Source: Methanofollis aquaemaris (lineage in GTDB: Archaea > Halobacteriota > Methanomicrobia > Methanomicrobiales > Methanofollaceae). From it: DNA of 64,000 bases. The notes under the pieces were generated by a model. That model had not been told where the DNA came from, ran no database searches, and worked only from the letters and a program-made list of their open reading frames with translations. The stretch's first letter is position 1, and the number at the start of each line of letters is the position of its first letter. The position numbers and the translations under genes were made by a program. Location of the stretch: the NCBI RefSeq assembly GCF_017357525.1, contig NZ_CP036172.1, positions 62,001 to 126,000 of the forward strand. The letters run 5' to 3'. Shown here one piece after another: positions 1 to 64,000 of the stretch.

Positions 1-1209
1 GCTCTGCTCAAAGGAGTCGGTGCCGATGGTCCGTATCTGCATCTCGACCAGGTCGGCGAGAGTGTCCTTGAGGTCGAGGTCGCTCATCATCCGCAGGGTC
101 CGCCTGATGACGAGGCGGGCGAGGTAGCCCTCCTTGACATTGGACGGGACGATGCAGTCGCCGAGCATGTAGGCCAGGCAGCGGGTGTGGTCGGCGATGG
201 CGTAGATCTTCTCGATGGGAGTGATCATCCGGTCGAGTTTGTCGAGGGGGACGTCGATGGCGTCCGCGACCTTCCGGCGGAGCTGGTAGAGGTTGGCGCC
301 GCTGATGTCCATGAGCCCGGCAAACTTGGCGTTGAGCCCGAGGATCTTGGTGAACTCCTTGTTGTCAAGGAGGTGTTCGAGCCCGGCGGACTGCATCAGG
401 TGGCTGACCATCGTGGGGAAGACGGCGTCGTAGACGGTCGGCGAGCCGCGGGAGGCCCAGGTGATCCGCTCCAGCCCGTAGCCGGTGTCCACGATCCGCA
501 TCTTCATCGGGTAGTAGGGTTCGCCTTCGAGATCGATCGGTTCCTGATCGTTGGGCTCCCTGGTGAAACACATGAAGACGAGGGTCGCCACTTCGAGCCC
601 GGCGATGAGCACCTCGACCGAGGCGCCTGCGTTGCCGCCGCCGATCCAGGGGTGTTCCTTGTAGGTGACCTTTTCCAGGTCGGCACCGATGGAGGCGAGG
701 AACTGGTCGCAGAACTCGACCGTCCGGTCTTTCCAGTAGATGTCCTCGACGGGTGAGTTGAAGGCATGGTGGGCCATCATCTCAAAGAGCGTGAGGTGCC
801 TGCCCGACCGTCCGACCGAGTCGAGGTCGTTGAGCCTGATGCAGGGCTGGGAGATGGTGAGCGGGTTGGCCGGCGGGGGCACGAGTCCGCTCGTCACATA
901 GGGCTGGAAGTCGGCGATGGATGCGATGGTCAGATAGATGTCGTCTCTCCAGCGTGCGACGACAGGATACCGTTCGATCCTCGTATGGCCGTGGCGCTCG
1001 AAAAACGAAAGAAACGCCTCTCTCATCTCGTCAAGGGTGTGCGGTTCAAAGACCGGGTTGCCGATGAATGAGTACGGCTCGCAGGGGGCGTCGCCGCAGG
1101 TCTCCCGTTCGGGATCGCGCGTCCAGTAGGCTGCACCGCACTTGGTGCAGATCTTGCGCACGAATCCCTGGGATTTAAAATAATCAAGTTGATACTCTTC
1201 TTCGAGCAT
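1..1209 (-). CDS. alaS: Alanyl-tRNA synthetase, archaeal type (N-terminal 403 codons, cut by window edge)
   Basis: Charges tRNA-Ala with alanine in the cytoplasm. The reading frame stays open from an ATG at 1209 to the window edge, giving 403 codons of a protein normally near 900 residues. The N-terminus has the archaeal extension with a Cys-rich knot (CTKCGAAYW near residue 20). It is followed by class II aminoacylation-core motifs: SQPCIRLNDLDSVGRSGRH, FMCFTREPNDQ and DTGYGLERITW. The editing and C-Ala domains lie outside the window. It is the last gene of a minus-strand run after the NIF3-like and SWIM genes, with a 51-nt gap to the latter. Identification is very secure. Confidence 0.97.
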   Translation of the reverse strand, partial: MLEEEYQLDYFKSQGFVRKICTKCGAAYWTRDPERETCGDAPCEPYSFIGNPVFEPHTLDEMREAFLSFFERHGHTRIERYPVVARWRDDIYLTIASIADFQPYVTSGLVPPPANPLTISQPCIRLNDLDSVGRSGRHLTLFEMMAHHAFNSPVEDIYWKDRTVEFCDQFLASIGADLEKVTYKEHPWIGGGNAGASVEVLIAGLEVATLVFMCFTREPNDQEPIDLEGEPYYPMKMRIVDTGYGLERITWASRGSPTVYDAVFPTMVSHLMQSAGLEHLLDNKEFTKILGLNAKFAGLMDISGANLYQLRRKVADAIDVPLDKLDRMITPIEKIYAIADHTRCLAYMLGDCIVPSNVKEGYLARLVIRRTLRMMSDLDLKDTLADLVEMQIRTIGTDSFEQS

Positions 1210-1260
1210 TCAAAACCACGTCTTGGTATTGTATTACTTGTCAATGATTCATAATAGTGT

Positions 1261-1590
1261 TCATCGTGCCTGCCGATTCTCTCCCAGGAAGTCGAGATAC
1301 CAGGCGTCTTTTTGAGTGTATTGGTTGGTAAGAGTGGCGATCCGGACGGCCAGGATGTGCCGGCAACATCGGCCCCGGTAGGTGAAGTCTTTGCAGGTGC
1401 AGAAATCGTCTTCAACGATATAATCTTCATCTCGTCCTTTGACCACGAAAAAATCGTTGTATTTCTCGACTCTGCCGCTTTCGACCGCTTCGACGGCCTT
1501 CTGCCCGCGCATCCGATACCGCTTGCGAAGGCCATCGCGGATCTCGGGGGTGAGGCCGGCCTCCTTAACTTCCGCCCAGAAGTCGATCAT
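1261..1590 (-). CDS. Small SWIM zinc-finger protein
   Basis: A 109-residue protein carrying a SWIM-type zinc-binding motif: C64-x-C66 in DFCTCKDF and C76-x-H78 in CCRHIL. SWIM domains bind zinc and are found in DNA-, RNA- or protein-binding proteins; some archaeal SWIM proteins act in recombination. Nothing here fixes the partner. The N-terminal half is rich in charged helices (FWAEVKEAG, KAVEAVESGRVEKY). Its ATG overlaps the stop codon of the upstream NIF3-like gene (ATGA), so the two are probably translationally coupled. Domain call good; function unknown. Confidence 0.85.
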   Translation of the reverse strand: MIDFWAEVKEAGLTPEIRDGLRKRYRMRGQKAVEAVESGRVEKYNDFFVVKGRDEDYIVEDDFCTCKDFTYRGRCCRHILAVRIATLTNQYTQKDAWYLDFLGENRQAR

Positions 1591-2294
1591 GGGAAGGTGG
1601 TGAGGCGGGGTGCGTCCGCGATATATTCCCAGCCTTCGCGCAGGGCGAGCGCTTCCATCGCCGGGGCTTCGAGGGCGTAGTGAGTCGACTCGATGCAGGG
1701 GATGGGAGAGGTCCGGGCGACGTGGTGCTTCAACTCCGCAGAGAGGAAGGCGTCGGCGCCGAGGGCGACCGCTTCCTCGATGAGGTCGGGGTCGAAACCG
1801 CTCCCGCCGACGACGCCGAGGCGTTCGGGATCTTTTGCCTCGCCCCAGACCCTGACGTTGCCGCCGATCCGCTCGACCATCTCCGCAAGCGGGAGGGTGC
1901 AGCGGCCGACGACGCCGAGCGACATCCTCTCGGTATCTTCGAGGCCGAGGCGCTCTGCAAGGATGTCGTTCACCCCGCCGACGGCGCGGTCGAAGTTGGT
2001 GTGCATGCCATAGAGGTTGATGCCGTGGCTGAGGAGGGGGGCGAGGACCGCTGCGTCCTGTCCCCGCACCGCGGTCACCGGCGTCCAGAGGGGGGTGTGG
2101 TGGACGACGAGGAGGTCGGCGCCCATGGCCGCGGCGGTTTTTGCCACGGCGGGCGTGGCGTCGAGGGCGCAGCAGACCGTCCCGACCTCCTCCCGTCCTT
2201 CGACGATGAGACCGATCCGTCCCTCGTCGAATTCTTCTGCAAGGTCAGGCGGTGCAATCTCTTCGAGACGCGCAACAAGGTCTGCGATATGCAT
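1587..2294 (-). CDS. NIF3/YbgI-family dinuclear metal protein
   Basis: A 235-residue member of the NIF3-like family (often labelled GTP cyclohydrolase 1 type 2 homologue). Expected metal ligands are visible: H65-H66 in LLVVHHTPLW, the segment YGMHTNFDRAVGGVND near residue 100, and STHYALEAPAMEAL near the C-terminus with the final His and Glu. Family members form hexameric rings with two metals per site, and their physiological reaction is unsettled. Length fits the short, archaeal form without the inserted PII-like domain. The ATG at 2294 begins a minus-strand run ending in alaS, and 89 bp separate it from the divergent homocysteine gene. Confidence 0.93.
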   Translation of the reverse strand: MHIADLVARLEEIAPPDLAEEFDEGRIGLIVEGREEVGTVCCALDATPAVAKTAAAMGADLLVVHHTPLWTPVTAVRGQDAAVLAPLLSHGINLYGMHTNFDRAVGGVNDILAERLGLEDTERMSLGVVGRCTLPLAEMVERIGGNVRVWGEAKDPERLGVVGGSGFDPDLIEEAVALGADAFLSAELKHHVARTSPIPCIESTHYALEAPAMEALALREGWEYIADAPRLTTFP

Positions 2295-2330
2295 ACTCAG
2301 GAGTCGCCGTCCCCGATAATGAAACGATGT

Positions 2331-2345
2331 ATTACCTGAGGTAAT
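2331..2345. promoter_or_regulatory. Perfect 15-bp palindrome between divergent NIF3 and homocysteine genes
   Basis: attacctgaggtaat reads as seven-base arms around one central G. It lies 39 bp before the preferred ATG (2384) of the homocysteine gene and just upstream of a TATA-like stretch (tattaatat, about 2357-2365). The position suits an operator for a dimeric regulator. Whether it controls the rightward gene, the leftward gene or both cannot be read from sequence. Confidence 0.5.
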
Positions 2346-2383
2346 TGGAAAGACCTATTAATATGCTCAATCCATATCAGGAT

Positions 2384-3892
2384 ATGGAGAAGTCCATCGA
2401 AGAGATTAATATAAGAATACGCGATGGCAACGCCCGCGTCGTCACGGCAGAGGAGATGCCGGAGATCGTCGCGGAACTCGGCGAGGAAGGAGCCCTCAGG
2501 GAGGTGGATGTGGTCACCACCGGTACCTTTGGGGCGATGTGCTCATCAGGCGCCTTCCTCAACTTCGGTCATGCCGACCCCCCGATCCGGATGGAGCGGG
2601 TCTGGCTCAATGATGTCGAGGCCTACAGCGGACTGGCGGCGGTGGACGCCTACCTCGGGGCGACGAGCGAGTCGACGACGCAGGGGAACGCCTACGGCGG
2701 CGCTCACGTCATCGAGGACTTCGTCTCGGGCAAGGCGATCGAACTGCGCGCCATCTCCAAGGGCACCGACTGTTATCCGCGCCGGACGGTGACGACAACC
2801 CTGCTCCTCGAAGATCTCAACGATGCCGTCATGGTCAATCCGAGGAATTCTTTCCAGTGTTATGACGCCGCTACGAACATGACCGAGCGTGTTCTTCATA
2901 CCTATATGGGGATGCTCCTTCCCCACAGCGGCAATGTCTCGTTCTCGGGTGCAGGCGCACTTTCCCCGCTTGCAAACGACCCCGCGTACCATGTGATCGG
3001 GAGCGGCGTCCCGATCTTCCTGGGCGGCGCCCAGGGGATGATCGTGGGTCAGGGCACCCAGTCCTCGCCGGCGACCGGGTTTGCAAACCTGATGACCACG
3101 GGAAATCTCAAGGAGATGAACGCGGACTTTCTCCGCGCCGCGACCTTCATGGGCTACGGCGTGACGATGTACGTCGGCGTCGGTGTGCCGATCCCGGTCG
3201 TGGACCTGGATGTGGTGCGGAGCACGGCGGTGAGAGACGAGGAGATCATGACCGATATCGTCGACTATGGTACGCCGAGCAACAACCGCCCGACCATCGC
3301 CCGCGTCAGTTATGCCGAACTCAAGAGCGGGAAGGTGGAGATCGGCGGCGAAGAGGTCAGAACGTCCTCGCTCTCCAGTTACCGGAAGGCGCGGGAGGTC
3401 GCCGAGTGTCTCCGCACCTGGGTGGAGGGAGGTTCGATGGAACTCACCCTCCCGACCCGCCGGTTCAACGCGGCCAAGCGGACCGGTCCGATGCGCGAGA
3501 CGAAGGTGGTGCCCAGGGTGCGCGAGATCATGGACACGCAGGTGGTGGCCGTCGCCGAGGACGAACTGATCAGTGCGGCCGCGGCGAAACTGCTCAAGGG
3601 CGAGACCAACCATCTCCCGGTCCTCAACGGAGACGGGCAACTGGTCGGGATCGTGACCACTTACGATGTCACCAAGGCGGTGGGGAGCACCCGCGACCTC
3701 ACGGTGGTGCGGGACATCATGACCCGCCGGGTGGTGCGGACGTCGCCCGAGGAGGCGGTGGATATTGCGGCCCAGAAACTCGAACGGCACAATATCAGCG
3801 CTCTGCCGGTGGTCGACCAAGCCAACCGGGTGATCGGGATGCTCTCTGCGATCGATCTAGGAAAGCTCCTTGGCGGGAGGTGGCAGGCATGA
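2384..3892 (+). CDS. L-aspartate semialdehyde sulfurtransferase (homocysteine synthesis, DUF39 plus CBS pair)
   Basis: A 502-residue protein of the DUF39/HcyBio family fused to two C-terminal CBS domains (about residues 385-500; repeats begin VREIMDTQVVAVAED and VRDIMTRRVVRTSP). The family, studied as MA1821 in Methanosarcina acetivorans, makes homocysteine from aspartate semialdehyde using sulfide-derived sulfur. Two cysteines expected to matter are present: C53 in FGAMCSSGAF and C130 in KGTDCYPRR. The frame is open from a TTG at 2345, but the ATG at 2384 (MEKSIEEIN) matches the usual N-terminus and sits about 25 nt past a TATA-like box, so it was chosen. The stop overlaps the ATG of the ferredoxin partner. 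Confidence 0.92.
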   Translation: MEKSIEEINIRIRDGNARVVTAEEMPEIVAELGEEGALREVDVVTTGTFGAMCSSGAFLNFGHADPPIRMERVWLNDVEAYSGLAAVDAYLGATSESTTQGNAYGGAHVIEDFVSGKAIELRAISKGTDCYPRRTVTTTLLLEDLNDAVMVNPRNSFQCYDAATNMTERVLHTYMGMLLPHSGNVSFSGAGALSPLANDPAYHVIGSGVPIFLGGAQGMIVGQGTQSSPATGFANLMTTGNLKEMNADFLRAATFMGYGVTMYVGVGVPIPVVDLDVVRSTAVRDEEIMTDIVDYGTPSNNRPTIARVSYAELKSGKVEIGGEEVRTSSLSSYRKAREVAECLRTWVEGGSMELTLPTRRFNAAKRTGPMRETKVVPRVREIMDTQVVAVAEDELISAAAAKLLKGETNHLPVLNGDGQLVGIVTTYDVTKAVGSTRDLTVVRDIMTRRVVRTSPEEAVDIAAQKLERHNISALPVVDQANRVIGMLSAIDLGKLLGGRWQA

Positions 3893-4275
3893 AACTGCTG
3901 GTCTCGTTCTCCCGCAAGAAGGTCAGCGAACCGATCATCGCAAGGGTGGTCAGGGATACCGGGGTGCTCATCAATGTCGAGCGGGCGCGGATCGAGCCGA
4001 GCGAGGGGAAGGTGCTGATCGATGTCCCTGACGAGAGTGCAAGGTTGATCTCCGAGAAGATGCGCGCACTCGGGGCCGCGGTCGAGGTGCTGGAGCACGC
4101 CGTCATGCACGACGACGATGAGTGCGTGGACTGCGGGGCGTGCGTCAGCGTCTGTCCGCAGGAGGTCTTCTCCTTCGACGAGGAGTGGAAACTCACCCTC
4201 GACCAGAGCAGGTGTGTCCTCTGCGGGCGGTGCGTGCAGGCCTGCCCGCATGGGGCGTTGACGGTGGAGAAGTAA
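3889..4275 (+). CDS. NIL-domain ferredoxin partner of homocysteine synthesis
   Basis: 128 residues: an N-terminal NIL domain (about 1-75, beginning MKLLVSFSRKKVSEPI) followed by two [4Fe-4S] motifs, CVDCGACVSVCP and CVLCGRCVQACP. The protein corresponds to the MA1822 type of M. acetivorans, which works with the DUF39 protein in sulfur insertion during homocysteine synthesis, probably as its electron carrier. It starts with the ATG inside an ATGA overlap with the preceding gene, so the two are expressed together. A T-run follows the stop. Confidence 0.93.
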   Translation: MKLLVSFSRKKVSEPIIARVVRDTGVLINVERARIEPSEGKVLIDVPDESARLISEKMRALGAAVEVLEHAVMHDDDECVDCGACVSVCPQEVFSFDEEWKLTLDQSRCVLCGRCVQACPHGALTVEK

Positions 4276-4291
4276 TCTTTATACTTTTTTT
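4274..4291 (+). terminator. T-run terminator after homocysteine operon
   Basis: Seven consecutive T (4285-4291), preceded by a shorter T-rich stretch, directly after the ferredoxin stop codon. This fits archaeal intrinsic termination on T-runs without a needed hairpin. Confidence 0.5.
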
Positions 4292-4318
4292 GTCGAGACC
4301 TCCGGTGCGAGAGGGTGG

Positions 4319-4600
4319 TGTAGAATTGCTCATGAAGCGAAAGCACGCCTCAAGCATACGGGATGAAAATATTTGATCAGATCTGGATCGATTCCTGACC
4401 CTCATCCTTGCGATGGAGGTGCGAATCGAAGTCGAGCATCATGCCGCCCCTCGGCTATCTTCGGTCCGTGGGGGGTCCGGGGGGTGAAACCCCCCGGCGC
4501 GAGACGGTGGGGAAGATTCGACAATTGGGGGTGGCACCTCGGATCGACATGCCTTCCGATCCCTCCCTTCACGACAGGGCCGAGGACACGGTCACCACTC
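4319..4600 (+). repeat. Interspersed modular repeat, copy A (full length)
   Basis: Begins with the core hairpin element (tgctcatgaagcg ... tcaagcatacgggatgaaaat, about 4329-4372). After a spacer comes the G+C module with ggggggtccggggggtg / ccccccggcgcgagac (about 4470-4505), then gaagattcgacaattggggg and the end box tgccttcc. It is nearly collinear with copy B at 45007, including the spacer (gatcagatctggatcgatt in both). It lies directly downstream of, and on the same strand as, the ferredoxin gene. The remaining sequence to 4777 holds no convincing gene. Confidence 0.85.
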
Positions 4601-4777
4601 ATCGCCGCCCTCGCCCCCCGAAGCGAGAGGGCTGAACAAAATCCTCCGGTGGGGGCGGCACATCCGGTCCTGCATTGTCCGATCCTTGCACGGATCGATT
4701 GCACGCCGTTCCCCGCGCTTCGATCAGATTTATGATTGAACACGCCGAACACGAACGATCAACAGAAGGCACCGGAC

Positions 4778-4954
4778 ATGCCGACACCATTCGAGATCTA
4801 TCATGACGGCGAGTGGTGGTGTGCCCGCGGCGTGGGGGCGGACATCTTCACCCAGGGCAAAACACTCGACGAACTTATGAAAAATATCAACGAGGCCGCG
4901 GCCCTCCACCTTGCGTCCCCAGAATTTTTTGAAGGAGAAGACCCAACCCGCTGA
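4778..4954 (+). CDS. HicB-like (UPF0150) small protein
   Basis: 58 residues from the ATG at 4778 (MPTPFEIYHDGEWWCARGVG). The partly swapped alpha/beta fold of HicB antitoxins is suggested by the pattern strand - WWCARG - strand - TQGKTLDELMKNINEAA. HicB proteins neutralise the HicA mRNA interferase, but no HicA-like gene is visible on either side, so this is an orphan homologue, or its partner lies elsewhere. An upstream in-frame TTG at 4736 would add 14 poorly conserved-looking residues and was not chosen. The UPF0280 gene begins 16 nt downstream. Confidence 0.7.
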   Translation: MPTPFEIYHDGEWWCARGVGADIFTQGKTLDELMKNINEAAALHLASPEFFEGEDPTR

Positions 4955-4970
4955 TCGAGAGGATTTTTTG

Positions 4971-5714
4971 ATGATCAGAGAGCACTTCGAGTACAAACAG
5001 ACGATCACGACGGTGCTTGCCGACGAGGAGGCGCACGTCGCCGCGGCGAAGGAGGGGATGCTCCGGGCGCGCGAGGAACTGGAGGGCTTCATCGCCGCCG
5101 ACCCTTTCTTCGGGGTGACCTTCGAGCCCTATGCTCCCGATGCGGAAAGCCTGACGGTGCGGCGGATGGGCGCCGCCTCCCTGGAAGCGGGCGTCGGGCC
5201 GATGGCGGCGGTGGCGGGAACGATCGCCTGGGCCGGGGCCGAGGCGATGCAGGCGGCCGGGGCGAGGTTCGGGGTCGTCGACAACGGCGGCGACATCGCC
5301 CTCTTCTCAAACCGCGAGGTGCGGGTCGGGGTCCATGCCGGGGCCTCGCCCTTCTCCGACAGACTTGCCTTCGTCGTCCCGCCGCAGGAGGAGATCCTCG
5401 GCATCTGCACCTCGTCGGCGACGGTCGGGCCTTCCATCTCCTTCGGGGTTGCGGACGCCGTCTCGGTCTTCTCCCGCGATGTCTCGCGGGCCGACGCCTG
5501 GGCCACCTCGCTCTGCAACACCCTCGCCCCCGGCGACGAGGCGGCCTTCGCCGCGCTCGAAGGCGCGGCGGCGGAGGGGGTGCTGCTGATCATCGGAGAA
5601 GAGATCGGCGTCTGGGGGGAGGTGCCCGAGATCGTCGGGGCGACGGTCGACCCTTCCCTCATCACCAGGGGGGAGGCGAGACCTGAAGATCGCCGGTCAA
5701 CTACCCCGCCCTGA
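4971..5714 (+). CDS. UPF0280 family protein with transposon-derived C-terminal tail
   Basis: 247 residues, uncharacterised UPF0280 family (COG2122), distantly related to ApbE-type flavin transferases. Typical segments are LTVRRMGAASLEAGVGPMAA, GARFGVVDNGGDIAL and GICTSSATVGPSISFGVAD. Family members usually finish close to the SLITRG segment present here near residue 235. The last residues (RRSTTPP) and the TGA at 5712 are encoded by the terminal hairpin of the adjacent tnpB element, so insertion probably replaced the native end. Effect on function is unknown but likely small. Confidence 0.85.
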   Translation: MIREHFEYKQTITTVLADEEAHVAAAKEGMLRAREELEGFIAADPFFGVTFEPYAPDAESLTVRRMGAASLEAGVGPMAAVAGTIAWAGAEAMQAAGARFGVVDNGGDIALFSNREVRVGVHAGASPFSDRLAFVVPPQEEILGICTSSATVGPSISFGVADAVSVFSRDVSRADAWATSLCNTLAPGDEAAFAALEGAAAEGVLLIIGEEIGVWGEVPEIVGATVDPSLITRGEARPEDRRSTTPP

Positions 5715-5760
5715 AGGACGGGGCTTGGGGGAGGAGTCCTCTCCTAATTTCATTCGCACG
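5700..5760 (-). ncRNA. Predicted omega RNA 3' end of the tnpB element
   Basis: In IS200/IS605 elements the guide (omega) RNA covers the 3' end of tnpB and the element's right end, with guide sequence taken from the flank. Here the tnpB stop is at 5750. It is followed on the minus strand by a strong hairpin (5723-5704) and the boundary TAGTTGAC. The guide would then be roughly 5695-5675, inside the UPF0280 gene. Position is inferred from element architecture; no expression evidence. Confidence 0.45.
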
Positions 5761-7021
5761 AAGATTGCTCGTATGCGAGCCTTATTCGTACAGGCCGGTT
5801 GACGCGGCCCCTACCGATTATCTGTTCAAGAACAGAATCACCGGCTACCTTTCTCATGATGTTGATCGCACCGTTCACGTCTGCGTTCAGCAACATTCCG
5901 GTCGAACTCTGGTACAAACCCCTCTTCACCCTCCTGGATTTCCCATACTCCTGGTCCCGGATCTCATCCCCGGCCAGAGCGTCCGTCCGTGAGGTGTACG
6001 CCTCGTCCACCAGATGATACTGGATCCCGTAAAACTCGCATTTCGAGGCAAGTTTCTGCTTGAACTTCCCGTACGGGATCTGGACGAAGTTCTGGTTGTT
6101 CTTTTTCCCGTGGTTGATGCTCTGCTTGATCCCGGCAAGTTCCCCGATGCAGATGTTTCCAATACGGTTGTCCAAACAATACTGAACGATGTGGTGAACC
6201 GCACGGTTCATGAACTCGTTGATCCGGGTACCTCTGGAAACGAGAAGGCGCATCTGACGGTTTGTGAGGGATGTGATCTTCTGGTGATCCTTGATCGACT
6301 GGATCTGGGCGTTGGTCTTGTTGTACTGCCGGTTCAGAGATTTCACGTACCTACCACAGATGATCTGCGGAGTCCCGGTAACAGTATCAACGCAGGTTGC
6401 AAAATTGTCAAGCCCCAGGTCGATGGCAAGGAATCGAGATGGATCGGGGGTTGGGTCTGGCTCAGGTTTTGTTTCGGTGTACACGTACTTGATCCTGAAC
6501 GCTCGTCCGTCGTACAGGGGGAGAATGTGAATCTCCTGGACTTTATCTGCGAATGGGAGCAGGTTCTTTGGAAGAGTGAACCTGAGCATTTCATGAGCGT
6601 CAGGGTTCTGTTTCTTAAGTTCCTGAGATACGCCAAGTTGGACGATCCCGTCTATGATCGAAAACGCGTTTCGGGGGAAGGCGACGAGGAAGTAGCCGTC
6701 TTTATCAAGATACCGAGGAATAGATGGTTTATCTACTCTGCCGTTCTTGTAGAGAGAGAGCAATCCGAAGAAGGAACGCATGTTGCGCTCAACGAACTTG
6801 AGAGTTTGTTGAGCGGTTGCAGCTTGCAGGATCTTGTAATTCTCGTTCGTTTTGCAAAGGTGATAGTTCTGCGGATACTTGAGAAATGTACCGTTTTCGA
6901 AGAACCATTGGCGGGTAGTGTACAACCCGACGTTGTACAGGTTCTTCGAGCACCTACACAGGTACCGAAGCATCTGGTACTGCCGCTTGGAGCACCGGAG
7001 GTGGTTGGTCTGTGCAAGCAT
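5750..7021 (-). CDS. tnpB: TnpB-family RNA-guided nuclease
   Basis: 423 residues. A RuvC-like triad is visible: D201 (FLAIDLGLDNFA), E294 (ICIGELAGIKQ) and D381 (LLNADVNGAINI). An N-terminal helix-turn-helix-like region (SKRQYQMLRYLCRCSKNLYN) fits the RNA/DNA-binding half. TnpB proteins cut DNA next to a short TAM under omega-RNA guidance and help keep the element in the genome. The CxxC zinc-ribbon usually found between the second and third RuvC motifs is absent here (the interval reads YTSRTDALAGDE ... VKRGLYQSSTG). That is a known variant among archaeal IS1341-type proteins, but may reduce activity. Confidence 0.93.
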   Translation of the reverse strand: MLAQTNHLRCSKRQYQMLRYLCRCSKNLYNVGLYTTRQWFFENGTFLKYPQNYHLCKTNENYKILQAATAQQTLKFVERNMRSFFGLLSLYKNGRVDKPSIPRYLDKDGYFLVAFPRNAFSIIDGIVQLGVSQELKKQNPDAHEMLRFTLPKNLLPFADKVQEIHILPLYDGRAFRIKYVYTETKPEPDPTPDPSRFLAIDLGLDNFATCVDTVTGTPQIICGRYVKSLNRQYNKTNAQIQSIKDHQKITSLTNRQMRLLVSRGTRINEFMNRAVHHIVQYCLDNRIGNICIGELAGIKQSINHGKKNNQNFVQIPYGKFKQKLASKCEFYGIQYHLVDEAYTSRTDALAGDEIRDQEYGKSRRVKRGLYQSSTGMLLNADVNGAINIMRKVAGDSVLEQIIGRGRVNRPVRIRLAYEQSSCE

Positions 7022-7129
7022 AGATAATAATAGAATTATGTAAACATGAGGATGTTGGTTGCGCGAGAGGGAAGAAGGTCAAAAGGGGCGCCGCTCTCAT
7101 CCCCGGCCTGAAGGCCGGGGTCTTCACGC

Positions 7130-7285
7130 TCTGCCCCTTTACCCCGCAAGATAAATGTGATCTCGGGGGTCTCGGGGGAAGCGCCCCTCGGTGCGTAGGC
7201 GGGGGAAGGCGTGATGATCCGACGTGCCGCCCTCAATTGCAGAATCTCCCCGGCCATCTCGCGCCGGGGGGCCGTGCCCCCCTCA
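7130..7285 (-). repeat. Interspersed modular repeat, copy K (G+C module only)
   Basis: On the minus strand the sequence starts immediately after the stop of the next gene with ggggggcacggccccccggc (7283-7263), then gcgagatggccgggg, a gattctgcaattgagggcgg stretch and the ggatcatcacgccttcccc end. The order matches copies D, F and H but lacks the core hairpin. It abuts the stop codon, so the repeat was inserted at, or evolved from, the very 3' end of the gene. Confidence 0.7.
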
Positions 7286-7684
7286 TCACGCGAGGTGCTC
7301 GTAGACGTAATCGACCGCCCGCTCCCGCGCTCCCTTCCCGGTGAAGCGTTCGTAGGTCTTCTCCCCGTCGGTGACCTCCACCGCCGCTCCGTCTTTGCCG
7401 ACCAGAAAGATCAGTTCGAAGACATCGGCCTCGTCGAAGAAGACGCCTTTGAGAGTTTCCGAGGCCGGGGTGAGCATCAGCCGCTCGGCCTGGAGTTCGC
7501 CGCCCGGTTCTTCCCTGAAAAAATAGAGGTATGTCTGGTAGGCGTTGAGGAGGTCTGAGGTGAGGATTTCGAATCTCAGGTCTTCGGAGAGGTCGTCGAG
7601 GAGACGGACAAGTCGTTCGTCGTCTTCGTCGGCCTTTTCGAGGAGTCGGTCGGCGATCTCTGCAAGTTCCTGGTAATCGGTCAT
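7286..7684 (-). CDS. Conserved-looking acidic protein of unknown function
   Basis: 132 residues from the ATG at 7684 (MTDYQELAEIADRLLEKADE). It is acidic and soluble, without signal peptide or membrane segment. The N-terminal third is helical; the middle (LMLTPASETLKGVFFDEADV ... IFLVGKDGAAVEVTDGEKTY) looks beta-rich and ends in a helix (GARERAVDYVYEHL). I do not recognise the family. It is divergent from the operon that starts at 7721, with only 36 bp between them, and ends against repeat copy K. Confidence 0.75.
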   Translation of the reverse strand: MTDYQELAEIADRLLEKADEDDERLVRLLDDLSEDLRFEILTSDLLNAYQTYLYFFREEPGGELQAERLMLTPASETLKGVFFDEADVFELIFLVGKDGAAVEVTDGEKTYERFTGKGARERAVDYVYEHLA

Positions 7685-7720
7685 ACCTTCTCTCCTCGTC
7701 TCTTCAGGATAAAGTATATT

Positions 7721-8038
7721 GTGGCACCACGCACAAAATACGGTGTGAAAACCGAAGAATTCGACTGGATGGTCTACCACATAATCGCCTGGGGCCAGGC
7801 CGCGACCATCCCCGCCCTCGTCGAGCACGTCGGCGGGGACAGGGCGGCCGTCGAGGAGTCGGTCGGCCGACTCGTCTCCTATTTGCTCATCGAACGGGAC
7901 GGCGAGACGGTGCGGGCGCTTTCGGTTGAAGAATCGATTCTGAAATGTCAGTTGAAAAATACCGCCGGCATCCCGCTTGAGATCGAGAACGGCGTGATTA
8001 AGATACCGGATTTTGCACGGAGCGGTGACAAACAATGA
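7721..8038 (+). CDS. Small predicted winged-helix protein upstream of trm56
   Basis: 105 residues from a GTG at 7721. The segment [27 protein letters not shown] ... [22 protein letters not shown] (about residues 14-70) has the helix-helix-helix-wing pattern of a winged HTH. The C-terminus carries a short beta-like stretch ([15 protein letters not shown]). A TATA-like box lies just before the start, so the message is probably leaderless. The stop overlaps the trm56 ATG (ATGA), placing it first in a coupled operon. The DNA- or RNA-binding role is inference only. Confidence 0.72.
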
Positions 8039-8562
8039 GAAAAGTATGCATCCTCAGGCTCGGTCACCGGCCTGAACGTGACCACCGGGTCACCACCCAT
8101 GTCGGACTCACCGCGCGCGCCCTCGGCGCCGATGGGATGTACCTTGTGGGCGAAGACCCGGTGATCGTCGGGTCGGTCAGAGATGTCGTCGAACGCTGGG
8201 GTGGAGAGTTCTTCATCGAGGACAAGGTGAAGTGGAAGCATTGCATCAGGCAGTGGAAGGAACGGGGCGGGATCGTCGCCCACCTCACGATGTACGGCCT
8301 TGAACTCGGCGAGGTCGTCGCCGAGATGCGGGAGCGGACCGAAGACCTGCTCATCATCGTCGGGGCCGAGAAGGTGCCGGGCGATGTCTACGGGATGGTC
8401 GACTACAATGTCTCGGTAACCAACCAGCCTCATTCCGAGATATCGAGCCTTGCCATCCTCTTGGACCGCCTCTTCATGGGTCAGGAGATGGGGAAGAAGT
8501 TCGAAGGAGCAAAGATCCGCGTCGAGCCCTGCGAGGTCGGCAAGCGGGTGATCGAGCTGTGA
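8035..8562 (+). CDS. trm56: tRNA (cytidine(56)-2'-O)-methyltransferase
   Basis: 175 residues, SPOUT-class methyltransferase that methylates the ribose of C56 in the T-loop of archaeal tRNAs using S-adenosylmethionine. Family landmarks are the N-terminal [20 protein letters not shown], the central [10 protein letters not shown] and the knot region [20 protein letters not shown] followed by [19 protein letters not shown]. Length is typical for euryarchaea. It overlaps the previous gene (ATGA) and the following GTG (GTGA). Confidence 0.95.
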
Positions 8563-9632
8563 AGCGGGTGCTCGTGGTCGGCTTCGCCACCAGGCATGTG
8601 GTCGGGTCGGCGCGGCGGGCCGGGTACGAGGTCTATGCCGTCGACCATTTCTGCGACCAGGATCTCTGTCAGGATGCGGAGCGGCACCTGAAGTTCGAGG
8701 AACTCGACGAGATCCCCGACTTGGTCTCCGAGATCTGCAATGGGCACACGGTCGACTGGCTGGTGACCACTTCGGGGGCCGAGGAACTCTCGGTCCCGAT
8801 CCCGCATGCCGGTCCTTCGGCCGAGTGCTCGGCGAGGTTTCTGGACAAACTCGAGATCCAGCATTTCTTCGAAAAGAACGGGATACCGACTCCTGCTCTC
8901 GTTGACGGACGGTTCCCGGCGATGGTCAAGCCCCGGCACGGTGCCGGGGGGTGGCGAAACCGGGTGGTCAGGTCTGCGGAAGAACTGCGGGCCTGGGAGG
9001 AGGAGTGGCCCGATGTCCCGGCGATCACCCAGGAGGTGGTCGGGGGTGTCCCGGCCAGCGTCTCCTGTGTCTGCGACGGGAAGCGGGCCGTGGCGCTGGC
9101 AGTCAACGAGCAACTGCTCAGGGGCGGGGACGGCGACCGGGCATACGGGTTCTCGGGCTCAGTCACCCCCTTCGTCCACCCGCTCGCAGGCCGGATGATG
9201 GGGATCGCCGAGGAGGCGGTGGCCAGGAGCGGGTGCGTCGGGTCGGTCGGTGTGGACTTTGTCGTCGGGGCCGACGACCTCCGGGCGATCGAGATCAACC
9301 CCCGTTTCCAGGGCACCCTCGACACGGTCGAGGCCTCGATCGGGGAGAGTGTCTTCCGGCACCACCTCGACGCCTGCACCGGCCGTCTTCCCGCGGCCAG
9401 GCCCGCGCCCTGCCAGGTGGCGGCGAGGGGGATCCTCTTCGCCGACCGCGACCTCGTGGTGAAAAGAGATCTCTCTCCCCTCTCCTCCTGCATCGCCGAT
9501 ATCCCGTGGCCGGGCACTGAGGTGGAGGAAGGGAGTGCGGTGGTCAGCGTCTACGGCTCCGGGCCTGACCGGGCCGCCGCCCTTGCATCGCTGGATAGAA
9601 ATATAACACGCGTCCGTCAATATATGTCCTGA
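8559..9632 (+). CDS. ATP-grasp ligase (COG2232 type)
   Basis: 357 residues from a GTG overlapping the trm56 stop. A Rossmann-like pre-ATP-grasp domain ([20 protein letters not shown], residues 1-95) is followed by an ATP-grasp domain. This carries a glycine-rich stretch [16 protein letters not shown], the [15 protein letters not shown] strand pair and the metal-binding segment [15 protein letters not shown] with Glu and Asn ligands. COG2232 proteins are predicted carboxylate-amine ligases related to biotin carboxylase; the substrate is not known. Its fixed place between trm56 and tfe suggests shared expression rather than shared pathway. Confidence 0.85.
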
Positions 9633-10150
9633 TGGTTGGCATTGGCGATATGCTGGGGGATCCGGCGGTCCGGGCCTATCTTCTCCGCCTGATCGAGGCG
9701 GAGGGGCTCGAACTCCTGGAGAAGTTCCCGCCTGAGGGCGAGTACTCGGACGAGGAACTCGCGGAGAAGACCGGGATCAACCTCAACACGGTCAGGCACA
9801 CGCTCTATACGCTTTACGAGAGGCGGCTTGCCGAATACCGGCGGATCAAGAACCCGGAGACCGGATGGCTCACCTATCTCTGGACGCTCCGGTCCGACAG
9901 GTTCTATCCCGTCATAGGCCAGGATCTCGAACGGATCCTCGATATTTTGCAGAAGCGCGAAAGATACGAGGAAGAGAACGATTTTTACATCTGCGACGAG
10001 TGCGGGATCTTCACGTTCAACGATGTCTCAGACACCAATTTCACCTGTCCGGCCTGCGGGGGTGCGGTGAAGCACTTTGACAACGAGATGTTGCTTGTCG
10101 CCCTGAAGCACCGGATCGAGGAGATCCGATCGACGATCGGGAATGCATGA
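9632..10150 (+). CDS. tfe: Transcription initiation factor E, alpha subunit
   Basis: 172 residues. The N-terminal winged helix (about residues 5-95; YSDEELAEKTGINLNTVRHT) is joined by a coiled linker (ERILDILQKRERYEEEND) to a C-terminal zinc ribbon, CDECGIF ... CPACGG. TFE assists promoter opening by binding TBP/TFB-RNA polymerase complexes. The ATG shares an A with the preceding TGA (TGATG). Confidence 0.97.
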   Translation: MVGIGDMLGDPAVRAYLLRLIEAEGLELLEKFPPEGEYSDEELAEKTGINLNTVRHTLYTLYERRLAEYRRIKNPETGWLTYLWTLRSDRFYPVIGQDLERILDILQKRERYEEENDFYICDECGIFTFNDVSDTNFTCPACGGAVKHFDNEMLLVALKHRIEEIRSTIGNA

Positions 10151-10673
10151 GGAGATTCTGAGAAAGGCGGGCTGCGACGAGGGGGTCGTCGCCCATTGCA
10201 GGGCGGTGACCGCTGCCGCGCGGGAATACGCGGGGTCGTCTGCGGTCGACCGCGATCTTCTCCTTGCCGGGGGGATGCTCCATGACCTGGGGCGGTCGAA
10301 GACTCATGCCCTCGGACACGCAGAGGCGGGTGCCGATCTGGCGCGCGCGCTCGGTCTCCCCGACGAGGTGGTCAGGATCATCAGGCGGCATATCGGTGCC
10401 GGGTTGACTCCGGAGGAGTGCGCGCTCCTCGGTCTTCTGCCTGCGGACGCGGTGCCGCAGAGGCTCGAAGAGCGGGTGGTCGCCCATGCCGACAACCTCA
10501 CGAAGGGGACCAGGCATATCACTCTGGAGGAGCGGATGGACCGTTCGGTCGTTCTCGGACGGAAGGCGGCGGTCCGGGTCTTCAGGCTGGGTCTCGATCT
10601 CGAACCTCTGAGGCATCTGCCCGGTGGCATGTCAATGCCGGAAGGTCGCCGCGAGAACGTACCCGGACGATAG
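10143..10673 (+). CDS. HD-domain phosphohydrolase (TIGR00295 family)
   Basis: 176 residues. The HD motif is in LLAGGMLHDLGRSKTHALGH, with more histidines in IIRRHIGAGLTPEEC and the second Asp in VVAHADNLTKGTRH. HD proteins of this archaeal family are predicted metal-dependent phosphohydrolases with unknown substrate, possibly a nucleotide or cyclic nucleotide. It overlaps the tfe stop by 8 nt and closes the operon that began at 7721. About 190 bp follow with no recognisable gene. Confidence 0.88.
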   Translation: MHEEILRKAGCDEGVVAHCRAVTAAAREYAGSSAVDRDLLLAGGMLHDLGRSKTHALGHAEAGADLARALGLPDEVVRIIRRHIGAGLTPEECALLGLLPADAVPQRLEERVVAHADNLTKGTRHITLEERMDRSVVLGRKAAVRVFRLGLDLEPLRHLPGGMSMPEGRRENVPGR

Positions 10674-10864
10674 AACTCTCTGGCCGTGGAAAATTATTGG
10701 TGAGTCAAGAACACAGGGTCGCCAATAGAATGGAGTTGAATGATAGCAATTTTTTTGGCCGTGGATACATCCTCTGTGCCGGTGTGCGGGGATGGAGCGG
10801 CGATCCTGTTCAGTCGCGAGATCAAGGGCGCCTCCGGATCCGGGATGTGAGCGATGACCGGGTA

Positions 10865-11371
10865 CTAGATCATCAGTTTTTGCACCTGCGGGAGGGCCCG
10901 CAGTTCTTCGATAACGCCGAGAGGGAGGGGTTCGTCGAGGATGATGACCAGTCTGGGCGACTCGGCGAAGTAGGGGTCGGTCACGAAGATCTGTCTGATC
11001 GCAAGGTCGTGTTCGGATAGTATTCTGACCGCGGCGCCGACGATCCCTTTCTCGTGGGCGTCGGTCGGGAGGATGGTGATGACGGTGAGGCCGAGGGCCT
11101 CGGCGACCTTTGAGAGGTCGGGGGTCGCCCGCATGGAGGAGAAGACTTTGCTGGTCCAGTCCATGCTCTGGATGCGGCGCGCCGTGGCGTCGACGACCCG
11201 CCGGTCGGTCCCGATGGTGCGTGCGATATGGGTGGCCGGGATCTCGATGTCATTACAGGTGATGCGCCCTTTTTCCGAGACGCCAAAGCCGTTTTCAAGT
11301 AAAAATTTCACGACTCTGGCCTGTGCAGGCGAATCGGCAAATTCCTGCATGAGTGTTTCCCACATATTCAC
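10865..11371 (-). CDS. ACT-domain regulator (COG2150, amino-acid metabolism)
   Basis: Up to 168 residues. The N-terminal helix-turn-helix region (residues ~15-70: ARVVKFLLENGFGVSEKG ... PATHIARTIGTDRRVVDATA) precedes an ACT-like domain (ALGLTVITILPTDAHEKGIV ... RQIFVTDPYFAESPRLVIIL). ACT domains bind amino acids, so the protein is a predicted amino-acid-responsive regulator. A GTG at 11371 and an ATG two codons later (11365) are both possible starts. A TATA-like box (ataataaag) about 25 nt upstream implies a leaderless message. Confidence 0.88.
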   Translation of the reverse strand: MNMWETLMQEFADSPAQARVVKFLLENGFGVSEKGRITCNDIEIPATHIARTIGTDRRVVDATARRIQSMDWTSKVFSSMRATPDLSKVAEALGLTVITILPTDAHEKGIVGAAVRILSEHDLAIRQIFVTDPYFAESPRLVIILDEPLPLGVIEELRALPQVQKLMI

Positions 11372-11530
11372 CAGAGATTACACGCATGCACTTTATTATC
11401 CTTGGGGTCCGGGGCGGTCTGCGCTTGCCACCGGATCCAGGGCAGTTCTCCGGTTTTTCGGATCGTCCCGGAGAAAGGGGGGGCTGGATGGGCCATGATT
11501 GAGCGATAGATTCAATTACTTTGAGATCCT

Positions 11531-11540
11531 TCTTTATAGG
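11531..11540 (+). promoter_or_regulatory. TATA-like box for tRNA-Leu
   Basis: tctttatagg ends about 8 nt before the mature tRNA 5' end, which leaves a very short leader if initiation is near the tRNA start. The position relative to tRNA-Leu makes it the best promoter candidate. Confidence 0.4.
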
Positions 11541-11547
11541 GTAACAG

Positions 11548-11632
11548 GCGAGGGTTGCCGAGCCAGGTCAAAGGCGCAAGGTTGAGGGCCTTGTCACGCA
11601 GGTGTTCGAGCGTTCGAATCGCTCCCCTCGCA
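11548..11632 (+). tRNA. tRNA-Leu (anticodon GAG)
   Basis: 85 nt with a paired acceptor stem (GCGAGGG / CCCTCGC), discriminator A, anticodon stem CAAGG/CCTTG holding the seven-base loop TTGAGGG (anticodon GAG, reads CUC/CUU), a long class II variable arm and the T-loop TTCGAAT. The CCA tail is not encoded. No intron is present. Confidence 0.97.
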
Positions 11633-11744
11633 CTCACTTTTTACAATGTCTCCGGTATGAGCCCGAGCGTTCTTTTCCTCTCTATCCCGGCCCCGCAGGT
11701 ATAACTGCGTGCAGGAACAACCAGTATATTCATCTCTGAACATC

Positions 11745-12830
11745 ATGACCCGCGAAAATCTCCTTCCTATCCTGTATGGGCTGACGTCGGCGCTGCTCTT
11801 TGGTGTCACGGCGCCGTTCTCGAAATTGCTGCTCGAGGGGGTGGGGCCGATCACGATGGCGTCGCTGCTCTTTCTGGGAAGCGGGACGGGTCTGTTTCTT
11901 TATCTTCTCGGGGGATCGTTCCTCGGGCACGGGCGTGACGGGGTCGAGGCATCTCTCGCGCCGGCCGATCTCCCGTGGCTCGCGGGGGTCGTCCTCTTCG
12001 GCGGGGTGCTCGCCCCGGTTACTCTGATGATCAGTCTGGCCCAGACGTCGGCGGCCACGGCGTCCCTCCTCCTCAACTTCGAGGCGGTGGCCACGACGGT
12101 GATCGCGGTGCTCTGGTATCGGGAGCCGGTGGGGGGACGGATGTGGGGCGCGCTCACTCTGATCACGTTCTCGTGTGTCATCCTCTCGTACGTGCCCGAC
12201 CAGCCGTTCGGTCTCTCGGTGGGGGCGCTCGGGATCATCCTGACCTGCACGTTCTGGGGGATGGACAACAACTTCAGCAAGCAGATCTCGGCGAAGGATC
12301 CGATTCCGATCGTGATGATCAAGGGGTTCGGGGCCGGTGCGGTCACCTTCGTCATCGCCCGTCTCTTCGGCGAGGCGATGCCAGACCCGGCCACCTGTCT
12401 TGCGGCGATGGCGATCGGGTTCCTGGGCTACGGCGGGATGATGAGCGTCTTTTTCATGATGGCGCTGCGCGGGATCGGGTCGGCGCGGACGAGTGCGCTG
12501 GTCTCGACCTCGCCGTTCTTCGGGGTCTTCGTCTCGTTCCTCCTCTTCACCGAGGAGCCGAGGCCGGCTTTCTTCGTCTCCCTGCTGGTGATGGCCCTCG
12601 GTGCGTGGCTCCTCATCTCGGAGAGGCATGCCCACGCGCACCGGCACGAGCCGATGGCCCACGAGCACCGGCACCGGCACGACGATCTCCATCACGATGG
12701 TCACGATCACCCGCCCGGCACCCCGCCGCTCGATGCGAAGGGTTACCACTCTCACTGCCATGATCACCCGGAGATGGTCCACGACCACCCGCACTCGCCA
12801 GACCTCCATCACCGGCACGCCCACAACTGA
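11745..12830 (+). CDS. EamA/DMT-family transporter with His-rich metal-binding tail
   Basis: 361 residues from the ATG at 11745. Ten predicted membrane helices form two EamA repeats (first LLPILYGLTSALLFGVTAPF; second GALGIILTCTFWGMDNNFSK). The last ~70 residues are hydrophilic and packed with His (HAHAHRHEPMAHEHRHRHDD, then HSHCHDHPEMVHDHPH). Such tails bind Ni, Co or Zn and are common in CDF-type and nickel exporters, but unusual in DMT proteins. A TATA-like stretch (agtatattc) lies about 20 nt before the ATG. A GTG at 11709 would add 12 residues. The transported compound is unknown; metal export is inferred from the tail. Confidence 0.85.
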   Translation: MTRENLLPILYGLTSALLFGVTAPFSKLLLEGVGPITMASLLFLGSGTGLFLYLLGGSFLGHGRDGVEASLAPADLPWLAGVVLFGGVLAPVTLMISLAQTSAATASLLLNFEAVATTVIAVLWYREPVGGRMWGALTLITFSCVILSYVPDQPFGLSVGALGIILTCTFWGMDNNFSKQISAKDPIPIVMIKGFGAGAVTFVIARLFGEAMPDPATCLAAMAIGFLGYGGMMSVFFMMALRGIGSARTSALVSTSPFFGVFVSFLLFTEEPRPAFFVSLLVMALGAWLLISERHAHAHRHEPMAHEHRHRHDDLHHDGHDHPPGTPPLDAKGYHSHCHDHPEMVHDHPHSPDLHHRHAHN

Positions 12831-12871
12831 ACGAGCGCAAGGTTGATGCGGCCTGCGACGTATGAGGGACT

Positions 12872-13822
12872 ATGCGAGTGGCCGTGGCAGGCGCGGGTGT
12901 GGCCGGGAGTTATCTTGCATTCCGGCTTCTGGATGCGGGGTATGCGGTGGATCTCTATGATCTCCCGGCACAGACGGCATGCGGGACGGCGCCGTGCGCC
13001 TGGATGGCGACGCGGGACTTCTCCGCCGTGCTGGAGGCCGAGGGGTTCGAGCCTGAGAAATACGTGACCGCACGTTTCGATGTCTTCCTCCTCCAGGGGC
13101 AGCGGGTGGGGGCCGACCTGATGACCATCGACAAACCGGCCCTCGTCGCCGACCTGCGGGGCGGGGCGGAGGTGCGGACCGGTCCGCTTGACCCGGCAGG
13201 ATACGACCGGGTCATCGATGCCACGGGGACGGCGCGGGCCTGCCTGCCGCCGATCGCCGCAGACGATCTCTGCCGGTGCGTGCAGTTCAGGGTGCGGGAC
13301 GGGAGCGGGGAGGCTCTCCCCGCGGTGCGCTATGTCCGCGGGGGGTATGCCTGGTCGTTCCCGCTCGGCGGCGGCGAGCGGCATGTCGGGTGCCTCAGTC
13401 ACCTCGCCGACCCGGTCGGGCTCGTCGGGAAGACGGGGTTCCTGGACGGCGAGCGGCTCTGCGGGTGCAGGGGCAGGTTGCGGGTCACCTCGCCGTACGG
13501 GGCGCTGCCGTTCGTCTCAGGAAACGTATGGGGGGTGGGCGAGGCGATCGGGTGCGTCTATCCCCTCGTCGGCGACGGGATCGTCCCCGCCCTGGTCTCG
13601 GCCCGTCTCCTCCTCGATCATTTCGACGATCCCGCGGGCTACACGCAGGCGGTCCTCGACGCCTTCCCCGCGATGCAGCAGGAGCGCACCGTCCTGGAAC
13701 GGATGAAGGACGGCCGCCGCCCCTCGCCCGCGTGGCTCGCCGAGGTCGACACCTCCCGCCTCGGCATCAGGGTGGGCGTGGCCTCGGCCGCGGGTCTCCT
13801 TCTCAAGATGTTGGCGAGGTGA
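12872..13822 (+). CDS. FAD-dependent oxidoreductase (geranylgeranyl-reductase-like)
   Basis: 316 residues. The N-terminal dinucleotide-binding fingerprint VAVAGAGVAGSYLAFRLLDAG (residues 3-23) ends in an acidic residue (DLYD), as in FAD-binding proteins. A second flavin contact is VWGVGEAIGCVYPLVGDGIVPAL near residue 230, as in digeranylgeranylglycerophospholipid reductases and related monooxygenase-fold enzymes. It is shorter than canonical GGR (about 390), so the substrate is uncertain; lipid or quinone reduction is possible. It follows the transporter by 41 bp and ends next to repeat copy C. Confidence 0.85.
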   Translation: MRVAVAGAGVAGSYLAFRLLDAGYAVDLYDLPAQTACGTAPCAWMATRDFSAVLEAEGFEPEKYVTARFDVFLLQGQRVGADLMTIDKPALVADLRGGAEVRTGPLDPAGYDRVIDATGTARACLPPIAADDLCRCVQFRVRDGSGEALPAVRYVRGGYAWSFPLGGGERHVGCLSHLADPVGLVGKTGFLDGERLCGCRGRLRVTSPYGALPFVSGNVWGVGEAIGCVYPLVGDGIVPALVSARLLLDHFDDPAGYTQAVLDAFPAMQQERTVLERMKDGRRPSPAWLAEVDTSRLGIRVGVASAAGLLLKMLAR

Positions 13823-13857
13823 GGGGGAATTTTTTGGAGAATCCGGCTGTGTTGGGC

Positions 13858-14110
13858 CGGGCATGAAGCGAGAGCACATCTCAAGCATGCCGCATGAGAA
13901 TCTCATGTCGCAGTCCTCCGGGTGTGGAAGGATCGATCCTCGATCTTTCTCCTTGTGACCGTGGAGCGAACGGAAATCGAGCATCGTGCCGCCCCCGCCT
14001 ATCCTCTGTCCGTGGGGCGCTGCCCCCCGGCGCGAGATTGCGGTGAGGGGTCTGCAATGAGGGCGGCCCGTCGGATCATCGCGCCTTCCCACACCATACG
14101 CGCCGGGGTC
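13858..14110 (+). repeat. Interspersed modular repeat, copy C
   Basis: The core is gggcatgaagcgagagcac ... tcaagcatgccgcatgagaat (13859-13905). After a divergent spacer comes a shortened G+C module (gtggggcgctgccccccggcgcgagattgcgg), then tctgcaatgagggcggcccg and the gatcatcgcgccttccc end. It sits downstream of, and on the same strand as, the oxidoreductase gene. The remaining bases to 14192 show nothing else. Confidence 0.8.
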
Positions 14111-14192
14111 GCCGCCTCCGGGTCTCAGGGATTGCGATGGGGTGGGGGTCGGCCCCGGATTCACATTTCGAAAGAAGAGTTCAAAAGATTTC

Positions 14193-14348
14193 TCAGAAAA
14201 GTTCTCTGACCTCGATCTCCTCGGCGCTGACGCCGTCCACCTTCAGCATGACGGCGTGGTAGAGGTTGACGTTGCGCATGCACTCCCGGAACTCACCGTC
14301 GTACCATTCGTTGAGGGATTCCCGGTACATCATCATCTTGGTCTTCAT
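14193..14348 (-). CDS. Small unknown protein (51 aa)
   Basis: Starts at the ATG at 14348 (MKTKMMMYRESLNEWYDGEF). The sequence is soluble and looks protein-like, ending NLYHAVMLKVDGVSAEEIEV plus RELF, with normal codon use for this genome. A TATA-like box (atctatatcc) lies about 30-40 nt upstream on the minus strand. I do not recognise the family. The frame is also open further upstream, but that part lies over low-complexity repeat DNA and is not believed. Confidence 0.5.
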   Translation of the reverse strand: MKTKMMMYRESLNEWYDGEFRECMRNVNLYHAVMLKVDGVSAEEIEVRELF

Positions 14349-14630
14349 GGTGCTGTCTTCGCGTTTGGCCGAGGGGGATATAGATGTTCTGAATTCGATC
14401 TGTGGGATTATTGACGATCTTTCGTGATAATTCGCGCGGGACGGGGGGGGATGGGGGGGTGCAACTCCCGGCCCGCCGCCGCACGGGGGCGGTGGCGGTG
14501 AACGGGACGGCGGGTCCGGTGAGCGCGCGATTTTTCCTATTCCCGCGGTTCGGCCGACCGTTTGCCGCCCGGCGTCGGGCTTCACCTGCGTGAAGAGAGC
14601 GCCGGGCCATGACGCCGCGGAGGTTTTTCT

Positions 14631-14964
14631 TTCAGCAGACCCCCCGGTTTTTCAGCACTTTTCAGCACATATCAGCAGGTGCTGTCATTCAACGGGCGGC
14701 GGGATGCACCCTGATCAGGATTTTTTCCATCGTCCGCCGGATCACGGGATCGTTATCAACATTTCGGGTTTCGCGCACACGCCCCCACCCGGACACCGGG
14801 GAACCGGTGATGCCGTGCGGGTGGGCGATCTGCTGTACTTTACTCTGGAGAGAGAGATCTATCTCTCTCTCTGTATTCGTACCGTGAAATCCAACGCCTT
14901 TCCTGGCTCTTTGATCTGTTCAGCAACTGCTGAAGATCTGCTGAAAATCTGCTGAAATGCTGAA
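14631..14964. repeat. Segment bounded by phased TTCAGCA arrays in inverted orientation
   Basis: The left array has TTCAGCA at 14631, 14651 and 14661 and ATCAGCA at 14671 (steps of 20, 10, 10 bp). The right array has TGCTGAA at 14928, 14939, 14950 and 14958, plus one opposed TTCAGCA at 14919. Between them is a perfect 11-bp-arm palindrome (14848-14871). Helically phased repeats suggest cooperative protein binding, as at iterons or the ends of Tn7/Mu-type elements. Confidence 0.75.
14848..14871. repeat. GA/CT palindrome
   Basis: Arms gagagagagat and atctctctctc are perfect complements around ct. The 11-bp stem could form a hairpin or cruciform. It lies inside the TTCAGCA-bounded segment. Confidence 0.65.
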
Positions 14965-15099
14965 CACGTCATCGACTCCAGGACCGGGATCATCGCACTG
15001 CACCCATGGAAGGATGCCCCTCCGGGGTTATAAGATCGAGCGACGCGGGGCGAATGTGAAGTCGTGCCCCGGAATAAAACCGAAACCTGGCTCTGTTGA

Positions 15100-15790
15100 A
15101 TCGGACCCCCGCGATGGCGATGGGGCGGGGGACGGCGGGGGACGGCAGACCGGGGAGAGTACGATCATACATTCTCCCGACCGTTTGCCGTCCCGCTCCC
15201 AATCTTCATGCTGAGGGGTTCAGGGGCCGAAGGCCCCTTGAAGCCCGTAGAAGGCGCGAGACTTCGGTACAACATTCTGGATCACTCTCTCTCGCCGGGG
15301 GCTTTGCGCACCCGCCCCCCCGCGATGGCGATGGACGGGGGACGGCAGAGCGGCAGACCGGGGAGAGTACGATCCTACCATTCTCTCGGCCGTTTCCCGT
15401 CCCCCTCCCTATCTTCATGACGAGGGGTTCAGGGGCCGAAGGCCCCCTGAAGCCCGTCGAAGGCGCGAGACTTCGATACAACATTCTTGTTCACCCTCCC
15501 TCGCTGGGGGCTTTGCGCACCCGCCCCCCCGCCGATTGCGATAGGCGGGGGACGACGGAGCGGCAGACCTGGTGAGCGAGGTCATACTATTTTCTCCCGA
15601 CCGTTTCCCGTCCCCCTCCCCATCTTCATGCTGAGGGGTTCAGGGGCCGAAGGCCCCTTGAAGCCCGTAGAAGGCGCGAGACTTCGGTACAACATTCTGG
15701 ATCACTCTCTCTGCCGTTCCCCTCCCCATCTTCATGCTGAGGGGTTCAGGGGCCGAAGGCCCCCTGAAGCCCGTCGAAGGCGAGCGGCCG
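15100..15790. repeat. Tandem array of ~209-bp G+C-rich units (3 full-size plus 1 truncated)
   Basis: The landmark hairpin ttcaggggccgaaggcccc starts at 15219, 15428, 15639 and 15745, giving periods of 209, 211 and 106 bp. Each unit reads: ccgcgatggcgatgg-like start, cggcagaccggggagagtac, ttctcccgaccgtttcccgt, ccccatcttcatgctgaggg, the hairpin, then aaggcgcgagacttcgg and gggggctttgcgcacccg. The last unit lacks its first half. No conserved reading frame runs through all units. Confidence 0.85.
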
Positions 15791-15860
15791 AACGTGCATG
15801 GGCACGGGAGGCGATCGCTCCTCCCTCTCATCGCCCCTTCAATCGTCCGGCCTCGATCCG

Positions 15861-15980
15861 AATCGAACAAAAAAATCGAACAAAAAAACCACACCTGAAA
15901 AAAAACCGAACAAAAAAAAACCACACCAGAAAAAAAACCGAACAAAAAACCGAACAAAAAAACCACGCCAGAAAAAAATC
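15861..15980 (+). repeat. A-rich short tandem repeats
   Basis: Alternating gaacaaaaaaa and ccacaccagaaaaaaaac blocks, about five to six units, give a strongly purine-asymmetric tract in otherwise G+C-rich DNA. It contains A-runs of 7-9. No coding pattern. Such tracts bend DNA and exclude nucleosome-like proteins, but no role can be assigned. Confidence 0.7.
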
Positions 15981-16367
15981 CGACACTCCCCCCGGAAAAA
16001 TACCGGGTACGACAGGTTCTCCCGGATTGCTCCGCCGTCGTACCGCGGTTACAGCATGCGACAGGTTCTCCGGCGGCTGGTAACCGCCGGTCTCTTGATG
16101 CCAGGGATGGTAGACCGGAGCGGCCGGGCAGGCATGCCGGTGAACATACTGGATGAACGTGCCTGCCCGGCAGTTTCACGGGTCTATGAGGGAGCGGATC
16201 GCCGAAGTCCTGCCTGCATAGGAATGAATGCGGATTAGGGTTAAAAAATCTCCGAAACGCGTTTGATGATCGGATTCGTTGTTCAGATCAATATGGTGCG
16301 GTATTATCCTCTTTTGACTTTTTTTATCGCGTCATTGCCCAAAAAGTTCTCCAGAGGATATGGGAAT

Positions 16368-16381
16368 GTTTAAATATTTTT
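16368..16381 (+). promoter_or_regulatory. TATA box of pilin gene
   Basis: gtttaaatattttt is a strong archaeal TATA element about 45-55 nt before the pilin ATG at 16424, predicting a leader of about 20-25 nt. Confidence 0.6.
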
Positions 16382-16423
16382 AAAAGATCTGATCTTCTGC
16401 CCCAAACAGGGCAGTGATACTCG

Positions 16424-16891
16424 ATGAACTCCGTAAAAAAATTGAATGAAGAGGCCGTGTCGCCGGTCATCGGCGTAATCCTGATGGTTGCGATCACGGT
16501 GATCCTCGCGGCGACGATCGCGATGTTCGCCTTCAACTCGACTGACAGTATTAAAGAGCAGAAAGTGGTGGCCCTCAAGGCATCGGCCCAGGACGACACC
16601 GTGGTGGTGAACCTGAACGGGGGTGCCAGCGTTGCTGAACTGAAGTCGTTGAAGTTTATGTGGGGCAGTAACGGTGCGACGATAACTGATGCTGCCGATT
16701 TCCAAGTGAATGGTGTCAATGCTGTCTGGGATACTGACGGCACTACAACCATTGATGGTCTTTATACTAAGAGTGGTGGCTTCACAACAGGTGATTGCTT
16801 CACGCTGAAAAAAGAGAGCGGAAACCTTAAGGTCATTGGCATCTTCGCCGATGGCACCGAGCAGGTGTTCATCGACAAGACCTACGCCTGA
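16424..16891 (+). CDS. Type IV pilin-like protein (archaeal class III signal peptide)
   Basis: 155 residues. A short charged N-terminus (MNSVKKLNEE) precedes AVSPVIGVILMVAITVILAA, the hallmark of archaeal pilins processed by a prepilin peptidase just before the hydrophobic stretch. The remainder is a beta-rich, Ser/Thr/Gly-rich globular domain with no membrane segment. It probably forms an adhesion pilus or related surface filament. A strong TATA box lies upstream. A DUF5658 membrane protein gene follows after 30 bp. Confidence 0.93.
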   Translation: MNSVKKLNEEAVSPVIGVILMVAITVILAATIAMFAFNSTDSIKEQKVVALKASAQDDTVVVNLNGGASVAELKSLKFMWGSNGATITDAADFQVNGVNAVWDTDGTTTIDGLYTKSGGFTTGDCFTLKKESGNLKVIGIFADGTEQVFIDKTYA

Positions 16892-16921
16892 ACTCCCTGA
16901 CTCCGGAGGAGAAGAGAGCCC

Positions 16922-17368
16922 ATGCCACCCGCTGACCCGTGTGCACGATCCGACGGGGGCGTCCGCAGCGTCGGAGGCCGGGAGAACACCCGCCGCATCG
17001 TTGCACGGCACCGGGAGGGAGGGCTCTCCCTGCTCGCGGGACTTTTTCCGCGCCCGTTCACCCTGACCGAGAAAATTCTTCTTTTCTGCCTGATCGGCCT
17101 CCTCGTCTGCGACGTGGCGACGACCACCTACGCGGTGGGGATGGGGATCGGGTACGAGGGCAACCCGGTGATGACGGGCGTGACCGGGTGCCCTCCGTTG
17201 CATCTGCTGCTCAAACTCGCATACGCCGGGGTCGTGGTCGGACTGGGGGGAGTGGCCGACCGGTATGTGCCGGGCGCAGGGGTGTACTGCATCGGTGCGG
17301 CGTGTGCCTTCTACGTCCTGCCGCTCGTCAACAACTTCTGGGTCATCGCAACTTGCTCGCCGGTCTGA
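16922..17368 (+). CDS. DUF5658-type small membrane protein
   Basis: 148 residues. A hydrophilic N-terminus (about 45 residues) is followed by three hydrophobic helices: ILLFCLIGLLVCDVATTTYA, LLLKLAYAGVVVGLGGVADR and AGVYCIGAACAFYVLPLVNN. The D-x-x-x-T-x-x ... GYEGNPVM spacing is typical of DUF5658, a family of unknown function. It lies 30 bp after the pilin gene, so co-transcription is likely. The first 45 residues look like low-complexity sequence and the true start may be further in. Confidence 0.75.
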   Translation: MPPADPCARSDGGVRSVGGRENTRRIVARHREGGLSLLAGLFPRPFTLTEKILLFCLIGLLVCDVATTTYAVGMGIGYEGNPVMTGVTGCPPLHLLLKLAYAGVVVGLGGVADRYVPGAGVYCIGAACAFYVLPLVNNFWVIATCSPV

Positions 17369-18232
17369 ACGCGGGGCCGGGGATTTTCATATTCTCAAAG
17401 GTATATCGGCAGATTTATATGTTGACGATGGATAATTTACTGTTGTCTGCCCCTCACAAATAGTTTCATCGGTTCAACCTTCACCCTGGGTGGGATCAAC
17501 TCACCGCCGGGCCCTGGGGGGCAGCGATGTTCATTTCTCACCTCCTTTTTTCTTTTTAGATTTTGACGCGGCGAAGTGAGGGCGCCGTCCGGGCGGCATA
17601 TATATCTGCTCCCCCCGCCCGGAGGACCGATGAAGGGGTGGCGCCGTTCCCCTCCGGGGGCGGGTCGGTGGCGGGCGAAATACGGCCATATCGGGTCCGG
17701 TTTTGCGATCAGAGCCTCTTATCCGGGGCTGGAATGCTGAGATCCGGGAAACGACGAGAAATGGAGCGGACCGTCGAACGCACGGCATATCATGAAAGAA
17801 TGCGGCCCTTTGCCGGCCCGTATGATTGCGGGGCATACGATGGGTTCCCCCCGTCGCAGGACGTCGATTCTGGACCGGGGAGAAACGCAGGAAATCGGCG
17901 CGATTCCCGGCCGTTCACCGCTCCCTCATCGCCACCCGAGGTATGATGACGAGGTGACCCCCTCCCCCCCGGGGGCGGGTCGGCACCAGGTGAAATGCGG
18001 CCATAATGGGCCGGGTTTTGCGATCGAGGCCCCTGATCCGGGGACGGAATGGCGAGATCCCGGAAACGGCGAGAAATGAAGCGGCCCGTCGAACGCAGAC
18101 CATATCATGAAGCAACCCGGCCCATTTCAGGGCCGCATGAGCGGGAGACATAGAAAAACCCCCCGCCCCGCGGGACACCGGTTCTCGTCCGGGGAAAACT
18201 GATGGAAATCAGCGCGATTTTTTCCGGGCGCC
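17369..18232. other. Gene-free interval containing a 315-bp duplication
   Basis: After a T-rich stretch (17541-17565) comes a pair of diverged direct repeats. Short open frames exist but show no recognisable domain. The second copy runs into the 3' end of the CDP-alcohol transferase gene. Confidence 0.65.
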
Positions 18233-18240
18233 TCACCCCT
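17627..18240. repeat. Direct duplication with exact 315-bp period (two copies)
   Basis: Matched landmarks are gggggcgggtcgg at 17656/17971, gagatcc at 17739/18054, catatcatga at 17786/18101 and gaaatc at 17891/18206, all offset by exactly 315. By eye the copies agree at roughly three quarters of positions. A minus-strand open frame is kept in both (HDMPCVRRSAPFLVVSRISA versus HDMVCVRRAASFLAVSGISP), which could be chance or a small coding repeat. Confidence 0.8.
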
Positions 18241-18808
18241 CCCTCGTCACCTGCCAGACATGCCACATCCGCTGCACCGCCGTGAAGTTGGTGAGAACCG
18301 CGAGAACCCAGAGCGCCGGGACCAGGAACCCGGTGAGAAGACCGGCGATAAGGACGAGCACCCGTTCCAGCCTGGTGAAAAGCCCGACCCTGCACTCCGC
18401 GCCCAACCCCTCGGCCCGCGCACGAGTGTAACTCACCATCAGGGAACCCACCAGGGCCGCGAAGGTGAGCGCCTGGGCCGTCCGGTCGCCGGCAAAATAA
18501 AGAAAAAGCCCGCCGAAGAGGAACGCCTCGGCATATCGGTCCAGCACCGAATCGAAGAACGCCCCGAAACGACTCGCCTGCCCGTTTACCCTCGCCACCG
18601 CACCATCGAGAGCGTCGAAGAGACCACCGAAACCCAGCACCACCCCCGCGGCCACCAGACGCCCCGAGACGATGAGCACCGCGGCGACCGCGATGACGAG
18701 AAACCCCGCGACCGTCAGAACATTCGGAGTGACCCCGCTCCTCCCGACGACCGCAGCCACCCGCGAAAGAACCCCTTCAGTTCGTTCCCTCATCCACCCG
18801 TCTATCAT
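18233..18808 (-). CDS. CDP-alcohol phosphatidyltransferase (archaetidylinositol phosphate synthase-like)
   Basis: 191 residues, about six membrane helices. The signature D-x2-DG-x2-AR-x8-G-x3-D-x3-D is present: FDALDGAVARVNGQASRFG followed by AFFDSVLDRYAE. Length and motif context match archaeal enzymes that transfer a CDP-archaeol moiety to inositol 1-phosphate in membrane lipid synthesis; serine or glycerol phosphate acceptors cannot be excluded. An alternative ATG five codons in (18793) would trim MIDGW. Confidence 0.88.
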   Translation of the reverse strand: MIDGWMRERTEGVLSRVAAVVGRSGVTPNVLTVAGFLVIAVAAVLIVSGRLVAAGVVLGFGGLFDALDGAVARVNGQASRFGAFFDSVLDRYAEAFLFGGLFLYFAGDRTAQALTFAALVGSLMVSYTRARAEGLGAECRVGLFTRLERVLVLIAGLLTGFLVPALWVLAVLTNFTAVQRMWHVWQVTREG

Positions 18809-18929
18809 ACCGCCTCAGATCCATCTGATATCTGAACAGAACCGACATCAACCTTTCTTCGCAGATCCGTCCTGCTTATATATTCAGTGAATAATACAAG
18901 ATCTGCACATACGCACAGGGGGGAATTTC

Positions 18930-19172
18930 GTGAAACGTGTAGGCATCAGGCTGGAGAGCCTCGCAGCCATCATCAGAGACCTGGAAAACGACGAAGAACT
19001 CAGGGCCATCTTCGGCGACCCCGTCACCGGCCACCTCGCCATCGTCGCCGAATACGCCGACGGCGCCGTCGACCTCAGGATCGAAGAGATCAGAGACATA
19101 CCGCTCAACGACGACGAGACCACCAGATTCGTGGAGATCACCGACCGCATCGTGTACGCCAACATCCTCTGA
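18930..19172 (+). CDS. Small unknown protein (80 aa)
   Basis: Begins with GTG at 18930 (MKRVGIRLESLAAIIRDLEN). Acidic alpha/beta protein with no signal or metal motif; ends VEITDRIVYANIL. An AT-rich promoter-like region (cttatatattc) lies 40-50 nt upstream. The next gene starts 14 bp after its stop. Family not recognised. Confidence 0.65.
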   Translation: MKRVGIRLESLAAIIRDLENDEELRAIFGDPVTGHLAIVAEYADGAVDLRIEEIRDIPLNDDETTRFVEITDRIVYANIL

Positions 19173-19186
19173 GAACCGGTGAGACA

Positions 19187-19696
19187 ATGCGCCGCGCATC
19201 TCTCGGCCTCCTCCTCATCCCGCTCGTCGCCCTCGCCGCCGGGGCCGTCCTCGGGGAAGAGATCGAACTCACCGGCACCGCCCCGGCAGGAGAAACCATC
19301 TACCTCTTCTTCACCGGCCCAAACCTCCCTGCCGGAGGAGTCGACCTGGTCGACGCCGCCGCCGTCGAGACCGGCGACCCCGACACCTTCACCACCGTCA
19401 CCGTCGGCGACGACGGCGGATGGCGGTACCGCTGGAAGACCACCGGCCTCGGGATCGACCCCGGCACCTACACCATCTACGCCTCCGACCGACCGACCGC
19501 ACGAGACGACCTCCGGACAGACGATGCCGTCTACTCCACCCTCGCCGTCACCCTCCGACGCCCCGCACTCATCGTGGAGACCGGAGAAGAAGAGACACCC
19601 GAGACCGAAGAACAAGAGAGCCCCGCCACCCGCGCGGCCACCTCGGCCACCATCGCCGCGGCCGCCCTCGCCCTCCTCGTCAGGCGGCCCACCTGA
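19187..19696 (+). CDS. Secreted surface protein with C-terminal membrane anchor
   Basis: 169 residues. The signal peptide (RRASLGLLLIPLVALAAGAV) is followed by a beta domain containing GETIYLFFTGPNLPAGGVDL and GTYTIYASDR, a pattern shared with S-layer-associated proteins of Methanomicrobiales. A Glu/Thr-rich linker leads to a final hydrophobic helix (ATSATIAAAALALLVRR) with a basic end, so the protein is probably displayed on the cell surface. Its stop is immediately followed by the stop of the convergent gene. Confidence 0.78.
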   Translation: MRRASLGLLLIPLVALAAGAVLGEEIELTGTAPAGETIYLFFTGPNLPAGGVDLVDAAAVETGDPDTFTTVTVGDDGGWRYRWKTTGLGIDPGTYTIYASDRPTARDDLRTDDAVYSTLAVTLRRPALIVETGEEETPETEEQESPATRAATSATIAAAALALLVRRPT

Positions 19697-19888
19697 TCAA
19701 TCGTACTTCCCCTTCACCCCGGCCCACCCCGTATAGCCGCAGTAAATGCACCCCGTCCCATCGCACCGCTCGCAAAGCCGTGCAGGCTTCTTGACAAGCA
19801 CCTTCCCCGTCTTCTCGCAGTACATACAGCCCGCACCCTCGCAATGGTTGCAGACAACCTCCTCGAATTCAATCTCCATACCCTTCAT
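19697..19888 (-). CDS. Small DnaJ-type zinc-finger protein
   Basis: 63 residues with two CxxC-x-G/C-x-x-C type knots: CNHCEGAGCMYCEKTGK and CERCDGTGCIYCGYTG, like the cysteine-rich repeats of DnaJ. Eight cysteines could bind two zinc ions. It has no J-domain. Stand-alone proteins of this sort may act as chaperone accessories or metal-binding proteins; role unknown. An ATG three codons in (19879) is an alternative start. Convergent with the surface protein, with no gap. Confidence 0.78.
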   Translation of the reverse strand: MKGMEIEFEEVVCNHCEGAGCMYCEKTGKVLVKKPARLCERCDGTGCIYCGYTGWAGVKGKYD

Positions 19889-19966
19889 TTACCTCAGATG
19901 AGGCATTAACCCTTCGAAAAGAGGACATCCCGCAAGACTATATCAGATCGCCTCCCATCCTCTCGC

Positions 19967-20515
19967 ATGCGCGAACTCGGACGCCAGACCGTCCACCTCC
20001 TCTTCGGCATCGGCATCGCCTCAATCCTCCTCATCCCCGTGCCCGGACTTGCGCCGAAAATCTACGCCGCCCTCCTCATCGCCGGACTCATCATCAGCGA
20101 AGCGCTCCTCCGCGGACAATACGTCCCCCCCTTCACCGAGATCGTCGGAGCCTTCGAACGCAAAGAGACCTTCCCCGGCAAAGGCGCGGCGTACTTCGTG
20201 GCCGGCGCCCTCTTCTCCTCCATCTTCTTCACCCCCGACACCGCCTTCGTCGCCGTCCTCTCCCTCGCCGTCCTCGACTCCGCCGCCACCGTCGTCGGGA
20301 TCACCTGCGGCCGCCACACCCTCATCAACGGCCGAACCCTCGAAGGCTCGGCCGGAGGCTTCCTGACACTCGCCGCCGTCCTCCTCTTCATCCTCCCGCC
20401 GCTCCCCGCCCTCGTCGCCGCGGCCGCCGCCATGCTCGCCGAACTCCTCTCGCCGGTCGACGACAACCTCGTCATCCCCCCCGTCGTCGGGACCGTCCTC
20501 ACTCTCCTGCCCTGA
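19967..20515 (+). CDS. Polyprenol/dolichol kinase-like membrane protein
   Basis: 182 residues with about six membrane helices. The motif ERKETFPGKGAAYFVAGALF and the later LAVLDSAATVVGITCGRH ... LEGSAGGFLTLA match the SEC59/VTE5-type CTP-dependent polyprenol, dolichol or phytol kinases. In archaea such a kinase would phosphorylate dolichol or geranylgeraniol for glycan carriers or lipid salvage. The last 17 bp overlap the convergent sensor kinase gene. Confidence 0.82.
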   Translation: MRELGRQTVHLLFGIGIASILLIPVPGLAPKIYAALLIAGLIISEALLRGQYVPPFTEIVGAFERKETFPGKGAAYFVAGALFSSIFFTPDTAFVAVLSLAVLDSAATVVGITCGRHTLINGRTLEGSAGGFLTLAAVLLFILPPLPALVAAAAAMLAELLSPVDDNLVIPPVVGTVLTLLP

Positions 20516-23459
20516 TCCTGAACTCCCTCTCGGGCACCCCGATCTCGAACCGCGCCCCCTCCGCCTCGCGCCCGGTCTCGACGATCGTCATACCCGTGAT
20601 ATCCAGGATCTCCCTCACCAGAAAGAGCCCGTACCCCGTATTTTTCCCGAAACCCGCCTCGAAAATATGAGGCTTGTGCTCGACCGGCACCCCTATCCCG
20701 TCGTCCTCGATGATCAGCACCCCCCCCTCGCCGTTCTCCCTGAACGAGACCCTGACCTCCGAAACCCTGTTCCCGTGCCGCACCGAGTTTTCGAGCAGAT
20801 TAAAGATCGCCTTCTGGAACATCGGATCGGCATAGACCTCCAGCGGCCCGACGGCGACCGTGAGCGCGACCCCATTCAGGGCCAGGTCGTCCGCCGCCCC
20901 CCGCACCACCGTTTCCAGATCCTGCCACTCCGGAGCCTTCACCCCCATATGCTCGTAATCCCTCGTAAACGAGATCTGCCGTTTGATCTTCTCGGTCTGT
21001 TCCATACACGACTCGACGCGGCCGACGAGCGCCCGGTCGGCCAGGGCCGACTTTCTGATGAGATACAGATACCCCTGGAGCGCCACGATCTGGTTGACGA
21101 TATCGTGCCTGGTGATCCCGTTGAGGATATTCAGTTTCTTATTCGCCTTCTTCAGTTCCTCCTCATACCTGCGGACCTCGGTGATGTCCTGGTGAACCCC
21201 GGTTATCCTGAGCGGCATACCCCCGTCGCTCCTCTGCACCACCTTCCCCTGACTCCGGATCCATGCCCAGTGCTCGTCTTTTCGTCTCATCCTGAACTCT
21301 ACATGATAATACGGACTATCCCCTTCGAGATGCGTCTGCATGGCCTCATGTACCCGCGGATAATCCTCAGGGTGGATGAGACGCGACCACAGGAGGTCGC
21401 TCCTCTCCAGTTCGTCAGGATCATATCCGAGCATCTCCTCATAGATCCGGTTGAAGAGCAGTTCGCCGGTGGAAGGGTTCCAGTCCCACATACCCAGGTC
21501 GGCCCCCTTGATGACCAGGTTCATCATCTCCTCCTTCTCCTTCAGCGCCCGCACCGCCTCGTTGCGCTGGCTGACATCCCGGGATATCGCGGAGAACCCC
21601 ATAATGGATCCGTCTTCATCTCTGATCGGTGAGACCGTAATGGAGGCCTCGATCTCCGTCCCGTCCTTTCTCACCCGCACACTCTCATAATGACCGGTCG
21701 TCTCCCCTTTCTCGATCCGTCCGACAATCTCCTTGAACTCGCCCTTCCTCTTCCCATGAGCGAAAATTGATACATGGCGACCGATTGCTTCTTCCGGAGT
21801 ATAGCCAAAGATCGTCGTTGCCGCAGAGTTCCAGCTCGTGACGACACCCTCCAGATCGGTCCCGAAGATCGCGTCCTCCGACGACTCGACGATGGCCGCG
21901 AGCCTGAAACGATCGGCCTCGGCCTCTTTTTCCGCGGTCACGTCGCGGAAGACGAGCACCACCCCGATGATCCCGCCGTCCCGGTCCCGGATCGGTGCGG
22001 CACTATCCGCGATCAACCGTTCGCTCCCGTCCCTCGCGATGAGTGCGGTGTGGTTTGCCAGACCCACCACCCGCCCGGTCTCGATCACCCGTCTGACCGG
22101 GTTCTCCGTCGGTCGGCGACTCCTCTCATTGATGATGATAAAGACCTCGTCCAGGGGCCGCCCGAAGGCCTCCTCTTCCAACCACCCGGTCAGTTCCTCG
22201 GCCACCGTGTTGAGCATCACCACCCGCCCCTCCGCATCGGTCACGACCACCCCGTCGCCGATCGAACGGAGCGTGACATTCAGACGCTCCTCGCTCTCCC
22301 TGAGCGCCAAATCGGCCTGCTTCTGTCTGGTGACATCGCGCATGATGCTCTGGATGCCGTAGATCTCCCCGTCTTTGTCATAAACCGGGCCGCCGTTCAT
22401 CTCGATATCGATACAACCCCCGTCCTTTTGCATCACCTGGACCAGAAGCCCCTCGAAACACTCTCCTTTGACCGTCCTCCTGAAATGTTCCTGGATCCTC
22501 TCGATATCCGGGCCCCTCACAAATTCGGTATATGACCGTCCGAGCATCTCCTCAGGACGGTGACCGGAGAGCCTTTCCATCGACGGGGATGCGAAGATGA
22601 TCGTCCCGTCCGTTCCGCCCACCGTGACGCCGTCGTAGATCCCCTCGGCGATGATCTGGTACCTGAACTCCGCCTCCCTGAGAGCCTCCTGTGCCTTTTT
22701 TCTCTCGGAGATATCGACCGCAATCCCCTGGAGAGCGAAGAACTGATCGTCTCCGTCCCAGAGCGGCGTGAAGGTGAGAAGGGCCGGGAACGCCGCCCCC
22801 ATCTCTCCCCTCCTCAGTACCCTCACCTCACGGTTGATCACCGGTTTGCCGGTCCTGACCATCTCGACCCCCCAATCCCATGCCGCCTTCCGGTCGTCAG
22901 GGTGGAGGTAGAGGTTCCAGTTCTGACCGACCACCTCCGCGTCGGTCACCCCCAGCGCATCGAGGCCGCACCTGTTGAGATAGATGATCTTTCCCTCCCG
23001 GTCTGCCTTGAAGAGAATATTCGGGAGATTCTCCACCAGGTCGCGGTAATTTTTCTCAGACTCCCTGAACGCCCGCTCGGTCCTCCTCCTGTTCACCGCC
23101 TGCCTGACCTTGTGAGTCAGTTCGGTGAACTGGGCCACCGCGTCCCCGCCCTTCTGGAGATAAAAATCCGCGCCGCTGTTCAGCGCCTCGATCACCACCT
23201 CCTCCCGCCCCTTTCCGGTAAAGAGAATGAACGGCATCCCAGGACAGAACTCTCTGACCGCCTTGAGAAAGGCGATCCCGTTGGTCTGCGGCATCTCGTA
23301 GTCGGAGACGACGACATCGTACCTGAAGGACCTGAGAAGGTCCATCGCCTCCCCGGCCGACCCGGCCACATCGACACATATCTCTCCCTGATCCTCAAGG
23401 AATACCCTGCCCACCTGTAAAATTGCGGGCTCGTCGTCCACCAGCAGCAGTTGAATCAT
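20499..23459 (-). CDS. Large sensor histidine kinase: receiver plus multiple PAS domains
   Basis: 986 residues, cytoplasmic. Order: receiver domain (1-120; phospho-acceptor D53 in VVVSDYEMPQTNG), about five PAS/PAC units (150-760; each closing with ..DIS/DVT/DIT-type ends), then a H-box GITRHDIVNQIVAL with H785 and a HATPase_c domain (NLLENSVRHG; IIEDDGIGVP; GYGLFLVREIL). The N-terminal receiver with a C-terminal kinase is common in methanogens. No membrane segment, so it should sense an internal signal, for example redox state through PAS cofactors. No separate response regulator gene is adjacent. Confidence 0.93.
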   Translation of the reverse strand: MIQLLLVDDEPAILQVGRVFLEDQGEICVDVAGSAGEAMDLLRSFRYDVVVSDYEMPQTNGIAFLKAVREFCPGMPFILFTGKGREEVVIEALNSGADFYLQKGGDAVAQFTELTHKVRQAVNRRRTERAFRESEKNYRDLVENLPNILFKADREGKIIYLNRCGLDALGVTDAEVVGQNWNLYLHPDDRKAAWDWGVEMVRTGKPVINREVRVLRRGEMGAAFPALLTFTPLWDGDDQFFALQGIAVDISERKKAQEALREAEFRYQIIAEGIYDGVTVGGTDGTIIFASPSMERLSGHRPEEMLGRSYTEFVRGPDIERIQEHFRRTVKGECFEGLLVQVMQKDGGCIDIEMNGGPVYDKDGEIYGIQSIMRDVTRQKQADLALRESEERLNVTLRSIGDGVVVTDAEGRVVMLNTVAEELTGWLEEEAFGRPLDEVFIIINERSRRPTENPVRRVIETGRVVGLANHTALIARDGSERLIADSAAPIRDRDGGIIGVVLVFRDVTAEKEAEADRFRLAAIVESSEDAIFGTDLEGVVTSWNSAATTIFGYTPEEAIGRHVSIFAHGKRKGEFKEIVGRIEKGETTGHYESVRVRKDGTEIEASITVSPIRDEDGSIMGFSAISRDVSQRNEAVRALKEKEEMMNLVIKGADLGMWDWNPSTGELLFNRIYEEMLGYDPDELERSDLLWSRLIHPEDYPRVHEAMQTHLEGDSPYYHVEFRMRRKDEHWAWIRSQGKVVQRSDGGMPLRITGVHQDITEVRRYEEELKKANKKLNILNGITRHDIVNQIVALQGYLYLIRKSALADRALVGRVESCMEQTEKIKRQISFTRDYEHMGVKAPEWQDLETVVRGAADDLALNGVALTVAVGPLEVYADPMFQKAIFNLLENSVRHGNRVSEVRVSFRENGEGGVLIIEDDGIGVPVEHKPHIFEAGFGKNTGYGLFLVREILDITGMTIVETGREAEGARFEIGVPEREFRIRAGE

Positions 23460-23536
23460 ATCTCATCACCATCTCCCCCTGATTCAGATCGACCATTCAA
23501 CCTGCGATATATATTATTTATTCTATATGATGGTCG

Positions 23537-23549
23537 GGAGATGATCTCC
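23537..23549. promoter_or_regulatory. 13-bp palindrome in divergent promoter region
   Basis: ggagatgatctcc, with six-base arms around one base, lies between the kinase start (23459) and the HGSNAT-like gene (23642). It is next to AT-rich sequence (gatatatattatttattc) that may hold both promoters. Operator role is inferred from position. Confidence 0.35.
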
Positions 23550-23641
23550 TGACAAAGAAAAGGATAGAAGAGATTATCTGTCCCTTCAAGACTCCGGGAA
23601 AAGAGTCATCATTCTTCAGGGTACATACCTCCTCTCGAACT

Positions 23642-24430
23642 ATGCCGCTCCATGCCGGGATCCGCAACTTTGTGACAGGAGTCTTCTCCACCCATACCTC
23701 AGGTCGGCGCTTCCTGGAGATCGATCTCCTGCGCGGCGCGGCGATCCTGATGATGGTCCTCTACCACCTCCTCTTCGACCTCTCCTACTTCGGGATCGCA
23801 GACGTGGAGGTGCACACCGGGTTCTGGAAACTCTTCGCCATGGTGACCGCCTCGCTCTTCATCGCCCTCGCCGGACTCTCGCTTCCGATCAGTTATGCCC
23901 GCAGAAAAGACCGGCTCACCGGGCGTGCGCTCTGGGCCGACTACGCACGCCGCGGCGGGAAAATTTTCCTGTACGGCCTCCTCGTCACCCTCGCCACCTG
24001 GCTCTACCTCGGCGACGGCTTCGTGGTCTTCGGGATCCTCCACCTCATCGGCTTCGCCATCATCGTCGCCCCCTTCTTCCTCAGGCTCGGCCTCTGGAAC
24101 CTCCCCGTCGGCGCGGCGTTCATCCTCGCCGCCGTCCCGCTCAGCGGAGTCAACGGCCCGTACTGGCTCCTCTGGCTTGGCATCCACCCGACCGCCTTCT
24201 ACAGCGTCGACTATGTCCCGGTCATCCCCTGGCTCGGCGTGGCCCTCATCGGGATGGCGATCGGGTTCTGGCTCTACCCTGAAGGAGAGAGGCGTTTCAG
24301 GATCCCGGAGATGAACGGCCGGTGGGCCGCCGAACTCCTCGCTCTTTGTGGCAGGCACTCGCTCTTCATCTATCTCGTCCACCAACCCGTGATACTGGGG
24401 CTGCTGATGGGCCTCGGGCTTGTGGCGTGA
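23642..24430 (+). CDS. HGSNAT-like (DUF1624) membrane acyltransferase
   Basis: 262 residues with seven to eight membrane helices. The opening FLEIDLLRGAAILMMVLYHL is the family signature, with the Asp-Arg pair in the first helix and a His in the loop (MVLYHLLFDL). C-terminal LCGRHSLFIYLVHQPVILGL is typical of membrane acyltransferases of this clan. The family resembles heparan-alpha-glucosaminide N-acetyltransferase, which moves acetyl groups across a membrane. In methanogens the acceptor is unknown, perhaps a surface glycan. Confidence 0.88.
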   Translation: MPLHAGIRNFVTGVFSTHTSGRRFLEIDLLRGAAILMMVLYHLLFDLSYFGIADVEVHTGFWKLFAMVTASLFIALAGLSLPISYARRKDRLTGRALWADYARRGGKIFLYGLLVTLATWLYLGDGFVVFGILHLIGFAIIVAPFFLRLGLWNLPVGAAFILAAVPLSGVNGPYWLLWLGIHPTAFYSVDYVPVIPWLGVALIGMAIGFWLYPEGERRFRIPEMNGRWAAELLALCGRHSLFIYLVHQPVILGLLMGLGLVA

Positions 24431-24439
24431 CGGCGGCGG

Positions 24440-24655
24440 TCTGATCGACGTGCCTTCCACGCTCGCGCCGGAGGCGCTGCCCCCGGAACCTCGGGGATGA
24501 AGATAGGGATGGGAAGGCAAAATCAACAAACATGATGAGGGACTTACCGTCCCCCCGCAGAGATAGCCATCCAGAGGGTTTACCGTGAAAAACTTTTGAT
24601 GAGGTATGTCTGAGGCGTGCTTTCGCTTCATGAGCGATTCAACAGAGCCGAAAAA
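24440..24655 (-). repeat. Interspersed modular repeat, copy I
   Basis: Minus-strand core: gattcgagc-free variant cgctcatgaagcgaaagc ... cctcagacatacctcatc (24645-24597). After ggtaaaccctc and the ggggggacggtaagtccc spacer comes the third module, tgccttcc ... ggaaggca, with a G+C palindrome (ccggaggcgctgcccccgg). It lies downstream of the minus-strand gene at 24740, on the same strand. Confidence 0.7.
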
Positions 24656-24739
24656 ATGTACTCCCGTCCGGGTGAATGAGCAAACCAGGAATACTTCCGG
24701 GACGCACTCTTGGAAAAAAAGGGGGAGGGCTCTCCCCGC

Positions 24740-25156
24740 TCAGACGGACCCGAAGCAGGGGCCGCGTTGAGATCCGCACCTTTCAAAGCCCGCCGCAATC
24801 CCGCTCTCGTCGAGGGCGGTCTGCAGTGCGGTCCTGAACTCCTGCATCGTCTCGAATGCCGTCTCGCAGTCTCCGTTCTCGCGGGCCTGCTGTGCGACAT
24901 CGATGAGGGCCTTCAGTTCGGAGGTGTCGTACCCGCTCTCATCGAGGGCGGCGAGGGCCGGGGCCGCGGGGTATGCGCCGTGGTTGCCTGCACCGAACCC
25001 GTGCCCGCCGATCCTGTTCTCCTCGCATGCAACACCCGGCGCACCGCCCCGGGCATAGTGGCCGGAACCTCCGCCGAAGAATGCGCTCGCCGGCATGGCG
25101 AGGAACGCACAGACACAGCAGAGGCATATGATGCCGATGATACCGATCTTTCTCAT
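24740..25156 (-). CDS. Small secreted protein with signal peptide
   Basis: 138 residues. The signal peptide is KIGIIGIICLCCVCAFLAMP ending ASA, followed by a Gly-rich segment (FFGGGSGHYARGGAPG) with Cys and His. The C-terminal domain is helical (SELKALIDVAQQARENGDCE; FETMQEFRTALQTALDESGI). An SD-like ggaggaag precedes the ATG by a few bases. I do not recognise the family. The four or five cysteines outside the signal could bind metal or form disulfides. Confidence 0.7.
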   Translation of the reverse strand: MRKIGIIGIICLCCVCAFLAMPASAFFGGGSGHYARGGAPGVACEENRIGGHGFGAGNHGAYPAAPALAALDESGYDTSELKALIDVAQQARENGDCETAFETMQEFRTALQTALDESGIAAGFERCGSQRGPCFGSV

Positions 25157-25279
25157 CTTCTTCCTCCAGATATCGGTGCCGGAGAGGCACCCTGATCAAC
25201 ACTTGACAGGTGCGGATAAATATTCCCGAAATACCCGGAGTGCAACCGTTGAACCGATCGGTTCAACGATATGATTTGT

Positions 25280-25530
25280 AGAATTTTGTATGAACCCCAT
25301 GCTCAAGCATACGGGATGAACATTTTTCGTCGCTTGCTCGCTTTTTTTCAAGACAGGAGAATCGGTGGAGACCTTGTTCCATCGCCGCCCCCACCTATCT
25401 TCGTCCGTGGGGGGGTCCGGGGGGCGCGGCCCCCCGGTGCGAGACGGCGGGGAAGATTCTGCGATTGAGGGCGGCGCCTCTGATCATCACGCCTTCCCAT
25501 TCGGACATGAAGAGTGCTTTCACTTCATGA
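25280..25530 (+). repeat. Interspersed modular repeat, copy D, with a second inverted core
   Basis: Left: tgtagaattttgtatgaacc and gctcaagcatacgggatga (25277-25322), then a spacer and the complete G+C module (gggggggtccggggggcgcg / gccccccggtgcgagac), gattctgcgattgagggcgg and gatcatcacgccttccc. At the right edge an inverted core-like piece (tgaagagtgctttcacttca, 25509-25528) overlaps the kinase stop codon. Confidence 0.8.
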
Positions 25531-27168
25531 TCGATCCACGGCGTCCAGCGGTTCACCCTTCTCACCGACCCCGTCCAGGGCGTCGAGGAGGTCGGCGACC
25601 GAGTGATACCGCCGCTCAGGATCTTTTGCCAGACACCGCCCGACGACCCTGTCCCATCCGGCAAGGGCCGGGTCCAGCGTTGAGGGGAGGGGAGGGTCGG
25701 CGGTGAGGATCGCCATGCTCACCTCGCCGATCCCCTCGCCGGGGAACGGGCGCCCGCCGGTGAGGAGTTCGTACAGCACCACCCCGAACTGGAAGATGTC
25801 GGTCTCCCTGCCGGGAGGCCCGAACTGCGAGGGCGAGACCTGTTCGGGGGCTGCGTAGTCCAGGGAGAAGGCGGTCACACTCGTCGTCCCGGTATCCGCG
25901 ACCTCCTTGCCCAGCCCCCAGTCGGTGATCTTCGGAACCCATCCTGGTGCGACGAGGAGGTTTGCCGGTTTGATATCGCGGTGGATCACCCCCCTCTCGT
26001 GGGCGTAGCCGAGACCTGCGGCGACTCCCCTCGCGATCTTCAGGGCCACCGCCTCGCTCACCGGCTTCTCGATCTCCTGGAGCGACCGCTCCACATATTC
26101 CATCTCGACGAAGGGGACGGGCAGGATGTTGAGGGCGTACAGCCTCACGATGTTCGGGTGGTCGAGCCCCTCCCAGATCCGCATCTCCTTGAGAAAGTAG
26201 CGCCCGGTCAGTTCGTCGGTCCCGAGGGGGATCTTGACCGCGACCGTCTCGCCGTCGGCACGGCGAACCGCCCGGAACACTCTGGCGTTCCCGCCTCTGC
26301 CGATATATGTCACATCGGCGTACCGCGCTGAGAGCCCCGCGGGAAAACCCGACGACTGTGCAGCGGGGGTCGCCGCCTCGTCGTCCCCGACGACCGTCAG
26401 AGGGCCATCATCACCGCCGATGACGGTCGTCGCCCCCCGCTTCGCGACCGTGAGACTCCGCATCTGAAGAACCGGAAGGAGTGCGGACGCAAGAAGCACC
26501 GGGACCGCGAGGAGATCGCCGCCCGGCCCGCGGAAGAGCGGCACGAAACCCACCAGACCGACCAGGAGAAGAGCCAGCGCCGGGAACGGGTGGGCCCTGA
26601 GAAGGTAGATCGCCGGGAGACGCCTGAACGATGCATACGCCAGGGCGAAGGAGGAGAATGCAAGGTAGACGAGGCAGATGCCTATGACGGCGAAGGCCGG
26701 ATCGGGCTCCCGTCCCCCGCCCCCGACCGGCCCCATCGTCACCGCGCTGAATGTCGAGAGGGCGCCGACGGCAAAGATGGCGGAAAAAGATCCGAGGATA
26801 CCGTACGCCGCCGCGAGGAGCCCGGCGGCCCGCGAAGTGAGGGCGTACCGGTAGCCCCGCGACGCATCCCTGCCAAGGGTGAAAAGCACGGCGACGACCA
26901 GGATGGAGAGGCCGACGCTGAAGAAAGCGGTGAGGTAGGCCATCACCGTCGTTGCCACGGCCGCCTGATGCGTCCCGTCCCTCACCGGCAGAAAACCGGC
27001 CTCGTCCCCGGTGACATTGCCTCCCCTCCATGGATGCTGCATCTCCTGGACATCCATATGCGGCCCTTCGGCGGGGACCATGACCGCCGCCGCTCCCATG
27101 ACCGGGGCGAGCGCTCCGACGAGGAAAAAAAGGAGAAGACACTGGATGAAGGGCTCGGGGGATCGCAT
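25525..27168 (-). CDS. Membrane Ser/Thr protein kinase
   Basis: 547 residues from the ATG at 27168. The N-terminal half has a signal-like helix, an extracellular-type stretch and about five more hydrophobic helices (to about residue 245). The C-terminal kinase domain (288-530) has the glycine loop IGRGGNARVF, K312 in VAVKIPL, HRDIKPAN (D398), and DWG (TDWGLGKE, D416) where DFG is usual, then YAAPEQ. All catalytic residues are present, so it should be active. A GTG three codons upstream is possible. The FHA-HTH regulator gene lies 101 bp upstream on the same strand and is a plausible phospho-target reader. Confidence 0.92.
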   Translation of the reverse strand: MRSPEPFIQCLLLFFLVGALAPVMGAAAVMVPAEGPHMDVQEMQHPWRGGNVTGDEAGFLPVRDGTHQAAVATTVMAYLTAFFSVGLSILVVAVLFTLGRDASRGYRYALTSRAAGLLAAAYGILGSFSAIFAVGALSTFSAVTMGPVGGGGREPDPAFAVIGICLVYLAFSSFALAYASFRRLPAIYLLRAHPFPALALLLVGLVGFVPLFRGPGGDLLAVPVLLASALLPVLQMRSLTVAKRGATTVIGGDDGPLTVVGDDEAATPAAQSSGFPAGLSARYADVTYIGRGGNARVFRAVRRADGETVAVKIPLGTDELTGRYFLKEMRIWEGLDHPNIVRLYALNILPVPFVEMEYVERSLQEIEKPVSEAVALKIARGVAAGLGYAHERGVIHRDIKPANLLVAPGWVPKITDWGLGKEVADTGTTSVTAFSLDYAAPEQVSPSQFGPPGRETDIFQFGVVLYELLTGGRPFPGEGIGEVSMAILTADPPLPSTLDPALAGWDRVVGRCLAKDPERRYHSVADLLDALDGVGEKGEPLDAVDRS

Positions 27169-27269
27169 GCATGTCACCGTCGGGGTACCCCGGAGAGCGG
27201 GGATATTTTGACCTGAAAAACTATGGGGGGGACAGGGGTATGAAATCGACGGAATGCGACCCCGCCGCC

Positions 27270-28064
27270 TCAGGCGCCGGGCAGGGTGACGACAAGACGG
27301 GCACCCTTCATGCCCTTTCCCAGGGCGATGAGGTCGCCGTCATGGAGGGCGACCTTCTGTTTCCCTTCAAGGAGGACGCTGTTGAGCACCGTCCCGCCGG
27401 TACTCCCGCAGTCCTCAAGATACCAGGCCCCCTCCTCCAGCGTCAGCAGGGCATGCGGGTGGGTGACCCTGGTCACCGCGGCGTAATGCTCGGCAAGAAC
27501 GATATCGGCCATCCGATCGTATCCCCCCGTCCCGCCCGGATCCTCCCGGCCGACGGCGACCCGCTCCCCATGAAGGGGGAAGACCTTCCCGTCGTCAGGA
27601 CCGCCGAGGAGCATCAGCACCGGCACGGCCGTCGCCAGTTCTTCCGAGACCTGCTCCTGCACCGCGGCAAGACGTTCGGAAAGCACGGCATCGGAAGGCA
27701 TGAGCCCGACATTGCCGAAGAGACTGAGACTCCTGACAATCCCCTCCATCCCCCCCGGAACCACCGAATACTTCCAGACCGGGTGCACCCCCTTCGCCGT
27801 CGGCCTGCTCATCCCGGCCTCCTTCCTGATCACCCCGATCCTGAGCAGTTTGTCGATGTGCTTCTTGGTGTTCTCATAACTCGTCTCGATCTCGCGCGAG
27901 ATCTCCCTGATATCCTTGGGCCGCCGCTCGATCACCTTCAGGATCTTCAGGCGCGTCCCGCTCCCGAGCACGTCGAGATATTCGGAGAGTTCGGCGAGGA
28001 AGTCCTCGTCGCGCTCGACCAGAAGTGTGTGAGTCCCTGCTTCTTCCTCCATCATCCACCTCAT
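27270..28064 (-). CDS. FHA-domain transcriptional regulator with ArsR-like HTH
   Basis: 264 residues. The N-terminal HTH (about 25-85: VLGSGTRLKILKVIERRPKD ... ENTKKHIDKLLRIGVI) is of ArsR/winged type. The C-terminal FHA domain (about 160-260) shows GERVAVGRE, DIVLAEHYAAVTRVTHPHAL (phosphothreonine-binding Arg/Ser region only partly conserved), and DCGSTGGTVLN (the usual NGT turn is varied). FHA domains bind phosphothreonine, so DNA binding may depend on the neighbouring kinase. Alternative ATGs exist 9 and 12 nt downstream. Confidence 0.88.
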   Translation of the reverse strand: MRWMMEEEAGTHTLLVERDEDFLAELSEYLDVLGSGTRLKILKVIERRPKDIREISREIETSYENTKKHIDKLLRIGVIRKEAGMSRPTAKGVHPVWKYSVVPGGMEGIVRSLSLFGNVGLMPSDAVLSERLAAVQEQVSEELATAVPVLMLLGGPDDGKVFPLHGERVAVGREDPGGTGGYDRMADIVLAEHYAAVTRVTHPHALLTLEEGAWYLEDCGSTGGTVLNSVLLEGKQKVALHDGDLIALGKGMKGARLVVTLPGA

Positions 28065-28154
28065 CCTCTGATGCGCCCCGACGGTATGAAACCTTCACCT
28101 CATGAGAGGGGGGCCCGGCGGATGCATCAACCGGAACAGAAAACATCGGGCCTT

Positions 28155-28410
28155 GTAGAATACTCATGAGCTGAGAGCACGCCTCAGGCATACTGCATGA
28201 AAATTGTTCTGAGCGATCTCTGAGGTGTTGAGGGCACCACTCAATCGCCGCCCCTCGGCCCTCTTCATCCGTGGGGGGTCCGGGGGGCACGGCCCCCCGG
28301 TGCGAGACGGCAGGTTTGAATTCTTCTCGTGGGGCGGCACGTCTGATCGACCTGCCTTCCCGGGCCCTGTCCTGATGCTGGGGGATCGGGGGCGGCCATC
28401 CCCCCGCAGA
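28155..28410 (+). repeat. Interspersed modular repeat, copy E
   Basis: Core ttgtagaatactcatgagc ... cctcaggcatactgcatgaaaat (28154-28203), spacer, then ggggggtccggggggcacgg / ccccccggtgcgagac, tggggcggcacgtctgatcg and cctgccttccc. It is followed by a piece shared with copy I (ccccccgcagagatagcc, 28399-28416). It lies between the FHA gene start and the marker 8 gene end, thus not in the usual same-strand 3' position. No gene in the interval 28065-28489. Confidence 0.8.
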
Positions 28411-28489
28411 GATAGCCGTCCGGAGCAGTTCTACAAAGACAAAAATTGAAAAATTGTGCGGGTTCGATTGGCCGAACCCCTCGATTCGA

Positions 28490-29338
28490 TCACACCAGCG
28501 GCTCGGGCCCCCGCGTCCCCGCGACCGGGAGATGCCCGCCGGTGACCACCACCTGCCGGTCGGTCTCCCTGATCTTTGCCAGGATGATCTCCTTGCCCCG
28601 TTGCGTCAGGGCAAAGACCGGCACCGCGGTCCCGGCCTGGAGGAGGGCCCGCCGCCCGGCCGCCTCGCGGAGGTGCCGCGAGGCGCAGACCGCCACGATG
28701 TCCGCCACCGCCGCGATCTCTTCGGCTTCCCCGGCCGAGAGCCCGGTCAGGTGCACCCCCACGATGATGGCGTCGGGGTACCGCATCCTCACCTCGGTGG
28801 CGACCGCAGGCGAGGCGACCGTCACCGCCACCGCCCGGTACCCGGCCTGCATCGCCGCCTCGACCCCGGCGATCGGATCGATCCGCGCCGTCACCGGGTC
28901 GAGCACCGCCCCCCCGTTCTCCTCGATCCGCCGGATCACCGCGGGGATGGGCGAGGTCTTCACGAGCCCCGACATCCGCCCGCCGATCCCCTGGACCAGC
29001 CGCGGGTTTATGGCGACGACCGTCCCTGCCCCGTCGCAGGCGACGACTGCGGCGTCGAGGTCACCCCGCCGCACCGCCGCGCTCAGCAGTTCCGAAGCCC
29101 CGAAGAGAACGAAGTCCGGGTCGGCAAGCACCTCGCGCTCTGGCGTGCACATCCCGAAGGTGCGGATCCGCTCCTCGATGTTCCTCTTGATCTCCTCTCC
29201 CGTCATCTCCCTGACCGGATGGGAGAACCGTTCGGCGAGCGGGCACGACCTGATCACCGGTTCGCCCACCTCGACGACTTTGCCGTCCCTGATAACAACC
29301 CGCGCCTTCCCGGCGGCCTCGATGATATGTTCGTCCAT
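28490..29338 (-). CDS. Methanogenesis marker protein 8 (DUF2099)
   Basis: 282 residues. N-terminal DEHIIEAAGKARVVIRDGKV and EVGEPVIRSCPL, plus conserved MCTPEREVLADPDFVLFGAS, match the DUF2099 family found almost only in methanogens. Its exact role is unknown; distribution suggests a part in assembling or activating methanogenesis enzymes. The ATG at 29338 is preferred over GTG 29341 because ggagg lies seven bases before it. It shares a base with the stop of the adenine deaminase gene. Confidence 0.93.
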   Translation of the reverse strand: MDEHIIEAAGKARVVIRDGKVVEVGEPVIRSCPLAERFSHPVREMTGEEIKRNIEERIRTFGMCTPEREVLADPDFVLFGASELLSAAVRRGDLDAAVVACDGAGTVVAINPRLVQGIGGRMSGLVKTSPIPAVIRRIEENGGAVLDPVTARIDPIAGVEAAMQAGYRAVAVTVASPAVATEVRMRYPDAIIVGVHLTGLSAGEAEEIAAVADIVAVCASRHLREAAGRRALLQAGTAVPVFALTQRGKEIILAKIRETDRQVVVTGGHLPVAGTRGPEPLV

Positions 29339-30999
29339 CACTTTTCCTCCTCGCAGAAGAGCGGGACATCGGCGAAGGCCGCCGCATCAAAGACCCCGCG
29401 GTCGGTCACCCGGAGATGCGGGATCACGGTCAGCGCAAGGAACGAGAGGTACATGAACGGGTCATCGACCGCACCCATCGCCGCGGTCTCCCCCTTGAGG
29501 GCCTCAAGCCTCCGGCAGACCTCGGGGTAGGGCTCGGTCGCCATCAACCCCCCGCACGGCAGGGGAAGGACGGTCACCCGCTCGCCCCTCACCGCGACCA
29601 TCGCGCCCTTGCGATCGGTCACCTCGCGCACCGCCCGGCAGATCTCCTCGTCAGAGACCCCGACGGCGACGATATTGTGGGTGTCGTGGGAGACACTTGC
29701 GGCGATCGCACCCTCCTTCATCCCGAAACCCCGGACCAGACCGACCCCGCACCCCCCGTGCCGGTAGCGGTCGCAGACCACGACCTTGAGAATATCGTGT
29801 TCGAGATCGGGGACGGTCTCCACCCTGCACCGCAGGTCGTCGGTGACGATCTGCCCCCTGTTGAGGCCGATGACCCTCGCCATGCCCCGGCCCCCGACCG
29901 CAAGATCTGCGGGATCGGGCGGGCGGCACCTGAAGACCGGCGGCGGGCATGCCGGGGCCTGGTAACCGGGGTCTTCGTAGCGTACGCCCTGCACATAGGT
30001 CGCCGCCACCTCGAACTCAGGCGAACTTTTGAGCACGCAGAAGTCCGCCCGCCGTCCGGGTGCGACGGCGCCGCGGTCCTCCAACCCAAACCTTTGGGCT
30101 GAGGAGAGGGTCGCCGCCCTGAGCGCGACTTCCAGGGGCACTCCCTCCTTCACCAGTTTCCTGATGCAGTCGTCGATATGCCCCTCCGAGACGAGCATGT
30201 CGGCGTGCCGGTCGTCGGTCGCCAGGCAGCAGCGCGACGAAGTGCAGGGCGTGAGCAGGGGGGCGAGGGCCCTGATATTTCGCTCGGTCGAGCCCTCCCT
30301 CATCATGATGTACATCCCGAGACGGAGTTTCTCCTCGGCCTCCTCAAGCGTTGTGGACTCGTGGTCGCTCTGTATCCCGGCGAAGATATAGGCGTTGAGA
30401 TCTTTTCCCGAGAGCATGGGGGCGTGCCCCTCCCTGACCCGGAAGAGCCCGAGTTTTTTCCAGACCTCGGGGTCGCCGTTCAGGACGCCGGGGACGTTCA
30501 TCATCTCGCCCAGGCCCGCGACCCCCTCTCTCCCGACAAACTCCGCGAGGTCGTCCGCCGTGAGCACGGCCCCGCCCTCGTCCAGGGGGGTGGCCGGGAC
30601 ACAGGACGGGAGCGTGACCAGCACCGAGAGGGCCGAGCGCGACCCCTCGGAGAGGACGAACTCGATCCCCTCCTTCCCCGAGACATTGGCGATCTCGTGC
30701 GGGTCGGCGACGACCGTCGTCGTCCCTCGCGGGAGCACCGCCCGCGCGTACTCCCGCGGCGTGAGCAGAGAACTCTCGATGTGGACATGGGCGTCGATGA
30801 GACCGGGGACGACCCTCGCGCCCCCAAGGTCGACGGTCTCCCGCGCCTCGTAACCCTCGCCCATCCCGACGACCCTCCCGTCCTTCACCGCAAAGGAAGT
30901 CTCCTCCCAGGTGCAGGTGAAGGGGTTGTACAGGGAGAGGCCGGTGAAGAGACGGTCGGCGGGCACGCTCCCGCGTGCAGCATTCATGCATTCGTCCAT
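29338..30999 (-). CDS. ade: Adenine deaminase
   Basis: 553 residues. Converts adenine to hypoxanthine and ammonia in purine salvage. Amidohydrolase motifs are GLIDAHVHIESSLLTP (metal His pair), TTTVVADPHEIANV, GIQSDHEST and LATDDRHADMLVSEGHID. The C-terminal domain with HDTHNIVAVGVSDEEI is characteristic of Ade. The ATG at 30999 begins MDECMNAARG; the in-frame GTG at 31005 adds two residues. Length is close to the usual ~570. Confidence 0.96.
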   Translation of the reverse strand: MDECMNAARGSVPADRLFTGLSLYNPFTCTWEETSFAVKDGRVVGMGEGYEARETVDLGGARVVPGLIDAHVHIESSLLTPREYARAVLPRGTTTVVADPHEIANVSGKEGIEFVLSEGSRSALSVLVTLPSCVPATPLDEGGAVLTADDLAEFVGREGVAGLGEMMNVPGVLNGDPEVWKKLGLFRVREGHAPMLSGKDLNAYIFAGIQSDHESTTLEEAEEKLRLGMYIMMREGSTERNIRALAPLLTPCTSSRCCLATDDRHADMLVSEGHIDDCIRKLVKEGVPLEVALRAATLSSAQRFGLEDRGAVAPGRRADFCVLKSSPEFEVAATYVQGVRYEDPGYQAPACPPPVFRCRPPDPADLAVGGRGMARVIGLNRGQIVTDDLRCRVETVPDLEHDILKVVVCDRYRHGGCGVGLVRGFGMKEGAIAASVSHDTHNIVAVGVSDEEICRAVREVTDRKGAMVAVRGERVTVLPLPCGGLMATEPYPEVCRRLEALKGETAAMGAVDDPFMYLSFLALTVIPHLRVTDRGVFDAAAFADVPLFCEEEK

Positions 31000-31001
31000 G
31001 G

Positions 31002-31361
31002 TCACACCCGGATGTCCCTGATCACCGCGACCGTCCGTTCGTCTCCTTTCAGGAGATAGAGATAGAGTTTATAGGTGCCGGGCTCGAGGGCCACCGGGAA
31101 GGAGAATCTATTGGTGCCTTCCTGAAATTTCTCGGCTTTGACAAAGGTCTCGACCTCTCTCTGTCCAAAACTGCCGGTCTCGAAAACCGTCACCTGGAGC
31201 GTGGCCTCCATGGGCTCTGACGGGTTGTCCACCTCGACCTGGAGGGCGCCGTCCGCATAGGTCACCTCTCCGAATCCGATGCCGGTACATCCTGCGGTCA
31301 GAGCAAGGATGCAGAGGCAGGAGAGCCCGATAAAAGGTGCGGTCCGGGGAATTGCTGCCAT
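31002..31361 (-). CDS. Small lipoprotein with beta-sandwich domain
   Basis: 119 residues from the ATG at 31361. A signal peptide with lipobox LTAGC (C25) predicts a lipid-anchored surface protein. The mature part is beta-rich (GALQVEVDNPSEPMEATLQV ... TNRFSFPVALEPGTYKLYLY) and resembles a small immunoglobulin-like fold. It lies just upstream of ade on the same strand, 2 bp from its ATG. Function unknown. Confidence 0.75.
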   Translation of the reverse strand: MAAIPRTAPFIGLSCLCILALTAGCTGIGFGEVTYADGALQVEVDNPSEPMEATLQVTVFETGSFGQREVETFVKAEKFQEGTNRFSFPVALEPGTYKLYLYLLKGDERTVAVIRDIRV

Positions 31362-31448
31362 TACCAGATGTGACCGCTGAGAGAAGATATAGTATTTGCT
31401 TCCGCTCCCTGGAGAGTCAGAGGAAGGAGGGGTGCGGATGGGGAGAAA

Positions 31449-31466
31449 CCCGGCCTTTGAGCCGGG
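31449..31466. terminator. Hairpin CCCGGC-ctttga-GCCGGG (terminator or IS end remnant)
   Basis: A six-base perfect stem is followed by acggttcac. It lies between the lipoprotein start and the GTPase stop. The layout resembles the terminal hairpins of the tnpB element (hairpin, two or three bases, TTCAC/TTGAC), so it may be a remnant end. A role as terminator of the GTPase message is the alternative. Confidence 0.4.
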
Positions 31467-31481
31467 ACGGTTCACTCTCTC

Positions 31482-31973
31482 TCAACACCTGACAATGCCC
31501 TTGACAAAGGAGGCAAGCGCTTCATGCACATTCTCGCCGGTCCGGGCGGAGATGAGATGGACTGAAGCGTCGCCGATTGCATCGGCATAGAGAGAAGGCC
31601 TGGACCCCGGGAGATCGCACTTGTTGAGCATAAAGACAACCGGCAACCCGGTCCCCTTCAGCCACGCATACAGTTCCCGCATCATATCGTCGGGTGCGGT
31701 CGTCGAGTCGACCACAATGATCGCCCCGTCCATTCCTCTGGAGAGAATCTTCCTCGCAAACTCAAACCTGTCCTGTCCCGGCGTCCCGAAGAGATAGACC
31801 TGCTGCTCCCCCACCTGTACCCGTCCGAAGTCGAGGGCAACGGTCGTCGACTCGCCATCGCAGTCTGCCTCGACATGCCGGGATGAGGGATCGAGCGCAG
31901 TAATTAGAGAAGACTTCCCTGCATTGAAGGATCCGAATACGCAGAGTTTGAGTTTCTCACGTGCCATCACCAT
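31482..31973 (-). CDS. Small Ras/Arf-like GTPase (COG2229 type)
   Basis: 163 residues. G1 GSFNAGKSSL, G3 FGTPGQDRF, G4 NKCD and a G5-like SARTG are all present. The group includes MglA-like and Streptomyces conservon GTPases that act as switches with roadblock proteins or GAPs; none is adjacent here. Starts at ATG 31973 (a second ATG two codons in). AT-rich promoter-like DNA precedes it. Confidence 0.88.
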   Translation of the reverse strand: MVMAREKLKLCVFGSFNAGKSSLITALDPSSRHVEADCDGESTTVALDFGRVQVGEQQVYLFGTPGQDRFEFARKILSRGMDGAIIVVDSTTAPDDMMRELYAWLKGTGLPVVFMLNKCDLPGSRPSLYADAIGDASVHLISARTGENVHEALASFVKGIVRC

Positions 31974-32119
31974 TGCATATGATGTAGGTCTATATTTCTG
32001 TTTCGGTATTAGGTTCTCTTCAATATGGTAAGTTTATGAAAAAATTGGCGTTATTTGCCTCAAAAAATCTTCGACATCCCCTTCCGGGATGGCAATACAG
32101 GATACCTCTCCTTATGGGT

Positions 32120-32317
32120 TCAGATCTTCTCGACCGTGATCCGTACGCGGTCGCCTGCCTTGAGTCCATGACCCTTCGGGATATCGATGTTGAACCAGAG
32201 TTGCTCAGGGTTCTGTTCCCCTTCACTTTTCGGACCCTGCTGCATAATGCAGTCTTTGAACTCGTTGATCCTGGCAACAAACTCGATCTCAGACTCGAAA
32301 GAGACAATCGATTCCAT
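32120..32317 (-). CDS. Small unknown protein (65 aa)
   Basis: MESIVSFESEIEFVARINEF; the C-terminal part (LWFNIDIPKGHGLKAGDRVR, then ITVEKI) reads like a small beta-barrel (SH3- or AbrB-like strand pattern). No metal or membrane motif. It follows the DUF7123-like gene on the same strand with a 28-bp gap. Family not recognised. Confidence 0.6.
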   Translation of the reverse strand: MESIVSFESEIEFVARINEFKDCIMQQGPKSEGEQNPEQLWFNIDIPKGHGLKAGDRVRITVEKI

Positions 32318-32345
32318 ACCTAAAAATCGCGGGCGTATATATTAA

Positions 32346-32597
32346 TCATGCCGCCCTGGGGCAGACCATCCATGTCGTCGAGTTTGAATAACTCCACCTC
32401 TGGATCTCAAGTTCCTCACAGATCTCTGAGAGGATGGCGAGGTTTGTGCCGACCTCCTTTGCCGAGAGTCCGAGGTCGTGGGCAATGTACTTCGACTTGA
32501 AGTAATGCTTGCCTTTTCTTAGACCTCCCATGAGATATTGGACAATCCGGTCCTGTGTATTGTTATAGTTTTCCCGGATACTCTTATTGTTACCCAT
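32346..32597 (-). CDS. Small winged-helix protein, DUF7123-like
   Basis: 83 residues. The pattern NTQDRIVQYLMGGLRKGKHY then FKSKYIAHDLGLSAKEVGTN and a final WSYSNSTTWMV resembles the DUF7123 family of haloarchaea, which has a winged-helix fold. It probably binds DNA or another protein. AT-rich DNA upstream (tttatatatatc) provides a promoter. Family assignment is from remembered motif pattern. Confidence 0.68.
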   Translation of the reverse strand: MGNNKSIRENYNNTQDRIVQYLMGGLRKGKHYFKSKYIAHDLGLSAKEVGTNLAILSEICEELEIQRWSYSNSTTWMVCPRAA

Positions 32598-32727
32598 ATC
32601 GATACCTCAACTTGTTAGTCCTATCAGCATTTCTTTATATATATCTTGTGCTTTTCCCCGCCCCTCTCCCGGTAAATGGACATTTAGGGCACCTGCGTCT
32701 GTTATATGGTCATTAAAAAAGATGAAT

Positions 32728-33735
32728 CTATTTTCTCGTCATCACAAGGATGCCAAGAGAAAGTGCGGCAAGAACGGAGATCAATGTCAACGGGGCCTGA
32801 GTAGGCGTCGTGGCCGGCACCGTCCCGGTCGTCTCAGGAACCGAGGTCTCCGGCGCCGTCGTTTCGGTTGCTGTCTCCGTTGGTGCGAGCGTTGTCGGGG
32901 CCGTCGTCGGCGTCCCGGTGATGGTCGTGGTCGTCACCGTCGGCACCGTAGTGTTGACCCCGATCCTGTCGCCCGAATAGAACGTGACGACATTCGAGTC
33001 CTCCGCGGAGTCGGCAAAACCCTGCGGAGAGCGCCACTCCGCCCGGACCTGATACTCCCCCTCCTGCAGTCTGTCGAGGACGATCGGCCCCGCCATGCCC
33101 GGATCGTCGGTATAGATATGCGTGGCGGTGATCGGGAGATCTGAGAGATCCTGCCCCTTGAACGTCGTCAGTTCGGCTCCGTCCGGGGTCGTGACCACGA
33201 TATCCACCGAGGCATGCTCGTCACCGGCGACGTACTGGGTGCCCACATATAAACTGATCACCTTGAAGGCGATCGCCGTCCCGGTCGGGATGGAGATCCC
33301 CTCGATCCGGTCGGCATGGTTCGGGGCGGCGAGGACAGGTTCGATCCTGAGGTCAGGATACCTGACCATGATTCTCTTCCCGGTCCGGGCGTTATCTTCC
33401 CTGCTGTAGGCATAATACAGCCCGGTATCCTCCTCGACCAGGGCATCGTCGAGATCGAAAGCGGTCTCGTCGGGGATCGAGATCCTGTTCTGCTCGCCCT
33501 TCCCGGTATCGTCGTCATAATACTTGACCAGCGCCGTCACCGGGTTATCGGTCGTCTGGTTCCTCAGGGCCGAGAGGTTCAGTCCTTCTTCATAGACAAA
33601 TACCGTATCTCCGGGTTCGATATCGGAGATCGTATCTCCCCGTGCCGAGACCGGCGCGATTGCCGCCGACACCAGCAAGAGAAGACAGCAGACGATGCCG
33701 ACCCCCGAAATCCCGGTATATATGCTTCGTACCAT
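32728..33735 (-). CDS. DUF3821-domain surface protein with Thr-rich stalk
   Basis: 335 residues. Signal peptide (GVGIVCCLLLLVSAAIAPVSA), then a DUF3821 domain starting ISDIEPGDTVFVYEEGLNLS, common in Methanomicrobiales surface proteins. A middle beta region follows, with EGEYQVRAEWRSPQGFADSA. A Thr/Pro-rich stalk of about 55 residues leads to a C-terminal hydrophobic helix with basic end (LISVLAALSLGILVMTRK). It is likely exported and anchored in the cell surface, glycosylated on the stalk. An SD (ggaggaat) precedes the ATG. Confidence 0.87.
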   Translation of the reverse strand: MVRSIYTGISGVGIVCCLLLLVSAAIAPVSARGDTISDIEPGDTVFVYEEGLNLSALRNQTTDNPVTALVKYYDDDTGKGEQNRISIPDETAFDLDDALVEEDTGLYYAYSREDNARTGKRIMVRYPDLRIEPVLAAPNHADRIEGISIPTGTAIAFKVISLYVGTQYVAGDEHASVDIVVTTPDGAELTTFKGQDLSDLPITATHIYTDDPGMAGPIVLDRLQEGEYQVRAEWRSPQGFADSAEDSNVVTFYSGDRIGVNTTVPTVTTTTITGTPTTAPTTLAPTETATETTAPETSVPETTGTVPATTPTQAPLTLISVLAALSLGILVMTRK

Positions 33736-33834
33736 AGCAATTCCTCCGATGAAGTACTACCTCAGGGCCGCCGCATATATCCCTTTCGCCGCAGGACGGG
33801 GCCAGTTGAACATGGCACGACAGGGAAAGAAAAG

Positions 33835-33851
33835 AGTACCAGAAGGGTACT
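33835..33851. terminator. Hairpin AGTACC-agaag-GGTACT
   Basis: A perfect six-base stem in the 171-bp gap between the DUF3821 start and the DHH gene stop. It may terminate the DHH message or serve as an operator for the DUF3821 gene. Nothing else is seen in this gap. Confidence 0.35.
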
Positions 33852-33906
33852 GTATGACCCCGACCTCTCTTTTCCGTGAAGGAGAAGAAGAGGTCCTGAG
33901 CCTTAT

Positions 33907-35772
33907 TCAGTCCTCGGACTGCTCGGGCAGGGACGTTTCCACCGGCACGCGGCCGATCTTCTCGACCAGTCCGGCGAGCGCCGCCTCGCGCATCCCTTCG
34001 ACGAACTTGATCGACCCGACCACCAGGTGACCGCCGCCGCTGATCCCGCCGCCCCGGATCTCGTCGTGGAGTTCCCTGACCATCTGCGGGATGTTCATCA
34101 TCACGCCGCGGGAACGGAGCACCGCAAAGTCGGGGCCGAAGCCGAGCGTGACCACCGGTGCGCCGGGGTGCTGCCGACAGAGGCGGTCGTGGATCTCGCC
34201 TGACGTCTTGCCCGGCGGCGGGAACGTGAACCTGTGGGCAAAGAGTTCCACATCGATCCTGAAGAGATACGCACCGTTCGGGAGCATCTCCTCGGTGACA
34301 TTGGGCATGGACGCATCCATCTGGTTCTCGATGGCGGCGTTCGCCTCCTCGACCAGGAGATTGACGATCTTGTCCTGCAGATCCCGTTCGCCGTCCACGT
34401 TCAGGATGTCCTTGACGATCTCCCTGCCGTCGTTGAACCGCAGCCAGAACTGCTCGTAGTCCAGGGCCAGGGCGATGTCCTTGCAGACATCCTCGGTGTA
34501 CTCGTCGGCGATGAGGTCAAGGTAGCGCTGCCTCTCCGGCGCCTCGCTCCGGTCACCCACACCGGCGACCGCCGGGAAGTGTCTGATCCGGTCACTCACA
34601 CCCGGGAAGATGAGCCGTGCCACCTCGGTCCCGAGCATCCCGGCCGTGATCCCGAAGTCGGCACCCACATGATAGGGGTTGACATGAGCGACGACGTAAT
34701 CGTCGACGATCGCGTCGGGGTGGTGGTGGTCGACGACGATGATCGGGAGGTCATAGACTCTGGCCACCTTCATCGCCGGGATATCCTCTTCGGTGGACCC
34801 GTTGTCCATCAGGACGATCAACGGCAACTTCTGCCCGAACCGCACGTTGTCCTTCAGGGCGAAGTCGAGATCTCTCGTGATGTCCTCGATCTCATAGAAG
34901 GGCGCCTTCGACGGCGAACGCTTGAAGAGATAATATGCCGTATCCAGGTCGTTGCCCTCATCTTTGATGAGAGAGACCACCGCCTGCTCGACTGCGACCG
35001 CCGCGCTGATCCCGTCGGCATCGGCATGGTGGCGGAGGATGATCGGCTGGGCCTCGAAGACGGCGCGCCTGATCCGCTTGGCGACCTTTCTCATCTCAGG
35101 GCGCAGTTGCTCCATCGCCTCGCTCTCGATAAGGAGCGGGATCTCCTCGGGCTCGGAACGCGCGTCGAGCGCCGCCTCGATCCGGTCGTGAACCCTTTGT
35201 GCGTCCTCGCCGGTGAGGGCCTCCATGGCGCTGACCTCGATCTGGAGCTGGTTCTGCCGGCGCATCACTTCGCCGACGACAAAGACCGAGTCGCCGAGTT
35301 CGACCTCAGGGTAGGCGCGCACGCCGGCCTCGACAAAGGCCGCGGCGTTCCCGCTCCCGGTCGCGTCGACCAGGGTGAAGATCGTCGGCCCGCTCGTCTG
35401 CTTGATCTGGGCGACCGTCGCCTCGAGGGTGACATCGCGCCCGACCTGCGAGGCCAGGTCGCCAAGCCCGGTCACCGACACCCGTCTGGTCACCGTCTCA
35501 ACGCGGTAGACCGTGGGAGCGACCTCGGCGAGATCGATGTTCCCGTTGTTCCTGATGTTGATGACCTGCACGAAGATCTGTTCCTTCTCCTCGTGGGTGC
35601 CGATGATGTTGCTCTTGTGGACCAGACCTTTGAGCCTGGCATTCAACTGGACAAAAGTGCCGAAGTTCGCAAAGCCCTGCACGATCCCGGCATAGACCTT
35701 GCCCTCTTCGACCTCCCCCAACCCGCAACCCGGGCCGAGAGAGTATACAATCATATCTTCCTGGTTTACCAT
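33907..35772 (-). CDS. DHH-family phosphoesterase with S1 and OB domains (archaeal RecJ-like)
   Basis: 621 residues. The N-terminal S1 RNA-binding domain (15-75; GEVEEGKVYAGIVQGFANFG) is followed by an OB-fold nucleic-acid-binding domain (about 95-175), then DHH (ILRHHADADGISAAVAVEQA; VVDHHHPDAI) and a DHHA1 region ending GGGISGGGHLVVGSIKF. Archaeal relatives are single-strand 5'-3' exonucleases or oligoribonucleases related to RecJ and GAN of the CMG complex. The S1 domain points towards RNA or mixed substrates. The gene stands alone. Confidence 0.9.
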   Translation of the reverse strand: MVNQEDMIVYSLGPGCGLGEVEEGKVYAGIVQGFANFGTFVQLNARLKGLVHKSNIIGTHEEKEQIFVQVINIRNNGNIDLAEVAPTVYRVETVTRRVSVTGLGDLASQVGRDVTLEATVAQIKQTSGPTIFTLVDATGSGNAAAFVEAGVRAYPEVELGDSVFVVGEVMRRQNQLQIEVSAMEALTGEDAQRVHDRIEAALDARSEPEEIPLLIESEAMEQLRPEMRKVAKRIRRAVFEAQPIILRHHADADGISAAVAVEQAVVSLIKDEGNDLDTAYYLFKRSPSKAPFYEIEDITRDLDFALKDNVRFGQKLPLIVLMDNGSTEEDIPAMKVARVYDLPIIVVDHHHPDAIVDDYVVAHVNPYHVGADFGITAGMLGTEVARLIFPGVSDRIRHFPAVAGVGDRSEAPERQRYLDLIADEYTEDVCKDIALALDYEQFWLRFNDGREIVKDILNVDGERDLQDKIVNLLVEEANAAIENQMDASMPNVTEEMLPNGAYLFRIDVELFAHRFTFPPPGKTSGEIHDRLCRQHPGAPVVTLGFGPDFAVLRSRGVMMNIPQMVRELHDEIRGGGISGGGHLVVGSIKFVEGMREAALAGLVEKIGRVPVETSLPEQSED

Positions 35773-35801
35773 TTCCTTAACTCACTTGACTGTAACAATG
35801 T

Positions 35802-36995
35802 TTATGTATTCTCACCTGAACAAAGAGATGCAAGACGTTCTTCGCCGTCTCTTCTCCCTTTTGCGATAATACTATCGCCGGCATGGAGCCGTTCGTCGCG
35901 GCCGGGACGATACTTCCAGCGTTCTCCGCCGCGTTTGACCGCCAGCACGACCATGCCGGTGACGGTCGCAAGCGACGCCTCCTTGAGGCTCCGGCCGGCA
36001 AGGGCGGAACCATTCTTCACCTTGAGGTGGGTGATGATCTCGTCCGACTCGCGCACGATCAGCCTGAAGACCGGGGGGATCTCGATGTCCCTGAGGAGCA
36101 CTTCGGCGATCGCGGAGGCCGCATCCGAGATGGTCTCGGCAAAGGAGGAGAGATAGAGGAGGCCGCGGAGATATTCCACGTTCTCGATCCTCTTTGAAGC
36201 CTCAAGAACCCACAGGTCGAACTGATAACGCATATCCTCCATCCTTTCGTCGAGGGCGACGACCTCCTGGGCCACGTCCTCGTTGGTGAAGAGGAGAGAG
36301 GTGTATGCAAGTCCGACCGCGAGTTCGGAGAGGTTCTTCATCTCGATCATCAGGGCGACGGCGCGGTCGAGGTCGTCGACATATCCGGCCTTTGCCGCTT
36401 CTCTCTTCGCTTCCTGGACCACTCCGGCCATGATGTGGAAGGGGGGGATGCCTGCCTCAAGCCCTTTTGCAAGGAGGATGTCGCCGGCGGCGACCTGCGA
36501 GTACTTGTCGGGATCGTAGATCCATCCGTTCCCCCGCCTGATGGCGATGACGCGCATCCCCGATCTGCTCTGCAGTTTCACCTCGCCCAGCGTCTGGCCG
36601 GCAAGGGCCGACTCCTGCTGGACCTCGACCCGCACCGTGACCTCCTCGGCCGCGGGCAGGGCGTCCCTGAGTTTCTGCGGGAACTTGGCTCCTTTCAGAA
36701 TGAGTTTTGCGACCTCGGAGGCCGAGTTCGAGATCCGCTCGGCCGACTCTGCGATCTGCAACAGCCCGCTCATCGACTCGGCCTCCTCCACCCGCCGCGC
36801 CCCGAGCATCGCCGAGATGCGGGCCTGGTAGACATGCCGGTTCATGATCTCTTCAAGGTTCCCCACCTCGCCGGCGATGTCCCGGCTTTCAAAAAGAATG
36901 GCAGAATAGGCGAGGTCAACCATCAGTTCAGAGATATCCTTCATCTCGATGAGGACATCCTTGAGGCTGGTCGGCTGATATTCGACTTCCATCAT
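35802..36995 (-). CDS. Duplicated PhoU / TrkA_C domain protein (potassium-channel related)
   Basis: 397 residues with two repeats of PhoU-like helical domain followed by TrkA_C (RCK_C) domain. First repeat: LKDVLIEMKDISELMVDLAY ... VEVQQESALAGQTLGEVKLQ; second: AVALMIEMKNLSELAVGLAY ... LKVKNGSALAGRSLKEASLA. The family (COG3273) is thought to regulate potassium or other ion channels by binding nucleotides. No transmembrane segment is present, so it works with a channel encoded elsewhere. It overlaps nothing; 29 bp separate it from the DHH gene. Confidence 0.92.
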   Translation of the reverse strand: MMEVEYQPTSLKDVLIEMKDISELMVDLAYSAILFESRDIAGEVGNLEEIMNRHVYQARISAMLGARRVEEAESMSGLLQIAESAERISNSASEVAKLILKGAKFPQKLRDALPAAEEVTVRVEVQQESALAGQTLGEVKLQSRSGMRVIAIRRGNGWIYDPDKYSQVAAGDILLAKGLEAGIPPFHIMAGVVQEAKREAAKAGYVDDLDRAVALMIEMKNLSELAVGLAYTSLLFTNEDVAQEVVALDERMEDMRYQFDLWVLEASKRIENVEYLRGLLYLSSFAETISDAASAIAEVLLRDIEIPPVFRLIVRESDEIITHLKVKNGSALAGRSLKEASLATVTGMVVLAVKRGGERWKYRPGRDERLHAGDSIIAKGRRDGEERLASLCSGENT

Positions 36996-37436
36996 GGTCA
37001 GTACCGTCTTCCATTTCGATATTGTCCCGAGGGTATATTAACTCCTAGTTGCGCACATCGGTCCGGGGACGGTATGGAAGGCTGTCGACCCCTCCACCTC
37101 CTTCCTCCCACGAGGCTCTCAGGCAACCGGGTGAAGGAACGGCATGATCTTCTGGAGCGCGGGGATCGATCCGTTTCTTCGATCTCGGATTGTCCTGAAC
37201 CGCATCGGTGGTGCATCTCAGAGAGGTCACTTCAAAACCATCCGCCCGGAGGCGCGGACGAAGGGGGTTTGGGAGGCACGGCGTGCTTTGAAGTTGTCGT
37301 CACCCGGCGCGAGAGATCAGGTGAGTATTCTCGCCCTTCTGATCCCATGCCTTCCCTCATGAATCGCGCCGGGGGCGCTGCCCCCGAAGACAAACCCTCC
37401 TGCTCTCATCACGAGGAGAGGCCCTCCCCACCCGCT
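36996..37436. other. Gene-free interval with a fragment of the modular repeat (copy L)
   Basis: The first 330 bp show no recognisable gene or structure beyond a TATA-like stretch (ggtatattaact, 37031-37042) that suits the PhoU gene. Around 37345-37395 is a fragment of the repeat family: tgatcccatgccttccctc and the palindrome gccgggggcgctgcccccg. The MgtE-like gene ends just beyond. Confidence 0.6.
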
Positions 37437-38636
37437 TCACAGGAGCAGGTTGATCACCGAGATGAGAACCACTGCCCCCAGCAGGTCGATCACCGAGGTG
37501 ATCACCGGGATCCCGAAGTTGTCAGGGTCAAAGCCGTACCTGAACGAGATGCTGGCCGTGAGATAGGCGATCCCGTTGACGATGCTCATCACCACGACCC
37601 CCGCGCCGACGGCGATCCCGACCATCGTGAGCAGACCCGGCGAGGTTGCCCCGAGGAGGAGGGCGGCGCCGTGGGCGAGGGCGGCCATCAGCGGGAGGAG
37701 GATGAGGGTGAAGAGATAACTCTGGACAAACTGCATCCCCACGGCGCGGGAGGGACGGATGGACGGGCCGATCAGTCCGAGGTGCATCCAGGTTCCAAGG
37801 CGCGAGCAGAGGATCCCCCCGATCGATCCGCAGATCCCGGCGAAGGGTGGGATGAGGATGAGAAGCGCTCCGACAGAGACGAGACGGTCGAGGTCCATGG
37901 TATAAGTAACCCCTGCGATCGTCCCGAGGACCGAGAGCCCGACCAGGAGGGGCAGGATCTCGGAGACGATCTCTCTTGCCCGCGCCCCGTGCATCCACGA
38001 GTACACCGTTGCAACCGCGGCGACAACGAGGACAAGGGCGAGGAGGGCCATCCTCCACCCCATGGGGAGCGCGGTGACCGTCACCGCCGTGACGGCCAGC
38101 ACCGGGATCGTGACCAGGTCGCCGAGGGTCGTCACCGCCGGGGCGGCGATCATGTCCATGTCCACCCCGCGCCGGTACGAGAGGACCGAGACCAGGACCG
38201 TGAAGCCCATCACGATGAGTCCGGAGAGGATCCCGGCGATCACCGAGATGAGGACAAGGTCGCCGGCAGGGATCACCTCGATCCCGAACGCCCAGGCTGC
38301 AAGCTTTGCAATGAACCCGAGGGCGATGGCGGTGGCGACCGTGAGAATAAATGAGGCGTGCAGGTTCTCGGCAAGGACGCCGCCCCGGCAGTCAGGGGCG
38401 AACTCGCCCAGGTGCATCGAGGAAGAGAGACGTGAGGCGAGCACCCCGGAGATGCTGCCGCGCATATTGATCGTCGGGGGGACGAGGACGAGCAGGCCCG
38501 GGAGGAGAGCGAGAGTCTCACGTATAGAGGAGAGATATGACCCGGCGACGACGGCGATGGCTGTGCTGACCAACAGTGCCAGAAAGCCCGTCAGGAAGAG
38601 GCGCTCTTCGCGCCCCAGTCCGTTTCCCAGTCTCAT
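37437..38636 (-). CDS. MgtE-like divalent cation permease (duplicated membrane domain)
   Basis: 399 residues of about ten membrane helices forming two copies of the MgtE/SLC41 membrane domain. Both copies carry the conserved P-P-x-x-x-x-x-G/S segment: VLVPPTINMRGSISGVLASR and ILIPPFAGICGSIGGILCSR. No N-terminal CBS or MgtE_N regulatory domain is present, as usual for this archaeal form (COG1824). Magnesium or cobalt transport is predicted. Confidence 0.9.
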   Translation of the reverse strand: MRLGNGLGREERLFLTGFLALLVSTAIAVVAGSYLSSIRETLALLPGLLVLVPPTINMRGSISGVLASRLSSSMHLGEFAPDCRGGVLAENLHASFILTVATAIALGFIAKLAAWAFGIEVIPAGDLVLISVIAGILSGLIVMGFTVLVSVLSYRRGVDMDMIAAPAVTTLGDLVTIPVLAVTAVTVTALPMGWRMALLALVLVVAAVATVYSWMHGARAREIVSEILPLLVGLSVLGTIAGVTYTMDLDRLVSVGALLILIPPFAGICGSIGGILCSRLGTWMHLGLIGPSIRPSRAVGMQFVQSYLFTLILLPLMAALAHGAALLLGATSPGLLTMVGIAVGAGVVVMSIVNGIAYLTASISFRYGFDPDNFGIPVITSVIDLLGAVVLISVINLLL

Positions 38637-38657
38637 CTTCGCTCTCCGCCATCTTCA

Positions 38658-39605
38658 TCACTCTCTGAAAGGAATCTCGACCATCGTCAGGTCCGGTGGT
38701 GCGATCACTTCGCCTTCAAACCTCTTTCGTGCATCCTGTATATGGTTTGCCGTTGACGTGTAGCGCGAGCTGATATGAACGAGGGCCAGAGCGTGCGCTT
38801 CCAGTGCCGCCGCCGCTTCGCCGGCCTCCCCTGACGTGGAATGATAGACCTCGCTCGCCCGTTGCCGCTCGGTATCGTCGAAGGTGGCATCGTGGATGAG
38901 GAGATCCGCATCTTCCAGACCGTCGCGCGGCCCGTGGTGGAGGGGCCTCGTGTCTCCGGTATAGATGATCGTCCGTCCTGAGCGCGCCCGGCCCAGGATC
39001 TCTTCGGGCGTGACCGTCACCTTCTCTCCCTCATGTTCCACCGTCACCGCCTCGCCCCGCTGGAGCCTGCCGAAGAGCGGACCCGGCGGGACGCCGAGTT
39101 CGATCGCCTTCTCCCGGTTGAACCTGCCCGGCCTCCCGTCCTCCCTGAGGACATAGCCGAGGCTCGGCATCCCGTGACAGGTGGCAAAGGCATCCACCTG
39201 GTAGCCGTCGAAGCGCACCGTCGAGCCCGGACCGAGCCTGACCGGCTGGAGGTCGAAACTGAGTTTGGTCCTGCCGAGTTGCTGCATATGCTCGACAAAT
39301 TCGTAGACGCCCTCCGGCCCGTAGATGATGAGCGGCTCGGTCCTGCCATTGAACGACATCGTCTGGACAAGACCGAGCACGCCCAGGAAGTGGTCGGCAT
39401 GCCAGTGAGTGATGAAGACGGCGTCCACCAGGAACCCGGTCCGCGCCCGCATCATCTGCTGCTGGGCCCCTTCCCCGCAGTCGAAGAGGAGGGTGTCCGA
39501 GCCTCGCCTCACCATGATGCAGGGCGGGTTGCGGTTCGGCGTGGGAAGCGCCCCGGCGGTGCCGAGGAAGTAGACCTGCAGAGTCTCGCCGGCTATACGA
39601 ACCAC
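38658..39605 (-). CDS. rnz: Ribonuclease Z (tRNA 3' endonuclease)
   Basis: 315 residues of the metallo-beta-lactamase fold. It cuts pre-tRNA 3' trailers. Motifs: LGTAGALPTPNRNPP, the zinc motif THWHADHFLG, TCHGMPSLGY, YTGDTRP, HDATF and the last His in LVHISSRYT. The only plausible start is a GTG at 39605, which lies inside an aggaggtg SD-like sequence overlapping the end of the epimerase gene; translation is probably coupled. Length is typical. Confidence 0.95.
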   Translation of the reverse strand: MVRIAGETLQVYFLGTAGALPTPNRNPPCIMVRRGSDTLLFDCGEGAQQQMMRARTGFLVDAVFITHWHADHFLGVLGLVQTMSFNGRTEPLIIYGPEGVYEFVEHMQQLGRTKLSFDLQPVRLGPGSTVRFDGYQVDAFATCHGMPSLGYVLREDGRPGRFNREKAIELGVPPGPLFGRLQRGEAVTVEHEGEKVTVTPEEILGRARSGRTIIYTGDTRPLHHGPRDGLEDADLLIHDATFDDTERQRASEVYHSTSGEAGEAAAALEAHALALVHISSRYTSTANHIQDARKRFEGEVIAPPDLTMVEIPFRE

Positions 39606-40369
39606 CTCCTGAAGGTTGCAAGGCTTCGTGTCGCCTCTTCAAGGTTGCGTCCCTCGACGACGGCGACCTTTCCCCGGTACCCTGCTGCGACGGCGCGCCC
39701 GACCTTCTCCCAGTCGATCGTCCCGTCACCGAGGGCAAGGTGCTCGTCCGAACTGCCGTGGTTGTCGTGGATATGGATGTGGTCGGCGGTATCGATCTGT
39801 TTGAGGAACCCGTCGACCGCCCTGACCGTGTTGGCATGGCCCAGGTCGAAGGTGACGCCGACCCCCTCGATCCCGTCGGTGATCCCGAGGAGTTCGTCGG
39901 GGTCATGGCAGAGGAACTCAGGGATGTTGATCATATTTTCGAGACAGGCTTTCACCCCGTGTTCCTCGCCGCACTTCCCGATCAGGCGGAGGGCTTCCTT
40001 TTGCAGGCCCCAGATCTTGCCGGGCAGGAGTTTTCCCGCAGGCGAGAGATAACCGGGGTGGATGGTGACCCGGTCGGTGAGGTCGGCGGCGTGCTCGACG
40101 CACGCGCAGATCTGGCGCACCGACTCCTGCCAGATGGGGTCGTTGATCGAGGCGAGGTTGAGATCGGCGTAGGGTGCGTGCACGGTCACGTCGAGGTGCG
40201 TGCTCTCGACGACATCGAGGATGGCCTGTTTGTTCTCCGGTTTATCGAGGCGGTAGTTGCCGTCGGCTGAGATCTCCCACCCAGCATACCCGACTTCCTC
40301 GATCCCGAAGACCCACTCGACCGATTCCCAGACCTTTGAAGATGAGGAGAAATAGGGAACGACGCTCAC
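39593..40369 (-). CDS. Sugar phosphate isomerase/epimerase (TIM barrel)
   Basis: 258 residues from a GTG at 40369 (MSVVPYFSSSS), with ggagg about seven bases upstream. AP-endonuclease-2 superfamily features: VGYAGWEISADG, VTVHAPYADLNLAS, RVTIHPGYLSP, ACLENMINIPEFLC, VGVTFDLGHANT and IHIHDNHGSSDEHLALG. These give the expected metal ligands His, Glu, Asp and His. The substrate may be a sugar phosphate or an abasic DNA site (endonuclease IV relatives); the family assignment favours the former. GTGA overlap with the upstream UPF0200 gene. Confidence 0.85.
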   Translation of the reverse strand: MSVVPYFSSSSKVWESVEWVFGIEEVGYAGWEISADGNYRLDKPENKQAILDVVESTHLDVTVHAPYADLNLASINDPIWQESVRQICACVEHAADLTDRVTIHPGYLSPAGKLLPGKIWGLQKEALRLIGKCGEEHGVKACLENMINIPEFLCHDPDELLGITDGIEGVGVTFDLGHANTVRAVDGFLKQIDTADHIHIHDNHGSSDEHLALGDGTIDWEKVGRAVAAGYRGKVAVVEGRNLEEATRSLATFRRWFV

Positions 40370-40914
40370 GGACACCCCTCCATTGCCCCGATGAGACGGG
40401 CGACCTTTGCCGTGTATTCTTCCATGCCGCTTTCGTTTGCGATCTCGACATCGGCCATGGCCATCGCCTCGCCCAGGCCCCACCCGAGTTCGCGCTCGTC
40501 GCGTATGCGAAGGGCCCCGGCAGAGTCGACGTCGTCGACGCGGCCCCGCTCCTTCAAGCGCCCGAACCTCGTCTCGAACGAGGCCGTGACCGCGACGAGG
40601 AGGAACGCGGGGAAGTGCTCCCTGAAGATCTCGACCTCCGCGCTCCCCCGGATCCCGTCGATGACCACGATGGGTGCGTCCTGTTTCTCGACGAAGGGTA
40701 TGCTCTTGAGAGCGATCGCCCCCATGCCGTGTTCCGCACGGAGGTCCGAGGAGACCTTCCCCATGTTGGCGTCGCTCATCTCAAGCCCGGCCTCGACGAC
40801 GGCGGCCCTGATCACGTCGCCCATCACCACGACCGGGATGCCCCTGGCCTCTGCGATCTTTGAGAACTCTCCTTTTCCGCTCGCCGGCATTCCGACGATC
40901 CCGATGACCTTCAT
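40366..40914 (-). CDS. UPF0200 P-loop kinase (dephospho-CoA kinase-like)
   Basis: 182 residues with P-loop GIVGMPASGKGEFSKIA, a lid-type segment (SSDLRAEHGMGAIALKS) and VVIDGIRGSAEVEIF. The archaeal UPF0200 family is a nucleoside/nucleotide-kinase fold group. Its reaction has not been settled; dephospho-CoA kinase and nucleotide kinase have both been proposed by similarity. It overlaps the radical SAM gene upstream and the epimerase gene downstream, each by 4 bp. Confidence 0.9.
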   Translation of the reverse strand: MKVIGIVGMPASGKGEFSKIAEARGIPVVVMGDVIRAAVVEAGLEMSDANMGKVSSDLRAEHGMGAIALKSIPFVEKQDAPIVVIDGIRGSAEVEIFREHFPAFLLVAVTASFETRFGRLKERGRVDDVDSAGALRIRDERELGWGLGEAMAMADVEIANESGMEEYTAKVARLIGAMEGCP

Positions 40915-41663
40915 CTTACGTGCTCCTGCTCGATCCTGCTGACATCAATGCTCTCCGCCCTGACGATCCGTCTGCCCTCGTAGACGACCTCGCCGTCCTC
41001 TCGCGTCCTGATCTTCACGGTCCGCCCCAGGCCGTCGGCGATGGCCGCAAGTTCGTCGAAGGTGAGGGGGGCGACGCCGGCGATGACGCCCTGCTGGAGG
41101 ACGAAGTCGACGCCTTTTGCGTCCTGTGCGATATACCGGATCTCGTCCTCGCATCCCCTGAAGGTCGTGACCACGGCCTCGAACTCGGGGAGGGCGCCCC
41201 GGCGAGAGGCTTCCGTGCAGAGGTCGAGCGACTCCTGCACGCGCTCCTTGAAGTCCTGTTTGAGGAGGTTGTTGTACCGGCGCCATGTGGTCTTGACATC
41301 GAGGGCGATGTGGTCGACGAGGTTTTCTTCGAGGAGGGCCCTGATGGTGCCCGGATAGACGCCGTTGGTCTGAAGACCGACGCCGAGTCCCATCTTCTTC
41401 GCGCCCGCGGCCAGGGCGAGGAGGGCCTCTTTCTGCATCGTCGCCTCGCCGCCCGAGAAGACGACGCCGGTGGCCAGGAGGGTGGACTCCCGGATCATCG
41501 CGAGTACCTCGTCGACCTCCCGCTCGTCTTTTCCTTCCAGGATCGCGGTGTTCTGGCAATAATGGCACCGCACCGGGCAACCGCGCAGGAAGACCGTACA
41601 GACGGCCTTGCCCCTCCAGTCCACAGTGCTGAGCGGGACAAAGCCCCCGAAGTTCACCTTCAA
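40911..41663 (-). CDS. Radical SAM activase (anaerobic ribonucleotide reductase activating type)
   Basis: About 250 residues. The cluster motif is FLRGCPVRCHYCQNT (CxxxRCxYC variant CPVRCHYC) and the SAM-binding GVVFSGGEATMQ. It resembles NrdG/PflA activases that install a glycyl radical. No glycyl-radical enzyme is adjacent, so the partner (class III ribonucleotide reductase) would be elsewhere. TTG at 41663 (MKVNFGGFVP) follows aaaggtgg at good spacing; GTG at 41672 is the alternative. First gene of a coupled run with UPF0200, epimerase and rnz. Confidence 0.87.
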   Translation of the reverse strand: MKVNFGGFVPLSTVDWRGKAVCTVFLRGCPVRCHYCQNTAILEGKDEREVDEVLAMIRESTLLATGVVFSGGEATMQKEALLALAAGAKKMGLGVGLQTNGVYPGTIRALLEENLVDHIALDVKTTWRRYNNLLKQDFKERVQESLDLCTEASRRGALPEFEAVVTTFRGCEDEIRYIAQDAKGVDFVLQQGVIAGVAPLTFDELAAIADGLGRTVKIRTREDGEVVYEGRRIVRAESIDVSRIEQEHVR

Positions 41664-41740
41664 AAAAACCACCTTTGAGTATTATGGGCGAGCAGTTTAA
41701 TAGAAACTATCGAACGTCCCATAGAAGGGGCGGGCGGCCC

Positions 41741-43042
41741 CTACGGATGGTCTTTCCTGAACCCTCCGGCGGGCACGACGATCTCGAACCTCGCGCCCTT
41801 CCCTTCTTCTCCCTTCTCCCTGATGGACATGCCGGTGATGCCGAGGATCTCCCTGACGAGGAAGAGACCGAGCCCGGAGTCCTGCCGGCCGAAACCTCTG
41901 GAGAAGATCTGCTCCTTGAGGCCTGCGGGGATGCCCTTGCCGTCGTCCTCGAAGACGATGATGCCCTTGTCGTTCTCTTCATGGAATGAGACCCTGAACG
42001 CCGTGGTCCCCTCCCCGTGGCGGACGGTATTGTCCACGAGATTGAAGATGACCTTCTCGAAGAGGGGGTCTGCGAAGACCTCAACTCGACCGGTGAGTAT
42101 ATCGATCTCCAGATCCCCATGGGACGCCTGCTCTCCTGCAAACCTGGCGATTTTCCCCACGCACTGCCATGCCGGTGCTTTCACGCCCATGCTTTCGTAG
42201 TCCTGCATGAAGACGACCTGGTCCCTGATCGTCGAGGTCGCGGTGGCCACATGTCTGACATATCCCCTGAATGTCTCGTTTCCCCCCATCTCATCCTCGA
42301 TCAGTCCCATATAGGCGGCAATGATGCTGATCTGGTTGAGGAGATCGTGCCTGGTGATGCTGTACAGGAGGTCGAGTTTTTTGTTCGCCTCATCGAGGGC
42401 CTTCCTGGTCCGGTGCATCTCGGTAACATCCCTGGCAATGCCGGTCGCCCTGATGGGACGGCCCTCCTCGTCGCGGGCCGTCACCTTTCCAATGACATTC
42501 ACCCACCGCCATGTTCCGAGTTGGCATCGTTCCCGGCACTCGGCCTCATAGTAGAGCATGGCGTCATCCTTGACCTCTTCCATACTCTTCACCAGCAGAA
42601 GGTAATCTTCAGGATGGATGCGTTGTTCAAGGGTCGATACGTGTGTCTCCTCCTCCGGGGACGGGAAGGACCGGTCATTTATCCAGTCATGAATTATTAA
42701 CAACTCGCCTGTTGCGACGTTCCAGTCCCAGACACCGAGGGATCCGCCTTCGATGGCGAATTTCAATCGTTCCTGTATCTTTTTCCGTGCCTGTATCTCG
42801 ATCTTGAGTTCTTTCCACCGCCTCAAGGAGAAGATGGTGAGTCCGACCGAGAGGAGGAGGGCCGCGGTGAGGAACTCGTCGAGTTCCCATTGTTCGTATG
42901 TTCTGGTGAACCCCACCAGGAGTTCGAAGGCGTCCATAGATGAGGCGATCAAAAAGAGCATGGCTCCGACTATGAGAAGGACCAGCGCATCGCGTCCGGC
43001 GGGCGTACGGTGGAAATTGATTGGGGGTAGAGACAGGTTCAC
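41741..43042 (-). CDS. Membrane sensor histidine kinase with one PAS domain
   Basis: 433 residues from a GTG at 43042. Two membrane helices (about 17-37 and 57-76) bound a short external loop. A PAS domain follows (about 93-210; LGVWDWNVATGELLI), then the H-box SITRHDLLNQISII (H232) and HATPase_c (NLVDNTVRHG, FEDDGKGIP, LGLFLVREIL). The kinase core is closely similar to that of the large kinase at 20499-23459 (both have DYExMGVKAP before the ATPase domain), so the two probably arose by duplication. No response regulator is adjacent. Confidence 0.92.
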   Translation of the reverse strand: MNLSLPPINFHRTPAGRDALVLLIVGAMLFLIASSMDAFELLVGFTRTYEQWELDEFLTAALLLSVGLTIFSLRRWKELKIEIQARKKIQERLKFAIEGGSLGVWDWNVATGELLIIHDWINDRSFPSPEEETHVSTLEQRIHPEDYLLLVKSMEEVKDDAMLYYEAECRERCQLGTWRWVNVIGKVTARDEEGRPIRATGIARDVTEMHRTRKALDEANKKLDLLYSITRHDLLNQISIIAAYMGLIEDEMGGNETFRGYVRHVATATSTIRDQVVFMQDYESMGVKAPAWQCVGKIARFAGEQASHGDLEIDILTGRVEVFADPLFEKVIFNLVDNTVRHGEGTTAFRVSFHEENDKGIIVFEDDGKGIPAGLKEQIFSRGFGRQDSGLGLFLVREILGITGMSIREKGEEGKGARFEIVVPAGGFRKDHP

Positions 43043-43435
43043 TCAAGGGGAGCATTTCTCAGACAATATCATAAAACTTTCTAAGTATTTAATTTGTTGA
43101 AATAAGATAATAATGGAAAAATGGAGTTCTTATGGGGTCATATGTCCATGTTAAGTACATTTGGCCATATTTGCCTGCCATGGTCGCCCGGGCGGCGGCA
43201 CATCCGGAGCATATCCCGGAGTGTTGGAGGGTTGAACATTCATCCGGACCGAAGGGTTCTCACATGGCAGGTCATCACTCAACCGTCGGATCTGTAGACT
43301 CCCTTGATGAAGTTCCTCATGACAGGGGGAGAGAGGGCGGTGATTTTTCAGAGGGTGTCCCCCTCCTCTGCCGATCCGTCACACAGGGGCAAGGGTGTGA
43401 TCAGCCCCTCATGGTCACTCCGGAAGAGGAATTAC

Positions 43436-43505
43436 CATGAAAAACTTTTCATGAGGTATGCCTGAGGCGTGCTTTCGCTTCATGAGCAATTCAACAGAGC
43501 CGGAA
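43436..43505 (-). repeat. Interspersed modular repeat, copy J (core only)
   Basis: Minus-strand core: ttgctcatgaagcgaaagc ... gcctcaggcatacctcatg (43489-43446), nearly identical to copy I, including the flanking ggctctgttga. The G+C module is not evident. The position between the sensor kinase start and thiC is not the usual same-strand 3' site. Confidence 0.7.
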
Positions 43506-43528
43506 TTTTAAACATATCTTTCCCGCCC

Positions 43529-43542
43529 GGGAAAAATTTCCC
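43529..43542. promoter_or_regulatory. Inverted repeat GGGAAA-aa-TTTCCC upstream of thiC
   Basis: Six-base arms around two bases, 160 bp before the thiC ATG. A candidate operator by symmetry only. Confidence 0.35.
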
Positions 43543-43654
43543 TGCTCTCTTCTGACGAGGATCGGCGTGAAGGTGGTAGTTCCATTCCGGGTAATTCCAC
43601 TTGTTAAAACGTAAACAAATTTACTTGATCGGAGAACAAGCAAAATTTAGCGGG

Positions 43655-43695
43655 GATTGGGAAAACAGAGAGTTTATCACGGAGTTTCCCCAATC
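43655..43695 (+). promoter_or_regulatory. Predicted stem-loop in the thiC leader
   Basis: gattgggaaaac (43655-43666) and gtttccccaatc (43684-43695) can pair at 11 of 12 positions and end eight bases before the ATG. The structure could mask the start region (ctaagaggcatg). It has none of the recognisable TPP-riboswitch core, so it may be an operator or an unrelated structured leader. Confidence 0.45.
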
Positions 43696-43703
43696 TAAGA
43701 GGC

Positions 43704-44978
43704 ATGGGATTGATTGAGGACGCAAAACGCGGCATCGTCACCGAAGAGATGAAGATCGTCGCAGAGAAGGAAGGCGTCACCGAGGACTTTGTCAGGCGCG
43801 GCGTGGCCGAGGGCCACATCACCATCCCGGTCTCTCCGTACCGGGAAATTAAGATCTGCGGTATCGGCGAGGGGCTCCGCACCAAGGTGAACGCCTCCAT
43901 CGGAACCTCAACAGATTTCGTGGACATCGACATGGAGATCGAGAAGGCGCGGCAGGCCGAACTCGCCGGCGCCGATACCCTCATGGAACTCTCCACCGGC
44001 GGCGACTTCCTGGAGATCAGGCGCCGGGTCATCGAGGCGACGACTCTCTCCGTGGGGAGCGTGCCCCTGTACCAGGCCTTCATTGAGGCCGCACAGAAGA
44101 AGGGCGGCGTCGTCTTCATGGACCCCGACGACCTCTTCAGGATCACCGCCGAACAGGCGAAACTCGGCACGAACTTCATGGCCATCCACACCGGGATCAA
44201 CCTGGAGACGATGAAGAGACTCCAGAACCAGGGTCGGCACGGCGGCCTGGTCTCCCGCGGCGGTGCGTTCATGACCGCATGGATGCTCCACAACGAGCAG
44301 GAGAACCCGCTCTATGCCGAGTTCGACTACCTCCTGGAGATCCTCAAGGAGCACGAGGTCACCCTCTCCTTCGGCAATGGCATGCGGGCCGGCGCCGTCC
44401 ACGACGCCACCGACCGGGCGCAACTCCAGGAACTGATCATCAACGCCGAACTCGCCGACAAGGCCAACGACTTCGGCGTGCAGACGATCATCGAAGGGCC
44501 GGGCCACATCCCGCTCGACGAGATCCAGGCGAACGTCGTCGTCCAGAAGCGGGTCACCAACAGGAAGCCCTTCTACATGCTCGGCCCCCTGGTCACCGAC
44601 ATCGCCCCCGGCTACGACGACCGGGTCGCCGCGATCGGCGCTTCCCTCTCCTCGGCCTACGGCGCCGACTTCATCTGCTACGTCACTCCGGCAGAGCACC
44701 TCGCCCTCCCCACCCCCGAGGAGGTCTACGAAGGCGTGATGAGTTCGAGGATCGCCGCCCATGTCGGCGACATGATCAAACTCAAGAAGCGCGGCGACGA
44801 CCTCGAAATGGGCCATGCCCGCCGCGACCTCGACTGGGACCGGCAGTTCGCGGTCGCCATGAACCCTGAGCGTGCGAAGAAGATCAGGGACGAGCGGATG
44901 CCCGCCGACACCGACGGCTGCACGATGTGCGGCGATTACTGCGCCCTCAAGATCGTCAACAAGAATTTCAACTTCTAA
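43704..44978 (+). CDS. thiC: Phosphomethylpyrimidine synthase
   Basis: 424 residues. Converts 5-aminoimidazole ribotide to the HMP-P pyrimidine of thiamine by radical SAM chemistry. Visible features: [20 protein letters not shown] region, [65 protein letters not shown] and the C-terminal iron-sulfur motif CTMCGDYC. Length fits archaeal and clostridial-type short ThiC. Possible leader regulation is described separately; a T-run terminator follows. Confidence 0.97.
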
Positions 44979-45001
44979 ATTTTTTTTAGAATCTTTTTTT
45001 T
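44979..45001 (+). terminator. Double T-run terminator after thiC
   Basis: Two runs of eight to nine T (44980-44987 and 44993-45001) directly after the stop codon, typical of archaeal intrinsic termination. Confidence 0.65.
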
Positions 45002-45006
45002 CAGTT

Positions 45007-45255
45007 CTGTAGAATTTTGCATGAGGCGAGCGCCCGCCTCAAGCATACGCGATGAAAATATCAGATCAGATCTGGATCGATTCTTGACCCTCATCCTTGC
45101 GTTCGAGGAGTGAATCGAATTCGAGTATCATGCCGCCCCCACGTATCTTCGGTCCGTGGGGGGTCCGGGGGGTGAACCCCCCGGCGCGAGATGGCAGGGA
45201 AATTTCGACGATTGGGGGCGGCCGATCGGATCGACGCGCCTTCCCTATCAAAACC
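45007..45255 (+). repeat. Interspersed modular repeat, copy B (full length)
   Basis: Core ctgtagaattttgcatgagg ... cctcaagcatacgcgatgaaaat (45006-45060). Next is a spacer shared with copy A (gatcagatctggatcgattc), then ggggggtccggggggtgaac / ccccccggcgcgagatgg and gattgggggcggccgatcgg, with the gcgccttccc end. It directly follows the thiC terminator on the same strand. The core stem GAGGCG/CGCCTC is perfect here. Confidence 0.87.
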
Positions 45256-45278
45256 GATAGTGCCGATCTTCGAGATCA

Positions 45279-45329
45279 TTTTCATAGTAATTGCTCATGA
45301 ACCTGCGGTTCAAGCATACGCTATGAAAA
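45279..45329 (+). repeat. Stand-alone repeat core forming a two-part hairpin
   Basis: Outer arms TTTTCATAG (45279-45287) and CTATGAAAA (45321-45329) enclose an inner stem GCT-TGAACC / GGTTCA-AGC around a tgc loop. The flanks tcaagcatac and atgaaaat match other cores, but the inner stem sequence (TGAACC) differs from the usual GAGGCG while keeping pairing. Confidence 0.75.
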
Positions 45330-45354
45330 TTTGGGTGGGTCCGGGATGCCCTCC

Positions 45355-46128
45355 TCAACCGCCACCGCCCTCTCGAAAATATGGACACGCCGTCAGGCAC
45401 CGGCTGCAGACCATCTCTGCGTCCCGGGCCATGCGGTTGACCAGCCACTCAGTCAGGGGCGCTCCGGCGCGGCTCTCGAAGAGGACGCCGAAGAGGGGTC
45501 GCACCGGCGCCGGGATCGCATGGGTCACGTTCCTGCAGCGGAGAACGTCCACTCCCTCTTCATTCAACGCCCCCGTAGGGCAGGCCTTGATGCACCGGTT
45601 GCACCGGCGGCATCGGGGCGGCGACACCGCCGGTCTCTCCACGTGCAACTCCTTCTCCGTCACCACCGCACCGAGCGCCACGCGATTTCCGGACCGCGAG
45701 GTGATGAGGAGCGTGTTCCGCCCGATGCTCCCCATACCCGCTTCTGCGGCCAGATGCTTCAGGGAGAGATACCCCATGATCCTCCTGTCCCGCACCCGCA
45801 CCGGGAAGAAAGACGGAACTGCGATGGAACGGTATCCCTCGTCCTCGAGTGCTTTCACAAGCAAAAAAGCGATCTCGTCAAGGCGTCCGATGACGCGGTG
45901 CAGCCGCCCGGTCTTCTCTCTGCTCGCGAGCGAGAATGTCTCCGTCGGGATTTCCAGTCCGAAGATTATGACGGTTTTTGCGGAGGGCAATAGGTTCCGG
46001 GGATGATACCCCTCCGGTGCAGAGCATTCGGCCGCGGCCAGGGTGGCGTAGAGGTCTACTCCCTCGGTGTGGAGAAGATGTTCGAGGGATTTTCTGGATT
46101 TCTGGAGAGGAGAGGATCCGGAGTGCAT
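45355..46128 (-). CDS. Epoxyqueuosine-reductase-like 4Fe-4S protein (COG1600 type)
   Basis: 257 residues. One complete ferredoxin motif CRRCNRCIKACPTGAL and a second, C-terminal CSRCLTACPYF, resemble QueG-type proteins. The N-terminal domain (LLPSAKTVIIFGLEIPTETF; LKHLAAEAGMGSIGRNTLLI) fits the cobalamin-binding half. Archaea make archaeosine rather than queuosine, so methanogen homologues probably act on other substrates, for example as corrinoid-activating or reductive proteins. It is shorter than QueG (about 380), lacking the HEAT-like end. Confidence 0.83.
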   Translation of the reverse strand: MHSGSSPLQKSRKSLEHLLHTEGVDLYATLAAAECSAPEGYHPRNLLPSAKTVIIFGLEIPTETFSLASREKTGRLHRVIGRLDEIAFLLVKALEDEGYRSIAVPSFFPVRVRDRRIMGYLSLKHLAAEAGMGSIGRNTLLITSRSGNRVALGAVVTEKELHVERPAVSPPRCRRCNRCIKACPTGALNEEGVDVLRCRNVTHAIPAPVRPLFGVLFESRAGAPLTEWLVNRMARDAEMVCSRCLTACPYFREGGGG

Positions 46129-46214
46129 GGGGGTATCAGGATCGGCATGTGTTTTTGTTTGTTTTGTATGGGTGGTGATACGGGAAGTCCGTTGGTATCC
46201 GGGTGATCCAGGAT

Positions 46215-46475
46215 CGGAGACCCTCGGCGCGTATGGTGTGGGAAGGCACGATGATCAGGCGTGCCGCCCTCATCGCAGAACTTTTCCCCCACAATCTCAC
46301 GCCGGGGGGCCTTGCCCCTCGCCAGACCCCCCACGACGAGGATAGGCGGGGGCGGCGATGAAGCGACGTCTCCACCAGTTATCCTGTCTTGAAAAAGAGC
46401 GATCGAGCGACGAGAAATTTTCATCGCGTATGCTTGAAACGAAGGTTCATGCCCGATTCTACAGGGATCGTTTTC
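46215..46475 (-). repeat. Interspersed modular repeat, copy F
   Basis: Minus strand: tgtagaatcgggcatgaacc, then cttcgtttcaagcatacgcgatgaaaat (46473-46421), spacer, gccgcccccgcctatcctcg, the G+C module split by a short insertion (gtggggggtctggcgagggg / caaggccccccggcgtgag), ttctgcgatgagggcggcac and cgtgccttccc. It lies 36 bp after the stop of the last paralogue, on the same strand. The gap 46129-46214 shows nothing else. Confidence 0.8.
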
Positions 46476-46510
46476 TCATCCGCGTTTCACAAAAACAGGA
46501 GAAGAGGAGA

Positions 46511-47452
46511 TCAGTACAACCCCTTCCCGAGTTCAGGGACCGCAGGGATGTACTGGAAGAACGTCCCGGTTCCTTTCTCTCCTTCCACAGTTCCACCGAA
46601 GAAGTACGCCGGTTTGAGATAGGGTTGCTCGTCCCGTGGAGGACTTGCATAATACCCAATTTTGATCTCGTTTATGGTCGCTTTTTGTGGTGAACTCACC
46701 GCGGTGACGATGCCGGTCTGTTTGAGTTCTTCGATTGCTATCTCAGGAGAGATGATCTCGAACTCCCTGTACGGTTCGGCCTCGCGCCAGCGCTTGAAGA
46801 CTCTGAGGATATCTCCCTCTCCACCAACGGTGACATACATCCAGTTTCCGAAGACCGGGAGGTTGTTCAGCGTGCCAGTGAATGAGACCTGAGTGTCTTT
46901 ATAAGTTTGAATGGACGTACCGTCGGTATGATTTGAGAAAAATCCCTCACCATGCGCAACACTCGAATACACTGCTCCTTCAGGCATAAGATCGTGAGAG
47001 GTGAGGAACTTCTCGGCGATCTTCTGTGCCTCCTCATCGTCTGGGAGATGTTCTGGGAAATCTCGGTATCCTTCACCTTTGTTCCACCGACTATACCAGG
47101 TATAGGACAAACAACCTCCCTCCTTTTCAAACTCAAATGTATAGGGATCGCCTTTGATGGAGTATGACAGTACCCTCTCTTCAAGTGGTCCGGACATCCC
47201 GAACTTCTCCGCCATCTTCAGCGCGTCGTCTTTTGACACGGCGGTATCAACCGTCTTGTAGACCATGACCTCTTCTAGAGATCTGGGAAGGGGAATATCA
47301 AAAGTGATCTCCGGGATCTTCTGCGTAGGATAGAGCCCGGTGGGATCGTGGTGCAGGTCTTTATCCTCCTCGTATGGACACTCTGCTGGCAAAAGTGCCG
47401 TCCCGCCAATGATCAGCAGGAGGACGATCAGTCCGATTATGATCTGTTTCAT
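46511..47452 (-). CDS. Exported protein, tandem paralogue 1 (most downstream)
   Basis: 313 residues. N-terminal anchor MKQIIIGLIVLLLIIGGTAL; the rest is extracellular-type. Architecture: SKDDALKMAEKFGMSG helix and strands ending TFEFEKEGGCLSYTW, then AQKIAEKFLTSHDLMPEGAV, then VTVGGEGDILRVFKRWREAE and a C-terminal YYASPPRDEQPYLKPAYFF. The repeated helix-plus-strands pattern resembles PepSY/YycI-type domains (inference). This copy has the most divergent N-terminal third (HHDPTGLYPTQKIPEITFDI). Confidence 0.82.
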   Translation of the reverse strand: MKQIIIGLIVLLLIIGGTALLPAECPYEEDKDLHHDPTGLYPTQKIPEITFDIPLPRSLEEVMVYKTVDTAVSKDDALKMAEKFGMSGPLEERVLSYSIKGDPYTFEFEKEGGCLSYTWYSRWNKGEGYRDFPEHLPDDEEAQKIAEKFLTSHDLMPEGAVYSSVAHGEGFFSNHTDGTSIQTYKDTQVSFTGTLNNLPVFGNWMYVTVGGEGDILRVFKRWREAEPYREFEIISPEIAIEELKQTGIVTAVSSPQKATINEIKIGYYASPPRDEQPYLKPAYFFGGTVEGEKGTGTFFQYIPAVPELGKGLY

Positions 47453-47491
47453 TTTTTCATCTGAGTTTCACAAAAATAGGAGAAGAGGAGA

Positions 47492-48439
47492 TCAGTACAG
47501 CCCCTTCCCGAGTTCAGGGACCGCGGGGACGTACTGGAAGAACGTCCCGGTTCCTTTCTCTCCCTCCACCGATCCACGGATGGAATAGGTCGGTTTTAAG
47601 TACGGCTGTTCGTCTCCAGGCGGGCTCGCATAGTAACAGAGTTTGATTGTGTCGATGGTTGCTTCCCTGGGAGAACTCACGGTCGTGACGACCCCGGTCT
47701 GTTTGAGTTCTTTGATCGCGTTCTCAGGGGATATGATCTTGAACTCCCTGTACGGTTCGGCCTCGCGCCACCGTTTAGCGACCTTAAGGATATCACCATC
47801 TCCACCAACAGTGACATATATCCCATTTCCGGCCACCGAAAGGTTGCTCAGCGTGCCGGTGAAGAGAACTTTACTGTCTTTATACGTGACAATAGGTGCT
47901 TCTCCCTTATGGTTTGAAAAGATTCTCTGACCATGTGATACACTCGAATAGATCGCTCCCTCAGGCATGAGATCATGGGATGTCAGGAATGTTTCGGCAA
48001 TCTTACGTGCTTCCTCATCAGTCGGGAGATATTGGGGTCGATCTCTTGTGTTATATCCTTTCCATCTCCCCTCCCATGTGTATGTCATATAACCGGTTTC
48101 TTTCTCGATCTCGAACGTGTAGGGATCATCTTTGATGACATACCAAATCCCGCTCCTACTCTCTTCAACCGGTCCGGACATTCCGAACTTCTCTGCTATC
48201 TTCTGTGCATCGTCCTTTGATACGATGGTATCGACTGTCCTGTAGACCATGACTTTTTCGGGGTATTCGGGGAGGGCGATGTCGCAGGTGACCTCGGAGA
48301 TCTCCTGTACGCCGTACGGTCCGACAACTTCAATCCCCCTGTGTACGTCTTCATCTGACTGCGGATGTTCCACCGGCAGCAGCGTCGTCCCGCCGATGAT
48401 CAGCAGGAGGACAGCAAGTCCGATTGCGATCTGTTTCAT
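47492..48439 (-). CDS. Exported protein, tandem paralogue 2
   Basis: 315 residues of the same family. MKQIAIGLAVLLLIIGGTTL anchor, then DVHRGIEVVGPYGVQEISEV. With copy 3 it shares SRSGIWYVIKDDPYTFEIEK and YLKPTYSIRGSVEGEKGTGT. Its middle (HGQRIFSNHKGEAPIVTYKD) is partly its own. The 39-bp gap to copy 1 is nearly the same sequence as the other inter-copy gaps, so the duplication unit includes the gap. No own promoter is evident. Confidence 0.82.
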   Translation of the reverse strand: MKQIAIGLAVLLLIIGGTTLLPVEHPQSDEDVHRGIEVVGPYGVQEISEVTCDIALPEYPEKVMVYRTVDTIVSKDDAQKIAEKFGMSGPVEESRSGIWYVIKDDPYTFEIEKETGYMTYTWEGRWKGYNTRDRPQYLPTDEEARKIAETFLTSHDLMPEGAIYSSVSHGQRIFSNHKGEAPIVTYKDSKVLFTGTLSNLSVAGNGIYVTVGGDGDILKVAKRWREAEPYREFKIISPENAIKELKQTGVVTTVSSPREATIDTIKLCYYASPPGDEQPYLKPTYSIRGSVEGEKGTGTFFQYVPAVPELGKGLY

Positions 48440-48478
48440 TTTTTCATCCGCGTTTCACAAATACAGGAGAAGAGGAGA

Positions 48479-49426
48479 TCAGTACAATCCCTTCCCGAGT
48501 TCAGGGACCGCGGGGACGTACTGGAAGAACGTCCCGGTCCCTTTCTCTCCCTCTACCGATCCACGGATGGAGTAGGTCGGTTTTAAGTACGGCTGCTCGT
48601 CTCCAGGCGGGCTTGCATAGTAACAGAGTTTGATTGTGTTGATAGTTGCTTTCCTGGGAGAACTCACGGTCGTGACGATCCCGGTCTTTTTGAGTTCCTC
48701 TATCGCCTCTCCGGGAGAGAGGATCTCGAACTCTTTATAGGGTTCGGCCTCCCGCCAGCGCTTGCAGACTTTGAGAATGTCACCGCCCCCGCCGATGGTG
48801 ACAGAGATCCCGCTTCCGGCCACCGAAAGGTTGCTCAGAGTGTCGGTGAAGAGGACTTTACTGTCTTTATAGGTCTGAATGGATGTACCGTCAGTATGAT
48901 TCGAAAAGAACCCCTCCCCGTGCGATACACTTGAATAAACAGCACCCTCTGGCATGAGATCATGAGAGGTGAGGAACGTCTCGGCGATCTTTCGTGCTTC
49001 TTCGTCGGTCGGGAGGTTTTCGGGGCGATCTCTGGGGTCCACCCCGGAATAGCGGCCGGTCCACGTATAGGTCATATACCCGGCTTCTTTCTCGATCTCG
49101 AGTGTGTAGGGATCATCTTTGATGACATACCATATCCCGCTTCTACTCTCTTCAACTGGGCCGGACATCCCGAACTTCTCCGCCATCTTCAGGGCATCGT
49201 CCTTCGATGCGGTGGCGTCTGAACTCTTGTAGACCATGACTTTTTCGGGGTATTCGGGAAGGGCGATGCCGCAGGTGACCTCGGAGATCTCCTGTACGCC
49301 GTACGGTCCGGCAACTTCAATCCCTCCGTGTACGTCTCCATCTGCCTGCGGATGTTCCACCGGCAGCAGCGTCGTTCCACCGATGATCAGCAGGAGGACG
49401 ATCAGTCCGATTGCGATCTGTTTCAT
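48479..49426 (-). CDS. Exported protein, tandem paralogue 3
   Basis: 315 residues. Its front and back halves follow copy 2 (SRSGIWYVIKDDPYTLEIEK; YLKPTYSIRGSVEGEKGTGT), but its middle segment (YSSVSHGEGFFSNHTDGTSI) is the copy 1 type and VDPRDRPENLPTDEEARKIA is the copy 4 type. This patchwork indicates recombination between copies. Same N-terminal membrane anchor and C-terminal VPAVPELGKGLY. Confidence 0.82.
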   Translation of the reverse strand: MKQIAIGLIVLLLIIGGTTLLPVEHPQADGDVHGGIEVAGPYGVQEISEVTCGIALPEYPEKVMVYKSSDATASKDDALKMAEKFGMSGPVEESRSGIWYVIKDDPYTLEIEKEAGYMTYTWTGRYSGVDPRDRPENLPTDEEARKIAETFLTSHDLMPEGAVYSSVSHGEGFFSNHTDGTSIQTYKDSKVLFTDTLSNLSVAGSGISVTIGGGGDILKVCKRWREAEPYKEFEILSPGEAIEELKKTGIVTTVSSPRKATINTIKLCYYASPPGDEQPYLKPTYSIRGSVEGEKGTGTFFQYVPAVPELGKGLY

Positions 49427-49465
49427 TTTTTCATCCGCGTTTCACAAAAACAGGAGAAGAGGAGA

Positions 49466-50413
49466 TCAGTACAACCCCTTCCCGAGTTCAGGGACCGCGG
49501 GGATGTACTGGAAGAACGTCCCGGTTCCTTTCTCTCCCTCAGCAGTTCCACCGAAGAAGTACGCCGGTTTGAGGTACGGCTGCTCGTCCCGTGGAGGGCT
49601 TGCATAATACCCAATTTTGATCTCGTTTATGGTCGCTTTTTGTGGTGAACTCACCGCGGTGACGATGCCGATCTGTTTGAGTTCTTCGATCGCGTCCTCG
49701 GGGGAGAGGATCTCGAACTCCCTGTACGGTTCGGCCTCGCGCCAGCGCTTGAAGATTCTAATGATATCTCCCTCTCCACCGACGGTGACATACATCCAGT
49801 TTCCGAAGACCGGGAGGTTGTTCAGCGTGCCGGTGAATGAGACCTGCATATCTTCTGAAGAGACGATGGATGTATTTTTTTCTGCATCTAAAAAGTGTCC
49901 CTGACTATGCCGTACGCTCTTGTAGATCGCCCCTTCGGGCATGAGATCGTGAGAGGTGAGGAACGTCTCGGCAATCTTGCGCGCCTCCTCGTCGGTCGGG
50001 AGATTTTCGGGGCGATCCCTGGGATCTACATTGTTCCACCTACCATACCAGGTATAAGATAAGCAACCCCCTTCCTTTTCAACCTTAAATGTATAGGGAT
50101 CACCTTTGATGGAGTATGACAGTACCCCCTCTTCAAGTGGTCCGGACATCCCGAACTTCTCGGCCATCTTCAGTGCATCGTCTTTTGACGCGTTGGTATC
50201 GACTGTTCTGTAGACCATGACCTTTTCAGGATATTTGGGGAGGACGATGTCGCAGGTGACCTCGGAGATCTCTTGGGCGCTGTACGGTCCGGTAACTTCA
50301 ATCCCCCTGTGTACGTCTTCATCTGCCTGCGGACGTTCCACCGGTATCAGTGCCGTCCCGGCGATGATCAGCAGGAGGGCGACCAATCCGATTGCGATCT
50401 GTTTCTTTATCAT
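49466..50413 (-). CDS. Exported protein, tandem paralogue 4 (most upstream)
   Basis: 315 residues from ATG 50413 (MIKKQIAIGLVALLLIIAGT), with aagga about nine bases upstream; earlier ATGs at 50422 and 50434 are possible. C-terminal half and GVLSYSIKGDPYTFKVEKEG belong with copy 1, while the N-terminal third (DEDVHRGIEVTGPYSAQEIS) belongs with copies 2 and 3. It has a unique middle (HSQGHFLDAEKNTSIVSSED). It begins 6 bp beyond the stop of the caspase-like gene and is probably on the same message. Confidence 0.82.
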   Translation of the reverse strand: MIKKQIAIGLVALLLIIAGTALIPVERPQADEDVHRGIEVTGPYSAQEISEVTCDIVLPKYPEKVMVYRTVDTNASKDDALKMAEKFGMSGPLEEGVLSYSIKGDPYTFKVEKEGGCLSYTWYGRWNNVDPRDRPENLPTDEEARKIAETFLTSHDLMPEGAIYKSVRHSQGHFLDAEKNTSIVSSEDMQVSFTGTLNNLPVFGNWMYVTVGGEGDIIRIFKRWREAEPYREFEILSPEDAIEELKQIGIVTAVSSPQKATINEIKIGYYASPPRDEQPYLKPAYFFGGTAEGEKGTGTFFQYIPAVPELGKGLY

Positions 50414-50418
50414 CGAAA

Positions 50419-51858
50419 TCATTCCTTCATGCATAAATTTACTTCGTACTGGAAATTCGGCGGATCGCCGGGCGGGTTGATCGACGACCCGTACCCGTAA
50501 ATGTGGTCGTCAAGACAATCCGGCGTACTCAGATCGCCGTCGATGTCGGCGGCAAGAATCGCCGACCGAAGACTGCCGTCATTCGGGAACACGTACTGAT
50601 CCGTCGCCGCGGACCACGCCTCCCAGATGGTTTCTCCGTCCATCAATTGCTGTGCAAAATACCAACCCATATCAGGGTGAGCGCCTCCGATAGTGTCGAA
50701 GCCGCAGATGGAGTGGAGCCCCTCGAAGGCGTCTTCCCAGTGTTCTCTTGTCGTTGCATTGAGGGTGCTGCATGACCCGAGGACGATCCAGTCGGTCTTC
50801 GTGTTGCCCCAGCGCACCTCGTCGTAGTTCAGGCTGTAATCGTCGGAAGCCGTCCCGAAGGCGAACCCATCCGACCCCCCATGCCCTACAAAGAAGGCCA
50901 TGTGCGCGCTGTCGCTGTAGTCAGAGTCTGCCCCACCGAAGGCAGGATCTTTCCAGTGCCGTTCCATAGCGGCGTCATTGCCGTTGATGAACTTCCCGTT
51001 CCATAAACTTGAAGAGGTGAGAGTGTCGTAAAAACCCTCGGCTTCGTCATCGGCGCTTGGAAGGGGGTCCATTGCGCCATGGTAGTCCCCCACCCATTCG
51101 GCGCAGCAGGAATAGGTCCTGTAGCGCGGGTAGGTCAGGTCTCCCTCCTCCGCCATGTACACCCAGTACCCCTTTCCTGGAAACATCAGGCGCTGGTCGC
51201 TGTGGCTGCCGGTGCCGTCCCTTTCCATGCTGACTTCGTCTGCCTGTGTTCCTGTATCATACCCATGTGCTTTTGACCAGGCACTCCCGAGGGGGAGGAG
51301 CATGTCCCGCGCGCAGGCCTGGTGCACATCCCAGAAGCCGATGGCATTCCAGCCTGAATAAAGGTGTTTTACCGGTGCCCTTTGTTCCTGCTCAGGTTTG
51401 AAATGCAGCCGAATCCGATATGGTCCTGTTGAGTAGATCCATACCCCCTCAAGCGGCCTGAATTCGTCTTGCGAGCCCATCGCTTCCCATCGGTCATTTG
51501 CCCCATCATAGTGGAAGATGGAATGACCGCCCGAATCAACGTCTTCGAAGATTTGCATCGTGTCATACCCGTCGGCAAGTTGGAGTGGTGTCGAGACGAC
51601 ATTCCATCCCTCATAAAGTATCAGGGAATTCGATGTTGGATCAAAGGCGGTTGCCGGATACAACGCGCCTCCGTCCCGTGCTGTCGGGGATTCCGACGGT
51701 CCTCATCCCGGGGGATGGGGAGGAGTCAAATTCTCTGCGGCGAGAGTATCGACAGCGGTCGAAACCGCTGCCGCCCCTGCGGCAGGGATCAGCATTGCTG
51801 TTGATAGCAGGAGTATCAACACTACCCCGCTGTTCCAGAGTGCTGTTTCTTGTTTCAT
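50419..51858 (-). pseudogene. Caspase-fold-like secreted protein (DUF6345 type) split by an in-frame TGA
   Basis: One frame of 480 codons from ATG 51858 (SD ggagag upstream) to 50419, interrupted only by TGA at 51705-51703 (codon 52). Before the stop: signal peptide ALWNSGVVLILLLSTAMLIP ending AAGAAA. After it: two GWN-type surface repeats (LILYEGWNVVSTPLQLADGY; HLYSGWNAIGFWD) and a C-terminal domain with AFFVGHGGSDGFAFG and DWIVLGSCSTLNA. These have the His-Gly and Cys of a caspase/gingipain-like dyad. A TTG at 51663 could start a leaderless-signal product, which would not be exported. It may be a recent nonsense mutation, readthrough or sequence error. Methanomicrobiales are not known to use selenocysteine. 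Confidence 0.75.
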
Positions 51859-52277
51859 GCGTTTCACTCTCCTTGATAGGCGTATGTCCGAAAGGCATGA
51901 AACGGAGTTAAATAGAGAGAGTTCTATACTGGGTCATGCCCTCGGGCAACACCGGCGTTCGGTTCTGGTCTGGAAGCCTGCCCGGATGCCGGTGGGATAC
52001 CAATCCCTGGTATCCGCGAGTTAGAATAATTCATTCTTATATATCTGACTTTTTAATTTATTAAATGGCAGCTTTTGATAAGCCCATTAAGTATCGGAGA
52101 TTTCATGAACTATATTGAGAAAAGATCCTAAAAATATGCTTGAGAAGACCGGCTGTCTTCGAAGAACTTCCGACGAAAGCGAGAGGGATGAAGTTTGATT
52201 TATATTCGCTCCGAGCATGGGATTTTTGACAAAGCCAAAAAGACAGAAAGATAACCCCCGCCTCCCAATCTCCTCCC
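51859..52277. other. Intergenic region with hairpin and AT-rich divergent promoter DNA
   Basis: It contains the hairpin GGATACCA-atccc-TGGTATCC (51995-52015) and AT-rich stretches (ttcttatatatctgac, about 52031; gatttatattcgc, about 52197). These suit promoters for the leftward caspase-like cluster and the rightward AhpD-like gene. No gene seen. Confidence 0.55.
51995..52015. promoter_or_regulatory. Perfect 8-bp-arm inverted repeat upstream of caspase-like cluster
   Basis: GGATACCA and TGGTATCC around atccc, 137 bp upstream of the ATG at 51858. Candidate operator or structured leader for the five-gene cluster. Confidence 0.4.
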
Positions 52278-52670
52278 ATGAAACCGACGACACAGAGAAC
52301 CATCGACGACTTCCTCTCCCACGCCGACGAGATGGCCGACGACGTCCTTGCCGGCACCGAAGAATGGCTCGGCACCGTCCCCTTCATCTTCAAACTGATG
52401 CGCGAACGGCCCGAGGCCTTCGTCTTCTCGGCGCTCGGCGACTACAAGACCGCCCGCCCTGCGAGCCTCGATGCCCGGACCGCGGAACTCGTGGCCATCG
52501 CCGCGGCCGCAGGTGCCGGCGCCGACAAGTGCGTGAGGGTCCACATCGGGGCGGCCCTCAAGGAAGGCGCCACCCGCGACGAGATCCTGGACACCATCCT
52601 CATCGCCGGGGTCATCGGCAAGACCCGCGTCCTCGCCGACGCCCTCCGGTCATTCCAGGAATCGTTCTGA
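52278..52670 (+). CDS. Carboxymuconolactone decarboxylase/AhpD-like protein, one active-site Cys missing
   Basis: 130 residues. CMD-domain helices include LDARTAELVAIAAAAGAGAD and AALKEGATRDEILDTILIAG. AhpD-type redox proteins have C-x-x-C-x-x-x-H; here the segment reads ADKCVRVH, so C85 and H89 are kept but the first Cys is Ala82. Without the pair it cannot use the usual disulfide chemistry and may be a non-redox or single-Cys peroxidase-type member. It stands alone, followed by repeat copy G. Confidence 0.88.
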   Translation: MKPTTQRTIDDFLSHADEMADDVLAGTEEWLGTVPFIFKLMRERPEAFVFSALGDYKTARPASLDARTAELVAIAAAAGAGADKCVRVHIGAALKEGATRDEILDTILIAGVIGKTRVLADALRSFQESF

Positions 52671-52679
52671 ACGGCGGCT

Positions 52680-52935
52680 CTGAAGAATCGCTCATGAGGC
52701 GAGCGCACGCCTCAGGCATACCGCATGAATATTGTTCTGAACGGATCTCCGGGGTGTGGAAGGATCCTTGATCCCTCTCAATCGCCGCCCCTCGGCGCGA
52801 GACGGCGGTGAAGATTCTACAATCGGGGCGGCACGTCTGATCACCATGCCTTCCCCTATCTTCACACCGGGGGCGCTGCCCCCGAGACCCACGACCATTT
52901 TCATCCCATGTGCTTGAGCCCGGGGATCATGCCCA
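52680..52935 (+). repeat. Interspersed modular repeat, copy G, with inverted core at both ends
   Basis: Left core: gctcatgaggcgagcgcac, gcctcaggcataccgcatga (52688-52729). A shortened G+C module (ccctcggcgcgagacggcgg), gattctacaatcggggcggc and tgatcaccatgccttcccc follow, then the palindrome ccgggggcgctgcccccgag. At the right end, on the minus strand, is tgtagtattgggcatgatcc plus ctcaagcacatgggatgaaa (52941-52896). The two inverted cores delimit a ~250-bp unit. Confidence 0.82.
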
Positions 52936-52990
52936 ATACTACACGGCCCGAACAACGGATTTATCCCGGATCTTGTCCAACGCCTCAGGG

Positions 52991-53584
52991 ATGAGCGCTG
53001 TGCCGGAACCGGAGAGACAGGCCGTAGAGAAGAAGGCGTTGAGAGAGCAGGTCAAGGCACGCAGGGCCGCCCTCTCCACCGACGAGATCAGAGAAAAGAG
53101 CGGGGCCATCTCGGAGCGCCTCCTCCCCCTCCTGGACGGGGCCGGGACGGTGATGCTCTATGCCTCCAAGCCCCCCGAAGTCGAGACCGCAGGGCTCATC
53201 GACGCCCTCATCGCAGAGGGCAGGAGGGTCGTCCTCCCGATCATCGAGAAGGAGACCCATACCCTCCGCCTCTCTTCCATCCCCGACCGGAGCGTGCTGG
53301 TCGAGAGCACCTTCCATGTCCCCGAACCCATCGGCCACGAAGTCCCGGTCGACCCGGCCGACCTCGACGCCGTGGTCGTGCCCATGGTCGGGTTCGACCG
53401 TGTCTGTAACCGCCTCGGCTACGGCGCCGGATACTACGACCGCTTCCTTGAGGCCAACCCCGGCCTGACCGTCATCGGGGTCGCCTTTTCATGCCAGGAA
53501 CTCCCGTCCATCCCGAGCGAACCCTTCGACCGGCGGATGGACCGGATCATTACCGAAGGTGAGTGCATCGCCTGTCCTCCCTGA
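52991..53584 (+). CDS. 5-formyltetrahydrofolate cyclo-ligase family protein
   Basis: 197 residues from ATG 52991. Motifs: KKALREQVKARRAALSTDEI at the N-terminus, VMLYASKPPEVETAGLIDAL, and the signature VVPMVGFDRVCNRLGYGAGY with YDRFLE. The bacterial enzyme converts 5-formyl-THF to 5,10-methenyl-THF with ATP. In methanogens using tetrahydromethanopterin or THF for biosynthesis, the role is a folate/pterin salvage or repair step. The preceding 80 nt in frame come from the repeat region and are not coding. Confidence 0.92.
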   Translation: MSAVPEPERQAVEKKALREQVKARRAALSTDEIREKSGAISERLLPLLDGAGTVMLYASKPPEVETAGLIDALIAEGRRVVLPIIEKETHTLRLSSIPDRSVLVESTFHVPEPIGHEVPVDPADLDAVVVPMVGFDRVCNRLGYGAGYYDRFLEANPGLTVIGVAFSCQELPSIPSEPFDRRMDRIITEGECIACPP

Positions 53585-53597
53585 AAAGGGCACGCAC

Positions 53598-53610
53598 AAT
53601 TTTTAAATAC
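53598..53610 (+). promoter_or_regulatory. TATA box and leader of cdc48
   Basis: aatttttaaatac is a consensus TATA element 46-58 nt before the ATG at 53656. A leader of about 25-30 nt ends in an SD-like gaggtg (53645-53650) five bases before the start. This is one of the clearer leadered genes in the window. Confidence 0.7.
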
Positions 53611-53655
53611 TGGTTGCACTAACTTGTAGTAAGTCACTCTCAACGAGGTGCAACG

Positions 53656-56103
53656 ATGCCAAAAGACCAGGTTGAAGTCATCGTCAAAGAAGCATATCAC
53701 GAGGACGCAGGCCGGGGGATTGCGCGCGTCGGGATCGACGTGATGAAGGCCCTCAACCTCGTCTCCGGTGATGTGATCGAGATCCAGGGCCGCGAGAAAG
53801 CCGCGGCCATCGTCTGGCCCGGCTATCCCGAGGATACCGGCCGGGGAATTGTCAGGATCGACGGCAACATCAGGAGCGACGCACGGGTCGGGATCGACGA
53901 TACCGTCAGAGTCAGAAAAGTGGAGGCAGGCTACGGCCAGAAGGTGGTCATCCAGCCCACCCAGCCGATCCGGCTCGTCGGCGGCGAACAGTATCTCCGC
54001 CGGCTGATGGCCGGGCGGCCGGTCTTCGAGGGACAGTCCTTCAGGATCAACGTCCTCGGCAACCCCCTCACCTTTGTCATCTCAAAGGTGACCCCGCGGG
54101 GAATCGCGATCATCACCGACACGACCGAGATCGAACTGAAGGAGACACCGTACAAACCTGAAGAAGGAAAACGCAAACCGGTCTCCGACGTCCACTACGA
54201 GGACATCGGCGGACTGGGTCGGGAACTCGACATGGTCAGGGAGATGATCGAACTCCCCCTGCGCCACCCCGAGATCTTCGAGCGCCTCGGGATCGAGCCC
54301 CCGAAGGGCGTGCTTCTCTACGGCCCGCCCGGCACCGGCAAGACGCTCATCGCCAAGGCCGTCGCCAACGAGGTGGACGCCCACTTCATCTCGATCTCGG
54401 GCCCCGAGATCATGAGCAAGTACTACGGCGAGTCTGAGGAACGGCTGCGCGAGGTCTTCGAGGAGGCCCAGGAGAACGCCCCGACGATCATCTTCATCGA
54501 CGAACTCGACTCCATCGCTCCGAAGAGGGAGGAGACGAAGGGTGAGGTGGAGCGCCGCGTCGTCGCCCAACTCCTCGCCCTGATGGACGGGCTCGAGACC
54601 AGAGGACAGGTCGTGGTCATCGCCGCCACCAACATCCCCGACGTCCTCGACCCGGCGCTGCGCCGGGGCGGACGGTTCGACCGCGAGATCGAGATCGGGA
54701 TCCCCGACAAGAAGGGGCGGCACGAGATCCTCCAGGTCCACACCAGGGGCGTGCCCCTCGCCGAGAACGTCGACCTCGACCACCTGGCAGAGATCACCCA
54801 CGGTTTCGTCGGGGCCGACGTCTCCCTTCTGGTGAAGGAGGCGGCGATGCACGCCCTCCGCAAGGTGATCCCGAAGATCAAGGCAGAGGAGGAGATCCCC
54901 GCCGAACTGATCGAGGAACTGAAGGTGACCGGAGAGAACTTCGACGAGGCCCTCAAGCACGTCGAACCCTCGGCGATGCGCGAGGTGCTCGTCGAGGTGC
55001 CCGACGTGAAGTGGACCGACGTCGGCGGGCTCGAAGAGGTGAAGGCCGATCTCACCGAGGCGGTGGAGTGGCCGCTGAAGTACCCGGAGGTCTTTGCCAG
55101 GTTGCAGACCAAACCGCCCAAGGGCATCCTCCTCTTCGGCCCGCCCGGCACCGGCAAGACGTTGCTTGCCAAGGCGACCGCAAACGAAAGCGAGTGCAAC
55201 TTCATCTCGGTGAAGGGGCCCGAACTCCTCTCGAAGTGGGTCGGCGAGTCTGAGAAAGGCGTGCGAGAGATCTTCAGGAAGGCACGGCAGGCGGCGCCGT
55301 CGATCATCTTCTTCGACGAGATCGATTCCCTGGTGCCGCGGCGCGGCTCGTACTCGGACTCGACGCATGTCACCGAGAGCGTCGTCTCCCAGCTCCTCAC
55401 CGAACTCGACGGCCTGGAAGAACTCAAGGATGTCGTGGTCCTGGGTGCGACGAACCGGCCCGACATGCTCGACGAGGCCCTGATGCGCCCCGGCAGGCTC
55501 GACCGCGTCGTCTATGTCCCGCCGCCGGACAAAGAGAGCAGAGAGAAGATCTTCGAGGTCTACCTCCGCGGCACCGAGGGACTCCTCGCCGCCGACGTCG
55601 ACGTCGACGCCATGGTGGACCGGACCGAGGGCTTTGCCGGCGCCGACATCGAGGCGGTGGTGAGAGAGGCGAAACTGGCGGCGATGCGCGAGTTCATCGA
55701 CGCGATGCGGGACAAGTCGCCGCAGGAGCGCGACGACGCCGTTGCGAACGTGCGGGTCACGAAGAGACACTTCGATGCGGCCTTCGAGAGGGTGAAACCC
55801 TCCCTCCCCAGGGAGCGGCTCGAAGAGTTCGAGAGGCTCTCCTGGGAGATCCTGTACTCGGGCGAACAGCGGGCCGCCCTCGAGAAGGCCTCTTCCCTCG
55901 TCAAGCGTGCCGGCCTGGTCAAAGAGGCCGGGAAGGACGAAAAGATCAAGGATCTGGTCGGGGCCCTGGAGGCCGCAACCTTTGCCAGGAAGAAAGACTT
56001 TGCCGGGATCAGGCAACTCACCGAAGACCTGGAGACAAAACTCGAAGCGTTCAGGAAAAAACCGACCTTTGCGGGCATCACGCCCCCGATGAGCGGAGCC
56101 TGA
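53656..56103 (+). CDS. cdc48: CDC48/p97-type AAA ATPase
   Basis: 815 residues. The N-domain (1-185; double-psi barrel [20 protein letters not shown] plus a second half) precedes two AAA domains. D1: Walker [11 protein letters not shown], Walker [14 protein letters not shown]2: [10 protein letters not shown] and [15 protein letters not shown]. Second regions of homology are [20 protein letters not shown] and [20 protein letters not shown]. As a hexamer it unfolds proteins and feeds them to the proteasome. The C-terminal tail of about 80 residues is longer and more helical than in eukaryotic p97. Strong TATA box and SD upstream. Confidence 0.97.
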
Positions 56104-56636
56104 ACGCGCTCAAGATCCGCCCACCTTTTTTTCAGGGGATGGAAATCCTTCCTGATGGCTCTGTTGAATCGGGCGTGAACCGGGAGCACGCCTCAGGCAT
56201 ACTGCATGAAAATTGTTCAGAGCGAGTTCCAGGGTGTGGAAGGATCTTTGATCCTTCTCAATCGCCGCCCCTCGGCTATCTTCGCCGTGGGGGGTCCGGG
56301 GGGCAACGCCCCCCGGCGAGAGACGGCGGTGAAGATTCTGTGGTCGGGGCGGCACGTTGGATCATCACACCTTCCCCCCTCCTCGCGCCGGGGGCGCTGT
56401 TCCCGAACTCCGGGGATGGCGATAGGGACGGGAAGGCGGAGGGCTGATCGTTCAGAGTGTCTGTTTCTCCTTGTGAGGATGACAGGGCGAAACTTCCATA
56501 TATGGCCTCCGTGGCCGCCTGAACTTCCCATTCCCTCAAACTTCGGACAATTTATCCCCAATATCCAATAAAGTGGATGAAAAATGCGCCCTTGAAATGC
56601 CTAATCTATAAATATCATGGTTGGCGATTACTGACT
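56104..56636. other. Gene-free interval containing repeat copy H and TPR-gene promoter
   Basis: After repeat copy H the remaining sequence (56450-56636) has no recognisable gene. A TATA-like ctataaatatc (56606-56616) lies about 25 nt before the TPR-gene ATG. Confidence 0.55.
56155..56445 (+). repeat. Interspersed modular repeat, copy H (three modules)
   Basis: Core gttgaatcgggcgtgaaccg ... cctcaggcatactgcatgaaaat (56161-56213) and a spacer shared with copy G (gggtgtggaaggatc). Then ggggggtccggggggcaacg / ccccccggcgagagac, gattctgtggtcggggcggc, and the third module accttccccc ... gggaaggcgg enclosing gccgggggcgctgttcccg. It follows cdc48 on the same strand. Confidence 0.85.
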
Positions 56637-57425
56637 ATGAAGGTGAAGTGGGCCGTCATCCTCGCTCTCCTCCTCGTCGGAACCGCTTTTTTTCTCTCCG
56701 ACAGGATTGCAGAGGAACCTGAATTCCTCAACGAGCACGTCGCCGGCACCGGGGCCGCCGTCGCCGGGGTCTTTCTCTCTGCCGGTCATGCAGGGCCGGC
56801 CCTCGACTGCGTCGAATTCTTTGCCGCGGCCGACCCCGACAACCCCGACCTCCTCTGGGTGAAAGGCGACGCCCTCTCTGCCGCAGGCCGGTATGAGGAG
56901 GCGGTCGTCTGCTATGACACCGCCCTTCTGAACGATCCCGACGACCCCGCGATGCTCGTCGGGAAGGCGAACGCCCTCTCGATGTCCGGCGAGTTGGAGG
57001 AAGCCCTCGAAGCCTGCGAGCAGGCGCTCGCCAGCGAACCTGAGGCGATGGCCGCCCTGGACAAGGCCGGCTACCTCAACCTGCGCCTGGGCAGATATCT
57101 CGAGGCCGCCGACTGCTATGACACCGTCATCGAGGCGCGGCCAGGGGACGCGGCGGCCTGGATCAGGCGCGGGGACGCCTTCATGTACATCTCCCTCAGG
57201 CAGGAAGAACAACTCAAAGAGACCTACCGCACCCTCGGCACCCCCGGAGCCGGAGCCGCCGCATCTTTCCCCAACATCGACCCCTACATGGAAGCGATGG
57301 AGTGCTACAACCAGGCCATCGCCCTCGACCCCAAGACCGCCCCCTTCCTCGCCGCCAGACTGGTGGCGCGTTCAGAGATCACCGTAAAGACCTGCGAGGA
57401 GATCCTGGATAACCTCGGTAAATAG
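56637..57425 (+). CDS. Membrane-anchored TPR protein
   Basis: 262 residues from ATG 56637. One N-terminal membrane helix (KWAVILALLLVGTAFFLSDR) is followed by four to five tetratricopeptide repeats. Examples: LLWVKGDALSAAGRYEEAVV, AMLVGKANALSMSGELEEAL and ALDKAGYLNLRLGRYLEAAD. TPR arrays mediate protein-protein contacts; the domain probably faces outwards. The message is likely leaderless. An open stretch upstream (56577-56636) is over the promoter and is excluded. Confidence 0.85.
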   Translation: MKVKWAVILALLLVGTAFFLSDRIAEEPEFLNEHVAGTGAAVAGVFLSAGHAGPALDCVEFFAAADPDNPDLLWVKGDALSAAGRYEEAVVCYDTALLNDPDDPAMLVGKANALSMSGELEEALEACEQALASEPEAMAALDKAGYLNLRLGRYLEAADCYDTVIEARPGDAAAWIRRGDAFMYISLRQEEQLKETYRTLGTPGAGAAASFPNIDPYMEAMECYNQAIALDPKTAPFLAARLVARSEITVKTCEEILDNLGK

Positions 57426-57529
57426 GACGGCATTCCGGCGTCCTGATCCACCTCCCTTTTATCCGGAGAGGCGCCCGGCCTCTTCCCCCCCAGTAAAACA
57501 TAAGTACGCGGTGAAATGATTGAGTCTGT

Positions 57530-58447
57530 ATGTCTTCACAGGTTTCCATTTCCGTCCCCGCCGACGTCCCCGAGACGGCGCGGGAGACCTATATCCAGAA
57601 CCTTACCACCATCACCCATGGCACCGGCCGCCTGATGCTCTTTGCCGGAGACCAGAAGATCGAACACCTCAACGACGACTTTTATGGTGAGAACATCCCG
57701 GCCGACGACGCCGACCCCGAGCACCTCTTCAGGGTTGCGAAGCAGGGACGCATCGGCGTCTTTGCAACGCAGATCGGGCTCGTCGCCAGGTATGGATCAG
57801 ATTACCCTGAAGTTCCCTATCTCGTCAAACTCAACTCCAAGACCCACCTGGTCAAGACCGCCCAGAAAGACCCGGTCAGCCCGCTCCTCACCACCGTCGA
57901 GCAGGTCGTCCGCTTCCGCGATCAGAGCGGCCTGAAGATCGCAGGCGTCGGCTACACCATCTACCTCGGCTCCGAGTTCGAGGACCGGATGCTCAAAGAG
58001 GCGGCCGAGGTCGTCAACGAGGCCCACCAGCACGGCCTGATCACCGTGCTCTGGATCTATCCGCGGGGTGCGGCGGTCAAGGACGAGAAAGACCCCCACC
58101 TCATCGCCGGGGCGACCGGTGTGGCCGCGTGTCTGGGCTCTGACTTCGTCAAGGTGAACGCCCCCAAGAAAGACGGCGCCTCCGCGGCCGACCTCCTCAA
58201 GGAAGCGACCCTTGCCGCAGGCCGGACCTCGGTCGTCTGCGCCGGCGGGTCGAGCGTCGACGAGGAGACCTTCCTCAGACAACTCTACGACCAGATCCAC
58301 ACCGGCGGCGCACACGGCAACGCCACCGGTCGCAACCTCCACCAGAAGTCCCTGGGCGAGGCGGTCAGGATGTGCAACGCCATCTCGGCCATCACCCTCG
58401 ACGACGCCTCCGTCGAGGACGCCCTCGCGCTCCTGAAGGGCAACTGA
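57530..58447 (+). CDS. Class I fructose-bisphosphate aldolase, archaeal DhnA/FbaB type
   Basis: 305 residues of the DeoC/FbaB (COG1830) family, Schiff-base aldolases that interconvert fructose 1,6-bisphosphate with the triose phosphates. Features: LMLFAGDQKIEHLNDDFYG (substrate-loop Asp and Lys), VWIYPRGAAVKD-type strand LITVLWIYPRGAAVKD, FVKVNAPKKDGAS (likely Schiff-base Lys region) and VVCAGGSSVDEETF (phosphate-binding loop). Probable TATA box (taaaacataag) about 35 nt upstream. First of three gluconeogenic genes. Confidence 0.9.
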   Translation: MSSQVSISVPADVPETARETYIQNLTTITHGTGRLMLFAGDQKIEHLNDDFYGENIPADDADPEHLFRVAKQGRIGVFATQIGLVARYGSDYPEVPYLVKLNSKTHLVKTAQKDPVSPLLTTVEQVVRFRDQSGLKIAGVGYTIYLGSEFEDRMLKEAAEVVNEAHQHGLITVLWIYPRGAAVKDEKDPHLIAGATGVAACLGSDFVKVNAPKKDGASAADLLKEATLAAGRTSVVCAGGSSVDEETFLRQLYDQIHTGGAHGNATGRNLHQKSLGEAVRMCNAISAITLDDASVEDALALLKGN

Positions 58448-58530
58448 AACCCTCTCCTCTTTTCGGCCCTCCTGAGGGGGGCGGTCTTCTTATAGGGGAT
58501 CTGATATAGAGAATCTCGGAGTTGTGGATT

Positions 58531-59433
58531 ATGACGACACTGCGCGAATATCTGGAGTCCGCAGGCTGCGAGGCCGGGCTGCGGGATCTCATCCTGCTCA
58601 TCGGCAGACAGGCGACCCCGATCAGGGAGGCCTTCATCACCCACCAGGCCTATGTCGATTCCGAGAATGTCTTCGGTGAACAGCAGGCCGCGATGGACAC
58701 CTGGGCCGACGCCTGGATCACCCGCGTCCTCGGCGAGTCGGGACTGATCCGGGAACTCGCCTCCGAAGAGCAGGAAGAGGTGGCGGTCTTCCCTGACTCG
58801 GCCCATGAGTATGCGATCGTGATGGACCCGATGGACGGGTCGTCGCTCATCCAGACCAACCTCTCGGTCGGGACGATCATCGGGATCTTCGGGAACGGCA
58901 GCGTGATGCAGTCGGGACGAAACCTGAAGGCCGCCCTCTATCTGCTCTACGGCCCGATGACCACGCTCACCCTCTCGGTCGGGCAGGGCGTGCAGGTCTT
59001 TGCGATGGACAAAGACGGGGAGTACCGCCTCCTCCACCGGGACATGACCATCCCGGAGGGGAAGAACTACGGCACCGGCGGGACGCGCCCGACCTGGGTC
59101 GCACCCCACCGCGCCTTCATCGAAGCGATCGAGGAGGAAGGGGCGAAGATCCGGTACACCGGATCCTTCGTGGCCGACTTCCACCAGATCCTCACCTACG
59201 GCGGGGTCTACTGTTATCCGGCCCTCAACGAGAAACCGACCGGCAAACTCCGCCTCCTCTATGAGGCCATCCCCATCGGGTTCATCGCCGAACAGGCGGG
59301 AGGGAAGACCTCGGACGGTCGCCAGAGTCTTCTCGACATCGTTCCCGAAAAACCGCACCAGCGCACTCCCATCTATGTCGGGAGTCCGGGGATGATCCGG
59401 AAGGTGGAGGCGGCCTTCGGGACCAGGCGATGA
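58531..59433 (+). CDS. fbp: Class I fructose-1,6-bisphosphatase
   Basis: 300 residues from ATG 58531 (an in-frame TTG nine bases earlier is less likely). Metal site: EEQEEVAV (Glu), VMDPMDGSSLIQTNLSVGTI (the D-P-x-D-G-S-S signature) and the C-terminal Glu in LRLLYEAIPIGFIAEQAGG. It removes the 1-phosphate of FBP, the committed gluconeogenic step. 83 bp after the aldolase gene, so probably the same transcript. In many archaea this job is done by the bifunctional FBP aldolase/phosphatase, a diverged copy of which follows. Confidence 0.95.
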   Translation: MTTLREYLESAGCEAGLRDLILLIGRQATPIREAFITHQAYVDSENVFGEQQAAMDTWADAWITRVLGESGLIRELASEEQEEVAVFPDSAHEYAIVMDPMDGSSLIQTNLSVGTIIGIFGNGSVMQSGRNLKAALYLLYGPMTTLTLSVGQGVQVFAMDKDGEYRLLHRDMTIPEGKNYGTGGTRPTWVAPHRAFIEAIEEEGAKIRYTGSFVADFHQILTYGGVYCYPALNEKPTGKLRLLYEAIPIGFIAEQAGGKTSDGRQSLLDIVPEKPHQRTPIYVGSPGMIRKVEAAFGTRR

Positions 59434-60248
59434 ACGCGGTCACCGTCCTCACCGCCGACCTCGGCGGCTACCCGGCCGGGATGCGGGCCCACCCTCTCGT
59501 CGTCGAGACGGCGGCGAAGATGTTCAGGGCCGAGCACGGCGGGGTGATCGCCGACTCGTTCGTGACGCGGGCCGGCGGGAGACTTGCCTGCGCGGTCACC
59601 CACCAGGACGGCGCGGCGGTCGAGGTCCTCTGTGACCGCGTGCTCTCCGCGTGTGCAAAGACCGCCGGAGAGACCGGACTCATCGGCCCCGGCGATGCGG
59701 AGACGGTCACCCTGCCCGTTGACGAGGAAGGGGCCGAGTTACTCGTCTTCCTCACTGCCGGAGCAAAAGCCGGGGCATGGGACCGACCCCTTGCCGGACT
59801 CTATGCCGACCCCTTCACCTCTCCGGGTCTGGTCGGCGACCCCCTGATGCACCCGGGCTTCGAGTTTGTCTGCGACGACGGCGCGGCCTTCGGCACGCCG
59901 GAAGAGACCTACGACCTCCTCGGCCATCTGAAAGCCGGCGGGAGGGTGCGGAAGGTCAGGCGAAAGGACGGACTCTCTGCCGCCGCCGCGGGTGCCGGCG
60001 CCGACCCCGCTCTCATCCTCAGGGCAGGCCCCGGCCTTCCTGATGTCGTGACGGCCCTCGGCGTCGCTGCGTCACCCGGGTCAGGGCTCATGCCGGTCGG
60101 CCTCTGCGACCTCGGCCCGACCCGCCCGAAGACCGCCTGCCTCGGGTTCTCGGTCCGCGATCTGATGCTCGTCGGCCCGGCCGATCTCTACGACGACCCG
60201 ACCTACGAGCGGGCACGGACACACACCCGGCCGCCGGCCTGGCCGTGA
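59430..60248 (+). CDS. Diverged homologue of archaeal FBP aldolase/phosphatase
   Basis: 272 residues, overlapping fbp by 4 bp. The N-terminus VTVLTADLGGYPAGMRAHPL, then GVIADSFVTRAGGRLACAVT and HQDGAAVE, follow the bifunctional FBPA/P pattern. However, the metal-binding DD of that enzyme (GDDL) is replaced by GGRL and the GLYGAGQD segment by GLIGPGDA. The protein is about 90 residues shorter than genuine FBPA/P. Catalysis by the known mechanism looks lost. It may be a regulatory or scaffold protein for the two preceding enzymes, or have a new activity. Family assignment is moderate. Confidence 0.75.
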   Translation: MNAVTVLTADLGGYPAGMRAHPLVVETAAKMFRAEHGGVIADSFVTRAGGRLACAVTHQDGAAVEVLCDRVLSACAKTAGETGLIGPGDAETVTLPVDEEGAELLVFLTAGAKAGAWDRPLAGLYADPFTSPGLVGDPLMHPGFEFVCDDGAAFGTPEETYDLLGHLKAGGRVRKVRRKDGLSAAAAGAGADPALILRAGPGLPDVVTALGVAASPGSGLMPVGLCDLGPTRPKTACLGFSVRDLMLVGPADLYDDPTYERARTHTRPPAWP

Positions 60249-60301
60249 GTCCCCCTATTTTCCCCCGGAACCCGGCTAAAAAAGAGATTCAGGGACGATG
60301 G

Positions 60302-60312
60302 AAAGATTAAAT
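60302..60312 (+). promoter_or_regulatory. TATA box of LSm gene
   Basis: aaagattaaat(ac) lies about 27-35 nt before the LSm ATG at 60338; predicted leader is short or absent. Confidence 0.55.
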
Positions 60313-60337
60313 ACTTTCCACCTCCACATAACCTCAG

Positions 60338-60574
60338 ATGGTCAACAGTATCGTTCTGCCGGTCAAGAAAGTTTTTTCGCTTGTCGATTCTAAAATCGTC
60401 GTTGAGATCAAGGACGAAGGGAAGAAACTTCAGGGCAGGCTCGTCGCCGTCGACGAACACATGAACCTGCACATGGATGAGACGATCGAGTACAACGGCG
60501 ACCAGCGGGGGCGCACCCTCGGCACCGTCGTCATCAGAGGGAACAACATTCTGACGATCTCACCCCTCGTCTGA
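60338..60574 (+). CDS. LSm (Sm-like) RNA-binding protein
   Basis: 78 residues. Sm1 (KIVVEIKDEGKKLQGRLVAV plus DEHMNLHMDET) and Sm2 (LGTVVIRGNNILTISPL, with the R-G-N/D-x-I/V signature) are intact. Archaeal LSm proteins form heptameric rings that bind U-rich RNA. The HTH gene starts six bp after the stop, a compact two-gene unit. Confidence 0.95.
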   Translation: MVNSIVLPVKKVFSLVDSKIVVEIKDEGKKLQGRLVAVDEHMNLHMDETIEYNGDQRGRTLGTVVIRGNNILTISPLV

Positions 60575-60580
60575 TGGGCC

Positions 60581-60925
60581 ATGCCGTCTATCGAAGATGA
60601 AGCGCTGAAGGTCATCCAGTCCAGGCCCGATGGGGTGCTCCAGAGTGAACTCTGGAAGCTCCTCAACATCGACAGCCGGAAATGCTCGAGGGTCGTGCGC
60701 AGGATCGCCGACGCCGGTCTTATCGACCGGATCGAGTTCAGGGAAGAGGGGATCAAGACCTACCGTCTGAAGGCACGCAAGCAGGCGGCCGACCCCTCCC
60801 TGCTCATGGCCGGGGAAGAACTGATCCCCTGCATCGCCTGCGAGCTCGACTGTAATGTCGAGCAGTGCCCACTTCTCATGGACTGGATGTACGAACTCGC
60901 AATCTCTGAGATGAGTAGCGAGTGA
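60581..60925 (+). CDS. Winged-helix regulator with a four-Cys cluster motif
   Basis: 114 residues. An N-terminal winged helix (LKVIQSRPDGVLQSELWKLL ... CSRVVRRIADAGLIDRIEFR) of Lrp/MarR-like type precedes a C-terminal C-x2-C-x3-C-x4-C-P motif (CIACELDCNVEQCP), which could hold a [4Fe-4S] cluster or zinc. This would make it a candidate redox- or metal-responsive regulator. It follows the LSm gene by six bp. Confidence 0.87.
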   Translation: MPSIEDEALKVIQSRPDGVLQSELWKLLNIDSRKCSRVVRRIADAGLIDRIEFREEGIKTYRLKARKQAADPSLLMAGEELIPCIACELDCNVEQCPLLMDWMYELAISEMSSE

Positions 60926-60934
60926 AGAGGGGGA

Positions 60935-62071
60935 TTACTCCCTCCTCCTCCCAAGCAGGATCAGAGCCGCGCCGACCCCGACCAGGACACCGCCTCCGGC
61001 CACAAGCGCCGGGAGGGGAATGCCCTCTTTTATTTCTTCAAGTTCCGCAGCCGGCACCTGCTCTCGTCCCGGTTCTTCTGTTGTTGTTTTCTCAGGTTTC
61101 ACGGTCGTGCTGATGGTCTCGATGAACGCGGTCGGTATGGGCTCCTCAACAGACGGTGCCCCAAGAGTATACAGGAAACCGCAGTGGTCGCCGCTGCCGG
61201 TCGAGAGGGCGAGCATCGTGCTGTCCCCTGCGAGGGCGACCCCGCTGACGGTCGCCTGCATCGTCTCTTCCCAGAGCACCGTGCCGTTCTCAGAGAAAAG
61301 GTAGACCCGCCGGTCCTGCGACCCGGCCGCGACCGTCCCGTCGGCCGCGACCGAGACACTATGTACCCGGTTCTGTGCGGCATACTCCCATCTGAGATCG
61401 CCGCTGGCCCGGTCGTAGAGATGGACCCGGTAGTCCTGCGACCCTGAGGCCAGCAGTCTGCCGTCAGGCGAGAGCGCGACCGCCGCGATCCCTTTCGCAG
61501 TCGGTTGTTCCCGGAGGAGGGTGCCGTTTCTGGTGAAGAGATAGACATTGTTCCCCGCGCCTGCGGCAATGTACTCGCCGTCTCCTGATATCGAGACCGA
61601 GAGCACATCGTCGACTGTCTCGTTCTGCCAGATCTCTCCCTTGCCTCTTTCAAGCAGGTAGACCTTCTTGTTGTCGCTCCCGACGACGATGTAGGTGCCG
61701 TCAGGACTGATCGCGACCGAATAGGCAAAAAATCCCGGATCCCACTGCCAGTCGAGATCTCCCTCCCTGGTGAAGACCCGCACCTTCTCCGAAGCCTGGA
61801 CCACATATTCTCCGTTCTCCGATATCGCCGAACCAAAGACCGGACACCCGGTCGGATGGTCCCAGAGAAGCGTGCCGTTCCTGTCAAAGAAATAGATCGC
61901 CCCCTTATCCCTTGTCCCGAAGGCCGCGTACGAGCCGTCCGGTGAGATGGACGCTGTCAGGACTTCGCTCCCGAACACCTCCTCCCATGCTCTCTCACCT
62001 CGCACTTCCTGAGCAGCCGCTCCCCCGCAGATCGAGAGCAGGAGCAGTACAAAAAGAACTCTTTCTATCAT
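60935..62071 (-). CDS. Secreted beta-propeller (WD40/PQQ-like) protein with C-terminal anchor
   Basis: 378 residues. Signal peptide (VLFVLLLLSICGGAAA), then seven or eight repeats of about 40 residues of the form SISPDGSYAAFGTRDKGAIY or ALSPDGRLLASGSQDYRVHL, each with an S-P-D-G or S-x-D-G turn. A Glu/Thr-rich linker leads to a final helix (LPALVAGGGVLVGVGAALIL) with a basic end. The propeller is displayed outside the cell, probably for binding. It converges with the HTH gene with 9 bp between stops. Confidence 0.87.
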   Translation of the reverse strand: MIERVLFVLLLLSICGGAAAQEVRGERAWEEVFGSEVLTASISPDGSYAAFGTRDKGAIYFFDRNGTLLWDHPTGCPVFGSAISENGEYVVQASEKVRVFTREGDLDWQWDPGFFAYSVAISPDGTYIVVGSDNKKVYLLERGKGEIWQNETVDDVLSVSISGDGEYIAAGAGNNVYLFTRNGTLLREQPTAKGIAAVALSPDGRLLASGSQDYRVHLYDRASGDLRWEYAAQNRVHSVSVAADGTVAAGSQDRRVYLFSENGTVLWEETMQATVSGVALAGDSTMLALSTGSGDHCGFLYTLGAPSVEEPIPTAFIETISTTVKPEKTTTEEPGREQVPAAELEEIKEGIPLPALVAGGGVLVGVGAALILLGRRRE

Positions 62072-62220
62072 TTCGTCCCCCCGGATGACCCGGCACCATC
62101 GGTGCCATGACTGTCAGGCACTCATATCGTGAAAAATATATAATTGTTGCGCTCATGCCGGGGAGGTCTGCGATCCTGTCATCCGATTCTATTGGGTGCC
62201 CATCCGTCGCCGGAGGGAGA

Positions 62221-62230
62221 ACCTATATAT
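62221..62230 (+). promoter_or_regulatory. TATA box of second pilin-like gene
   Basis: acctatatat, centred about 27 nt before the ATG at 62254; implies a leaderless message and supports that start over upstream in-frame codons. Confidence 0.6.
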
Positions 62231-62253
62231 CCCACCCGGACAACTCCTGCCCG

Positions 62254-62829
62254 ATGGCCCGGTTGTACGGAGATGACCAGGGCGTCTCCCCTCAGATCGG
62301 CGCACTTCTCCTCACAGTGGTGACTATGATTCTCTTCCTTGTCGTCCTGGCCATTGTGTTGAGTTTTCAGCTCTCTTTCGATCTCTTCCCGCAGGACGAG
62401 CCCTGCATCTTCGAGATCGAGAAGGTCACCCATAATGACGAAAAGTTTGCCAGCAGGGTCACCCTCTGGTACAACAAAACCCCGACCCAGCCGGTGGACG
62501 ACGTGGAATCGCGCCTGAAAAAGTTATTCGGATGGGAGAGAGTGGAGCCCGACCGCGAGAAAGTCTATGACACAGACGATCTCTGGGCACGCTTTTATCG
62601 GAACGGTGAACTGATCGACGTCAAGATCCCAACTCTGTACACTCCGAATTTCATCAAGACACACCATTACGGCGTCCAGACGACAAACGGCCGAAAAAGT
62701 TGGTGTCAAAACGGCAAGATCACCATTAACTTCAAAGACCGCACCTTCAGGCCGGGCGACACCGTGAGAGTAGAGATCTACTCGAAGTCGGAGGAACGCC
62801 TCATCTCTGCCGACACGTATATCGCATAG
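62254..62829 (+). CDS. Type IV pilin-like protein with class III signal peptide
   Basis: 191 residues from ATG 62254. Short N-terminus MARLYGDDQ, then GVSPQIGALLLTVVTMILFL, the archaeal prepilin pattern, followed by a beta-rich outer domain with two Cys (EPCIFEIEKV; KSWCQNGKI). It is longer and more charged than the pilin at 16424 and may be a minor pilin or an adhesin. The frame is open from 62107 but that part crosses the promoter. It overlaps the convergent DUF99 gene by 29 bp. Confidence 0.85.
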   Translation: MARLYGDDQGVSPQIGALLLTVVTMILFLVVLAIVLSFQLSFDLFPQDEPCIFEIEKVTHNDEKFASRVTLWYNKTPTQPVDDVESRLKKLFGWERVEPDREKVYDTDDLWARFYRNGELIDVKIPTLYTPNFIKTHHYGVQTTNGRKSWCQNGKITINFKDRTFRPGDTVRVEIYSKSEERLISADTYIA

Positions 62830-63370
62830 CCGCGCGTGCGGCGAGCCTGGCGGTCCTGAGTGGTTCGGGCACCTTCCCCTCCAGGGTGAAGACGTCGACC
62901 AGCGCCCCGGCCTCATGCACATCAATTCCCGCCGCCCGCAGATAGATGGTGTGGCCGGTGCGGAGGGTGCGCGCCGTGCGCGCTCCCAGGCGGCGGTACG
63001 CCTCCAGACGCTCCTCGTCGCCGGGAAAATGCGCGCGGATCTCTTCCTCAAGCCCTTCTGAGTCCTCGTAGGTGACGACGACGACCGGCACGCCGGTTTC
63101 TCGCCAGACCTGTTCGGGATCGATGATATTGTACCAGGCGATGACGCACCCGCTCAGCATGATCAGATTGACGTCTTCCCTTTCAAGGTCTGCAAAGAGC
63201 GCAATGACCGCATCGGTGGCATCCGTGCCCCCGACAGCCACCTCTCCAAACCCGAAACCGTCGATGATCCCGTCCCTGCGCATCACCACCCCGGCCAGGG
63301 TGGAGCGTTCCCGCCCCCTGAAACTCTCGGCGATCCCCAGGGCCCGCAACCCCTTCTTCGCCAGATGCAT
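62801..63370 (-). CDS. DUF99 family protein
   Basis: 189 residues from ATG 63370. Family features: KKGLRALGIAESFRGRERST, VDGFGFGEV-like IIDGFGFGEVAVGGTDATD and MLSGCVIAWYNIIDPEQVWR. DUF99 (UPF0215) proteins have an endonuclease V-like fold and may act on nucleic acids, but no activity is assigned. A TATA box (atttaaaag, minus strand, 63391-63399) lies 25 nt before the ATG, so the message is leaderless; upstream in-frame codons are excluded. Confidence 0.92.
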   Translation of the reverse strand: MHLAKKGLRALGIAESFRGRERSTLAGVVMRRDGIIDGFGFGEVAVGGTDATDAVIALFADLEREDVNLIMLSGCVIAWYNIIDPEQVWRETGVPVVVVTYEDSEGLEEEIRAHFPGDEERLEAYRRLGARTARTLRTGHTIYLRAAGIDVHEAGALVDVFTLEGKVPEPLRTARLAARAAMRYTCRQR

Positions 63371-63408
63371 GGAAGCACTTATGATTATGGCTTTTAAATA
63401 GTATTTCA

Positions 63409-64000
63409 ATGGAGATCGAGAGAGACCAGGTGTGCATCCTGATTCCGACACTGAACGAAGCCCCCACCATTGCAGGACTGATCAGTGCCTTCCATACCAT
63501 GGGCTACCGCCACATCATGGTCATGGACGGCAACAGCACCGACGGCACCCGGGATCTGGCCAGAGAGGCCGGTGCCGATGTCCGCGTCCAGACCGGGAAG
63601 GGGAAGGGCAACGCCGTCATCGAGGCCGCCGAACTCATCGATCTCCCCTATGCCCTGATGCTCGACGGCGACGGGACCTATCTGCCTGAAGACGCGGAAA
63701 AAATGCTGGAACCCCTCTTCAAGGGCTACGACCATGTGATCGGGGACCGTCTTGCCTACCCCGAGTCAGGCGCCTTCACCGGCCTGAACCTCTTTGGCAA
63801 CAAGGTCATCAACTTCTTCTTCAAGGTCGCCCACGGCCACGACCTCCACGACATCCTCTCAGGTTACCGGGCCTTCACCCTCTCCTCGCTGCGGGAGATG
63901 CACCTCCAGGAGGCGGGCTTTGAGATCGAGACCGAGATGGCCGTCCAGTCGGTCAAGTGCGACCAGCGGGTCGCGGTCGTCCCGACCAGGTACCTCCCGA
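63409..64000 (+). CDS. Family 2 glycosyltransferase (polyprenyl-phosphate sugar type, cut by window edge)
   Basis: At least 197 residues from ATG 63409, running past the window end. GT-A features: VCILIPTLNEAPTIAGLISA, DGNSTDGTRDLAREAGADVR, YALMLDGDGTYLPEDAEKML (DxD) and DILSGYRAFTLSS. The closest known group makes dolichyl-phosphate-linked sugars for protein N-glycosylation (AglD/DPM1-like; TIGR04182 pattern). The C-terminus is not seen, so possible membrane helices cannot be judged. It is divergent from DUF99 with 38 bp between starts. Confidence 0.9.
   Translation, partial: MEIERDQVCILIPTLNEAPTIAGLISAFHTMGYRHIMVMDGNSTDGTRDLAREAGADVRVQTGKGKGNAVIEAAELIDLPYALMLDGDGTYLPEDAEKMLEPLFKGYDHVIGDRLAYPESGAFTGLNLFGNKVINFFFKVAHGHDLHDILSGYRAFTLSSLREMHLQEAGFEIETEMAVQSVKCDQRVAVVPTRYLP

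What the first reader, a model, noticed from the sequence alone, without database searches (positions are those of the whole stretch)
4319..56445. Family of modular interspersed repeats: hairpin core plus G+C palindromic modules
At least a dozen places (about 4319, 7130, 13858, 24440, 25280, 28155, 37345, 43436, 45007, 45279, 46215, 52680, 56155) carry parts of one element in a fixed order. First is a core (TGTAGAAT, N3-5, ATGA, short stem, TCAAGCATACG, GATGAAAAT). Then comes a spacer, a module GGGGGGTCCGGGGGG / CCCCCCGGCGCGAGACGGC, a GATTCTGCGATTGGGGGCGGCA-like stretch ending in TGCCTTCC, and sometimes a third palindrome GCCGGGGGCGCTGCCCCCG. Copies are diverged, partial or complete, in both orientations, and carry no gene. 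Such a family could be a non-autonomous mobile element, a structured 3'-UTR/RNA family, or binding sites for a chromosome-organising protein.
Basis: seen in the sequence. Interest (0 to 1): 0.75.

Follow-up and report, generated by a model that had tools for sequence, protein, structure and literature searches.

The report
Nested IS110 and IS5 miniature transposons
The repeats are two kinds of gene-less jumping DNA stacked inside each other in the methanogen Methanofollis: small elements of the RNA-guided IS110 type that insert at one exact position in the tips of another miniature transposon of the IS5 type.

Summary
The repeats are real and genome-wide: at least 151 cores in this Methanofollis genome, 0 to over 84 in congeners, almost none elsewhere in the order. 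(1) TGTAGAA is the tip (GGCTCTGTWGAA) of IS5-type miniature elements: 27 of 128 facing tip pairs have perfect 8-bp target duplications (0.56 expected), as do 1-kb IS5-family elements with the same tips. (2) The rest is the left end of a second element, E (58 to about 420 bp), ending TTTTCATGGTAA and always inserted, one way round, at GGCTCTGTWGAA^AYCCTC: 166 of 168 cores follow a tip or another E, and 24 copies have paralogues with the tip uninterrupted. IS110-family elements of Methanomicrobiales have E's ends; one intact copy sits in the same IS5 tip, and its leader has bridge-RNA-like loops matching target and ends. Methanofollis keeps only decayed copies of that IS110. Best reading: E is a non-autonomous IS110 derivative, once mobilised in trans by an RNA-guided recombinase and carried by IS5-type miniature elements. 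The G+C palindromes are cargo of unknown origin. Not shown: movement, bridge-RNA expression.

The parts
4314..4560 (+). decayed IS5-type tip (4314-4325), then E left end (from 4326), spacer and G+C module (4441-4558); no right end recognised
   Evidence: R1 and R2 matches; shared with congener G005
7203..7300 (-). G+C module without core
   Evidence: R2 match
13845..14090 (+). IS5-type tip, E left end, spacer, shortened G+C module (13986-14090)
24580..24637 (-). complete 58-bp E (left end at 24637, right end at 24580) between tip GGCTCTGTTGAA (24638-24649) and ACCCTC
24430..24520 (-). G+C module in the interior of the carrier next to the 58-bp E
   Evidence: R2
25272..25498 (+). decayed IS5-type tip, E left end and G+C module (25382-25498)
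   Evidence: the segment 25271-25542 is missing from the syntenic gap of G005
28149..28440 (+). IS5-type miniature element (292 bp) with E left end at its left tip, G+C module, and a right tip; flanks AAACATCG / AAAAATTG look like a worn 8-bp duplication
37300..37395 (+). core-less relic of the G+C modules
   Evidence: sequence
43432..43489 (-). complete 58-bp E between tip GGCTCTGTTGAA (43490-43501) and TTCCTC
45015..45290 (+). complete E of 276 bp (left end to ...TTTTCATAGTAA) after tip AGTTCTGTAGAA (45003-45014), with G+C module 45130-45245
45291..45340 (+). left end of a second E joined in tandem to the right end of the first
46240..46468 (-). tip, E left end (46407-46468) and G+C module (46240-46358)
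52676..52948 (.). IS5-type miniature element with E left ends facing inward at both tips (52676-52742 +, 52887-52948 -)
56157..56376 (+). intact tip GGCTCTGTTGAA (56157-56168), E left end and G+C module (56262-56376)

Best explanation
Two layers of gene-less mobile DNA. Layer 1: IS5-type miniature elements with tips GGCTCTGTWGAAAYCCTC, moved in trans by an IS5-family transposase with 8-bp target duplication. Layer 2: element E, a non-autonomous derivative of an IS110-family insertion sequence, which keeps only the IS110 ends (left end TYNNNCATGA-stem-TCAAGCATAC, right end TTTTCATGGTAA) and sometimes extra palindromic cargo. An IS110 recombinase carrying a bridge RNA whose target loop reads TGTTGAA/AAACCCT inserted E, in one orientation, between GAA and AYCC of the IS5-type tips. 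The outer 12 bp of each tip survive, so the loaded carrier can still transpose and copy E. Shown: ends, insertion point, filled and empty tips, target duplications, intact IS110 with the same ends and target, loop-target and loop-end matching. Inferred: bridge-RNA action, mobilisation in trans, continued mobility of loaded carriers, loss of the IS110 from most Methanofollis.
For: E ends: 49 complete units, 13 of them 58-59 bp. Context: 152 of 168 distinct cores follow an IS5 tip, 14 follow another E, and 2 are unclear. Filled versus empty: 24 non-tandem copies match the same carrier without E at 70-95% identity; shuffled control at most 55%. Target duplications: 27 of 128 tip pairs have a perfect 8-bp repeat, 0.56 expected, including carriers with E at one or both ends. 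IS5 family: transposase NF033579, 237 bits against a cut-off of 140; 1007-1008-bp elements with the same tips and 8-bp duplications. IS110: intact element in HGW-Methanomicrobiales-6 with E's ends inside GGCTCTGTTGAA|...|ACCCT, NF033542 298 bits; relatives across the order with the same kind of ends; decayed copies in Methanofollis G005 (at an IS5 tip) and G003. Guide matching: loop 1 with left target, loop 1 with right target, and loop 2 with the right end exceed permutations (reached by 1, 2 and 0 of 5000). Turnover: orthologous gaps gain and lose copies.
Against: No IS110 gene was found in this genome or in six other congeners, several of them rich in E, so mobilisation is historical inference. 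The one intact IS110 in the genus (G004, 52% identical) is not at an IS5 tip. The loop segments were picked by eye from related elements, and one role-swapped control was marginal (92 of 5000). Loop 1 reads the target in the order reported for IS1111 rather than IS110, while the leader lies upstream as in IS110. The empty tips are paralogues: no orthologous carrier was compared with and without E.
Confidence: 0.88

Rival explanations
1. One IS5-type miniature element with an unusually long (about 60 bp) terminal inverted repeat; copies without the core arose by deletion.
For: Facing cores at both ends of 300-650-bp units; core-ended units with 8-bp duplications.
Against: Inserts of 58, 82 and about 420 bp occur at the same position in one carrier family that also exists uninterrupted. 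E has its own right end, forms E-E tandems, and both its ends are those of IS110 elements.
Confidence: 0.06
2. An IS200/IS605-type (single-strand, Y1 transposase) miniature element or a REP/RAYT-type family, since it has subterminal hairpins, no target duplication and fixed orientation.
For: Two-hairpin fold of the 58-bp form.
Against: Y1 transposases are absent from E-rich genomes G003, G005 and G009 and present in G007, which has none; no convincing core lies near any of them; IS110 explains both ends.
Confidence: 0.03
3. A conserved RNA or 3'-UTR element, or a protein-binding site kept by selection for a cellular role.
For: G+C palindromes, intergenic positions, high copy number.
Against: No Rfam match, weak consensus structure, rapid turnover between congeners with 0 to over 84 copies, and precise insertion and duplication footprints.
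Confidence: 0.03

Closest known systems
IS110/IS1111-family insertion sequences with bridge RNA or seekRNA (PMC11208160, PMC11187229)
   Same: Recombinase family, orientation-specific insertion at a defined sequence, non-coding leader upstream of the gene, loops matching target and donor ends. A transposase-less ISEc21 construct with 29-bp and 16-bp ends moved in trans (PMC11187229), which fits the 58-bp E.
   Different: E has no gene and no recognisable bridge RNA; the target is the tip of an IS5-type element; the loop order looks like IS1111 although the leader is upstream.
[quoted passage not shown]
   Same: An IS1111-type element that targets transposon ends.
   Different: There the inserted element is autonomous and the host is a Tn21-family transposon; here the guests are miniature, in dozens to hundreds of copies, inside IS5-type miniature elements.
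IS5-family MITEs and their parent IS (transposase family NF033579)
   Same: Tips, 8-bp duplication, 170-800 bp, no gene.
   Different: Many carry IS110-type guests in one or both tips.
QMITE2 of Coxiella burnetii targeted by IS1111 (PMC10969869)
   Same: IS1111-type insertion into a miniature element.
   Different: Full-length IS1111 at a palindrome, not a gene-less derivative in a transposon tip.

Membership tests
IS5-family MITE (carrier) | tips shared with an autonomous IS of the family | tested here: met
   GGCTCTGTWGAA in 1007-1008-bp elements with NF033579 transposase
IS5-family MITE (carrier) | target duplication of the same length as the parent | tested here: met
   8 bp in the parent and in 27 of 128 tip pairs
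IS5-family MITE (carrier) | mobilised in trans by that transposase | not testable with these tools
   needs a transposition assay
IS110-derived non-autonomous element (E) | both ends shared with an autonomous IS110-family element | tested here: met
   L217/L293 left end TCGGGCATGAATGTGGATTCAAGCATACC and right end TTTTTCATGGTAA
IS110-derived non-autonomous element (E) | same insertion point and orientation as the parent | tested here: met
   GGCTCTGTTGAA|element|ACCCT in the parent; 152 of 168 cores at the tip, none convincingly reversed
IS110-derived non-autonomous element (E) | no transposase gene of its own | tested here: met
   13 of 49 units are 58-59 bp and most are under 450 bp
IS110-derived non-autonomous element (E) | parent has a bridge/seek RNA matching target and ends | tested here: met
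   permutation tests of loop matches; segments chosen by eye, expression not tested
IS110-derived non-autonomous element (E) | two-base core shared by donor and target | tested here: inconclusive
   AA is compatible on both sides but boundaries are ambiguous by about 2 bases
IS200/IS605 or REP/RAYT family | associated Y1 transposase | tested here: not met
Rfam-type structured RNA | match to a curated family | tested here: not met
   no match above gathering score

The most novel reading that the evidence does not exclude
A family of RNA-guided miniature elements, down to 58 bp, that specialise on the tips of another transposon, leave that transposon's outer end intact, and have multiplied to well over 100 copies per genome together with it: non-autonomous bridge-RNA-mobilised elements at high copy number in archaea.
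Probability: 0.7. Interest if true: 0.72.

Novelty: new variant of a known kind. Interest (0 to 1): 0.62.

Why it matters
IS110 elements are of current interest because their bridge RNA makes recombination programmable. Natural gene-less IS110 derivatives show how little end sequence may suffice and offer hundreds of natural insertions with known target variants. The nesting shows an RNA-guided element using a transposon tip as a niche that its host transposon can then copy. It also explains an intergenic repeat family present in well over 100 copies in several Methanofollis genomes.

Tried and rejected
A single long-TIR IS5 MITE: first conclusion from facing cores, dropped after filled and empty tips were found. 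IS200/605: raised by hairpins and lack of duplication, dropped after the Y1 survey. IS110 was at first dismissed because PF02371 found only one copy in the genus, in G004, and that copy is not at an IS5 tip; the genome-contig scan then led to the intact element. Core as RNA: no consensus fold. The first duplication test, on core pairs only, was weak (4 of 24 with at most 1 mismatch); all tip pairs gave the clear result. Viral contigs: no match. Literature: no paper in the library joins IS110, MITE and bridge RNA, and the few with IS110 family and MITEs do not describe this; absence from this library is not proof of novelty.

Full report
What is there. The window is G000:C1:62001-126000 of a 2.75-Mb single-contig genome. 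Named records that share congener contigs place the genus as Methanofollis (contig length of G001:C178 equals that of JAQVHG010000004, Methanofollis sp. STE_20). The core model R1 finds 12 cores in the window and at least 151 in the genome. Congeners have from 0 to 84 or more (capped), and of 49 other genomes of the order only two have any. Counts of the G+C module model R2 are high in the same genomes.

Layer 1. Cores often face each other 270-650 bp apart. The outermost 12 bases, GGCTCTGTWGAA, are also the tips of about 1-kb elements in congeners that encode an IS5-family transposase and that are flanked by 8-bp repeats such as gaacaatc and gtgcatat. Of 128 pairs of facing tips in all fetched DNA, 27 have a perfect 8-bp repeat outside; shuffling partners gives 0.56, and the next 8 bp outward give none. 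These include carriers with no core, with a core at one tip, and with cores at both tips. So the carriers are IS5-type miniature elements.

Layer 2. In a G005 IS5 element (L133) 58 bp lie between GGCTCTGTTGAA and ACCCTT of an otherwise normal tip. A subfamily of about 420 bp, 92-97% alike between four species (G000, G008, G009, G010), has the same two junctions. Listing all units from left end to right end gives 49, in classes of 58-59, about 82, 240-310 and 360-450 bp. Larger ones include a unit with a nested IS (L144) and one with a decayed IS110 gene (L101/L318). Right ends are followed mostly by AYCCTC-like carrier sequence or by another left end. Of 168 distinct cores 152 lie just after a tip (147 with exactly five bases between GAA and CATGA), 14 after another right end, and 2 are unclear. 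For 24 units outside tandems, the sequence after the unit matches a carrier whose tip is uninterrupted (70-95% over 40 bases; shuffled at most 55%). One carrier family occurs empty and with units of 58, 82 and about 420 bp. Thus E is a separate element inserted at one point of the tip and in one orientation.

Who moves E. Y1 transposases do not track E. A scan of 84,980 species for the core found it in HGW-Methanomicrobiales-6 directly upstream of a transposase. That 415-aa protein is an IS110-family RNA-guided transposase (NF033542, 298 bits against a cut-off of 140; PF01548 and PF02371). Its left end lies in GGCTCTGTTGAA and its right end, GATCAGTTTTTCATGGTAA, is followed by ACCCT. Many relatives at 41-58% identity in other families of the order have CATGA...CAAGCATAC-type left ends about 205 bp before the gene and ATTTTCATnnnAA-type right ends 18-43 bp after it. 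Methanofollis itself retains decayed pieces: G005 (80% identity, left end in tip GGCCCTGTAGAA) and G003, plus smaller fragments in G006 and G007. G004 has an intact but more distant IS110 that is not at an IS5 tip. G018, outside the genus, has a decayed copy inside a tip.

Guides. The upstream leader of these IS110 elements has two conserved loops. In loop 1 of the intact element one side reads AAGGGTTT, the reverse complement of AAACCCTT, and the other reads TGTTGAA, the left target. Across 13-14 relatives the loop segments fit their own left flank, right flank and right end better than others' (permutations reaching the observed sum: 1, 2 and 0 of 5000; role-swapped controls 3099 and 92 of 5000). 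This is the pattern described for bridge RNA (PMC11208160) and seekRNA (PMC11187229). The order of the two guides looks like that reported for IS1111. The segments were aligned by eye, so this is supporting rather than decisive evidence.

Turnover. Between this genome and the syntenic stretch of G005 (about 90% identical) most gaps that hold a core in one genome lack it in the other. At 25272 the whole unit is missing in G005 and present in G003.

Mechanism. Shown: two element types, their ends, E's single insertion point, IS5 duplications, an IS110 parent with E's ends and target. Inferred: an IS110 recombinase with a bridge RNA acting in trans inserted E; loaded carriers were then spread by IS5 transposase, since E leaves the outer 12 bp; the IS110 gene was later lost from most species. 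The published finding that 29-bp and 16-bp ends suffice for a mini-IS of ISEc21 (PMC11187229) makes a 58-bp E plausible.

Left open. The origin of the G+C palindromic modules, which occur inside E, inside carriers and alone, is unexplained. Counts in several genomes are capped. Loci were mostly chosen because they hold cores, so the ratio of occupied to empty tips (142 to 82) is biased.

Noticed in passing
window 46190-52234: A 6-kb block absent from the syntenic place in G005 (about 10 bp there): four tandem paralogous genes of 313-322 aa (repeat period 981-987 bp; the one tested has no Pfam match) and a DUF6345 protein.
   Followed up: partly
window 5750-7021: TnpB (OrfB_IS605, Cas12f1-like) gene in a gap that is much shorter in G005 and G003: probably a polymorphic IS605-type insertion; an IS605-like end hairpin lies near 7100.
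   Followed up: no
window 15089-15990: A perfect IS5-type tip next to a tandem array of 209-211-bp units and a run of CCGAACAAAAAA-like repeats.
   Followed up: no
G+C modules, e.g. window 4441-4558, 7203-7300: Palindromic modules recur inside E, inside carriers and alone; the third palindrome resembles the reverse complement of the second one's hairpin. Their origin is unexplained.
   Followed up: partly
L293, L298-L308 leaders: Guide order in loop 1 looks like IS1111 although the leader is upstream as in IS110.
   Followed up: partly
L202, L206 (Methanolinea), L229 (Methanoregula): Related two-hairpin units with ATTTTCAT-type ends in other genera, some in tandem, not obviously at IS5 tips: possibly other IS110-derived miniature families.
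   Followed up: no
L144 (G005): A 1488-bp carrier with E at both tips, perfect duplication gataatat, and a different DDE element of about 870 bp nested inside one E.
   Followed up: partly

Follow-up and report, generated by a model that had tools for sequence, protein, structure and literature searches.

Inverted iteron arrays in Methanofollis aquaemaris as a putative replication origin embedded in the Rep gene of integrative elements

Heptamer arrays of the window and their repeat family

The window, meaning the whole stretch of DNA analysed here, comprises 64,000 nucleotides (C1:62001-126000 of G000, a genome of 2.75 Mb). It carries a putative origin cassette bounded by two arrays of short repeats (iterons) in opposite orientation, together with a decayed remnant of the primase-helicase (Rep) gene in which intact copies of the cassette lie. 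The features are as follows.

14630..14965, minus strand (that of the Rep reading in intact copies): putative orphan origin cassette, 336 bp, matching positions 1-336 of the 339 of the cassette profile
14631..14677, plus strand: left iteron array, exact TTCAGCA at 14631, 14651 and 14661, ATCAGCA at 14671
14928..14964, minus strand: right iteron array, exact TGCTGAA at 14928, 14939, 14950 and 14958
14919..14925, plus strand: exact TTCAGCA in the opposite sense, bordering the right array on its inner side, a weaker site
14848..14871, no strand: central GA/TC palindrome GGAGAGAGAGATCTATCTCTCTCTC, with GTAC half-sites on its flanks
14780..14827, no strand: GC-rich inverted repeat (CACCCGG...GGGTGGG), paired in the single-strand fold, local GC 0.73-0.80
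14565..14629, minus strand: decayed Rep C-terminal coding remnant, reading WPGALFTQVKPDAGR against LPGVLDRREFTRVTTDLGR of Rep (similarity by eye)
14966..15073, plus strand: right flank common to two other T-type orphans (1742155, 1357707)

An earlier, sequence-only reading had counted nine TTCAGCA/TGCTGAA heptamers. Eight of these are exact, and the copy at 14671 has one mismatch, so that the tally becomes eight exact copies and one near copy. The spacings given in that reading (20, 10 and 10 on the left; 11, 11 and 8 on the right) were correct, and the central palindrome was confirmed. The heptamer at 14919 is ranked as a weaker site because the same place reads GACAGCA or CGCGGCA in related copies. 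These 334 bp contain 8 of the 12 exact heptamers in the 64-kb window, for the whole of which 4.5 are expected, and 60 windows simulated with a first-order Markov model reached at most 2 per 334 bp. A genome scan for the triple-array pattern gave 10 matches, compared to 0 with a reversed-pattern control. Triple arrays are confined to copies of the cassette, and thus the heptamer is not a general genome word, the outcome that the earlier reading had named as its own refutation.

The GC content of the cassette is 0.53, with 0.40 in the lowest 30-bp window and 0.62 in the flanks; a GC scan of cassette and flanks displayed no clear AT-rich unwinding element beside the arrays. The pairs of the GA/TC palindrome are conserved in the alignment, while its centre is ATCTAT or ACGCGT depending on the copy. 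Directly after the cassette, in a non-coding stretch of about 2 kb, a 154-bp unit occurs in three direct copies 209-211 bp apart, followed by a fourth partial copy (15170-15782). Between 16000 and 24000 the GC skew of the window, positive at first, becomes strongly negative; part of this change coincides with a long minus-strand gene (20499-23459).

The search for further segments with the same arrays, proposed in the earlier reading, was successful. Positions 14600-15000 used as a BLAST query against the genome revealed 12 cassette copies of about 340 bp each, 68-86% identical, with sharp alignment ends at the outermost heptamers. The cassette profile is the family built from these 12 copies; about 27 further copies were found in relatives. 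Of the genomes of the same genus, 10/11 carry 2-8 copies, and a pattern scan of named genomes gave matches in Methanofollis, Methanoculleus and one Methanoregulaceae contig. In alignment A1 (39 copies), the right-array cores are nearly invariant, with variation at base 2 of the heptamer (TTCAGCA, TGCAGCA, TCCAGCA, TACAGCA). The promoter or operator of one gene was considered and rejected, as the orphans have no common neighbour gene; regulatory operator activity may be an additional role of the arrays.

The Rep gene around intact cassettes

The intact cassette is an in-frame part of a gene for a primase-helicase of about 930 aa (917-943 aa in four examples translated), located about 2.3 kb inside the gene, between the winged-helix domain and the C-terminal zinc finger. 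In many copies the coding sequence continues through the cassette on the opposite strand, the cassette being preceded by '...GLSYHQTYRILHGY..GLLEKCP..' and followed by 'LPGVLDHREF...GRCSVCDEGRAVFRS...LCERCYGRLV'. All 12 of the 12 cassettes within Rep genes are exactly 337 bp long with the Rep frame open throughout, so that the iterons lie in frame in the coding sequence of the initiator, as in a lambda-type embedded origin. Two apparent stops scored in gene copies belong to another frame, the genes themselves being open. Among cassettes outside a gene the length varies between 321 and 346 bp; of the 22 scored, 17 contain 1-5 stops. From sequence comparison, the position within the Rep gene is well supported.

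The own genome has one intact Rep with this cassette (C1:1165948-1168779) and one pseudogene (2505212). No Pfam or NCBIfam model reached the cut-off with Rep and no PDB sequence matched it; the domains were assigned by motif. The motifs comprise a P-loop, Cys clusters and AEP-like motifs, namely WLP[VI]D[IL]DP in 10/14 rows and SGNGAHLLY in 14/14. In tblastn, the N-terminal part resembles a phage protein with a DNA polymerase annotation, and the middle is similar to putative Reps of small methanogen plasmids and to that of plasmid pME2001.

Two small conserved genes are found upstream of Rep. Several loci also have a tyrosine recombinase there (PF00589, E 1e-23 to 4e-27 in three loci). The recombinase adjoins tRNA-Ser and tRNA-Glu in L083 and L087, the combination of recombinase and tRNA target that marks an integrative element. 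Neither a flanking att duplication nor tRNA att repeats were seen in the stretches examined, which may stop short of the far end of the element. Additionally, in G009 and the own genome, T-type Rep genes have an Orc1/Cdc6-like gene and two small conserved genes within about 2-5 kb (Orc1/Cdc6-like regions: L061 13626-14822, L082 12044-13243, L083 3371-4525); the one in the own genome is among only three Orc1/Cdc6 genes there.

Of 150 genomes from the order Methanomicrobiales, 86 encode relatives of Rep P0001, and about 80 Rep genes of the order have cassettes at the same protein position with different repeat words. Apart from the heptamer of the window, the inverted words at this site include TTGCAGCA, TGGCAGCA, TGACAGCA, GGTTGCAA (12-bp period), TTGCACC, TTTCACC, TTTGCA and others. 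In one Rep subgroup, which includes 1436866 of the own genome, a stop codon stands at the cassette start and the iterons persist just downstream as non-coding DNA, indicating that the function resides in the DNA. Several variants were also observed. The Rep of L115 (G019:C17; about 1250 aa) has a cassette with an internal unit of about 153 bp in tandem, implying that origin arrays can duplicate within the gene. The Methanoculleus Reps L110, L111 and L114-L117 have an additional zinc-finger segment (NPADYIPLPV..PCHVCG..LCYDC) between the cassette and the C-terminal finger. A HicA-like gene and an origin cassette lie together in a block of about 880 bp, for which two species show 89% identity (L066 7432-8313, L088 9553-10434), with unmatched immediate flanks.

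Comparisons to known systems display both likeness and difference. The lambda origin in gene O likewise has its iterons inside the gene of the initiator by which they are bound (PMC6022878, PMC4488673), such binding being predicted for Rep; among lambdoid phages, iteron-initiator specificity differs and ectopic copies can titrate the initiator (PMC6022878, PMC4488673). However, lambda O contains neither primase nor helicase and its 19-bp iterons adjoin an AT-rich element, whereas the cassette has 7-8 bp sites in two inverted arrays and belongs to an unrelated, archaeal protein. The rep-ori of SaPI and SCCmec also combines an initiator helicase, iterons beside its own gene and an integrative element (PMC7581432), and the C-terminal domain of that helicase recognises short iterons (PMC7581432). 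There the origin lies downstream of the gene, while the Rep cassette is usually coding and in frame, with the exception of the stop-codon subgroup with its downstream iterons. ORF904 of Sulfolobus pRN1 resembles Rep in its fused primase-polymerase, helicase and winged helix, and likewise has an origin at its 3' end (PMC4234260, PMC3869888), but that origin is a stem-loop of about 100 nt without iterons, conserved in structure and not in sequence (PMC4234260, PMC3869888). A protein of pME2001-size Methanothermobacter plasmids and a putative archaeal plasmid Rep match the helicase part of Rep (25% identity, E 1e-5 to 3e-5); in pME2001-type plasmids the primase part is unmatched, and no relatives of the cassette were found in plasmid DNA.

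Covariation of the winged helix and the iterons

Residue 3 of the winged-helix motif 'SYxQT' is linked to the variable base of the iteron. His or Tyr occurs with G in 29/32 cases and Gln with T or A in 13/13 (Fisher 8e-9); in family f5, Leu occurs with T, Met with A and Ser with G. Since this residue had first been noticed by eye, 334 Rep columns (278 of the C-half and 56 of the zinc-finger region) were scanned on the same sequences as the first observation, and residue 3 was the best predictor of the variable base (z 11.9 compared to 7.2 for the next column). Its neighbours at +1 and +3 also rank within the top six columns. The base label is scattered over the Rep tree, changing 15 times compared to a mean of 16.8 after shuffling, and therefore common ancestry does not explain the link. 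Independent pairs on well-supported branches agreed in direction in 4/4 cases in most pairings and never showed the opposite (strict sign test with 4 pairs, p 0.125). Exceptions are L149, a clear case of Gln with G, and L101, L142 and L112. It can be seen that iteron sequence covaries with the Rep winged helix, and the predicted recognition by Rep is well supported by this strong sequence covariation. Under such a recognition code, the preference between TTTCAGCA and TTGCAGCA arrays would be set by residue 3, differing between the Gln-type Rep 1165948 and a His-type Rep.

Orphan copies and the candidate origin

Ten cassettes of the own genome belong to neither the intact gene nor the pseudogene, and all ten are full cassettes. 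T-type orphans lie at 76.6 kb (the window copy), 927 kb, 1.358 Mb and 1.742 Mb. No piece of the first 560 or so codons of Rep was found in the own genome outside the intact gene and the paralogue 1436866 (E 0.001). The window copy is such an orphan: the surrounding Rep gene is decayed, with 4 stops in the Rep frame and a short remnant on the left, and the iterons are retained. Several orphans retain Rep remnants on the left. Three T-type orphans (the window copy, 1742155 and 1357707) have 90-150 bp of right flank in common, about 100 bp of it in the window copy, indicating that the copied unit is larger than the cassette. At one orthologous intergenic place a lone cassette is present in the own genome, G005 and G001, and G009 has an intact gene there within a stretch of about 12 kb.

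The iterons of the window orphan match the intact Rep at C1:1165948-1168779 of the same genome, and its iteron cores show 0/38 changes from the T-type consensus, with 37/213 in the centre. Despite the lost frame, the T-type orphans together have 2/153 core changes compared to 145/1094 elsewhere in the cassette (p 7e-7). In G/C-type orphans, for which the matching Rep here is a pseudogene, the counts are 21/234 (9.0%) and 304/1712 (17.8%; p 5e-4), a weaker core protection than in the T-type (group difference p 0.03). Part of the contrast between cores and the rest may be older than orphaning. Identity of cassette over flank was also considered as a sign of selection: at one orthologous locus it is 86-96% compared to 33-60%, but at two others the flanks are equally conserved, and at the first the G005 copy is nearer to another own copy. 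This sign was dropped as unreliable, and the selection argument rests on the contrasts within the cassette.

The ten full cassettes, the missing front part of Rep and the protected cores, less protected where the Rep is a pseudogene, raise the tentative idea that orphan origins are kept by selection, either as decoys that bind live Rep and restrain resident or incoming elements from replicating, or as mini-elements with only an origin, for which replication would be provided in trans. Orphans may otherwise be relics. Ectopic lambda origins in E. coli arrest phage growth, a precedent for the decoy role (PMC4488673).

Taken with their place in the gene, the arrays quite probably serve integrative mobile elements of Methanomicrobiales as a replication origin of the iteron type, one that is embedded in the Rep gene and bound by its own Rep. 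Of the three options in the earlier reading, the evidence favours the iteron-type replication site, apparently that of a mobile element and not of the host chromosome. We infer origin use from the kind of enzyme and by comparison to lambda, SaPI and pRN1 (PMC6022878, PMC7581432, PMC4234260). The inverted arrays, unlike the direct iterons of most plasmids, count against an origin. An unlikely alternative is that Rep binds the cassette as a control site for self-regulation, partition or pairing (handcuffing) of elements, with replication starting elsewhere; the residue-base link indicates recognition and not initiation, and the cassette displays no clear AT-rich unwinding element. However, placement in or just after the initiator gene is that of the known origins of lambda (PMC6022878), SaPI (PMC7581432) and pRN1 (PMC4234260), and an operator would be expected at a promoter, not about 2.3 kb inside a gene.

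Dispersed copies, inverted terminal arrays and the right flank common to three orphans would suit ends of a Tn7/Mu-like or MITE-like element with heptamers bound by a transposase. This proposal, also from the earlier reading, has become very improbable: the flanks show no target-site duplication and no recognised transposase gene (flanking genes were scanned against profiles in part), own copies differ as much as stated above, intact copies occupy one fixed in-frame place in one gene family, and Rep remnants lie to the left of several orphans. A structured non-coding RNA with paralogous copies is even harder to credit. Folds of individual copies do beat shuffles by far (z -8.1 on the plus and -6.2 on the minus strand of the window copy; -8.4 for copy 2505670), but the inverted repeats account for such stability on both strands. 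The 39 copies together give a consensus fold of only -13.3 kcal/mol with a covariation of -0.29, in which pairing at the variable base of the heptamer is frequently lost; Rfam gave no match and intact copies are coding. A conserved RNA was rejected on the weak consensus fold. A host chromosomal origin or skew-switch element, for which the GC-skew sign change near 16-18 kb of the window might speak, is extremely improbable, since this change coincides with a maximum and not a minimum of the cumulative skew in the window, the twelve copies are dispersed, and the three Orc1/Cdc6 genes lie at 1.17, 1.67 and 2.28 Mb, compared to 76.6 kb for the cassette.

In the favoured reading as an element origin, Rep would bind both inverted arrays via its winged helix, and two bound complexes would face each other across about 240 bp. 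The duplex would open centrally, near the GA/TC palindrome, where Rep would unwind and prime.

No description of a Rep-embedded cassette was found in the open-licence literature searched. These findings point to a putative replication origin written in the coding sequence of an archaeal primase-helicase, whose iteron type has changed many times within one order. This natural series of changes leads to a testable code between residue 3 of the winged-helix motif and one iteron base. Moreover, such an origin would account for one class of repeats scattered between the genes of methanogens, and selected decoys, if they exist, would represent a defence or incompatibility mechanism made of DNA sites alone.
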